64,000 nt of DNA, taken from Ricordea florida. Its lineage: Eukaryota > Cnidaria > Anthozoa > Corallimorpharia > Ricordeidae. Of the stretch, positions 1 through 64,000 are shown piece by piece. A program made the translations under genes and the position numbers. The DNA lies in assembly GCA_949710005.1 (NCBI GenBank), contig OX453282.1, forward strand, positions 20,363,225-20,427,224, written 5' to 3'. The notes under the pieces were generated by a model. The model was not told where the DNA came from, did no database searches, and worked only from the letters and a program-made list of their open reading frames with translations. Each line of letters opens with the position of its first letter. Position 1 is the first letter of the stretch.

Positions 1-118
1 GGGCAGTTCTTGAAAAGATCGGAACGTAATATGTCATCCTTAAACTTGCCTTTGTCAATTCCTTTAATCCGCCTATAAAATACTTGTTTGACACTGGGTG
101 CTAGTCTTCCCAAAATTT
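1..118 (-). mobile_element. LINE ORF2 scrap at window edge (duplicated copy)
   Basis: This stretch is nearly identical to 44777-44894, which is the 5'-truncated end of the minus-strand LINE fragment in gene B. In that copy the reverse strand encodes linker sequence between endonuclease and reverse transcriptase. The scrap here shows that the LINE was already in the intron before the segment was duplicated. The rest of the element must lie left of the window. Confidence 0.6.
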
Positions 119-248
119 CTATCGTTCTATGGGTTGATAGTCTATATATATATATACAAAGCCTTTAGGGCCTCAGTTTCCATTCTTAATTGTTCATTTC
201 ATTGTGATTCTAACAAATCAAATAAGTTTTTTTCTTTCTCTTTTGTAG

Positions 249-396
249 GTGTTCGACGGAAATTCCGGAAGAAATGATGTAGTAAAACATTCTCTTTCCA
301 CACCAGTACAAGCACAGTTCATTCGCTTTCAACCAACTGCAAGTTCAGGGCGCAAGGCACTGAGAGTGGAAGTATATGGCATACAAAAACCTAGAG
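249..396 (+). other. Gene A exon: second half of an F5/8 type C (discoidin) domain
   Basis: The exon encodes VFDGN at its start, then a strand ending FIRFQP, and closes with LRVEVYGI, the usual C-terminal strand of discoidin domains. It runs from phase 0 to phase 1 and has 148 bases, exactly like the matching gene B exons at 33617-33764 and 45025-45172. The partner exon for the first half must lie left of the window. Discoidin domains bind carbohydrate, phospholipid or protein ligands; the ligand here is unknown. Confidence 0.85.
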
Positions 397-3300
397 GTAA
401 ATCATACCGCGCTTTGCCGCTCACTATGACAGGAACTGTGAATATAAACTATTTTTAGGTGTGATGCAAATGCAAATTATGTATTGGAAATGTCTTCAAG
501 ATGTAATGGCTATCGTTTTATTATTACGAAAAAAGTTTCGCTTATGAACTCGCTCACTCATTATTGTTATTCCCCTTTCTGTTTCACTTCTCCTGGCGCT
601 ATTTTCACAATGAGTTATAAATCTCTGTTGTTGTTAGTCTCTTGATTTTGTGTGTATTGTTGATACTATTTCCTGGAGAATTCTCAATCTGTTTTGTCGT
701 TCATTTTCTAATTCTATCTGTATTGCTTTTTTTTATAAAACCATCTCACGAGATAGTGCCATTGAACCGCCAACTAAACCTGTTAGCAGAACCGTTCCAA
801 AAATTATTTGTTTTAGATCAAGGAGTGAAATACTGACTCAGATGTTTGCCCTGATGTAGCTCCTTCCCAGCCTCCTGACGGCTTCAGCGTTAATCCAGTG
901 AGTAGTACAAGTGTTCAAGCATCTTGGCAGTTACCACCAGAAAATGCCAGACATGGAACAATCACTGGGTTCAAACTTATCTACAGAGAGACAGGATCTT
1001 CATTACTAAATCAGTTGGTAATAAATGAACATACAACCCTCACAAAAGATATCAGTGGACTTGGTGCATACACAGAATATGAATTCCAAGTGCTTGCCTT
1101 TAGTTCTGCTGGTGATGGAAAAAGAAGTGAAGTGAAAACTGTAACAACACATGAGGATGGTAAGATGGCATTTTAGAAAACCATTTTCCATGGAAAACTA
1201 TTATCTAAATATCCATACGCTCTGCTTCAAAAAGGGCCTTAGGATGCGAAAATAGCTCATTACGTTCAACTTTTTCGATGTATCTCAGAGAAACAGCGAC
1301 AAAAAATAACTAATTCAGTATTAACTGACCCTGCTACCAACTTCACTGGGACGGTACTAAGATCTATGCCGGCGCTTTCAATTGCTCTCAGTTACTTTCG
1401 CATAAACCAGGACTAATATATTCACAGACACTTCCGATTTTTCTTCATACCAGGCCATCTTATATTGTCATATTGATCAGAATCAATAAAAAGCTGCCTT
1501 ACGGTAAACTAACACATGCTTATCATTTAACAACTGACATGTATTTTAGTACCAACTAGTCCTCCTACCAGCTTTAATGTTACTGTACTGAGTTCTACAA
1601 GTGTCCGTGCATCCTGGCAGTTACCATCTGAAGACTCGAGAAACGGTAACATCACTGGATTTACACTGTACTATAGGAAGAAAGACTCAGAAGTCCCAGA
1701 AACCGCAATAACCATCAATAGCGCCTCAACCCTCCAAAGAGATCTTACTAATCTAGGAAAATACACTGAATATGAATTCCAAGTGTTGGCCTTTACTTCT
1801 GTTGGCAATGGACCAAGGACTGCTGTTGTGACCAAGAGAACACAACAGGATGGTAACTATTTATAATACGCCTTTTTGCTGTTCATCTAGAGAAAAAATG
1901 CAATCATTTGCACTAAAAGTCAGACAATAATGCGAAAATACGTTCATTTGCGCCAAGCGGCATTAATTGCGCAAAATGCACTCTCAACAAGGATATCTGC
2001 ATAATTGTAAACATTCAATTAAATTTCAAGACTTTCATTTACGTCTTACGAAATTCAAACTCGAAAAAGCAACTTTTGTTTGCGCGCATTGTAAATTCAA
2101 TAACATAAAAAGAATATTCTTTTGCGTGATCGGGCATTTATTTTAGTGAACAATATATTCAATACAATTTTTAATCAAGGCTAAGCAGGCAATAGCATCA
2201 ATGAACAACCAGTACAGTTTTATTGATAATCATTAGCGCGCTTATACAAACATTATTCTTTACATATCCTATTACATACTACATATTAGATATCCTTGTT
2301 GAGTGTGCATTTCGCGCAATTGAGGGTCATTTGGCGCAAATGAACGTATTTTCGCATTATTTCCTGACTTTTAGTGCAGATGATTGCGTATTTTCCCTAA
2401 AGGAACAGCAAAAGGTGTACTGTGTTTTCCTTGGAAAGATAAATTTCTGTATCACTGAAGAGTGCTGATTTTGATTAGTCTGTGGCTTCTCTGTTGTGCA
2501 AGTCCAGTTATTTCCCGAATCTTTAAAACAAAAATACTCCTTTTCATGTTCTCGTTACTCAGAAACACCAAAACTAACCTAAAATCACTTTTAACACGTG
2601 GCTGCATACTTTTCAACATGAATCACTTTATGACAATGGTTTGTGGAAAATTAAGGCTCAAACTTTAGGGTCAGCGTCGTAGCTCAGCAAATCAAATTCC
2701 ATTGCTTTTATTTATGTTTTTCTAAAATATCATTTTTAGCTCGTGGAGCTTGAGCTCAAGAGCTGTTGTGATGGATGGGGGAATTGGGATGTCAGGCGTA
2801 AACAATAGAATTTTCGGAACTCACGTGATCTTTGCTTGTTCGGTTCGGGTTCGGAAACGTGCCGCAGGACCTGCCACTTAGCATTTTTAGCTCGTGGAGA
2901 GCTATCGGGATGGTCAGGGAATCAGGATGTCAAGCGTAAACAATAGAAAATATTCTATCGATTCTCGATCGTCTCAAGTTCAAGCTAACTAGACGCTCTC
3001 GGGAGCGTTCACACGGGCTACAGTTTATAATAAGGCTTCGAACAAGCGTGAATGTCAGTTTACGCCTAAGGTTTCTATATGTTGTATACTATATGGCTGT
3101 TTCCACGACCGCAAAAAACCTAACCAGACTGTATATCGCACCGTCATGTTTAAGCTGAGCGATTTTATCAGAAAGATTTCTAAGGTTTTACAGAAATTTC
3201 ATTGATAATTGAGTCTGTTTACTAATCGGATTAATGTTGACCAATCAGCTTTCTTGGTTCCCACAGTAGAAAAACAATTGTGAAACTTGATCGTGATTCC

Positions 3301-6300
3301 AAGTTATCGAAGGCGAAGAAGCGATATGTCGGGAAAAACAAAAATATTACTCCTCAATCGGATATACTATTCTTCCGATTTAGCCTTATTGGCCCTGTTC
3401 CCGCTAATGTCTTTTCACACGACCACGCAGGACCTGTGGTAGTAGCCCGAGTAATAAAATAGAACATAGAAATGAAATCGCAATTCAGTAAAGTGTATTG
3501 CGCGAAATTTGAAACCACTCTACACGCTTGATAATTTGCAAAATAAGATCCCTGACCCAACTTCGTACTCCACGAGCTCACCACAGGATGCCTTTGACTA
3601 GTAACTAAAGTTGGTCTTCCACTTGTGTTAGCTAGTGTGGGCGCTTTTAAAATTAAAACTTTTACCATAAATATTACTTTCGCCATAAACCAGGACCAAT
3701 GTAGTCACAAGTACATCATCTTTGTACAATCCGGGCAATTCAATATTAACAAATACTTACTCAGCAACCTTGGTACTTTGAGCAATCTGAGTGCCTCACC
3801 ATCTTGGGATATTTCATTGGGAAATCCTTGAGCAAGTTATTTTCGAGGAAATGGCCCGCGTCAGTTTTCGCTTTACAGCCGTTTTCGAGAGATGTGACAG
3901 TGGTAATCTCATTGGTACATACCAAAACAATTATTCTCTTTAATATCCGGTAAATCTTAGCTTTAGAAATATTCTGCCACTTCACCTGGATTTCAGAGAA
4001 GTGTTAAGTATCATGCGGATCGGAATCAATCAAGAATTGACATGTTCTTCGTCAAACCTACTTTAGAACCAAGTGGGCCTCCTACCAGCTTTACTGTGGC
4101 TGCACAGAGTTCTACAAGTGTCCGTGCATCCTGGCAGTTACCATCTGAGGACTCAAGAAACGGTATAATCACCGGATTCATTCTGTACTATAAGAATAAA
4201 GACTCAGCAGACCAAGGGACCACAGTAACCATTAATAGCAGCTCAACACTCCAAAGAGATGTTACGGGTTTAAGAAAATACACTGAATATGAATTCCAAG
4301 TGTTGGCCTTTACTTCTGTTGGCAATGGACCAAGGACTGCTGTTATCACTGAGAGAACACAGCAGGATGGTAACTATTTAAAATCCTATGTTTTCCTTGG
4401 AAAGATAAATTTCTGTATCACTGATGAGTGCTGATTTTGATTAGTCTGTAGTTTCTCTGTTGTGTAAGTCCAGTTACTAGGGAATAAGTTCAGCGAAGCC
4501 TTGACATTGTTTTCTTTATCTTTGCCTTGTTGTGGTTCCTTCGTCCTAAAGTACGTTTTCATTTTGCCCCATATGCAGCGCCGAACTTAAAGCCAACAGT
4601 GCAGGTGCTCAGGATATGGATGAACTGGTAAAATACTATTTTCAAAGGGGGGTTTTCCTACAACACGGTTTTGATATCTTTGGCCAAGTATCATAACTTC
4701 AGCAACGACTTTTTGATATGGGTTTAAAACGGAGAAATATTGAATACCAGTTTGTCAATAAATCGTTAGAAACTTAAATGGCCCCAGAAGTTCCAGAGCA
4801 TATCGTTTAATATGGCACTCCCTCAGGTTGAAAGGAATCCAAGTTCACCCAAGAGTTGTTCGGGAGATTTGCCGTGAGATCGACCCAATTGGTTGCAAAG
4901 AAAGAAGAGCGAAACGCCTGAAACGAAGACGGTATAGAGCCCTGGACCAAACTTTGTATCACATACCGACGGGTACGATAAACTAAAGCCTTATGGCCTC
5001 CCCATACATGGACGACGGATTCAGCAGCATAATAACTTGGCTAAAGGTTTCAAGCACAAATAACGACCCAGCTGTAGTTGCAGGGTTTTATCTTTAAAGC
5101 TGTAAAAACCGAAGGTGGCTGAGAACTGATAATAGTACAGAAAACACATGTGTCCGTCGTTCCTCAGATTTCTTTGCTACAAACTGATCACAGGTTGGCA
5201 GTTGACTGTTTTAATGACTACAACCTTCTTTTCTCGGATCGAAGGTAGCGGCACGTTTACGAGTTGTTGATTGCGGCGCTCTCGACACTCTCCCATATGA
5301 CACTAGACCTCACTGCACCGTTGATGTCAAGTTCGGTGCCACAGCTGGGACAAAATGAAACCGTACATTGGACCGAGGACGCACAACAAGTACAAAACAT
5401 GCTACAGTTGTTCACTTGCTGTACAACAAAAATGGTTTCTATTTAGAGGAAAATGCGAAACAAAGCGCGGGAAAAAAAATGTTGTCCAAGCCTCGCTGAA
5501 TTTGTTCCCCAGTCCTTTCCATCACTTTTTACTAGGTGCCGAGGGTTTCTTTTGTGTACTGAAAATATAAATTTGTGCACTGAGAAATAAACTTGTGCAC
5601 TAAAAATATATATTTGTGCACTGAAAGCATATATTTGTGTATTGCATATAGGGGCCTCCATACGTTTATGATTAAAGCACTGAAAAGGAAAAGGTTACAT
5701 ATGCAGTCTTGTATTATCTTAGTTTTTCGTTTACAATAATCATCATTATTAATATTAATATAATTCATAATTACAAATAAATAGTAATTATCAACCCTTT
5801 TTTTGAACCCATTTAATTCAGATATGTATTTTTTATACATTGAGACAATAAAGACCATTTATTATTATGACAGTTTAAAACTCCTGAATACCAAGTCCTA
5901 ATCGCAAATACTGGGCGTGTAAACGTAGCCAGTATTATCTCAAAATTTACGAATTTACATTTGGTAGGAATAAAATTGCGTAAAAGTAATAAAATAAACA
6001 TCTATCCTAATAATATCTGCTAAGTGCTAATAATGTGTTATCTCATTAGCGCCCCATGGGTGACCAAGTGGCTAACACATCACTTTGAATGTTTTAGCGA
6101 TGTGAAGGGTGTGGCTCAGGAAGGCTTTCTGCATTCTTCTGAGTACCTCTCGGTACTTATCTGAGCCCACTAACGTCTAGTCGTCTTCCTTCAAACTCCT
6201 TGAATAGCCATCTACAGCGTCAATGACGATGATAAACTGTCGAATCTTGAAAACTGGGTACTGTCTCTTGAGCTCCAGTCGCAAAGACGCGTACTTCTTT

Positions 6301-9300
6301 CTGCTTTCTGTTGTCCATCCAGGGACAGCCCATCTCTATCAGCATCATCGCCTTGTTTTCCCTGTCTAAAAACCTAACGTCAACTCTGCTGGCTCTTACT
6401 AGCAAATGCTTCTCGAAAACAAGCATATCCCAATACGCCGTCACGTTGTCGTCTTGGTACACCGGCTTGGGCTGGACTGGTGAATACCAAGGTGGAATCG
6501 CATCCGCCAGCTGATAGCCCCTAAGCATCTCAAAGAACAGAATTTTGGCCAAAATGCAGCCATATATTCTAAAACTTTGTCTTGCATTGATTATTGACTT
6601 GTTGTTAAAAGGTACTGGAGACAAAGATGAAACCTCCTCACCTGGTTCATCTAATATTGCTGTCGCTGTCGCTGTTCCACTTGTCTTACTGCTGTTGATC
6701 GCCATCATTGCTGTTGGAATTCTTTATGCAAGAAGGTAAATATGACTTCTCATGGAAAAAAGTACAATAACGGCTGCAGTAGGAACGGCAAAACACACGG
6801 CTAGTGAATGGATGACGTTGCATGCCGCTCCCACGGACGTAATTGACAGCTAAAAGGCTGCAGAAAAACTATCAACGGCAGAAGGTGAACGGATGATTAT
6901 TCTCCTCGTTATGGGCTCCTGTCCTCGTGAGGCTCTTAGACGCGCTAGTTGAGAGACACGTTTCGATCGGAGAAGGATTAAATTATGAAAGATTTCAGGA
7001 TGTCTGTGATAATATTGATCACGATCTATAACCATTTTTACCAAAGCTAAATAAATTTAGTTATAATCTGAGAAATAGTTAAAAATAACACGTTTAAGAC
7101 GAACAGAAAATGAGCAGCTCTTTAACAGCAATTGTACGTGGTGTTCCGAGCAGGTGTTCCGAGGTAAAGATCACATTTTATCATAGTTTTGTTATCTGAC
7201 TGTATACGTAAAGTTCTATTCAATTCAGCTATTGAGCTGTAATTTTAAAGCTTCCATAACCCGTCTCCAGTTTCTTTCTCTTTGTCTGGTCCGCAGTGTA
7301 TATTCACACTTTCTATCTATAGGAGACATCGAGAACCGAGGCGTGAAGACGACAGTGCATACAGGAACACTGTGTCAGTTGATAACTTGGGTCAAGATTC
7401 CCTTGACACCGATGCAAGTGCAGCCAATCCGGTTTATCAAAACACGAGCGACGTCCGGCTGGATGAAGGTACAGTGCCGACTGCATTTAACGTGTCCCTC
7501 AATACTACATGCTGGCATCGGGTATCGAGTTTCGAGGTTTGACTCGATACCCGATACTCGCAGGCACTGAGTATCAAGAATCGCGTACTCGCAGGCAGAA
7601 AGCGTCAAGTGACGAGCTGAGTTACTTGGATACTTTGACACTCACAGGCTTTGAATATAAAGTATCGCAGTAACACAAAATACACGCTGGCAGTTTGTAT
7701 TCTCTTAAGCATTAATACTCAATTCACCATATACTCGATGCTCGAAATTCTGAAGCATCAGGTATCGAGTATCGAGTTTACACTCAATACTCGCCAGCAC
7801 TGAGCGTAAAGCATTACATCAATGTTCAATACTTGACAATAGCATATTCACTCAATACTCAAAATTCCCCGGCATCGGGTGTCAAGTTTGTAATCGCTAA
7901 TCGATCATTGCCTTCATCGGGGTTCAGGTATCGAGTTTCCTTCAATTTTATTTGTTTTTAAAATACGTGTCACTTAATCAAACTAGGGGAAAACATTTAA
8001 CTTTTACAAACGTTTCCTAGCTGGTTTATTCTTTAAATATAAGAAAACTAGTATATGGAAATAATCGGCGTAAATGGAGTGAGGTTTGGTATTCTAATTA
8101 GGAATAATTACAATGTCAATTAATGTCAGTTTTGCTTACTTATTTTTCCAACTTGTTCCTCATTTTCCTTTCGTGTCCTGACCATTTTAAAGTGGTCACA
8201 ACATTATTTACAGGGCCACTTCCCTGTGGAACAGTCAACCTAAGAACACTCGGGATATGAGTTCTTTAGATTTCTTTGGAAAAAAATTATCAGCTGTGCT
8301 TTTCATACGTTTTTCTAAAGATAGCTGATGGTGGTCATATTACATTTTGTTCATTAAGCACACCTCATTACCGCCGCCTCATTAACTCAGTTAGTAGAGC
8401 GCCGACCAGTTGAGCGGGAGGTCATGAGTTCAAACCTTGGCCGTACCAACACTAAAAGTCTTAAAGTAACTGAGGAGAATGTGCTGGCTTTGTTAATGTC
8501 ACCTGCAAATGGTTAAACATTTTAGTCTACTCGGATAAGGACGAAAAACAGAAAACCCGTCCCACAGCACTGTTCTGGTGGGACGTTGAAGATCCCACAA
8601 CACTGTTCAAAACGAGTAGGGGACGTAGACCCCGGTGTTGTGGTCGACCTTTGTAAAGTTTGATTGTAATTGATTAATAAATAGAAGAATTGATGTGAAG
8701 CGCTTTTGAACATATCCATATGAAAAAGTGGGATATACAAATTCATTATCATTATCGTTGTAATGGTTTCTGAAAAACCATTAGTGGATGGAACCAATAA
8801 AGCTATTATTATTTTTATCATTATTTAGTTCTTACATCATGTAATTTGTTTTACTTCGGCATCATGCACATATAAAATTATGCCACTTAAAATACGAAAC
8901 TTACGTCTTCATATTAAGCGGCAGAAAAGAGCGGGAAAACCTTTTTTCCATCATTTTTACCTCATGGTATGTACTTCATACCATGAGGTATAGTGATTGA
9001 TGGATTTGTCACTCCATTCCCGTTAGACAATTAATTTATGCATTAAATCTGCATTAAATGTGAAATAAACAGGTTCTACCCTGGCTCCCCTACTAGGTTT
9101 GGTTTTGTCCACAAAGTCGTGCTATTGTTTTATGTTCACATATGTGGTGGGAGGGGGTGAGACAAAGCGGCAAAACATGTTTACAAAATGGCGTCAGTTT
9201 TGTCGAGCCCGACGGAAAGATTGTCAAGGCGGGTCAGTTTCTTTCCTTTTGCTCCATATTTGATCAAAATGCACCAACAGGAAATGTGTTCAAGAATAAG

Positions 9301-12300
9301 GAATGCTCGAGTGGAAAGAAATGGGTTTTAAAGTCTTAAACGTGACGATGTCTCCTATTTGGACGACGAGTAATCGATCAGTCGTAGCAAGAGTGCACAA
9401 AACGAACTATTCGAAATGAACGCTTTATTGTCTTGGGAAAGGACAGCACTTCATGGAATAATTACCACAGACCATGAGGTAGCTCGAAGGAGCCTTTGAT
9501 TGTTCTTATAATCGTTTTCCCGACATCTCATACTCCTAAAAAGCGAGAAAAAAATTCGGTGCCATATACACTTTAATTTCATTTACCTTTTTTTAGATGA
9601 AGACACAGATTATGGCGTATCCAGGGCTGTTCCTGTGGCTAATTTCGCTGACTACTACAAAAAGAAGACAAAGAACAGCGCTATACTACTGAGAGAAGAA
9701 TTTAAAGTAAGGCCACCTTTTGATTTAGACAGGAAACCAATTCTAACAAATATGTTACAAATATAATATGTTAATACGTTAAAGGTAATAATAATTTCAA
9801 GCATCTGAGCGGGCCGAATCTTAAATCCTCGAATTTGATTGGCTAATCACGCGTGAGTGACCGGTCCACATTTTAACGATACGGCCCTCGGGTCGGTTTT
9901 TGTTTCCGGCTGTAGCAATTTCATATCTCTTTTCTTGCTTTAAGGAAAAGAAAAAAGGGTCGTACTCAAGACCTCGGGCACAGTTTTTTTTTTCCATACG
10001 GACCTTCCGCCCGGTAAATAACATATATACATTCCAGGTAAAGAACAGAAAATGTAGGGAAAAAAGGTAAATTAAAAAAAAAATGAGAAAATGGTGGCTT
10101 GCATCTTATATCATGAAAAAAAGTGATCATTTCATGAGCCCAAATGCTGAGACAGAGATAGGGGCTTTCTTACATTTGGTTTTGTTATAGGTACATTACA
10201 AACTTAGCCTCACTGGATGTACAGTTGCAACTCTTTTACATAGAGTAAGGAACTTATGTCTTTGGTCTAATAACTGGTGAATTCTTATGACGCCTTAGTC
10301 GTGCCAGGATTTACAGATATATAGATAGTGATCCAAGTGAAAAGGAGAGACATAGTTTAACCCAAATTACAACTAAAACTTTATTTCTGTTACAGTTTAT
10401 CAATCTTATTGACATGTTGTATTTTCTGATATATCAGGCTGTTCCGGGAGGTTTGCAGTATTCGTGGAATGTTGGACAGAGACAAAAGCCCAAAAATCGC
10501 TACGCCAATATCGTTACATGTAAGTTTGTTATTTTTGTCATAACATACAGGAGCCGGATTCAATATTGTTTTTATTAACCAATGAAAATATTGTAGAGGC
10601 TAGGTTACAAGTTGTAATGGATAGGAGTCATGTGATTCGTTCGCACCTTTTTGATCCCTCGACCAATGCCCCTCGCGGTTGTTGTTTGTAAACTCGTGAA
10701 CTGGCCATCACAAATATTTCAGCTGGTATGGCCAAGCAGTGCTCGATTTCTCTTTCACGCGTCAGCGTCTTTTTGACCTTTAAACAAGATACACATGTTA
10801 CTGAGGAGGGAACGTCTCGGACCACTTCACAACCGAGATGGCCCCTACACTTACACACCATCCACGTTTTGATGCCGGATTAGCTGAGAATAACAGAGAT
10901 CAGGTGCAACCTGTTTTTGTGTTCTAAAACTAATTCAGTCTTGAAAAACTTAAAACAGTAATCGATAAGATTGTAATGAAAAAAAATATTGAAGTAAACG
11001 GATTTAACAGAGAAGCACTGAGTTAATAGTGCTCGTCTAATGCCAACAGATGACCATTCTCGTGTTGTCCTGGAGGAAATAGAAAATGAGCCAGACTCAG
11101 ACTACATCAATGCAAGCTACATCCCGGTAAGTAGTCTGTGAATACTTTCACTTTCAACGTAATATCTTCATTATTTCATTTACCATTCACTTTGACATTC
11201 AAATCCTAGCAGTATACAGGGTGTTTGTCCCATGAAGCTAGCTTATTTAATGGCCTTGCTCTCACGAGTATTCTATAGCTCACTGGTAGAGTCCGAACTA
11301 GTAATCGAAAAGTCGTAGGTATGACTCCTTTTAGGAAAACCGGGATTTCCTTTCCTGATTTTCCTGTTACAGTACTAAATAATACATCTTTCACGATGTA
11401 ATCCACTTTATCTTAATATGGAGAATTTGGCTTAAGATCGATCCCCTAACCGCGAAGCGATATACATATCTAACTTTTTCTCAACCGAATACTTGGAAAT
11501 GTATCAAAACTGCTAGAAGACGTTTTAAATTCATTAGTTCTTGGTACGAGAAGGTTAACTGGACAGACTAGCATGGTGTCCGATTTCCTCCTTAGACTTT
11601 TGATGAGAAGCCAAAGGGTTACATTGCAACTCAAGGTATTGTAACTTAATATTAAAATTCACCGTAAAAAATGAGTTTAACCTTGAGACACGGATACCAG
11701 CGACTACACATTAAATAATTTTATTATTTATTCAAAATATTTCACCGTTTCGGATTGGCCAAAATGCCCTGGCTAAAACCCGGAAAAAGAAATCCCATGC
11801 TATTATCCTACAATTGAGGTCAGTCGTAGTATAATAGCATGGATTTTTGGACACTTGACGTCACGGAACTTGCATATCTGAGAGACCAGAAAAATGGCGA
11901 AAGCAAGGTGCTCAACATTAAACAGGGAGATATCAGTAAGTTGCTAAGGACAGTTTTAACACGCAAAAATCAACTAAAGCGAGTATGCTAATTTTCAATA
12001 CCTAGCTGGAGGATACAAACATCTGAGATCCACAAACAGCTCAGGAATTGGAGTCGATCTTGAGGACATTTTACGCCGAAGTGAGAACAGAGAATGGAAA
12101 AATGCACGCGAAAAGCGCTGGAAATATTTTGCATGCATAATAAAACAATTATTGGATTCAGCTTCTGTGTGATATGAAGAATTATGCAGATCTCGTGGAA
12201 TGTAACACTCTCCTCGATCTGCATAATTCCAATAATTGTTAAATATTCCGTGTTCATTATTTACGTTTGACGACCATGCAATAAAAGCTCGTGTATCTCA

Positions 12301-15300
12301 AATCCACAAAACTTGACGTCTTTAAATGTTTGTTTTCCTTCGGTGACTTGTGTTTGAATTTCATCTTTTCAACCCGTATATACATATCTACATTAATAAG
12401 TTGTACTGTCTATTTATTTTTTTCATTTCATGCCATCGATACTTTCCTCCTCCAAGTCTCCAATTTTTTTGTTAATTAGACATTTGTGTTGGTTAGATTT
12501 TGAATTGGAATCTAAGTTCTTATCAAAATGACTCTTCGCCCCTTTCATAACCACATATTGAGGTAAATGAGCAAGCCTCATTTTAACCTATCATGTGACC
12601 TTTATCCTCTTATGAACAGTCATTGGGAAGTATATATTTATACAATGGACCTCAATTCCTCCAAATACTACAACGTAAAATATTTAACATGTTCCTAAGA
12701 ATAAGGAAATATTCCACTCTCTTGGTTTAGTACTTGAAATGCAATTCACTAATAAATATTGCTCTCTGTGTCAGGACCAACGACGGTCACAGTCAATGAT
12801 TTTTGGCGAATGATTTGGCAGGAGAAATGTTCCATAATCGTTATGCTAACCAACCTAGTGGAGATGGGAAAGGTAAGTAGCAAAGAAGTTACAGTAGTGC
12901 TATAAGTATCTCTTAACAAGTGAAAACAAAATTAGTTGCACACCTCTACGAGTAATTATAATGTCACATTCTAATAATATTTACTAGGAACCAACTCGAA
13001 TTCTATTACAAATCGTGCAATCTGATTGGCTAACGCAACTGATAGCGAGTAGCGCAAACGCCCGCGCTTAGAATAAAACAATGACTTTAAAATTTAAAAA
13101 CCCAAATATTTTTGCACATGGTTTCTACTTAATTATTAAGGTTACTGTAGACCTTCAAAGGCTGAATTTTGCGATTTTTTTTTTTCTATGCTCCTCACAT
13201 AGCTAAAACATCGATTTAAAATTTGGTGAAAAAAGTTGTTTGAAATCATTCAATGATCGCGAGATTTCGGGGAAAAACTATTTTGGAGAAGAGTTAATAA
13301 ATAACTAAAGGCGTTCTAATCCCATTAAACACATCTAGCGCCTACTTATTTTTCGCGGCAAATCTTATCGGGGACTAAAATTACAAACATTTGAATATTT
13401 TGTTTACATTGAAAGTTGTGCTGTGTCGCGTCGTTTTGGCCGTTGGTATCAGTGAATATTTTAATGTAGAATCCGTGAAAACTTACATTATGAATTCATC
13501 GAAAAGAGAAAAGAAGCCTCGGACGAGAAAAAGGAGAAAAGCGATTTGTTTGATGAAAGCAGGAGGAACCTCGCCGCCAGTGACAAAGATTCCTGGTTTG
13601 ACCAGCCTTCAAGCTATGTTTCAGGAGTCTCACACCCGTCAACTTCCAGAGAGGTTGGTGCCGGTAGTTTAAAGCTGATGGCTTCGAAAGCTGTTAGCAC
13701 TGGTTTAGCAGAATCTGACTCGACCAGTGGCGAGGAATCGAACGCAAGCACAGAATGGGAGGAATTGGAGTGTGACCACGTTTCGTTTTGGATCGCGCTC
13801 GGTTGACTGGATGTTTGGTTCTTTGGAGTGCCTTTTCCCTTTACTGTTTCTCGAGAGGCTTTTCTCGTTGATTTAACTTTACCAGGAGCCTGACTTTACC
13901 CATGTTTTCGCCGCAATCACTCGACGGTGTTCGACTGCGACTGCAAAACTTCCCGCAAATTTAATGAGCTATTTTTGTTGCGGGCGTTCGGGGGATCCGA
14001 AGCTCGTGTTTCATTGGTCGGCGGCATGATCCAGTTGACAGCCGCTTTGATGAAGTGTGATAAGCCTTTAAACTTTAGGAGTCTAAAACTCGGACTTTAT
14101 TTTTGCGTGGATTTCCTTGCTTCAAGCGAATTAATAGGGTATATAGATTTGACGGATTCTCATGAAATTTGGCAAAAATGTTCCTTGGTTATCAATGCAA
14201 AAAAGGGAGTGAGGCTTTTTTGATATTTCAAATACTTCTCCTTTTACGCGCTCTCATGTGACGAAGATCGGCAAATATTCAATTCGCCAACTTCAAAATA
14301 GATTTTCTCGGCAACCAGTCGGAATATCGCAAAAGCCTCACACCCTTTTGTTGCCTATCACCTACTGATTGACATTGTGCAGTTTGTTTGGTCGTACTTG
14401 CAAGCAGGAAGGCAGGTAATTCAGTTAAACAAATAGTGTTAGTTTTGGATTTGAAGGCTAGCGCGCGCTTACCATTAACTCAAATCTTAAAAGAAACTAT
14501 TTCTTTTGATTGCACATTTTTTTAGCTTTATGATGATATATACTTTTCTATGGTTATAATATAAGCGGCGCGCATACGAATGATTCTTCGGAAGACACCT
14601 CTGAAGGTGTACAGTAACCTTGAAAGATTTTAAATCGCGGAAAACCAAGGGCACTGATGGTTTCCCAGCTGAGTTCTTTCGCTTAAGAAACCCCTGAAGG
14701 TCTACAGTAACCAAAATAATTAAGCCATTCGTCCTTGTTTTCTATACGCTAATTATAAAATAATAGTCAACTCGTAGAAAACTGTCAACTCGAGGAAAAC
14801 TGTAATATGTTTTTTCTGTTTTCAGAACAAGTGCGAGAAGTACTGGCCCGAAAAAGCCAGGAAGTTCGGAAACATCGTCGTAACCAGGAATAAGTTGGAA
14901 GTTTTGGCTGATTACGAGATCCGTACCTTTATAATGAAAAAGGTAAAGAAAATAGTATGCTTTAGGTTTTGTATGAAGTTCGTGTATTTAGCTAAACAAA
15001 AAGGCAGGCGCCACTATTCGACTCTGAAGATTTCCATACAAAAGTAAAGTGCTTAAACTTTTGAAGTTTGATTCCCCTGTGGAGGATTTCCTGCCATGGA
15101 TATACTATGGTTTCTACCAAACTGATACTGCTTGACGTCACGTCATCGTTGATTTTTTGATCAATAGGCACTGCTTAACAAAGAAGACCTGACTAGCATA
15201 CTTAAGTACTACAGGGGGCGATAAAACCATTACTTATTTCTCAAATGCGTTCTTAAATTAAAGAGTATTCATAAGCCCATTATTAGTTATTTAGTATTTT

Positions 15301-18300
15301 TCCTTTCATAATAGACTGATATGCTGTGAAATTTGCACATAGTTGATCGAGGGACTGGTTATGAAACCCTGGAAATTTCAAAAGCAAGAACAGTGCAGTC
15401 TCAATTAGAAGTTGAATCGACCGTGACCCTGCACAATCTTTAGCTTTTGTTTCACAAGTTACGAATATATTAGTCGAAACTTTTGATTGGTTATCCCACC
15501 GAAAAAAGTGTGTTTTTGTGCATATGTAAACTATGATTAATAACAATAAACAAAGTTCTTTGTGCACACGTTTTAATGACACAAGAAATCGTTTCTGAAG
15601 GTATGTGTTGATTTGTAGGATGGAAAACAGCGTCAAGTTGTTCAGTTTCATTTTACTGCGTGGCCTGACAAAGGTGTACCACAACACGCGACCCCTTTGC
15701 TGGCATTCCAGAAGAAGATACGAGCTTGGAGACACCATACTGATGAACCGCTGGTCGTGCACTGCAGGTGACATTTGCGTAATCAAAATACTACCGGCGA
15801 AGTCCACTTCAAACGAGTTATAACCAAAATGGCTCGTCCCGATTGGCTCCATTCAGTATGGTTACAGAGAACGTGAATTAATTTCTTATTAATTTCACAG
15901 CTGCTTAAGTTGTGTACATATTACTGCGATGATCAATTAATGTCATTAAACAATTGATAAGTAATTAAGATACTGATACAATTATTTATCAGTAACAGAT
16001 GCAGAGAAAATTGCTCTGATGTAGCTTGAAAATGAGTTGTAAGATGTCACAAATAATAGTGACTCTTGGGTATCTTTTAATAACAGCTTTCTTATGAAAG
16101 CTGACTAAGAAACACCATTGACATAAACGCATCTTTCTATCTATCTACCTTCCAGCACATTGCGTGCACGATTGTTTGAAGAATTCTTAGATTTTTATCG
16201 GTTCTCAATTCTTACTGGCTTCCTAACTTTCTGGTTTGAGCTGGGGCGACCAAGACCTGTTTTGTAAGAATTGGAATCATTTCATTGTGGAAGGAAAACG
16301 CGAAGAATTAAAACCAGTTCATTATTCTGGTGCATAAAATGCGGACATAAGTCATTATGTGCTCTCCTAGGGAGCCTATAGTTATATTTTACGGCTCCCT
16401 AGGAGACCACATTTTTGTGAAGTAGATACTACGAATAAGTAAAGTTATTCTTGTTGATCTTGATGATGTTGATCTTGGTGATGATGATGATGTTGTTACT
16501 TATTATACAACAGGTCAATTCAGACATTCTTTACATCTATATTTTACTGAAATAGTGCTGGTGTTGGACGAACTGGAACCTTTATTGCCCTAGACACTAT
16601 GCTGGACATGGCCGAGAAAACGAAGAGCGTTTTCATAAACAAGTTTCTACGCGTTATGCGAGCCGCACGTCCAAACATGGTTCAAACTGATGTAAGAGGT
16701 TATTCTTATTCCTTCTCTTGTCCTTTTTTATTATTATAGTATCAATTTCTTACTAACGTTTTCTGTGTTATCGGGTGATTACAATAATTATAATAATTGT
16801 CATAGAAAAAACCAAAATCAATCACAGGTACCCAATGGTGAGCTCGTGGATAAAATGTTAACTTAAATGTTAGAAATATTAAGGGAATGTATAGTATTTT
16901 CCTTAGTGCACAAGTGTCTTGCAGGCGTTAAAGGCAACACGGTTTTGGTTATCTTTCTCGAGCACGAATCACTCTATTTTGATCCGGTGCCCTCGGTAAC
17001 AAACACCAAGGAGTCAAAATGGCTTCTGTTTCTTGAAACCCTCAGTGCCGTATGAACTCTCCCTCAATCACGTGATAAGTACCATGACTGTGATTGGCTA
17101 CCGACAGAACGAGACTTCCAGACGATCGTTAATTACATGAGAAATCCAAGGTTACTATTGGCTCCCATGTTTCTTTTGTTACATGTTTTCCGTGACATTT
17201 CTGACCCACCATCCCAATACCTCGTGAATCCACGAGGTCCACGAGCTAAACATTAAAAAAAACCATGTAAAAATTAAAAAGGCAGATATCAATTCTCACT
17301 CTTCCTAGATAATATACGTGTCTGGAAAATATTATCAGTTAGATTATAATTTAGACTATAATAACCTGGACAGTAGCCATAGAAAACTTAGCTACGTAAC
17401 ACCGAAACGAAGCTAACAAATATCAACGACCGATCGCCCGAGAGCTCCAAATATATAACAACATTAACATCAGTATGGAAATGAAAGAAAAAAAATTAGA
17501 TTTACCAAATTTATTGCCATTTTGCCAATACCTTTTATTTGATAATTTTACCAAATTTTATATTCGCGAGTTAGCAGGGTTCCAATCCTGTTATCACATG
17601 TGCTTTTTTTTTCAGGCTCAATCGCTTTTGCTTACATTATGTTAATACTGGTAGGGTCGAGAACTCAAATAAATGTTACTGCAATGAGGTATAATCAACA
17701 CATTGTGTACACTCTGTTTTAGGACCAGTATGTGTTCCTCCATCAAGCTGTTATGGAGGCTCTGACGTGTGGAAATACAGAAATAACCGCCTCTGACTTA
17801 AGGATTAAGATGAATAAGCTGGCAGCGGTTGACAGGAACAGTCACCTGACTGGATACCAACAGGAATTTGAGGTGCAGTAACTCCAATAAATCATAAACA
17901 CAAAATGGTGTTTACTCAGCACAATATCCTTGAGGTGATAATTTACCCAATTATCCTCATTCATTTGCTTTTATTCATTCATTTATTTATTTTATTTTCC
18001 ATTTACATAATAGTTACTTTTAATACACCTAAGTTAGTGGCAAGGAGACCTCAGGAAACCACAAGGCTTATAGGAGAGGCCACCTCGAAGGATAATATAA
18101 GAGTATAATTTGGTGATGTGTGAGTGCAGCATAACAGATTCAGGATTGCTTAAATAAAAATTCTAACATTTTTTTCTTGAAGGTAAGAAAACTTGCCGAA
18201 CAGGTAGTTGAAGTAGGGAGAGAATTCTAAATCATAGGACCTTGACAGAGAATTGTAAATTGCTTAATGTTTGTACTACAGAAATGATGGCGGTAACATC

Positions 18301-21300
18301 CAGCCGTTCTGGTGCCATAATTATGAATTTCACTACTTGTCCCAAACAAGTTGAGGAACATTGGAGGCAACAATTGATTGTGATAATAAAACAAAAACTT
18401 GGCTATTTGAAATGAGTTCACGTGAAAAATATCAAAGATACCCAATTTAGCAAAAAATGGAGCAGAATGTGCTCGATAATCGGAATTGATGATGGCTCGC
18501 ACAGCAAGCGTTTGCAGAATGAAAATCCTATTTAAGTTGGACACACACTTGGAGGACCAAGAGGAGTTGCAATAGGTGATATGGTGATAAATTAACGCGT
18601 AGTACAGAGATAATTTGGCTTTTTTCTGATAGGTAGAATCGGGCCCTGAATCAGGGTTTTCAAAATGTTTTGAAGTAGACGTCAGCAACTGGAAGAGTAG
18701 GCGGCTGTGTCAATGTTGGGGCCGGAGCCTCGAGCTGATTGCTGTGACCAGAGTAACCGGCGATATAATTCCAAGTAGCCGGCGGAACTCCGGCGGCCGC
18801 CGGCTTGTTTTGAAAACCCTGCTGAATATTATACCAACTGACTTAAAGATCTGTTTAGTGACATATCTAATGTGGTGTTTCCAAGTAAGGTGCTTGTCCA
18901 CGTGTATTCCTAGAAAGTTAGTTACGTTAGTCTGTTCCAGAGAATAATTTCCAAAAAAAAAAATGAGCGAAATTACAGTGAAGTTTCTTTTGTCTTAAAG
19001 ATGACATAATAGGACAGAGAGCTTATTACTTTTCAACCTCATTTCATTGTTACACAAATCCTCATTTAAAATAGATTCAATGAGGTCAGAGTAAGAATAC
19101 AAAATACTTATGTCGTCAGCAAAAAGTAAGGGCTGTGTTAATTTATGTTGCTTAACACTTTAATGATATTGTATAGAGAAGTTGCATATCTGGGAGTGGA
19201 AGTATGACAGCGGATGACAGCGAAAATTTGGATTAAAGAGGATCATGTTGTTGTCGTTGTTGTAGAATCTGGAATTACTCAGCACCCTCCCTGGATCAAG
19301 TGACCAATCAGCCAAGGCACGCGAACGCCATAACGTAAAGAAGAACAGATATTCTAAGATTGTTCCATGTAAGTACCAGGATGAGAAAAAAATCAGATTT
19401 GACCGCGGCGACAGTAACGGAAAGTATTAGATTTCGTCTCAAGTACGCAAGTTAGCTTGTAAATGACTTGCCCTTATTCCATGTGCGTATTGAGATGAAT
19501 AGAATTTAATTTTACCCTCGAGGTATTCAAGGAAAGTCTTAAATATGAGATCGTTTTACATAGAATACAATAGAATAGCATAGAATAGACTGTGTTTTGT
19601 TAAGAGACACTGCAGTAAAACTGAATTGTGCCTCTTAACATTTATAATCAAATATGCAATCACAATCAAATTATATAATTATCTACTTAATAAAAACGTT
19701 CCATAGTTAATAAAGTGTTTCTTTAATTTCGAGCTCTTTCATAATGAAAGATTTCCGAAATCTCTGGGTCTCAACCATCGACTGACCAAACCTCTTCTGT
19801 TTAAATAACTCGTATGAGCTATTAAATTAGGGAGACAGGAAGCTACAAATATTGCAAGAAGGATTACCTATCATAGATTGAAGTAGCTGTAATGTTTATC
19901 TCCAACCCTGCAAGCTGAAGGGCGTCTGAGCAATGCACCCTGGAAAGAATACATGAAAGGGCCCTCCTCTGCACTCTTTTAGCTCCACTTGAACGAATTT
20001 AAGTAATGCGTAGTGCAAGACACGACAAGCTTTATCAAGCGAAGACTTAATACACGCACAATGCCAGATTACAAGATCTACTGTTGGAAAACGCGCTGGC
20101 TTTAGCTGTGCAAGAAAATACAGTTTCTTAGACGCTTTCTTTACAAGCTCTTGGATATGGTCGTTCCACGGTAACGTATCATTTATTGATATGCATCATG
20201 TATTAAATATCTTCTGAAATAGCCATGTTAACCCTCTTATATAGCTTGCCTTGGCTCAATGTAAGTATTGAGATTAAATGAAATTTGATTTGACTCAGGA
20301 AGTGATAACAAAAATGTTTAGGTATCATTTCTGAAAATTACAGATATTATTAACCCGTAATTAGGCTGCGTATGGATCCGGTCATTGTATTATAAGATAT
20401 TCATTTAGGATTGATCTCTTCAACCCAGCTCTAAAGTCCAAAGTTTTGAGACCGAGATTTCCTAAGACTCTAGTTTAACTATTTAATTTCCAATGAGCTT
20501 ACTTTCCTAATTAACAATTGATTATGAGCTCGTGATTTTGGGGTGATAGTTGATGAGGCCTCATGAAAATCGAGAGCGAATAAATAATCTAATTTTTTTA
20601 GTAAAAATCAAAATAAACGAATCATGTGTCAGTAAAAAAAAAATCAAAATACTAAATCTTCCTGTGAAACTTACCTAAAGCGCGAAGACGTCGCCATTTT
20701 AAAAACGCTGCTCCGCTCTAATTAAACAATAGAGTGTTTCTGTGGATCAACTATCGGACCACTAGTTCCGAGACATAAACACTCTATTGTCACCCTATTG
20801 TTCACCACTAAATTTTCTTCCGCGCGCCAGTTGAAAAACAGTCAAAACCCACTAAATGCAGATCAATCAAGTATTTATCCATACGCACAGCCTGAAATTT
20901 CAATAATTCGCAACGTACATTGCCTAAAAATTACGGTATAACTGTCAGAAAATTCACATTTTCACGGGCAGGCACTATCCATCCGGGTATTTTCCTCGGA
21001 AGGGCACTATGCACTGATAATAGAGGATGTTAGCATCGACAACGAGTACGAGTTCTAGAACGTGATCAGGGATTTTGCGTACTGCGCATCTGTTCTGCGC
21101 ATCTCCCCGTTTTCAAGTCGTCCTGTCAAGTTGCACTACGACGAGTTCTCGAAGTGCGTAGAACGAGTGGGTATAGCTGGTTTTCAAAGGTAAAATTCCG
21201 ATAGTTTAATGCATTTATATTTCGTTTCTAGCCTCTCTTTATCATCTTGAACATTCCTTATATTATGTTTTATGTAAAATACTTCTTTTGAAGTCGAGGA

Positions 21301-24300
21301 AAAGCAACCGAACGCGATATTTCCTACACAGAGTAAATTTGCATTTACCCGGGAAAGTTTGTGTCTCTCTACAGGCCTCACAGGCTCACGAAATAACCCC
21401 GAAAATTGCCATTATTTGGTCGAAAATATCCCAACAAACGAAGATATCAATAACGAATACTTACTTCTTTATCCGGTGTGGTTGTTGTGTTGAATGTGAT
21501 GGGTTTTAGGGTGTTTACATCATATAAAGCACAAAATTCTTCGTCCAGAAAACCTTCCATGTGACTGACTAACAAGCAGTCTTAAACGTTTTTTAGAGTC
21601 ATTTTTTGTTTTCGAAATTGTTGTGGAAGCGCTACCTCGACTCAAATTTGGCGCCCAGTCATGCGGAATCCCATAATTTTATTTTCTATAAACTCGAACT
21701 CGGTGTCATCGCTAACATAGAAAGCTGAGAAAACGACTTCGAGTACGAGTACGGCTTGGAGTCGTTCTCGTACTCGTACTCGTTGTTGATGCTAACATCC
21801 TCCAGTGTCTCTTCGCAGACGAACACTATCGCGTCACGTGATCAATTTAAACCAATAGGAATCGGAGAAAATTTAGTGGTGAGCTAAAATGGCTGATAGT
21901 GAGCAGGAGATTAGCCAATCAGATTGCATTAGTATACTAGTAGACTTTTGCCAATACATGTTACATTATCTGCTTCTTATTCTAGTGGACACAGCACGAG
22001 TTCTCCTTATGGCCAAGGATCAAGAAAAAGACTACATTAACGCCTCCTTTGTGGACGTGAGCACTTTAAGTATACAACCTAAGTAGGTTTTTGTAAAGTT
22101 CGATCGTCTGGGTGTAGTAGTTCTGAGAAAACTGTTTTTGACGTTGACTGATAACTCGTCAACCTGAGCGGAAGTCATCATCAGAGTCAACAGAATAGAG
22201 TGCAAAAACGTGATCCACAAATTCACGTGATCATGCTACTTTGGAAGGGGACATCGTTGTTATTAAAGAAACAGTATCACCATCAAGTCTGCCATCGAAC
22301 ACAAACAAGGTTCCAAGGGTTCTGTAAGATACATGAATAATATCTTAGAATGTTTCCTCAAATCCAAGTCAACTTCCTGTCAATGAAGATCAGATTGGTC
22401 CGCTCGTCAACAGCGATGTCATAATTTAATATTTTCCTATAACATTTTTTACTTCTTTTTCTTCGTTTTTTATTCAAGGACTATAAGAAGGGTAACGCAT
22501 ACATTCTGACCCAAGCTCCGCTGGACAACACCATCGATGACTTCTGGCAAATGGTTTCCCAATATAACACTGGCACCATTGTTATGTTAAACAACTTGAA
22601 TGAACAATCAGAGGTAAAATTGCTATTCTTCACTTAGTGGCTTTTGAGCACTGGATGATTGGTTTCCAGGTTATACAAACGGTGCAAAAATTTAGTATTA
22701 CAAATCACATTCTGAAATTTCCACCTAGTGTTCGTCCCATTACTAAGAATATGGAGAACCATAAGAACAAAGGAAAGTTGTCTGCTTCGATGGGATTCAA
22801 ACCTATGACCTCGGGAACAGACCTTATTTGATTTCACTACTAACGTTTGCTTGTTTGTTTTTGTTGTCTTCTTTGACTTTTTTTTTAATGACAAGACATT
22901 TTCTATCAAAATTATCTGCTTCCACAATGAAAATTCTTGGATAACTGAGAACTCACGTTGAAATTGCCAGTCAGTTCTTCATGTTAATAATCATCGTTGA
23001 GAAAACTTACTGTGTTACCTTGTAGTAACCGCGCGCATTGCTTAAAAATTACTTTATGACAGACAGTTTTGCTAATCATTCTGTATAAGTTTAAGTAAGT
23101 ACAACTGATGAGTACCTAAGTTGAATATCATTGATAATCATATTATGAGGCTCGCTGCTTGAGTTCTTAATGTTTTTTGCCTTATTACTTTTCCCTAGTC
23201 TTTCCCACAGTACTGGCCATCAGAAGGCACCGCAGTATTTGGTGGCACCACTGTCCGTTGTCTGTCGGAAGTTACAAATGGGAAAATTACCATTAGAACG
23301 TTTACAGTGCAAAGTGAACAGGTACGTTCATTGATTAGATCAGAGAATGCCACCAAATCTACATAACGGTGCACCTTAACTATTCGACCCCATCGCCAGA
23401 AGAACACCAGCAGTAAGCGGTCGAAACTTCTCGATCCATTTCTAATTGACTACGTCGTGAGACAAATGAAACTGCATCATCTACAATGACTGATGACATA
23501 TTCCACAACAATTATCCTTCTCATTTTTTAGGAATATCTCCTGGTTTTAATCACCTCGGGGTTACTTTATTTACATGAACTTTAATTTTCTTCGTTCCAC
23601 AGTCTCAAAAAACAGCAACCACCGTTCAACACTTGCAGTATACCGGTTGGGCTGACAGTGCAACCTGCCCAAATCCGAACGACATACTTGACCTACTGAT
23701 TGCAGTAGAGAAATCGCAGCAACGGTCTCAAGACGGAGTCATTCTTTTCCAGTGCAGGTAATGGCAGCCAGCAATTGCGGTGAATCAGCTGTTAAAAAAC
23801 AGGCAGAGTACAAGGATCAGAACATCCATTCGAAAGATGCAGAAATTATCGAACACTGCATCGCGAACGACAGCAAGATACTCTTCGATCCTAGAATCAT
23901 GGCACAGCCGCCCTCCGCAATGGAACGAACGCGCTAAACCAAACTCAGAGCGCTTCCTCACTCTTAGACGGCGTTAATTTCAAATTATAGGTTTAAGTGT
24001 TTGTGTTGAAATTCAATCGAAAAATAAAACGGTTAAATCGCGAACTATGATGAAGGTGGACAGTGACCAACAAATATTAAGTTATTAATCAAAGGCATCC
24101 TATGGTGAGCTCGTAGGGCAAAAAGCGTTACGTGTCATGTCCCGCAAAACGTTTCCGAACTTGAGTCGAACATGGAGAGATCACGTGGCAAATTCTAAAT
24201 TTTTATTGACCGCCGAAGGAAGAACCTTTTACGATCTTGAGACGATTGGGTTCCGAAAATTCTGTTGTTTACGCCTGACATCCCAATTCCCCCATCCATC

Positions 24301-26338
24301 ACAACAGCTCTTGAGCTTAAGCTCCACGAGGTAAAAATGATAGGTTGAGTAACACTGAAGGAGCTACAAAATATGACTACGACCGATCTCCCAGGATGCA
24401 TAACAACAACATGTTTACAGACGCAGATAAGGGGGGAAGGAGGTGAATTGGGTAATAAGTCACCCCCCTCTACTCTTTATATTCAGTATTGATATACAAG
24501 TGTGCAGGCTTTATACTGCGTCATCCTCCTTCACAAAACCCCAGATCTGCGCCTGGTCTAACTCTGTAAAGCACAACTAGTTAAAAACTATGCTTTAATT
24601 AAATCCCAATTTCCGTTTATTAAACTTTTGAAAAATGAAATGATAGGATGGAGAGCTGTGTAAACTACACAGATAAGTAGTTGTAGTAATATAAGTAGTG
24701 GCAGCAGTAGCAGTAGTATCAGCAGTAGAAGTAGTAGTAGCAGGTAGTAGGAGTAGTAGTAGTAGCAGGTAGTAGCAGTAGCAGCAGTACCAGTGCCTGC
24801 AGCAGCAGCGGTAGCAGCAGTAGCAACAAAAGCAATAGCACCTGTAGCAATAGCAACAGTAGCAGCAGTAGCAGCAGTAGCAAAAGTAGCAGCAGAGCAG
24901 TAGCAGCAGCAGTAGCAACAGTAGCAGCAAAAGGCAGCAGTAGCAGCATTAGTAGCAGAAGCAGCAGAAGTAGCAGAAGTTAGATTTTATCAAAAATATA
25001 ATGACTGTAATATTACAAATGCATATTAAAAGTCAATATACCAAGATAACTCATAGTTTGTACTCACTATGTGATCTTGCTGTTCTTGTTCTAGTAATGG
25101 TGTTGGTCGGAGTGGAACTGTTGCTGCCATTATGTCCATCATTGAACGCGTCAAAGCAGAACAAGTCATTGATGTGTTCCAAGCTGCCAAACTGCTCCGA
25201 GTCAAGAGGCCAGGGGCTGTGGAGACACTGGTAAGAGAAACAGTAAGTTTTCCGTTAAAAAATATCAAAGGAATGGGACTTCTACAACATTTTGCCATTT
25301 CTAGATGGCAAAAAGTACTACTGGCAATTACATGATTTTATAGTATTATCCTTTCCATAATTATCATTGTCATCATTACAAATACCATTACTACCAAATC
25401 ATTATCATTCTCATTATTGTTATCATTATCTCTGATAATATTATTATTATCACTTTCATATGCCTTCAAAGGTCTCATTTTTGCATACTGCAGCTTATAA
25501 CAAAGACCGTTACTGTAGTAACAATTAGTCAAAAAATATATAAGGTAGAAAATGTTTTTAACCAACTGAGTGCTTGCTACATACTCATACAATGCACAAA
25601 ATGATAAAGATTCTTGATTTTCATTAACAAAAATAAAGTGTTCTAAATTGAATTTTCAATTGGCTCATTCACCCTTATCTTAGACCACAATTTACAACCT
25701 ATTTACAAAGAACAGAAAATACAGTAATATTGATTTGCTTTGACACGGAGTGAAAATAATGAGATACTTACCAAAGAATGATCATAGTTAATAGTTTCTT
25801 TATGTTGCAGATGTGCAAGAGCCAAATAATGTCGGACAAAAATATTGAACATAATGTTACCTACAACCTATAGTTGACAAACTGAATAATTATAATAATA
25901 CCATGGGTGACAAAATTACTCCTTATTTTTGTGCAATATTTCAGCGTTAATTTATATTTGCACATGTATTACAATGTTGTTATGGCAACTTCTCCTAAAG
26001 TGCCAAAATGCCACCTAGGTTTGAAAATGTTAAGGAGTAATTTGTCACCTATGATATTAGTAGGTAATCAAATGGTATACTTGTGAAATTAGGAAATAAT
26101 TTGACTTGCGTTTTGTCCAAAATATTAGAGTTTGGACAAAACACAATTGAGATTATGTCCTAATTTTATTCACCACCATTTGATTACACTTAGTAACACC
26201 CTCCCATTTTTTACCCACGGCATAAGCAGTACTTCTGATCCTATTTTGCTTCATTCACAGGAACAGTACATGTTCTGCTACCAAACAGTCCAAGCTTACC
26301 TGGACTCATGCAGCGAGTACTCCAACTTTAAAGGCTAA
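249..26338 (+). CDS. Gene A: receptor-type protein tyrosine phosphatase with F5/8C and FN3 ectodomain (5' end missing)
   Basis: A membrane receptor predicted to remove phosphate from phosphotyrosine on intracellular targets. Exons, all with AG/GT borders and consistent phases: 249-396, 860-1159, 1550-1852, 4067-4369, 6612-6735, 7323-7468, 9597-9706, 10438-10519, 11050-11126, 11596-11635, 12775-12872, 14826-14942, 15619-15767, 16556-16691, 17723-17872, 19266-19368, 21986-22056, 22479-22613, 23199-23321, 23603-23757, 25095-25230, 26261-26338 (TAA). They give 1027 residues in the window: half an F5/8C domain (1-49), three FN3 (50-351), a membrane exon (352-393), a juxtamembrane region, PTP D1 (about 455-761) and PTP D2 (about 775-1027). 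The start and signal peptide lie upstream; gene B suggests what they look like. The FN3 exons and their introns are paralogous to gene B. The family is certain; the exact exon borders are my reading. Confidence 0.9.
1870..2416. mobile_element. Inverted-repeat element with long arms (MITE-like)
   Basis: Left arm 1870-1955 and right arm about 2332-2416 are reverse complements with few differences. They include TTGCTGTTC at the outer edge and AAATACGTTCATTTGCGCC at the inner edge. The centre is AT-rich with no coding signal. The element sits in the intron between gene A FN3-2 and FN3-3. A target duplication is not clear. Confidence 0.7.
2738..3010. repeat. Dispersed repeat with GCTCGTGGA end (family also at 16827 and 24097)
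   Basis: The block contains GCTCGTGGAGCTTGAGCTC and then GGATGGGGGAATTGGGATGT. It is matched in reverse complement at about 24180-24335, and a related inverted pair bounds 16827-17254. It looks like a short DNA-transposon family. It has no coding capacity. Confidence 0.5.
3011..4066. other. Gene A intron, no recognisable gene
   Basis: AT-rich intronic sequence. At about 3670-3715 there is a short match to the intron before gene B FN3-2 (TACTTTCGCCATAAACCAGG in one form), a remnant of the FN3 exon-plus-intron duplication unit. I see nothing else. Confidence 0.5.
4830..5230 (+). pseudogene. Integrase-core (rve-type) transposon protein relic
   Basis: Three frames in succession give [17 protein letters not shown], then [16 protein letters not shown], then [20 protein letters not shown]. 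These match in order the widespread animal integrase-core protein, which has a [11 protein letters not shown] motif followed by a CIDGFSR motif. The frame changes at about 4970 and 5000, so the copy is dead. It lies in the intron before the gene A membrane exon. The remaining bases up to 5500 show no clear continuation. Confidence 0.65.
6220..6560 (-). pseudogene. LINE ORF fragment, possible restriction-like endonuclease end
   Basis: Reading leftward, the protein contains [15 protein letters not shown], then [20 protein letters not shown] and [12 protein letters not shown]. This D...E-x-x-CPW...K layout is seen near the C-terminus of some cnidarian LINE proteins that may carry a restriction-like (PD-D/EXK) nuclease. 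It is open for 162 codons on the minus strand (6220-6708), but only the central part looks like the family. The open frame also runs antisense through the gene A membrane exon, which is coincidence. Confidence 0.5.
6612..6735 (+). other. Gene A transmembrane exon
   Basis: The exon encodes a short extracellular Ser/Thr/Asp-rich stalk ([13 protein letters not shown]). A hydrophobic run of about 25 residues rich in Ala, Val, Leu and Ile follows, ending at YARR, whose basic residues are a normal stop-transfer signal. FN3-3 is spliced directly to it. Gene A therefore lacks the extra FN3, RPTP-like and Ig modules found in gene B at this point. Confidence 0.9.
7323..7468 (+). other. Gene A juxtamembrane exon
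   Basis: Basic start ([11 protein letters not shown]), then an acidic and polar stretch containing [11 protein letters not shown] and NPVYQNTS. The NPVY motif resembles a PTB-binding NPxY site, so this tail may itself be a phosphotyrosine or adaptor site. Phases 2 to 1 match the flanking exons. Confidence 0.8.
7500..7945. repeat. Degenerate repeat cluster of GGTATCGAGT-type units
   Basis: Many diverged short copies of GGTATCGAGT and ACTCGATACC occur in both orientations, mixed with ACTCGCAGGCACTGAGTATC, so local hairpins are possible. The cluster starts about 30 bases after the gene A juxtamembrane exon. It is probably a decayed minisatellite. From 7946 to 8367 I see nothing else. Confidence 0.6.
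8368..8675 (+). mobile_element. tRNA-derived SINE
   Basis: An A-box-like AACTCAGTTAGTAGAGCGCC (from about 8384) is followed about 25 bases later by a B-box-like GGTCATGAGTTCAAACC. The tRNA-unrelated body follows (AACTGAGGAGAATGTGCTGG, then GGTGTTGTGGTC), the arrangement of a common coral and anemone SINE. Intronic and diverged. From about 8676 to 9596 I see only a small palindrome around TACTTCATACC (8969-9003). Confidence 0.7.
9800..10030. repeat. Probable short inverted-repeat element in D1 intron
   Basis: Around GGCTAATCACGCGTGAGTGACC the sequence departs from neighbouring AT-rich intron. It is GC-richer, with a GGTCGGTTTTTGTTTCCGG stretch and a CCTTCCGCCCGGTAAATAAC end. It resembles short nonautonomous elements, but I could not fix both ends. 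The remainder to 10437 is plain intron. Confidence 0.3.
11127..12774. other. Gene A introns with a hairpin at 12143-12240
   Basis: Contains the tiny D1 exon 11596-11635 and otherwise noncoding sequence. Arms AACAATTATTGGA (12145 region) and TCCAATAATTGTT (12228 region), with inner arms GAATTATGCAGATC and GATCTGCATAATTC, form a stable hairpin typical of foldback elements. I see no other feature. Confidence 0.5.
13140..14712. mobile_element. TTAA-flanked inverted-repeat transposon, copy 1, with captured L1 sequence
   Basis: Left end is TTAA followed by GGTTACTGTAGACCTTC (13140). An inner right end (GTACAGTAACC) stops at 14619. Then comes L1-like coding sequence ([18 protein letters not shown], 14620-14682), and an outer right end GAAGGTCTACAGTAACC stops at 14712. 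The interior is about 85% alike to copy 2 (28419-29531) plus an extra segment at about 13530-13930 absent there. Open stretches at 13391-13806 ([10 protein letters not shown], then a Ser/Glu-rich run) and 13927-14223 are not recognisable as a transposase. TTAA duplication is the piggyBac-type signature, but no transposase is visible. Confidence 0.7.
16380..16555. other. Short inverted repeat in D1 intron
   Basis: CTCCTAGGGAGCC and GGCTCCCTAGGAG (16362-16407) form a hairpin. A GATGATGATGTTG low-complexity run follows near 16470. No gene. Confidence 0.4.
16827..17254. repeat. Repeat element bounded by inverted GAGCTCGTGGA / TCCACGAG ends
   Basis: ACCCAATGGTGAGCTCGTGG near 16829 and CCACGAGGTCCACGAGCTAA near 17231 form loose inverted ends. 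The same end type recurs at 24097 and 2738. Nonautonomous and noncoding, in the intron before the last D1 exon. Confidence 0.5.
18220..19140 (-). pseudogene. LINE reverse transcriptase fragment
   Basis: Reading leftward from 19140: the RT catalytic motif LLFADDIS (about 19105-19135), then [20 protein letters not shown], then [19 protein letters not shown] and [16 protein letters not shown]. This is the order seen in the palm and thumb of non-LTR reverse transcriptases. The frame is broken near 18700, 18950 and elsewhere. Decayed, in the intron between D1 and D2. Confidence 0.75.
19560..20195 (-). pseudogene. Second LINE C-terminal fragment, different family
   Basis: Reading leftward from about 20190: [20 protein letters not shown], then [19 protein letters not shown] and [12 protein letters not shown], the C-terminal region of CR1/Jockey-like RT proteins. 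Stops and frame shifts follow. A short ATAGAATA-type simple repeat lies at 19558-19590. Confidence 0.7.
20726..21893. mobile_element. Inverted-repeat element interrupted by a nested element
   Basis: The outer halves 20726-21022 and 21804-21893 match the uninterrupted relative at 53903-54395. Shared strings include CCAGTTGAAAAACAGTCAAA, CTATCCATCCGGGTATTTTC and GTCACGTGATCAA. The middle is the separate element 21023-21803. It lies in the intron between the first two D2 exons. Confidence 0.75.
21023..21803. mobile_element. Nested MITE-like element with GAGGATGTTAGCATC termini
   Basis: The left terminus GAGGATGTTAGCATCGACAA is repeated inverted at the right end (21766-21803), and the match extends through CGAGTACGAGT repeats for about 35 bases. 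The interior shows no protein. It splits the outer element at a point where the relative at 53903-54395 is continuous. Confidence 0.8.
22090..22240 (-). mobile_element. Penelope-like terminal repeat scrap
   Basis: CAACCTGAGCGGAAGTCATC is shared with 52250-52320 beside a Penelope-type endonuclease. The reverse strand reads CTGATGATGACTTCCGCTC, similar to the hammerhead ribozyme core carried by Penelope-like terminal repeats, but the GAAA half is degraded here. Confidence 0.45.
24097..24350. repeat. Repeat element of the GCTCGTGGA family, inverted relative of 2738-3010
   Basis: It begins CCTATGGTGAGCTCGTAGGG. Near 24310-24332 it carries GAGCTTAAGCTCCACGAG, the reverse complement of the 2738 copy. 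Noncoding, intronic. Confidence 0.5.
24685..24985. repeat. AGC/AGT trinucleotide microsatellite
   Basis: About 300 bases of GTAGCAGCAGTAGCA-type repeats with minor variation lie 110 bases before the D2 P-loop exon. The open frames on either strand here are repeat artefacts (Leu and Cys runs). Confidence 0.95.
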
Positions 26339-26665
26339 AGTATGGTGAACTTAAGGGTAGCATAAGCTGAACTGTTTTTCATAGCTGAGGGAAATAATGA
26401 GGACTTGGAGTTATGTTGGTTACTTCAGGATCATTGTCTGCTGCACAAAGAAATAACTGTTAAAAACCTTGCGACATTCCAATAAGTATATAATAAGAAT
26501 GCAATAGTGTAGTAATAAGTGTATAGTAACTTAGAGATTTTGACGGAGTGAGGAAAAAAAATTGAAAATAGTACGGAAATGTGTGGAAAATACCATAAAG
26601 TGCGATTGGGTTTGAATTTTGCTCAAAAGTGCGATTCCGCAACTCCGCACTCTGCCCACAGTTAA

Positions 26666-27434
26666 TTAACTATGCCCTTCCAGAATCTCGGCTCCTTCTC
26701 CAGGTACCGGCTCAGATGACTTAGCGCATTGTTTCACCATTGTGCGTAAATTATTCAGTAACATATTTTTTATTGTATGGCCCAGTTTTACGTCATCTGT
26801 GCCGGTACCTGGAGAAGCACCCAGAATCCCTGTCATACTGAAGAGAAGATAAAAGTAATATAAAATACTATGACTAGAAAAATTCCAACTAAACAGATTT
26901 AACTGCAAATGGTTTTCAATGTTCTGAGAAGAGCTGTTGTTAGTGTTCATTGTCGTTTCGCCGGCAAGTTGACCCTATAAAGTTTTATGTGAACGTCGAT
27001 GACAAGTATTCGCTTAGAGCGAAATAATGAGTAATATGCCACGATTTACGGAGTTCGATACGGAGAACTGCAAACGCTAACGCAAAAAAAAACTTTGCGA
27101 AGTACAGTAGGTTTGCTGGATGAGCGAATTGTACCGATAGTGAATTAATTTAAACATCAATTCAGGCCGTAAAATAACATAAGAAAAAGTAAAAAAATGC
27201 AAATATAGTATGGTACCTTTCTTTGATGTTTGATTACTTCGTGGACTGATTTTTTGGCTCTGGAATACTATGTAGCTCCAATTGAAAGGGTCTAACTTCT
27301 TCTCTACTTTGCCATTTTACTGAATGGCTGGAGGTAAACGGCGAACAGTTGGGTTTACGATTCTCCCGAAATTGCTTTAAGCTGCATTTTCCAACAGTCT
27401 TCGACCCAAAGTCTTGATAAACATTTTCTTTGAT
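26666..27434 (-). CDS. Possible two-exon gene fragment, function unknown
   Basis: Two open segments on the minus strand join in phase. Exon 27434-27238 follows an AG acceptor, encodes IKENVYQDFGSKTVGKCSLK and ends near PEPKNQST at a GTAATC donor. Terminal exon 26837-26666 follows a pyrimidine-rich TTATCTTCTCTTCAG acceptor, encodes MTGILGASPGTGTDDVKLG onward and stops at TAA. Joined, they give about 120 residues with no family I recognise. Upstream exons are not identified. The splice signals and protein-like composition argue for a real gene; no clear poly(A) signal follows. It could equally be a relic. Confidence 0.3.
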
Positions 27435-28207
27435 CTACAATGCTTAAAATATCCTGTAAATAAGGTGATGTCTTTCGAATAAACGAAACTTTCGTTGAAG
27501 CAACGTAGACACTACGTTTTACTTGCAAACACCACAAAGATGTCTCGGCTCAGGAGCCAAGCCTTTAATGTTGGGTTGCCAAAAGCCCGATATTTTCAGT
27601 GCCATAAGGAGTGCATCTCAATCAGAATACGTGACTGGCCTTGTCAGTAACGAGCACTCTAGAAAGTAAATCTTGCGAGCAGCGAGTACTTCTTATATTT
27701 TTATTTCTCGTGTGCTTTCCAAGGAACTTGATAGCCACATTTAGGAGGAGTTAAGCACCACAGAAAAAGCTAGAAAACTACATTTATTTTGTCGCAGAGG
27801 GTTTTAAAATTTTTAAGCAATCGAGCAATCCTGACAAGAATGCAAGCATGCGAGCAATTGCAAAACTTTTTGCTAGCATGAGCAAGGGAGCACTCGCCTA
27901 AATGTTGCGAACAATTCGAGCAAAGGTGAGCACTTGAGCATTTTAAGGGACCATAAATCACCCCTTATAAGATGCTAGGAATAGATGTTGGGGAATTGCC
28001 AGCCAAAAAAGAGCCCAAGCTGCTGGCTTTAAAAAGAACTAAAAATTCCCAAATTAAAGGCAGCTTAGCCAAGAAGAAGACATGAAATTTCCTTACAACT
28101 CAAAATATGCGGTTTTTGTTTATAATAGTTTGAGATAATAAACAAACAGAACTGCAGTAGATCAAAAAAGAATATTTTCCAACAGCACCGTTGTAGACAA
28201 GGCCAAA

Positions 28208-28414
28208 ATGTGTGTTTCATCCTACTGCTACAACCTGGTGAAGTGTTTTGGTAAAAAGAAGCACTTTAATAAATGCCTATACAAATCTACACGTACGTGT
28301 ACAGAAAAGTTCATAGAATCCCCCTTTTTCAAACCTGAGAACATAATTGCACTTAATGATGGCGTTCAACTTATTGGCGAAGGCCTTATTACAGAAGATG
28401 AATGCCTAAACGCA
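28208..28414 (+). pseudogene. L1-like reverse transcriptase scrap, cut by a transposon
   Basis: Encodes IALNDGVQLIGEGLITEDEC then LNAL, like the segment before the RT core of L1/Tx1-type LINEs, where xxLTxEEC is followed by a KSPGxDG motif. The reading stops at the TTAA where the inverted-repeat element is inserted. Immediately after that element the same frame would resume with KDFKSR. The next part survives only next to copy 1, at 14620-14682. Confidence 0.5.
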
Positions 28415-28418
28415 TTAA

Positions 28419-29531
28419 GGTTACTGTAGACCTTCAAAGGCTGAAGTTTGTGATTTTTTTTTCTGTGCTCCTGACATAGCTAAAACATCGATTTAAAGTT
28501 TGGTGAAAAAAGTTTGAAATCATTCAATGATCGCGAGACTTCGGGGAAAAACTATTTTGGAGAAGAGTTACTAGAGGCGTTCTTATCCCATTAAACACAT
28601 CTATCGCCTACTGATTTTTCGCGGCAAATCTTATCCGGGACTAAAATTCCAAACATTTGAATATTTTGTTTACATTGAAAGTTGTCCTGTGTCGCGTCGT
28701 TTTGGCCGTTGGTATCAGAGAATATTTTAATTTAGAATCCGTGAAAACTTACATTATGAATTCATCGGAAAGAGAAAAGACGCTTTGCACAAAATCTCGT
28801 AAGAAACCTGGAGAAAAAGGAGAAAGGTGATTTGTTCGACTGCGACTTCAAAACTTCCCGCAAATTTAATGAGCTATTTTTGTTGCGGGTGCTCGGGGGA
28901 TCCCAAGCTCGTGTTTCAATGGTCGGCGGCATGACCCAGTTGACAGCCGCTTTGATGAGGTGAGATAAGCCTTTAAAACCTTAGGAGTCTAAAACTCGGG
29001 CTTTATTTTTGCGTGGATTTCCTTGCTTCAAGCGAATTAATAGGGTATATAGATTTGACGGATTCTTATGAAATTTGGCCAAAATGTTCCTTGGTTATCA
29101 ATGCGAAAAAGCGTGTGAGGCTTTTTTGATATTCCAAATACTTCTCCTTTTACGCGCTCTCATGTGACGAAGATCGGCAAATATTCAATTCGCCAACTTC
29201 AAAATAGATTTTCTCGGCAACCAGTCGGAATATCGAAAAAGCCTCACACCCTTTTGTTGCCTATCACCTACTGATTGACATTGTGCAGTTTGTTTGGTCG
29301 TACTTGCAAGCAGGAAGGCAGGTAATTCAGTTAAACTAATAATGTCAGCTTTGGATTTGAAGGCTAGCGCGCGCTTACCATTAACTCAAATCTTAAAAGA
29401 AATTATTTCTTCTGATTGTACATTTTTTTAGCTTTACGATGATATATACTTTTCTATGGTTATAATATAAGCGGCGCGCATACGAATGATTCTTAGCTTC
29501 GGACTGACACCTGTGAAGGTCTACAGTAACC
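28419..29531. mobile_element. TTAA-flanked inverted-repeat transposon, copy 2
   Basis: The left end GGTTACTGTAGACCTTC at 28419 is preceded by TTAA (28415-28418). The right end GAAGGTCTACAGTAACC at 29531 is followed by TTAA (29532-29535). Removing the element and one TTAA restores an L1 reading frame (ECLNALKDFKSR), strong evidence for the exact boundaries. Nonautonomous, about 1.1 kb. Confidence 0.8.
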
Positions 29532-29566
29532 TTAAAAGATTTTAAATCGCGGAATGAGTGTACATT

Positions 29567-30122
29567 GTATGCTTGCGATTTCGACACAATAATAAAGTTC
29601 TTATTCCTGTCATGAAAAAAAAAAACATTCCCGCTATGTTAAATGTCTTAGCAGCCAAGTTATTCCCATTGTTTGTTACTTAGTTCTGCAGTGTACTCTT
29701 GCCAGATCACTAGTAAAACGTCCCAAAGAGATTTGTATTTCAAGCTTTGGTAGCTGTATTTAACCAAGATTGTTATGTAACTACTTAAAGGAAACCTTCA
29801 AACTTTGACAAAAGCAGAAGATGACAAGGCACTTAATGTGATTTTTTCATTATTTTGCAGTTTTCATTGGTTTTTGCCAATCAGTTCTACGTGTTTATAT
29901 GTATTTTATAGTTGGTAGAGCTGAAGAACATGTTAGCAGTCGGTTGCCCCTTAAAGACAATCAGACTGGACCTTCCAAACCGAAACAACACAACAAAAGT
30001 TTTATTCTAGGAAGAACAAAGGAGTCCAATATGTCCTCAGGCAAAAATGGTTATTGACGCAGAGCGACAATTCCTATGCTAAACAGAACACATTCCATAA
30101 GAACAGTTACAAACATGTGAAT
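29567..30122 (+). promoter_or_regulatory. Upstream region of gene B, duplicated upstream of gene C
   Basis: About 90% alike to 63368-63920 right up to the start codon. It begins with a LINE 3'-tail scrap (AATAAAGTTCTTATTCCTGTC). An ATTGG followed by CCAATCAG (29866-29884) is conserved in both copies and could be a CCAAT-type element. No TATA box is evident. That this contains the promoter is inference from position and conservation. Confidence 0.45.
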
Positions 30123-30189
30123 ATGGCGGAGCCGCGTAAGGTGTATTTCCGGGTGGCTTTCTTCGCTCTACTTGTTCGTTTGATAGCAG
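30123..30189 (+). other. Gene B signal-peptide exon
   Basis: Encodes [20 protein letters not shown] then IAG: a basic n-region, a hydrophobic core and a small-residue cleavage region. The ATG is chosen because the identical exon recurs at 63921-63987 with the same upstream context, and its phase 1 end joins the first F5/8C exon exactly. Confidence 0.85.
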
Positions 30190-33100
30190 GTGAGTAACAC
30201 TTAGATTCTAAACGGACGCAAAATTAAGTTCTGGAGTAAATGCTAATAAATTTTTTGTAGCAGCGACAAAATCACAGTTATAATGTCGCGATGTAATGTC
30301 TGTGGCTACATAACATCGAGCGATTTTTGCGTAGAAGATTCGCCATCCTTTAACGTGCATATTTCTCGATAGCTTACGACATGTTTACTTCAGTTTAATG
30401 CTCAACAAGTTTATTATTTGCATTAAGGTGGGTAACTTGGTCAATCTTTCGTTTTATTTCCTGTCTGCTAAAATGGCGTAGTACGAAATCTTGTTCAGTC
30501 TCTGAATTATAACACCTTCATTATGCTCTCTCGTTCAATAAACAATGTTACTGGCAAAGGTGGAACCATTATAGGCTACAAGGTATTTACCTAACTAGTT
30601 TCTAAAGGCTGCAGAGTATATTCCAGACTGTGTTGGCAAGCCGATGCTTGTCACTATTCATATTAAGTTTTGCTTACATTCATTATGTTAATTAGTGTGT
30701 TTGTAGAATGATTGTACAGAGAAATTACTTCGCATCTGAATTAGCAAATGTATCTAACAGTTAAAAATGTTTCTATAGATAAAACATTCTCACTCAATTC
30801 AGTCTAGAAAAGACTAAGATTGTCTTTGTTAAGTTAAATATTTACTTGGGATAAAAATACAAGGACGACAACTGAAATTTCTGAAAGCTTCATTAAAAGT
30901 CACTTTAAAATACTTGAAATCTTCCGCAAACATTTAACAATCAAGTATTTTGAGTGGATTCAAAACATCGACAAACTTCACAACGCAACCTTCCCTTTAG
31001 AGTGTGAACAACATGAAGTGATTGCGACTGATTGTTAGGTTTTGTGGGTAAAGAAAAGTCCGCGATAAAGTTATTCTAATATGCAAACCGATTTGAGTGT
31101 TCAAGACACAGCTCAGTTTAATTTGTATAAAAAATACTTTGTTTACTTGTTTTAAACATAAGCTTAACCTGTACATGAGACGTAGAACTTAGTTCAAAAA
31201 TTGAGTTACGAAGGAAAAGGGTTAAGGATTGTTTGCAAATATCGCGATTTGCAGAATGAGTGTAAGTTGATCTACTGATGAAAAAGTTAGAACCACACTG
31301 TATAGTAAAACAAACAGTACCATAGTACAGTGCTGTTCAGTAGCTTTACAAAGAATGGTCACGCTACATGTTTGATCCAAAGATGCAAAAGTTAGAACCA
31401 CACTGTATAGTAAACCAAAGAGTACCACAGTGCAGCACTGTTCAGTAGCTTTGCAAAGAATGGTCAGATTGCATGGTTTGATTCACAGATGAAAAAGTTA
31501 GAACCACACTGTAAAGTAAAACAAACAGTACCACAGATCAGACATCGGATGGTCAAAAGACATTGCATGGTCAATTCCATCAATGAATTTCACCACATTG
31601 TACACAGCTTTCTGCATGGAATTCAGTTGCAAGAACTAAGAACAAATGACAAACTTTAGCACGTTTAAACCACAGGGAACTGTAACGATCTGGATCTTGG
31701 AATGGAAATCGGATCAATAACTGATGCCCAGATAACTGCTTCTACCTCTGGTTCAAATAGACCGCCCAAAGGTGGCCGACTTAATTTCAATAGTGATGAC
31801 TCTTGGTGTGCAGAAACAAGTGACAACACCCCACACCTACAGATTGATTTAGGATCACTACATATCATCTGTGCTGTGGCCACTCAGGGAAATTCTAAGT
31901 CAGACCAATGGGTAAAGACTTACAAGCTGCAATCATCAACTGATGGATCATCTTGGACAGATTATCAGGAAGATTCACAAGTTAAGGTAATTTCATAACA
32001 GTTTAAAGACAAGTTTTTACGTTTTCCGTAACAAGAACACATTAATAATACCACTAGCAGAATACCTTTTTAACTTCTTATTTATAGTTTATGTCGCTGC
32101 AAATTATCTCTCATCACTAGATTAGTATTCTATTTCAATACAATACTTCTTGATCACTAGAAAATCTGATTATACCCGAGGCAAAATAGCAAAACTTTTC
32201 TACAGAAGCTTGATGACCCTTATTTAGTATTCGTTTACTTTACCTTAAGTATTTTTAAGGGAGCTTTTTACCTTGTTTAACGCAGCTACGTGCCTCCGTC
32301 GTTAATTATGTACTTTTATTATTAAGCACCTCTTATACTCTATATAAGCACTTTGGGCAATCTGTGGAATAGCCATTATGTAAATCATTAAAAACGTCTG
32401 AGGGAAACATTTCCTCTATCTCACTCCTAATTCTTTAATGGGACCTTCATCACCAAAAACCTTCTTTTCGTTGATATAACATAGCTGCGTTCTTACGCGC
32501 GCTCTGATTGGCTTGCTAGTCATGTACAAGATCTGGCTATTGCACTGTGATGGTGCACGGTATGACACGTTGGCATCTGGCAAAAATATTTTGGGCTTTT
32601 TGTGGAAAATATTTTAATTCTTGAAAACAATAGCAACTTTTTGCCGAGCCCAAAGACTACTTTCCAAATTTTGTGAGCACACATATTTGCGAAGATGACG
32701 ACGACAGAGGAGAAAATATGATAAACCGTCGGAGTCACAAATACGAAACACCTTATACGTCCCGGTTTTCGATTTTGTGGAAAAAAAAGTAATATCAATG
32801 AAGGTTTATCGATGAAGTAATATGCGATGAAACTTACGTCTTTCTATTACGCTTCCTTCCGCTGTTCAGTTACGCTACTGCAGCGATGTTGTTTGCGAAG
32901 CGTGGAGCGGTCGTCCGCCCTGTAAGACCTTATTTTGAGCCATCAATTCAACTCTCAACAGCTGTCCATAATACAATGCACTTGTAGATCGAAAAATCCC
33001 AAGATGTGGTTGCGAGACTTCAAATCGACGAATAACACAATTCGTAACGTTTCAGTTTGGATGCACTCCGCAAAGTGATTCTGCCCTATATCGATCAAAC

Positions 33101-36100
33101 TTTATGCAGATTTTGAAGTTGAATTCTTTTTAGCTGAATGGTAAAATATTGACAAAGCTTCACAGATCATTTGTACTTCCAATTGCTATAAATATGGAGC
33201 ACTAATCCGTCTGAGTTTTATTCTTTTGAGTCCTGTTTCGACAAGAAGGTTAACTCGATTGATTAACAGCATGCGCACAAACTGAGGAGAATCTTTATCT
33301 TTATCAGGCGAAAATTAAGGTTTATAGCGTGTGTAACAGCAATGGTCAATGCTCTAGCTGTGCACTTCACTTGACTATTGCTTAATTATTATTGTAAATA
33401 ATAAAATAATCAACATGGTATCTACTCTCTTCTGGTCTCTCTTTTTTTTCCTTCTCGCTTACGGTATTTCACTGTTTTTCACAATTTTCTTTCGTATTTA
33501 TCTATAATGTTGCAGTTTCTAGTTTCTAACAGAATAATTATCAGGAAATTGGTGCAATGCCTGTTCTCGTATCTGTTGCTTCCGCTGCAAAATCAATGTC
33601 AGTTTTTCATTTTTAGACTTTTTTCGGGAATGAAGACAGGAATACCGTGGTAAAGAACATATTGTATGAAGGACTTCTAACCAGATATGTACGACTATTG
33701 GCAACGACTCACAATAACAGAGTATGCATGAGAGCTGAACTTTATGGTGTCAAGAAAATGCCAGGTACGTTAACTTCTTACTGGCTACTGAACTTGCTTA
33801 ACATTGGATATATAATTTCAAGCCTAGAAAAGCAAGAAAAGCCAGTAACGAGGGGTACCTCACGCACAATAGAACAAAAAACAAAAAAGCAAGGAGACCA
33901 GCACTGGCCTTCTTACCTAAGGTGCCCATTTTTGATACATGTATAGAATTTGTGCATACTTAATTTTTCTGTTGTTTATTCGCGTCCACACTTCTAAGTT
34001 CAATGATCACCAGTATATGTTTTTGAATATTCGCTTATTTTTGTTAAGATCTTCCACGCCGTACTATCTGCGTCTATTTTATAATTACGTAAGCTGTACT
34101 CATTTCATACCATAGGGTAACAGTTATATCCTTGAAGAAACGTTAAAAAACAAAACGTTAAAATGCAGGAGCACCCTCTCCTATTTTTTTAATTTTTGTT
34201 CGTGAGCAATGATTTAATAATAATAATAATAATAATAATAGTACATTTATTTCTACCGCACAAATTCAACGTCAATTTTCAAATGCGCGTACCAAACAAA
34301 TCCTTCAACAAGACTAATTCTCCTGTGTTGTGATGGTAGCTGGGTCTACAGTTTGTGTGCAGCAGCTGCGAACGTCCTGTCACCAAGGCTAGCTAGAGTC
34401 TTAACAACAGGTAGTAGGAGAATTAGTTCATCATTTAATCTGAGGCTGCAGCTCGATTTTGCTTTAACATATACAATATATAAGTTCAGAAATGTACTTT
34501 GCCGCCAGTCAATAGAGAGCCTTAAAAGTAATTAGAATGATCTCGAAATCAATTCGAAAGTTAACAGGTAGAGAATGCAAACAGAAAGGGTGATGTGTTG
34601 CTAAATTTAAGTGCTTGAAAATTAAACCAGGGGTAAATAAAGCAATGTAATGTAATGCCGCAACATTTTGCACTCACTGAACGTTACAAACACATGAATT
34701 AGGCTACATGTATCCATAAAGCAGTCCATTAAATTGATCCAAGCGGCTGATCACAAACGCTTGAACATGAATAAGCAGCAATGACATATGAGGCACTAAT
34801 ATGACACGTCAGAAAAACCATGAGATATGCCTTCATGCGCAGATTGAAAACAACTCATGCACACCCCTAGGCTTTGTCACATTTCGTCACATTCATTCTC
34901 TAGACATATGATTGGTTGGCTCTTTGGCTACTTGCATTTACCTTGTTTCGTCTCAATGTTTTTGTCTTCTAGAAAACCTTGCTCTCAGCAAACAGACAAA
35001 CCAGTCTTCCACATTCTCAACCCCTAACATCAATCTCCCTATAGTTGGTGGATCAGAAAAAGCAGTGGATGGAAATTCTGATACTAATTTTCAAAATGGA
35101 CATTGTACTCATACACTTCAGAACAACCCGAGTTGGTGGAGTGTGGACCTGGGATCAGATCGTGTTCCAGTAGCCGAGGTGCACATAGTCAACAGATTTG
35201 GTTCCGAATCCCATAGAAATAAAGACTATAAAATCACCGTGGGTATGAAGGTTTTTTTGTTTGTTTAATTTGTTTTGTTTTTTGTTTTGTTTTTTGTTTT
35301 GTTTTGTTTTTTTTTTTGCGCCCAATTGTATCAACAGCTCTTACTATTTATTTTTAACTCGTGGATACGCGAAGCGTATTTGCGAGTTTTTGTGGGGACT
35401 TCGATATGCAAATTGTCACTCACTCACTCACTCACTCACTCACTCACTCACTCACTCACTCACTCCAGTGTAGACACACTTCGTAATTAGTCGGATAGAA
35501 CTCGGGGGCACCGATATGAAGACGACAATTGTCGTGACCGAAGTCACGGAAGTCTGTTGATGAAAGTTCACGCTGAAAGTGTATCGTACCGTTGCCAGAG
35601 TTTGTAATGATTTTGTAGCTTAAGAGGACGATTAGCGAGGCCCTGTTAGGGGTAAATTTCGACAAGCAACATGGCCTTGAAACGGCGACATGAAGGACCT
35701 GAAATGACGACGAACGACGAGCCGCTCACGGGAAATTACGACAGCGACCTTCGACCTTCGGAAATTGCGACGTGAAAAGGTTTGAAACTCAGACGCGCGA
35801 CATAAAGAACCTCACTAACAGGGCCTCATTAGCGGTCTTACTAAAATCAAAAGGAGTTTAAATGTTTCCAGTTACGACAATGACCAAATTGGAGACTGAA
35901 TTTCATGAGCCTTTTACTCGGCCAGGCGCTAAACGTGAACAGATGATAACTATTCGCTTTTCCGACATCGACCGCCATCGACCGCCCCCAAGATTACAAG
36001 CAGTATATGAATTTCAGTTGGCTCGAAAGTGATCTGAAGATGAGAAAATCTCTTGCTAAGGTAGTACGCTTTGGTGAGAACTCATAGAGCGAAATTAGCA

Positions 36101-39100
36101 CTTGAATGAGAACTTATATGAGCGAAATGAGTACTCGTTATTGCACGAAACTACTACTGAAAACAGAATAAATTGACTAATCCATGATGTGAAACCGAAG
36201 AACTTCTGTGGCCAACCTGGATAAGAAACATCGCATGTAGGACTTTTCTACTGATTTAAGTGTTAGTACTAACAGGAATGGAGTTGTAGAAGTATTGGGA
36301 CGGCCAAGAAGTATGTCAACATTTACTTGTAAATATGGAGGCGGCTGCCGTGACGGAGAACCACGAAGGTTACAATGTAAGAAAGTCATTGAAGGGTTCG
36401 AAAACAGTAAGTCATGTAGAAAATGCATTAAGTGTTATATTATATACAATACACCACAAGCCGTTACAATGAAAAGTTTTCTGTGTATTGATTTCCGAAT
36501 TTACCTTGAAGTGAACTAGATTGTGTTGAAGTAGACATGTTGGAAAAATAGGCTAACCTGTTTTGCTTACTGTTGTGTGACTCACATTTACATTGTAAAA
36601 ACAAGAAGTTATAAGGATAAAAACAAATATGTATTGCTGTATTAATGATGGCAAGTGTGATTTTTTTTAAGTGAGACGCTGAATATATATATCACTGATA
36701 ACCTAAAATGAGATGGTAATGTAAATAAACTAATTCAACTTGATAAAGGATTGAGAGTCTTAAGGATTTTAAGATCATCACTAACATACTTTGCAAAAAT
36801 GCAAGAAAGACTTGTTTGGTATGATTCGTCAGCTGGGCTATCCTACATGGTTTTGTTCATTATCAGCTGCAGAATCAAGGTGGATATTTCTGTTGAATAC
36901 ATTGAATAGACTTGTAGACAACAAAAACTATAATGATGATAAAATTGACAATGTCATGGCAACAAAATTCAGACCTTATTCAGAAGGACCCTGTTACATG
37001 TGTTAGAAACTTTGAACTCACAGACAGTGAGCAGCAGGATACGAGAACTACATTTGGTTTCGGTGCCATTTAATCCTGTACCCTTATGTTAAGTTATCAA
37101 ATTTTTTAACAACTGTATGCTTGCCACCTGCCTTATAACTGATGCCTAGTGTAGTCAAATGATTGGCGTCATGTACTCACTGTATGTTTATTTCAAAAAG
37201 CTACTCAGCTCCCTGGTCACTTTTATGTTGTGATTATAGATTATTAAAATTATCTTCAAGTTCATTCAATCACAACTCTGAAAAAACACCTCTGTAATTT
37301 TTAAATTATTTCTTTTTTCTCTGTTTTGTAAACATATCCACGAGTTCACCATAGTCCTACTTTGATTTTGTCTGGGGCTCCATCAAACTTATTACATTTG
37401 CGTTTTTGTAAATCGGGAGGCCTGCCATACATAGCTGGAATCATTGTTTTTTTAGATGGCCTCCACCGTCAGTATTAAAGAGGTGTAACTCCATTCCTTT
37501 TTATACGAAAAAATAACAAAATTCGGACACCATCTACAGTGTAGATACGTAACTTACCGTGCGAAAGCTCAGAAGACATAAATACAAACTGATATACTAC
37601 AAACACTTGAGTTTACACCGACTGAATTCTTAATGTTCTGCAAGGGCAACCACATGCATCGCTCTGTTAAAGCAAACCACAGATTACAGTAAGTTCTGAC
37701 TTCAACAATGATGCATGACACTGAATGTAATAAAGAGCGCTCCGAAGAAAAGCACAAGAAAGACAACAAAAGTTTATGCTCTACTCCTTTAACCTCACCA
37801 CAAGCATCCCAATTCACGCTATTGCAGTGTCAAGATCATGGAGTGTTTTGTAAAAACTGTGCTTTATTAAACTGTTTTTTTCCATCTATGCGTATCTCCA
37901 CTTTATTTCTTACCCATTTGGATTCTAACGCTGTGTTTTATGACATGCGCAGGTGGATCAAGTTCAGTGACCAACAATCCTGAATGTGTTGGACTTTACA
38001 GTTTTATTAACTTTAAAGCGTCAGCAGTTTGTGTTAAAAATCCCCTGATGACAGGAAGATATGTAGGGATCATGACCATTAAACAACAATTTCTAATCTT
38101 ATGTGAAGTAGAAGTCTATTCAAGAGGTGAGCTGGTTGAAAACAATAAATGCAAGTAAAGAGAGTTTCAGTGGCTCTTGATCAGAAGTGAGCTATATGCC
38201 GCTTCAGGGAAGTCACCATTAAACTGCTTAAACGACCACCCTGAGTTGGACAATGACAACACTTCAAAAGCCGCAAGCTACACAAAAATTCGTAATAAGT
38301 TTTCCAAAAATCGTGTAGAATTCCTGACTTAACTTGCAACTTTCTTCGCTAGACCCAGGCACTTTTTGAGTTGAGCAGGTAGATTGCCAAGGGACTTACA
38401 CTCTATCATACAGGGGGGAATTTTGACCAAAAGAACAAAACTAAATGATGCACAAATAAACAACAATTTAACTTGGTAAAAAGTAACGTATGTAATTTAT
38501 GAGTGTGCTTTTACATTGCTTTATCTCTCATCGAAGAATATTGATACATAATATGTTAGTTGAAAGGATGCTCTGAAGTAGTCTATATAGTTTTTGTCGA
38601 ACGCTACAGAATTCGTGAAGTAAACGCATGGTGGTTATATTATTCTCAAAAACAATTTCGGGATTGTCTCGCCTACAAGCGTTGCAGCTCAAGTTCAAGG
38701 TAACAAAGTGATTCAATACAAGAATTTTCCCTCAAAATTCCAATTGGTCAGAGCGCTCACCTTTCACCAATATGGCCCGGGTTCGATTCCCGGCTCCGGC
38801 GTCATATGTGGGCTGAGTTTGTTGGTTCTCTACTCTGCTCCGAGAGGTTTTTCCCCGGGTACTCCGGTTTTCCCCTCTCCACAAAAACGAACATTTGATT
38901 GATTTGATTTGTGCTTTACAGTGTCCCCAATTAGTAAGTCAGTGCTAGATACAGTTGACACTCAAATAAAGTTCATTAATAAAGTTCATTATTATTAATA
39001 ATAAGCATGTCCACCACATTCGAGTAAGTGGGCCGCAAAGCCCTGCCTAGGGGGGAGGGGGGAAACTAGTGTTTAATATCCCGAGATAGTAAGCCAATAG

Positions 39101-42100
39101 GATTACTCAAAATGACAAGGTTGCTGAGTTGGTGTATGTTTAAAATAATCATATCCCAGAAAACCTTGCGTTTAACAAGCCTGCCCTACAGTCATCGCAG
39201 CTAGGTAATAATGATCCAGGTGGAGCAGTGGATGGTAATACTGGAACAGACTTCAGTTCACCGTGTACACACACTGATGACGGTGGTACAAGTAACCCCT
39301 GGTGGATGGTGGACTTGGAAACCGTGGAACCTGTATCTGAGTTGTACATTGTCAATAGAAACTCCAATGGCAATAGACTGAATGGATTTGAGATTAGAAT
39401 TGGTGAGTGGAAATTAACTACTATTCCATAGTTTGATATACATCGAAACAACAATGTTTTATAATTACTAGAGGTAAACGATAGAAAGTTCTACGAACTG
39501 AATGAACAGAGATAACAAAAGATCGAGTGGAAAAGCTAAACAACTTACACGAATACAAATGTTTTCGTATGCAAACAGAGTACGTCAAGGAGACCTGAGA
39601 CATACCCTGTGAATAATTAACCATTATTCGCCGAAGGCGAAGTGATTATCGGTGAATATTCACTGAGACGAAGTCGAGGTGAATATTCACCGATAATCAC
39701 TGAGCTTGAGGCGTATAATTGTTTTAGTATAAATACACAGGTGATTATTTCAAAAAAAGGAAAGAAAAAACATTGTACAGCAAGAAAAAATTTTATTTCA
39801 TCAAAAGCACGCGAACGACTGGCAGCCATTTTGTTCGTCGAGGTGATCATCGGCTGATAATCCGCCATAGCGAACCAATCAGAGCGCGCGATTTTGTATA
39901 ATCACCTGAGTATTTATACTAAATCATATTTAGTCCTAGCCTACTAAACCCGTTCGCACTAGAAGTTTTGGCCAAGCCCAAATCGACAACTCAAGAAACG
40001 TGCATGATAATTGATTGATTTCTTAATGCACAGACAATAATCAGGAATTTTGGGAAAGAAAAGTGGTTGCTTTTATGTTCCGTCATTTTCAGGCACAGAT
40101 GGCAGTAATGGAGGCGTGTCCAATCCCAAATGTGGGGACAGTTACAGTGTTCCTCAAGGAAAAGGTTCCTCGTTCTACTGCCGTCCCACTCTTCTAGGAA
40201 GATACGTGACCATTAACATCCCGGAAAACGGGAAAGTTCTCACCTTATGTGAGGTTGAGGTTTATTCTGAAAGAAGAGGTATATATTACATTGTAAATAT
40301 TTGCGCACTCATTTTTCATGCATTTGTTTATTGAATCATTGACCTCAACTTGTTTCCTAGTCGTTGGATTTTTCCAATTTTCAAATAACGAATCTAACAA
40401 TACCGACCACAAAGGTACACCACGTTGTATTTGCTGACTTTTGCCAGGAATTTCCAGTGAAAATGGAAAATATCATAAAACTAAAATAAGGCGTTTTATA
40501 GAGCGTGCCTACTAACTATAATTAGTATATACTAAAACAGTGGATAGCGTTGAAGCTGCGCTCTCATTGGCTAGTCAAACTCCGAATATCCTGTGCTATT
40601 TACCTCCGAGCAACTTGCGAATTTTTTCGCTCCGTCGCGCGAATATGGCGCGAATATTGTATGCATGACAAGCGAAGAAATCATCCAAATTAACAACGAA
40701 GCAGTCCCTGAAAACTCCAAGAAAGCGACTAAATTTGGCTTGGCCGTGTTCAGAGGTAATGGCTTATGTTTTTAACCCGGAGTTTAGCGGTAAAAAGCAA
40801 CGAGAAAGGTAAAGGTAAAGGTGCCACTTTCCTCACTTGCAGCTAGTAGCTGAATTATGGAGGAACCAGAGGGTGAGATCGGACATCAACATATATATAT
40901 ATATTGTTTACAAATGCGAATTAATCTTGCATAACGAAATTTGATGTCGCTTGTTTACTTGAGAACCAAAGTTGAATTATATTTTCTTACAGAATGGTTT
41001 CAAATACAGAAAGGTTTTGCAACTCCATTTGATGAAATGTCACCACTAGAACTAAACAAAATTTTTTCTCTCAGCGAGAAAACGAGACGTACAGCAGTAA
41101 TTACAACAAAAAATCCCTAACGGCGATCGGCGCTGCGTTGGATTGTCATTTGAGAAGTCCTCCATTTTCCAAGCCCTTTTCTTTTTTTGTGTACATTTAT
41201 CTCACTGTTTTAGTATATACTAAAACAACTATTCACCTCACTGTCAGTGGCTAGTGGTGGATATTTACCTCGCCGTTTCGCGGCTCGGTAAATATCCACC
41301 ACTAGCCACCTCCACTTCGGTGAATAGTTGTTAAATATTCCTATTCTCTAAAATCACATAGGTTAAGCAAAGAGCTTTAACGAGGCATAAATCATGATTT
41401 TCATGACTTCACTTTCCCACTTAATATTTAGTGGACATTCATCAGCTTCTACTTTAAATTTTCATTTCATTCAGATTCGTCACTATTCTGGTATCTGCTT
41501 TTCACTTAAGTCCTAGAGCACCAAGAATGCAGATTCAAATTCCAGTATGTTCTGCAAGTTCACGCAGAGGTTAATAAGAAAAGTAATTTTTGACATTTTG
41601 ACAAACGTACTTCTACAGTTCACGCCACATGAAAATTGACTAAAGAAGGAAGCAATCAATTGATGAAGTCTGACTTACTGTGTTAAATTACAGCCTGTCA
41701 CATGCAGTCCATTGGCCTGGTCAGCGCTGATATCTTTCCTGATGCCCAGTTCTCAGCCCCATCCTTTCGTGCTGGTAATGAACCTTCTAAAGGTCGTCTC
41801 AACGGAGCTGCTTTCTGGTCTCCCAAAACCAACAGTAACCCTAACGATTACCTACAGATCAACCTAGGATATGATTTCTACATATGCGCTGTGGCTACTC
41901 AGGGAAACCCGAATGCGGATAAATGGACAACAAAGTACAAGTTTCTGTTTTCTTTAAATGGAAGCAGCTGGAGCACTTACCAAGAAAACAATGCAGACAA
42001 GGTTTGTTACATTTAGTAACTAACCAACGTATTAAAGCTGTTTGTTTCCTTCTTTTTTTTTTTGAAATTCAAACGTGTAAACAAAATTATACAGAAACGC

Positions 42101-45100
42101 TGAGGTGTTAGGAGGCCAAACAAATTGAAACTAAGAGATTGGAATTGATCAAATTCAGTCGTTACAGGTCTAGGCTGCCTGATAGCTAGCTGCACATATT
42201 ACCCGGGAAAAATACTGAACTTTTCCCGTCGGTCTGTAGATTACTGAGAAAAATTTGGATCGTTACAGAATGTTCGTATTAATAGTTTTTAATACAGCTG
42301 AATGATGCCGCCGCGAATTAATACGGGTAGGACAATGTCCAAAAAAATTACCAACAAGGAATGTTTAAGATCTAACACAGTGAATTGCTAAAGAAACCTT
42401 CTTAAAGTGTCATTCCTTCCTTAAAATAACCACGCCCTAAAAGAAGCTGCATAAGGATTTTTTAATGGGTGCGCTTAATATGCGGTATATTTAACAATTA
42501 GATTATGAGCTAGAAATAAATAATAATAATATTTAATATTTCTATAGCGCTTTTTACAATAAAAGATCAAAACCGCTTTACATGTATTAAAATAAAATAA
42601 ATAATAAATCAAATTACAATAGTTAATATAAAAGTGAAAAATATAATAATTATAATATGTGCAAGTAAAATATAGCACTTATAAATCCTAAAATTTGATT
42701 ACAGTAAACTTATTTGCAAACGTTTTCTTAAATAAAAATGTTTTAAGACTTTTCTTAAACGTCTCAACTGATGTGGCATCTCGTAGACTTGGCGGTAGGG
42801 CGTTACATAATTGTGGTACAGCCGCCTGAAATGAAAGCCATCCAAGAGTGATCAGCATCTTGCCTTTAGGAGGATAAAGAAGGCTGCTACAGTTGGAGCG
42901 TAAATTATAATAAGCTTTGGATTTTTCCGACACTAAAGTGGACAGATAGGCGGGAGCCCGCGGATGACTTTAAACGCCAGCAGCAAAATCTGAATGCGCG
43001 CATGAACTGGAACTGGCAATGTAAATCATACAGAGCAGGAGTAATATGGGAATATTTCCCAATGTCCATGCGGGATTTTGAACGCGTTGCAATTTCGAAA
43101 TTTGTTCCTTTGAGACGCCATAAAGCAGACTATTAGAATAATCTAGCCTGCTTGTAATAAATGCATGTACTAGGGTCAGAAGATTCTCCCTAGAAAGATA
43201 GTTCTTTATACGTCGTATATTATGAAGATGGAAAAAAGCTGATTTGCACAAACCAGTAACATGTTTAGACATACTGAGTCAAGCCAACAAGCAAGGTTAT
43301 TGACTTGCGTGCTTGCAGTAATTGTGTCGTGCCCTACTGAATTAGAACATGGCTGTGATTTACATAACTGCTGGCAAGTTCCAATCAAAATAAATTCAGT
43401 CATACTATCATTTATCATTAATTTCTCTCTTATCATCCATTCCCTTATTTTCTGTCTACAACACTCATGGCATTAATAGCAGCAGTCTGTGACGCAGCGC
43501 TATGCGGCTTAAAACTCAGGTATAATTGAGTATCGTCTGCATAGCAGTGTGCTTCTGGTAATTGATCACTAATAACTTTGAAGAGTTTGGACGAGTAAAT
43601 AATGAACAGCAGTGGGCCCAAACAGGAGCCCTGTGGGACTCCATGATCTAAAACAAACCTCTCTGAAAACGTCCCATCGACAGCTACACGTTGTGTTCTG
43701 TTCTGCAGGTATGATCTAAACCACTCCAAAGCTAAGCCTCTAATACTTCCTCATGTAGACGGCTGATTAAGATGCCATGATTTACAGTATCGAATGCGGC
43801 ACTCAGATCTAACATGACCAATAGCGTAACCTCTTGGAAATTCATCTTCATCAAAATGTCGTTTGTGACCTTGAGCAACGCTGTTTCAGTTCTATGAAAT
43901 CTGCGATACGAAGACTGTAATTCAGGATAAACTGCATTGGTCGTCATGTGCGCATGCATTTGGTTGAACACCGCTTTCTCAGTTAGTTTGGAGATGTATT
44001 GTAAATTACTAACAGGCCTATAGTTTGGACTCACTAGATCAAGACCCAATTTCTTCAATAATGGATTGACAAGAGCACTCTTCCATACCTCCGCAAACTC
44101 ATCGGATGACAAAGACAAATTAATAATCTTGGTAATAACAGGCAACAATATATCAACGTGGTCAAGCACGACAGATGTAGGCAATGGGTCAAGACTGCAT
44201 GATTTTTTGCTAGAATCATGTATGAACTGTCAAACATCGTCCTCACGAAGTGCCGTAAAGGCATTAAGCTGAGGAACAATAAGTTGCACATCTGCGTCAC
44301 TGTCATATGGATCGATGGATAAAGTGAAAGCTAAATTATCCAGCTTAGAGTGAATGGTCGTTGCTTTTCTACGAGTTATTGACCCATTTGGTTAGCGAAT
44401 TTAAGCTTGTCGACGCATGGAGGAAAGACAGACCTTTGGTTACCTTGATTGAGAAGAGTTTTTGCTACTGCGAATAATTTACGCTGATCATTGTTCTTCT
44501 CCTCAATAAAGTCTTGGTAGAACTTTATCCGTGCTTCGTTCATTGTCTGATTTACATAGTTCTTTTTTGCCTTATAAACCAACATGTCATCTCTGCGGCC
44601 GGTGCGTCTCCACTTTCGCTCGGCTTTTCTTTTTCAGCGCCTCGCCAACTTGATCTCCTCATTGAACCATGGCACCAGTGGTCTAACGTGGATGACCTTA
44701 TTGCGCAAGGGAGCATGTTTGTCAAGCACATCAGCCAAAGATTTATTATAACAATGCACTAAACCATCGTGTATCTGAGCAGTTCTTGAAAAGATCGGAA
44801 CGTAATATGTCATCCTTAAACTTGCCTTTGTCAATTCCTTTAATCCGCCTATAAAATACTTGTTTGACACTGGGTGCTAGTCTTCCCAAAATTTCTATCG
44901 TTCTATGGGTTGATAGTCTATATATATATATACAAAGCCTTTAGGGCCTCAGTTTCCATTCTTAATTGTTCATTTCATTGTGATTCTAACAAATCAAATA
45001 AGTTTTTTTCTTTCTCTTTTGTAGGTGTTCGACGGAAATTCCGGAAGAAATGATGTAGTAAAACATTCTCTTTCCACACCAGTACAAGCACAGTTCATTC

Positions 45101-56900: not shown

Positions 56901-59796
56901 AGTGATCATTGGAAGCAGATAATGACGGCACCCTTTGAACACTGAGGATGGAATTGGATCAAGTGTACAGGACTTTGAAGACAGGTGATTCACAAAACCA
57001 GATACGACCTCCTCAGTGACCAGTTTAAATTCACTTAGCAGCTGACCAGCTAGACAGCTTTCAGATTCAGCATTGCATGAAGTAACTTGATCGTCATTCA
57101 GAGTTCCATCAACTTTGTCAAGATCATTGCGGATTTTAACAATTTTGTCACTAAAATATTCAACGAATGATTCGGACAGAGAACAGTTATTAGGCCCAGA
57201 TGGATAATGCTGGACTGGATTGGAGTGCAGAAGCTTCTCTATTGTCTTAAAAAGAAGTCCAGAGTTCCCTGAGTTTTCCTGGATCACTGATGAATAAAAT
57301 GTGTGCTTCGCGGGGGCAATCATGTCATTAACAACACTGTTCTGAAACACATACCGTTCTCTATCTGCAGGTAATCTTGTACGTCGCCAGTTAAGTTCGA
57401 GCTTCCTCCTTATGTTCTTTTGAACACTAATGTCAGTTGAATACCAAAGCGCACAAGGACGAAGAACTACCTCACGGGTCCTTTCGGGGGCATAAACATC
57501 AAGGGTGGACTTCAAGACCCGATGATAGGAATCAACTAACAAATCCAAATCACGCTGTGATTCGTCAAACAAAGACGAATTCATGATAGTGTCATTGAAT
57601 TCAGCATGATCAATCGAACGCAGCTTCCGGTGGCGAATAGTTCTTGTTGGAAATTGTGGTTTGTGCAATAATAAATGCATAAAAATAGCGTAATGATCAG
57701 AAATCAAAGGGTCATGAACCATAACATTGTCTATAAGTTTACACTGATTTCTAGTAATGATATGACCACTTGTGTGAGTCGGCGTAGTCACCCATTGTTT
57801 CAGATCGAAAGATGGTATTAGGTCACAAAGATGCAATGCGTTGACATCACGCGAAGAATCCATATGTAGATTAAAATCACCGACAATTAAAAGCTCGCCT
57901 GATGCTATGGCCAATTCCTCAAGCAGGAGAGAAAATTCATGATAAAATGTTGACAAAGGCACAGATGACGGTGGGCGGTAAATAATTATCATCCTGATCA
58001 TCTTTGAGCTCTTGAAACGAACATCCAAGAATTCGAACGACTGGAAGGAAGTGTTCCACTCACTATTTTTGCATTTAATATCCATACTTTCTTTGAAAAG
58101 CAAGCCGACACCACCACCTCTCGATTCCCGTGGAATGTGGATAAAATCATAGCCAGTGGGACATAAATCACCAATCTCAACACAATCAATATTTCCAGGT
58201 CTGAGCCACGTCTCCGTCAAAGCAAGAAGATCAATATCCTTTTCAACAACAAAGTCTTTCAGTACGCTAGATTTATTCCTTATTTGACGTGGAATTGAGC
58301 AAACAAAAGTTGATCGCACGAGAAGTATCCTGGGTGTAAGCAACTTGTGAGATCTGCACCTTCACGAGATTGTCGCGATTAAGCAAAGATGCAAATTTCG
58401 AAAAACGATCATTTCGATTTGAAACAACCGTCCTTATACTCCTCTGCCTCGTTCGTGACCTCGCCCATACACCTGCTCTACATCCTCTTGTCCGAAGCAA
58501 ACTGAAATCCTTTAAAACCGAAACCAGATGAAAAGGCAAACGAGCCGGCGAAAAACGCCGCACTGATAACAACTCACTTCTTGAATATGTAATAAGTTGT
58601 GGCGACCGAAATGAATGACGGTAATTATTTTCCTCGGCTATTTACGAGTTATTAGCCATTTACAAAAATATAACATTTCATTAAATTATTACTATTATTA
58701 TTGATTTTGGAAATTTATACTAAAAATCTACATTTCTATACACTTACTGCTTGCCTTCAAGTGTATGACTGACTCTGCTCCAACTCGTATTTCTCATCGC
58801 AGTTTTTTAAACTTGGTAAAATAAGCAGTTCCATGTCTCGAAGCTCTCAACTTTTGCAAATCCCTTTATTTATATATATATATCTGGACAAAGAACATTT
58901 GATTACTGTGTGGTTAGCTTATGGAACGGTATAGAAAACTCTTTTGACCTCTCCGACCATGCTCTTAAATTTAAACGTAAAAAATAAGGACTAGCTTATT
59001 TACCGCTTTCCTTTGAAGTCGGTCTTCAAATATTTTTTTTTGGTCTCTGCTCTTAGCAAATTTACATTTCATTTTCATTCATTATTGTTTTATTCATATT
59101 TTTAGAAACGCCACTTAAGTTAGCTATTTTTTATCATTGTCACCAAAAGACCTCTTTAGGGAGTATTAATAAAGTTTGTATTGTATGGTATTTTACTTAG
59201 ATATATAAGATATGTATCTGTTATTGACCAAGCGTGAGGTCAAGATGGCCTCAGAACTAGCCATATAACAAATGTAAGTATACTTTGTCTATTATAAAGT
59301 AAATATTTTTAGCACTCTGATTTAGTGTCCATGAAGTGTCTTTGGCGAAACGATTTTGATTTTGATCTGTTTTGTTTGTCCTTTAGGTAATAGTGTCCTT
59401 CTTGGTGTGGTAATTGGTCTGTCTTCTCTGCTTCTTGTTGTGTTTATTGTGATCGTTTGGATGATATTCCGACTGAGAAAAACCCCATCAAGAAACACCA
59501 CAACCACCTCTGAAAGACACCTTGACAACAGTAGGAAGGCTCGCGATGCACAGCAACCAGAACAAGATTCATATATGGAACTCAGTCCAAGGTCTGGTCA
59601 TGCGCAACACTCAGCGAGTTCTGCTGAATACCAAACATTACAGAAAGAAAATAAGAACCCAGGTCACTACAACCTGGGATTTAATGTTAATAGGGATAAA
59701 GAAAGCAGGGAGGTTTACTATAACGTGGGATCGAATGTTAATAAGGGGGAAGAAAAAGGGGAAATTTACGAGGAGATAGGAAATGCATCGGCTTAA
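30123..59796 (+). CDS. Gene B: F5/8C-fucolectin-FN3-Ig receptor with tyrosine-motif tail, no phosphatase
   Basis: Single-pass cell-surface receptor, 1606 residues. Exons: 30123-30189, 31676-31986, 33617-33764, 34973-35242, 37953-38126, 39160-39402, 40093-40278, 41694-42001, 45025-45172, 45637-45936, 46247-46549, 47527-47829, 48652-48948, 49527-49829, 50201-50306, 50545-50854, 53347-53389, 53557-53823, 54784-55107, 59387-59796. The total of 4821 bases is an exact multiple of three and every phase agrees. Domains: signal peptide 1-22, F5/8C 23-175, FTP 176-323 and 324-466, F5/8C 467-618, FN3 619-1120, RPTP-like membrane-proximal domain 1121-1273, Ig 1274-1362 and 1363-1470, membrane helix about 1474-1498, tail 1499-1606. 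One donor is GC (55108). AATAAA follows at 59828 and 59848. The ligand is unknown; the modules suggest glycan or protein recognition. Confidence 0.88.
31277..31545. repeat. Three-copy tandem repeat, period about 105
   Basis: Units start at 31277, 31382 and 31488 with GATGAAAAAGTTAGAACCAC or a one-base variant. They lie 130 bases before the first F5/8C exon. Open frame on the minus strand is a by-product of the repeat. Confidence 0.85.
31676..33764 (+). other. Gene B F5/8C domain 1 (two exons)
   Basis: Exons 31676-31986 and 33617-33764. The domain opens with [20 protein letters not shown], continues through [17 protein letters not shown] and [15 protein letters not shown], and closes with CMRAELYGV, the standard discoidin order with the two terminal Cys available for a disulfide. 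The intron 31987-33616 contains no gene I recognise. Confidence 0.9.
33765..34972. other. Gene B intron, simple repeat only
   Basis: A (TAA)n tract at 34216-34242 precedes TACATTTATTTCTAC, which resembles a LINE 3' end. The rest is featureless. Confidence 0.4.
35243..35470. repeat. GTTTT-type and (CACT)n simple repeats
   Basis: A TTTTGTTTTG tract (35255-35315) lies directly after the FTP-1 donor, followed by a perfect (CACT) run at 35417-35464. The open frames here are repeat artefacts. From 35470 to 36280 I see nothing recognisable. Confidence 0.9.
36790..37080 (+). pseudogene. Helitron-like protein relic
   Basis: [20 protein letters not shown] then LSAAESRW matches the Helitron N-terminal (helitron-like-N) region, which typically reads MIRQLGxPTxFxxxSAAExRW. 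After [13 protein letters not shown] the frame shifts at about 36960 and continues as [18 protein letters not shown]. Dead copy in the FTP-1 intron. No helicase part is visible. From 37080 to 37950 I see no feature. Confidence 0.6.
38741..38995 (+). mobile_element. tRNA-derived SINE with LINE-like tail
   Basis: Tyr/Val-tRNA-like head: GGTCAGAGCGCTCACC (A box) and GGGTTCGATTCCCGGC (B box), then TGCTCCGAGAGGTTTTTCCC and a tail containing TGTCCCCAATTAGT. The same tail string ends the LINE at 63350, so the SINE probably borrows that LINE's 3' end for mobilisation. Between 38130 and 38740 I see no gene. Confidence 0.75.
39625..39930. mobile_element. Inverted-repeat element, family shared with 61150-61405
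   Basis: GGTGAATATTCACCGATAAT occurs twice in inverted form at the left end. The body contains TGATTATTTCAAAAAAAG and GGCAGCCATTTTGTTCG, which recur at 61222 and 61298. Both copies end at GTATAATCACCTGAGTATTT. Noncoding. Confidence 0.75.
40525..41230 (+). mobile_element. Inverted-repeat-bounded element with Crypton-like coding scrap
   Basis: TAGTATATACTAAAACAGT at 40527 and its reverse complement near 41209 bound the segment. Inside, two spliceable exons (40665-40755 and 40993-41120, TAA) encode [30 protein letters not shown], then [20 protein letters not shown] and LNKIF. This resembles the N-terminal SAM-like (DNA-binding) part of Crypton/DUF3504 tyrosine recombinases. The catalytic part is missing. 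A second hairpin element follows at 41212-41336 (GGATATTTACC and GGTAAATATCC arms). Confidence 0.5.
41694..45172 (+). other. Gene B F5/8C domain 2 (two exons around a LINE-bearing intron)
   Basis: Exon 41694-42001 ([20 protein letters not shown] onward, with DYLQINLG and [14 protein letters not shown]) joins exon 45025-45172 ([10 protein letters not shown] to LRVEVYGI). The second exon is nearly identical to gene A 249-396; the 3-kb intron holds a LINE whose edge is duplicated at the window start. Confidence 0.9.
42500..44880 (-). pseudogene. 5'-truncated LINE (CR1/L2-like) with frameshifts
   Basis: Reading leftward from 44870: linker region, then FRPVSN-like [47 protein letters not shown] and [13 protein letters not shown] (RT catalytic box), then [20 protein letters not shown] and [11 protein letters not shown]. 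The reading is broken into at least six frames (44870, 44585, 44184, 43729, 43272 and 42933 are upper ends). The endonuclease is missing. The 3' end near 42540 has the TATAGCGC tail shared with the LINE at 55265. Confidence 0.85.
44777..46030. repeat. Segmental duplication shared with 1-1250
   Basis: Exon 45025-45172, its introns, FN3-1 (45637-45936) and flanks match 1-1250 at a constant offset of 44776 for the first several hundred bases, with scattered substitutions and small indels. Similarity weakens but continues through FN3-2. This is a direct duplication of about 44.8 kb spacing. Confidence 0.95.
46733..46818. mobile_element. Palindromic element, possible hammerhead-bearing Penelope scrap
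   Basis: AAAGGGAGGTGCTGACGTTT at the left and its reverse complement at the right form an 86-base near-palindrome. On the minus strand the left arm reads CCGATGAAGGGCTAACGCTC then GAAACGTC, close to the hammerhead core CUGAUGA-stem II-GAAA. The intron continues to 47526 without other features. Confidence 0.5.
47955..48405. mobile_element. Possible inverted-repeat element
   Basis: CCCCGTTTATATGAAGAA at the left is loosely matched inverted by CCGCATAAACGGGAC at the right. Between them are internal repeats of GTTTATATGAAAAATG type and no coding signal. Confidence 0.4.
48949..49526. other. Gene B intron, nothing recognised
   Basis: AT-rich intron with inexact short palindromes. The gaps 49830-50200 and 50307-50544 are likewise empty, apart from an AT-rich TATA run at 50474-50505. 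Confidence 0.5.
51194..51822. mobile_element. TTAA-flanked inverted-repeat element, third relative
   Basis: TTAA (51190-51193) precedes GGTTACTGATAACC, and GTTATTAGTAACC precedes TTAA (51823-51826). The outer GGTTACT matches the elements at 13140 and 28419; the interior differs. A 198-base open stretch inside (51530-51727) is not recognised. Confidence 0.75.
52250..52945 (-). pseudogene. Penelope-like retroelement remnant with GIY-YIG endonuclease
   Basis: Reading leftward: [16 protein letters not shown] (52790-52743), the Cys pair and YIGETG core of Penelope-type GIY-YIG nucleases, then [20 protein letters not shown] (about 52685-52625), the conserved His and IDW region. A stop at 52735 and a frameshift break it. 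Inverted repeats of about 78 bases (52343-52420 and 52868-52945) flank the region. Downstream on the same strand lies a hammerhead-like motif (52316-52268). No RT part is present. Confidence 0.7.
52268..52316 (-). ncRNA. Hammerhead ribozyme-like motif
   Basis: The minus strand reads GTGATGACTTCCGCTCAGG then TTGTCGAAACGTCAGTC. This gives UGAUGA and GAAAC core halves around a short stem, ending in a GUC cleavage triplet, as described for Penelope-like terminal repeats. The first core base is G rather than C, so activity is doubtful. Confidence 0.45.
52963..53113 (+). pseudogene. LINE ORF2 C-terminal scrap
   Basis: Open + frame: [20 protein letters not shown], then [19 protein letters not shown] and IVDVLCSP ending in TAG. 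The GRPxxxWRR then RxxWRxxVxxLC pattern is the usual C-terminus of several LINE families. No upstream RT remains. Confidence 0.65.
53824..53900. repeat. (CTAT)n / (CTAC)n microsatellite at a splice donor
   Basis: The tetranucleotide run begins within the donor GTATATCTATCTACC of the Ig-1 exon and continues for about 75 bases. Confidence 0.95.
53903..54395. mobile_element. Inverted-repeat element, intact relative of 20726-21893
   Basis: Starts CAGAGTGTTTCTGTCGAGG with a palindromic left part (ATAGTTGCCCC and GGGGCAACTAT). It continues through CCAGTTGAAAAACAGTCAAA to GTCACGTGATCAAATTAAAC. No ORF. It shows where the 20726 copy was split. The intron to 54783 has nothing else. Confidence 0.8.
55265..58620 (-). 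mobile_element. Nearly intact CR1/L2-like LINE
   Basis: A 964-codon frame (58343-55449) holds an apurinic-type endonuclease ([24 protein letters not shown]) and a reverse transcriptase ([59 protein letters not shown]) plus C-terminal thumb. The start appears shifted: residues upstream continue in another frame (58572-58273, ending INFCLLNS), overlapping [14 protein letters not shown], so one frameshift near 58290 probably separates the true N-terminus. The 3' end has TATAGCGCC and an (AATA)n tail at 55265-55285. No ORF1 is seen. It lies antisense in the intron before the gene B membrane exon. Confidence 0.9.
58885..59190 (+). pseudogene. LINE C-terminal and 3'-tail scrap
   Basis: [20 protein letters not shown] then [11 protein letters not shown] and stop matches the end of several LINE proteins (VWNSLP...SFKRKL type). 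AATAAAGTTTGTATTGTATGG follows at about 59168. A short (TA)n tract precedes it at 58872. Confidence 0.5.
59387..59796 (+). other. Gene B membrane helix and cytoplasmic tail
   Basis: One exon encodes [20 protein letters not shown] then IVIVWMIF (membrane span), a basic RLRK stop-transfer, and a 108-residue tail. Tyrosine sites: Y1533 (YMEL), Y1552 (YQTL), Y1565 (YNLG), Y1581/Y1582 (YYNV) and Y1598 (YEEI). YEEI is the textbook Src-family SH2 target and YYN fits the pYxN Grb2 motif. YxxL/I/V sites resemble ITAM/ITIM halves, but their spacing and the -2 residues do not meet strict consensus. The last 45 residues form an imperfect repeat ([24 protein letters not shown]). Confidence 0.88.
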
Positions 59797-59827
59797 CTAT
59801 TCAAGAGTCAAATTCAAACACTATTCA

Positions 59828-59853
59828 AATAAATTCAAACAAATTTAAATAAA
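59828..59853 (+). terminator. Gene B poly(A) signals
   Basis: AATAAA at 59828-59833 and again at 59848-59853, 32 and 52 bases past the stop codon. The very short 3'UTR is plausible but unproven. Confidence 0.5.
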
Positions 59854-60802
59854 TACGGAACTGAAAGGGACTCAACTTTTAGAAGAAAAGCAACATAGCT
59901 ACTTCTCCATACGTGATTCATATATCTCAATGACCACGTCCAAATGTCATACAGCTGGCCCAGAGATGACATCGGCCTTGGTCTTGACAGTACGGCAGAA
60001 CTAGTGCAGATAGCTAATTCCAAGTCAATTAGATTCCAAAAGCATGGTTGCAAATGATTAAAGAACTCTGGAAACATTTCATGCATAATTTCCTAAGGAA
60101 TAATTTTTCTAAAGAAAATAATCGATGCTTCACTCCTCCATAAGAAAAACGTTATTTACGCATCACTAAAAAGAGAACAATTGTTATTTTAGTCCATATA
60201 TTACGGTATGCAAATTACTTTATCAACTTGTTTGATAATGTCAATTTCTTATGTTTCAATTCAATACTTGTTATATAGAATGAGCAAACAAAAATTGAAA
60301 TGCACAAATGCTTAACCTTCTTACGTGCCGTTCTACTGCGGCTTCAGAAAAAAAGTTCAAGGCTGACCCTGGTGTGCATGAGTCATGACGGTCTCATGTT
60401 TGCACTTCATTAGTGCCTATAAGCACTCTAAAACCAGAATAAATAGAAGTTATTCATCATGCACTAAAAGTGAAAGATTCTTACAGGACTTAGTTTATTA
60501 ACGCATAAATTAGGGAACTAATGTAAATAGACCGATAGAAATCAGTAAAATTTCAGTAAATCTATTGTAGAAAGATTTACAGATAGAAATTAGTAAATCA
60601 TAGTAAATTTGTGAATACTTCTAGAAGTTAAGTGAAACCTGCAATCTGATTCTTATAGAAACGTAGCAGCAGCTCTCTGTGTAAGTGGTGGGCGTGATTT
60701 CTATAGATGTTACAGTTACATTTGATAGTTGCTTGATGTCCTCTGAACCAAAGGCAATGCTTTGATAGAAGCAATTAGTTGCAAACGATGTTATTTTTAT
60801 TA

Positions 60803-61099
60803 GGGACGGACCATTATAAAAGTGATGGGGGGAAGGTGGGCGGGGAAAAAAAAAACAACAAAAATTCATGCAAGGGAAAATGTCAAGAAAAAAAAATTAA
60901 TGCAAAGAAGAAGGTAAAAAAAAACATTCATGCAGAAGGAAGGTCCAATAGTGACTTTTTCACACGTAGTAAAAAAAATTCGTGCAGAGGGGTTCACCTG
61001 AAAAAAAATTCCTGCACAAGCAGTGAGCGAAAAACAAAATTCGTGCAAGCTGAAAATTCCCCACCCCCCCCCCCCATCTTTTTTCTAATGGTCCGTCCC
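60803..61099. mobile_element. Short inverted-repeat element with GGGACGGACCATTA ends
   Basis: GGGACGGACCATTA at the left is repeated inverted at the right (TAATGGTCCGTCCC). TTA flanks both sides, a possible 3-base target duplication as in Harbinger-type elements. The interior is rich in A runs with repeated TTCATGCA / TTCGTGCA units. Confidence 0.75.
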
Positions 61100-61149
61100 T
61101 TATCCAATTAAGTTATTCTTATATTGCATTAGGCATATATTATTTTATT

Positions 61150-61405
61150 TCGTCTCGGTGAATATTCAGCGATAATAACCTCGCCTTCGGCGAATAATTG
61201 TTTAAGCATAAATACTCATGTGATTATTTCAAAAAAAGAAAGAGAAAAAGCATTGTACAATACAAAAAAATTTATTTCATCAAAAGCGCACAAAAGACTG
61301 GCAGTCATTTTGTTCGCCGAGGTGATTATCGGCTGATAATGAGAGATAGCGAACCAATCAGAGTGCGCGATTTTGTATAATCACCTGAGTATTTGTATTA
61401 AATGG
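61150..61405. mobile_element. Inverted-repeat element, relative of 39625-39930
   Basis: Shares TGATTATTTCAAAAAAAG, GGCAGTCATTTTGTTCGCC (one base different) and GTATAATCACCTGAGTATTT with the copy in gene B. Inverted GGTGAATATTCAGCGATAAT and TGATTATCGGCTGATAAT blocks lie near the ends. Confidence 0.7.
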
Positions 61406-62633
61406 TTTTAATTTACAATAACAGTTTGTATTTGGTTTTCCTTGAACTTTTTTCATCGTTTAAGACTCAAAGTTCTACCTTTCCACTAATGATTCAGATG
61501 TAAAATACTTGTACAAAAAAAAGTAGAGTATTTGCTGCAGAACTTTTATTTTTGATGCCTCTAAAGAGGGTTTGTTAGAATAATGTATACGAAATGCCAC
61601 TTTATTGATAATTGAGTTGTACACATCCTAACAGTCGTTTCATGGCTTCGCGGTTTCAACATCGCGCATTGGAATTACAACCACGTGATGAGGACATTAG
61701 CCATTGGTCAGTTAAAACAGTTTCCAGATCTAAAAGTAGATTCTGTCCCCTTATCATAGTAAGAGAACCCAGTATGGAAGATACGTTTTCTTATCTCATT
61801 TTCTCTTGGCTTGAAGCAAAACTTCAAATTTTCTAATATAAAATAATTTACAATTTACTTCCAACTAGGAGCTCCCTTTTTCGTATTAAGGTATGTCAAT
61901 CCGAAACCTGAAACTTATGTAACACGCTAACACTTTTGCGTCACCTTTTCTACCTGTGTCCTGTAATTTTCAAATTTTGGATTATATTTCAAACTTGCTG
62001 GTTTGAAAATCATCGAAGCATCATAACTCTTACAAAACGAAACATCCTTTTTGGTTGGTATAACGTCACAAAATCCGAGTTACATTACCCTTGTTGCTAA
62101 GTACTATATCTTTTGCCCATCCCAGGACTCCGACGATGTGCCCTTTGATTGCTTCCCTTCTTTTCTAAAATTCAAGTTACATATTCTTCAAAAAATAACA
62201 GTTAAAAAGAAAACAACACTAACAATTTCAACCAAAAATGGAAAGACTTTATTTGGGCGCTTTTCTTTGATTATTTCTTTTCTACATCCTTTTCCTTTTA
62301 CGGCAAACTATAATAGCTTTCAATTTACATTGTTACTTAGTTCTTTTGCTTTCTTATTTGTGATTTTTGTAATGTTTGTATTTTGTTGAATCGTTACTCA
62401 AATAAAGATATTAAAAAAAAATAATAACAAAGAAATAATAGGTCGTTAATTACGTTAGCGGTGTTAAAAGTTCGCCTTTTATGCCACTAAAGTTTTAATT
62501 CTTAAACTGCAGTTTGCTTCAGTGTTTCAGTCAATGATAAATTCCCACAGAAACCCATGATCTTGAAGCAACCTTAAACAAAATGGTCTGGCGCTCCCTC
62601 ACATTGCGGACTTATTCAATGTTATCACTTTTC

Positions 62634-63018
62634 AGAGGGTCTGAATGGGGGGGTCCACTTGTCGGTAGTCGGTTAAAATTGTCGATCTTTGTCGGTTGTC
62701 GGTAAATCTCAGTTAATAATTAAAATGCATGTTAATTATTAATGTTTGTTATAAAATTTACCTAGTTTTAAGACTTTGAGCCCCATATGACGTGTAAAAC
62801 TTGTAACTTGGAAGATTGCATCATCGTAAGCTACAAAAAATACAAAATGCTCTTCTGATCTCTTCTTTCTGAAAACAAATATTGATAATGGCGGCCCATG
62901 TCGGTAGTCGGCTAATTTTTTTTCTGTCGGTAGTCAGTAATTTTTTTCTCGTTTGGTCGGTAGTCGGTAGTATTTTTCGCCCTTTGTCGCTAGTCGGTTA
63001 ACCCCATTCAGACCCTCT
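62634..63018. mobile_element. Short inverted-repeat element with AGAGGGTCTGAATGGGG ends
   Basis: AGAGGGTCTGAATGGGG at the left and CCCCATTCAGACCCTCT at the right are exact reverse complements. Inside are tandem variants of GTCGGTAGTCGGTTAA at both ends. TTTC on both flanks may be a target duplication. Noncoding. Confidence 0.8.
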
Positions 63019-63049
63019 TTTCAGTATCATCTAAGATATTCTGATTTCG

Positions 63050-63420
63050 CCATCCCCAGATCTAGGACTGTTGCTTATGGCAAACACAGTATGACTTATT
63101 TAGGCCCAGTCAGTTGCTCCAGACTCAACAAAACTATTCGATTGTCTGAATCACTGAACACTTTTAAAAAGCGCATCAAAAAGGTTAATTTCAAAATCCT
63201 GATGGACAATACTTGTAAAGACTGTTTTTTTTATGTAGCAGCTAACAATTGATTTTGATGCATGGCTCATTGTTGTTTTGTGTATTTTTTGATACTTACG
63301 TATGTACACGTACTCTATATTTTATTAATTAGACAATGAACTGTAGTTATGTGTCCCCAATTAGTGTTCATTGTATGCTAGCGATTTCGACACAATAATA
63401 AAGTTCTTACCTTATGTTAT
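63050..63420 (+). pseudogene. LINE C-terminus and 3' tail
   Basis: TVAYGKHSMTYLGPVSCSRL, then LSESLNTFKKRIKKVNF, matches the end of a LINE reverse transcriptase protein (YLGPxxW...SLxxFKxxI type). The tail TGTCCCCAATTAGTGTTCAT runs to AATAAAGTTCTTACC. The left edge of the B/C duplication falls in this tail. Confidence 0.6.
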
Positions 63421-63920
63421 CCTGCCTGTCATAAAAAAACACTGCCGCTGTGTTAATTGTCTTAGCAGCCAAGTTACTCCCATTGCTTTTTACTTAGTTC
63501 TGCAGTGTACCCTTACCAGATCACGAGTAAAACGTCCCACAGAGATGTTTATTTTAAGCTTTGGTAGCTGCATTTGACCAAGACTGCTATGTAACTACTT
63601 AAAGGAAACGATAAAACTTTGACAAAAGCACTTAATGTGATTTTTTCAATATTTTGCAGTTCTCATTGGTTTTTGCCGATCAGTTATACGTTTTTACATG
63701 TATTTCATAGTTTGTACAGCTCAATAACATGTTAGAAGTCGGTTGCCCCTTAACACAACAGACTGGACTTTCCAAACCGAAACAAGGCAACAAAAGTTTT
63801 ATTCATTGGAACAACAAAGGGGTCCAATCTGTCCTCAGGCAAAAATGTTTACTGAAGCAGAACGACAATTCCTATGCTAAACAGAACACATTCCATAAGA
63901 ACAGTTATAAACATGTGAAT

Positions 63921-63987
63921 ATGGCGGAGCCGCGTAAGGTGTATTTCCGGGTGGCTTTCTTCGCTTTACTTGTTCGTTTGATAGCAG
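63921..63987 (+). CDS. Gene C: signal-peptide exon of a third paralog (3' part outside window)
   Basis: Encodes the same 22 residues as gene B exon 1 ([20 protein letters not shown] then IA) with a single silent change, and ends at the same GTGAG donor. The approximately 550 bases upstream are also shared. It must be the first exon of another member of the receptor family; whether that member has a phosphatase, a tyrosine-motif tail or something else cannot be seen here. Confidence 0.85.
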
Positions 63988-64000
63988 GTGAGGAACACTT

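Follow-up and report, generated by a model that had tools for sequence, protein, structure and literature searches.

Vertebrate paired receptors such as Siglec-11/16, CEACAM1/3, CD300A/C and KIR are described as having very similar ectodomains on different cytoplasmic ends, and ectodomain gene conversion is stated for Siglec-11/16 (PMC5701461, PMC5112662, PMC12447643, PMC12310515). Among invertebrates, the recognition receptors Alr of Hydractinia and those linked to FuHC in Botryllus have ITIM/ITAM-type tails; the accessible portion of the source describes no receptor kind there that shares its ectodomain with a phosphatase, unlike the genes reported here, and it names CD45-like receptor phosphatases in Botryllus ampullae only among expressed signalling proteins (PMC12065747). 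The stretch of Ricordea florida DNA that we analysed (the window, 64 kb, C11:20363225-20427224) holds two neighbouring members, genes A and B, of a tandem receptor array at about 20.1-21.0 Mb of contig C11. As in the vertebrate pairs, the genes of this array share an ectodomain on different ends, with an apparent exchange of ectodomains like that stated for Siglec-11/16. However, where vertebrate pairs set an ITIM-type tail against an ITAM-type or adaptor-linked one and use Ig or C-type lectin ectodomains, one kind of array receptor has a phosphatase of its own, and the ectodomain, in the two genes traced in full, consists of F5/8C, F-type lectin and FN3 domains. The possible likeness to Alr and the FuHC-linked receptors concerns the tails. 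Gene A also resembles the tandem receptor phosphatases (PTPRS/LAR, PTPRA, CD45), since its D1/D2 pair aligns end to end with the tandem domains of PTPRS and PTPRA in the PDB, but it differs from them in its lectin and F5/8C ectodomain, in an altered D2 and in having array relatives with a docking tail. Our searches of the open-licence PMC literature, outside which most subscription papers lie, listed no paper that we recognised as describing an array in which a common ectodomain is joined to a receptor phosphatase in some members and to a docking tail in others. The array thus looks like an animal paired-receptor system built in a new way. If confirmed, it would bring a catalytic arm to the paired-receptor principle in an early-branching animal, offer a candidate recognition locus for corals, and raise the direct question whether the phosphatase of one gene acts on its neighbour's tail.

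The array was mapped by searching one assembly with gaps (537.8 Mb) for its signal-peptide and end exons. The signal exon, searched as a 24-amino acid peptide whose last two residues lie past the donor, has 15 matches in the genome, two of them at 19.2-19.4 Mb with a stop and 13 spread over 0.9 Mb of the array. Together with the end exons these define at least 13 units, five with a PTP end and eight with a docking tail, and in 12 of the 13 intervals exactly one end precedes the next start on the same strand; the remaining interval (after 21010653, minus strand) holds a PTP end and a broken tail place at 20915837 for which no start exon was found. On the plus strand, four tail-ended units start at C11:20110344, 20136903, 20182532 and 20245953, and are followed by gene A (start 20337505, or L048:4281; PTP end), gene B (20393347; tail), the next gene after B (20427145, its signal-peptide exon at window 63921-63987 and its tail at C11:20448983), a tail-ended unit at 20457696, a PTP gene that we call A' (20571282), a tail-ended unit at 20625837 and a PTP-ended unit at 20714372, while two PTP-ended units start on the minus strand at 21010653 and 20910332. 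The family F5/8C exon is present in 12 of the 13 units, and the one that lacks it (20625837) adjoins an N gap. With the F5/8C exon of A, 67 matches were found among the 150 of 286 candidates scored; 15 of these are close (82-98%), one of them on contig C33 and the other 14 at C11:20.10-21.00 Mb. A further two, at 74%, are partial. The helix exon of A has five matches (six candidates scored), the second Ig exon of B has 16, of which 13 are close (70-100%) and near tails, and the tail exon of B has 16 matched pieces at 14 places. Eleven of these places are intact and three are broken (20.108, 20.916 and 21.016 Mb); those outside the 13 units are the broken ones at the edges of the array (20.108 and 21.016) and intact ones beyond it at 19.22, 19.38 and 21.51 Mb.

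Genes A and B run in the same direction with 3.8 kb between them. The start exon and the surrounding 0.65-0.8 kb are 83-87% alike among A, B and the next gene, the three compared, which would be compatible with common control but, given the youth of the array, is weak evidence for it. From window 64001 onward the assembly has 7.5 kb of N, which set in 13 bases after the donor that closes the start exon of the next gene.

The exon chains of A and B are predicted models, in which open frames were joined by splice score and phase and some exon edges are uncertain. Gene A begins 25.7 kb upstream of the window, with its signal exon and first F5/8C domain there in L048 and its other upstream exons in L048, L001 and L002; the model is in phase from the first F-type lectin domain, also upstream, through the stop at window 26338. 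The order is signal peptide, F5/8C, two F-type lectin domains, F5/8C, three FN3 domains, membrane helix, PTP D1 and altered D2. Within the window, all on the plus strand, the C-terminal exon of the second F5/8C domain (249-396) is supported by Pfam and genome copies, and FN3-1 (860-1159), FN3-2 (1550-1852) and FN3-3 (4067-4369) by Pfam. They are followed by the transmembrane exon (6612-6735), which has its five genome places and a hydrophobicity judged by eye, and by a juxtamembrane exon (7251-7468, with an uncertain 5′ boundary) in which a motif scan found two YxN sites, YRNT and YQNT. D1 spans eight model exons (9597-17877; Pfam and PDB alignment), with WPD in 15619-15767, a ten-residue segment across the 15767/16556 junction and an intact catalytic motif of 13 residues, and a candidate small D1 exon of 12 residues near 11620 stands outside the model used for the Pfam and PDB searches. 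D2, which includes a stretch of 13 residues, and the C terminus SEYSNFKG occupy 19283-26338 (PDB alignment), with the stop at 26336-26338; this D2 is altered, reading WAD and carrying a changed ten-residue motif. In the C terminus, we take YSNF to resemble the YANF site of PTPRA. Pfam recognised Y_phosphatase (E 1e-134, two stretches), fn3 (three stretches), F5_F8_type_C and F5_F8_type_C_2, and the alignment with PTPRS covers query positions 28-600. Gene A therefore has the helix followed by two PTP domains that defines a receptor-type tandem phosphatase, and its phosphatase function is predicted. The D1 catalytic residues in the model (WPD and HCX5R) are kept, exon by exon, in A' and in the gene at 20.79 Mb, and dN/dS between the D1 domains of A and the latter is 0.20 (257 codons); for the D2 of A it is 0.48 and 0.35 against two genes in L013-L020 and 0.14 against A'.

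Gene B (30123-59796, plus strand) has 18 exons in phase, the last open frame running to 59793 and then TAA. It has a start and a lectin and F5/8C block like those of A, followed by five FN3 domains, a membrane-proximal domain of receptor-phosphatase type, two Ig domains, a helix and a tail with six tyrosines. The signal-peptide exon (30123-30189), identified by genome match, encodes 22 residues plus the first base of the next codon and ends at a GTGAGT donor. The first F5/8C domain (31676-33764), F-type lectin domains 1 (34973-38126) and 2 (39160-40278) and the second F5/8C domain (41694-45172, its C-terminal exon at 45025-45172) have two exons each, and are supported by the splice model and Pfam, as are FN3-1 to FN3-5 (45637-45936, 46247-46549, 47527-47829, 48652-48948 and 49527-49829). 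The membrane-proximal domain (50201-50876, two exons) has a furin-like RKRR site and matches PTP_tm at E 0.004, below the Pfam cut-off. Ig domain 1 (53557-53823) rests on the splice model and Pfam and Ig domain 2 (54784-55068) on the splice model and genome matches, while the last exon (59387-59796), an open frame with genome matches, encodes 135 amino acids from the helix to the stop, the six tyrosines lying past the helix. Pfam recognised F5_F8_type_C, F5_F8_type_C_2, fn3 (five stretches) and Ig (Ig_3, 3e-15). An initial sequence-only reading had proposed that A ends in PTP D1/D2 and B in Ig domains, a helix and a six-tyrosine tail, and both layouts hold: they are spliced in frame from the DNA and recognised by Pfam, with the PDB alignment in addition for A, and the tail exon of B, given its 14 places in the genome, is not a chance open frame. 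A 105-base unit stands in three tandem copies just before the first F5/8C exon of B (31267-31582). The intron between Ig domain 2 and the helix exon holds, on the minus strand, a 970-amino acid LINE-type open frame with reverse transcriptase and endonuclease (55449-58361), and reverse-transcriptase-like stretches at 42.7-44.9 kb lie within DNA common to the corresponding places of A and of a further tail gene, D, described below.

The two F-type lectin domains that Pfam and the PDB identify in the ectodomains of both A and B were absent from the layouts first proposed. In a sequence search of the PDB, the lectin block of A, to which that of B is homologous, matches the F-type lectins FBP32 and eel lectin. 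The canonical fucose motif of F-type lectins is HX24RXDX4(R/K) (PMC5712786). The four domains checked resemble F-type lectins in that all carry the cation motif, but they differ in that none has this fucose motif, and fucose binding by them is therefore not supported.

The closest relative of the ectodomain of A is not found in B. When we compared the 1.2 kb around the F5/8C and FN3-1 exons, the identity of A was 99.8% to D, a tail gene at C11 20.271 Mb, 92 kb upstream of A, 96.2% to B, 91% to the PTP gene at 20.885 Mb and 86.1% to A', and over the same 1.2 kb the sequence closest to B was that of the tail gene at 20.159 Mb (99.0%). With introns included, A and D are 98.7%, 99.8% and 98.9% identical in blocks of 5.3, 3.3 and 9.5 kb (about 18 kb), with unmatched stretches between them; the match stops at window 3279, beyond which D switches to tail-type FN3 exons. 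Over the eight exons from FTP1 to FN3-2, A shares 636 of 646 residues with D (98.5%) and 542 of 646 with B (84%), sums that exclude the first F5/8C domain, for which the copy of D was not among the sequences compared. The F5/8C and FN3 exons of A and B had been called near-identical, which is exact for the two F5/8C C-terminal exons (49 of 49 residues) but not for the eight exons together. In contrast, A and A' are 68-93% identical up to about window 1500, 94-100% identical between that point and 8000, and 99.1% identical over 14685-27000, and their phosphatase halves agree at about 97-99%.

In an ectodomain tree of 13 rows, which includes three of the five PTP genes, A joins D (100/99), and forcing A, A' and the 20.885 Mb gene into a single PTP clade costs 104 log units (p-AU 1e-47). 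The PTP rows at 20.733 and 20.998 Mb (two of 15) were left out since the stretch beyond their F5/8C exon does not align. Because PTP ends are homologous to one another, and so are tail ends, while the ectodomain tree rejects a PTP clade, ectodomains and ends must have recombined, and the comparisons show ectodomain DNA that was, to judge from its identity, recently shared or exchanged between the two kinds of end. The exchange could have been unequal crossing-over or conversion, in either direction. The notion of paired receptors thus stands as regards a common ectodomain, two ends, separate linked genes and ectodomain exchange between the kinds (array map, AU test and mosaic), but A and B do not form a simple pair: they are two of the array's 13 or more units, and the near-identical ectodomain on a different end belongs, among the rows compared, to A and D.

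Separate haplotype copies may remain in the assembly, since the 19.5 kb contig C33 (9530-10740 compared) agrees at 99.8% with the C11:20.123 Mb tail gene along 1.2 kb; N gaps occur near A' and directly after the window, and A' and D may partly be haplotypes. At C11:20.59-20.64 Mb, A' and the gene next to it might seem to repeat the A-B pair independently, but we did not count them as such, since the 97-99% identity of A and A' and the N gaps are compatible with a haplotype copy. Past the break from A, an intron of D (L047, about 5800-9000) contains several open frames, possibly of an inserted element; some of these frames may encode general transcription or translation factors.

The 11 tails open to a normal stop differ in length by whole codons only. 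Their pooled dN/dS is 0.57 for the cytoplasmic part (codon bootstrap 95% 0.38-0.85) and 0.51 for the helix (0.30-0.94), the intervals being rough because the pairs compared are related. For ectodomain exons the pooled ratio is 0.53 over 15 rows of the F5/8C exon and 0.79 over 14 rows of FN3-1, among which one is partial and another contains a stop. Judged by the ratios of the tails and those of D1 and D2, both kinds of end are shown to be under constraint. That the tail exon might not be used is disfavoured, since 11 of its 14 places are open and pooled dN/dS is below 1. Four tyrosine columns are kept in 11 of 11 intact tails, two in ten and one in six, but as a group they do not exceed the rest of the tail in conservation (p 0.26 by permutation, 11 intact tails), and a special conservation of the tyrosines is thus not supported.

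A preferred Src SH2 site is YEEI, while YxN is a Grb2 site and YxxL an SHP- (SHP2) or Syk-type SH2 site. Matches of ITIM, ITAM, YEEI and YxN type are found in the tails, in combinations that differ from tail to tail. The ITIM pattern is matched, at STYQT(L/V), by nine of the 11 that are intact, the exceptions being B and one other, and the ITAM pattern (YQTL-x8-YYNL or a variant) by six. The tail of B matches neither pattern as used, nor any Pfam family above the cut-off, and the sites matched in it are YMEL, YQTL, YYNV and YEEI. Since some tails have both patterns and B has neither, we dropped ITIM or ITAM as a decisive mark of the sign of signalling; on its motifs, the tail is best called a putative multi-site docking tail whose sign the matches do not fix. 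PTPRA and CD45 are able to activate Src-family kinases, and by analogy with phosphatases of this kind gene A might promote rather than oppose signalling. The phosphatase partner may either strip phosphate from the tail or turn on the kinase, so that an opposed function of the A and B kinds, which we infer as the first reading did, is one of two ways to understand the pair.

The membrane-proximal exon bears on the origin of the docking-tail kind. It has seven close places including B, each near a tail end (one of them broken). Three more matches are distant (38-41%); PTP exons follow two of them, about 9-10 kb downstream, at C11:19.98 and C8:29.23 Mb. The genome search gave no match to it in gene A, and some tail genes are also without it; no solved relative of the domain was found by sequence in the PDB at E up to 10. 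Since this exon lies near PTP exons elsewhere and PTP_tm matches it weakly, the sequences suggest a receptor phosphatase as the ancestor of the docking-tail kind, the catalytic half having been lost.

We consider that these observations are best explained, with a probability of roughly 0.55, by an array with two ends and exchanged ectodomains in which the phosphatases would tune the phosphorylation of tail receptors at one ligand. Outside the cell, both kinds would recognise one and the same ligand, which is probably a surface of glycan or phospholipid; a Src-type tyrosine kinase would phosphorylate the tail receptors, and the phosphorylated tails would recruit SH2 proteins, Src-type at YEEI, Grb2 at YxN and SHP2- or Syk-type at YxxL. 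Phosphatase receptors gathered at the same ligand would then set the level of tail phosphorylation through D1, and ectodomain exchange would hold both kinds on one moving ligand, as in vertebrate paired receptors. More tentatively, and with appreciable doubt, the array could be a coral paired-receptor system for self/non-self or symbiont recognition, in which a transmembrane phosphatase is the inhibitory or tuning partner and the other receptor its docking-tail substrate, with tails derived from receptor phosphatases (several keep the membrane-proximal domain) and ongoing ectodomain exchange. It is possible, if on balance improbable, that tandem duplication and neutral gene conversion alone produced two subfamilies with unrelated jobs, their ectodomains homogenised by adjacency. 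Conversion-like mosaics require no selection and homogenisation may be a by-product of tandem arrays, some copies are broken, and constraint is weakest in FN3-1 (pooled dN/dS 0.79, with 0.53 for the F5/8C exon); however, most tails are open, pooled dN/dS is below 1 in tails, D1 and D2, and the order of one start to one end suggests functional genes of both kinds.

That both kinds dampen signalling, as parallel inhibitors of which one recruits an SHP2-type phosphatase through an ITIM and the other carries its own, is rather unlikely: it would account for the frequent ITIM pattern, but the match is missing in B and one other tail, six of the 11 tails have ITAM spacing, and with sites of YEEI and YxN type the docking of kinases and Grb2 would be favoured. 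Also unlikely, though slightly less so, is an artefact of assembly or haplotypes, in which A is a false join between the tail-gene ectodomain of one haplotype and the phosphatase half of another copy. A is near-allelic to D on one side and to A' on the other, and both N gaps and a haplotig-like contig are present; however, A' (86%) and the 20.885 Mb gene (91%) also join this ectodomain to a PTP end, so that the two-end architecture is independent of A, and the artefact, if real, would remove only the recency of the exchange between A and D. The idea that A and B form a single transcription unit with two alternative ends gains something from their closeness and common direction but is hardly credible, because each unit has a signal-peptide exon and the DNA around the start is similar in the three compared. 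B starts from a separate signal exon (30123) and has a complete ectodomain. In the four tail units that precede A (starts 20110344 to 20245953), no PTP match lies between start and tail among the 150 of 170 candidates scored, nor is there a helix exon of the A type.

Some further observations concern the surroundings of the array. A repeat of about 1.1-1.5 kb occurs, 92-95% alike, inside A (window 13135-14642) and just before the start of B (28414-29554). Further clusters of receptor-phosphatase exons are found at C11:19.49-20.0 Mb and C8:29.2-29.7 Mb, and those on C11 lie near F5/8C exons that are only about 49% like the array family and are perhaps an older set. The GFP family, as befits a coral or another anthozoan, has 61 matched pieces in the genome, some with stops, including dozens of exon matches on C11:8.9-19.8 Mb.
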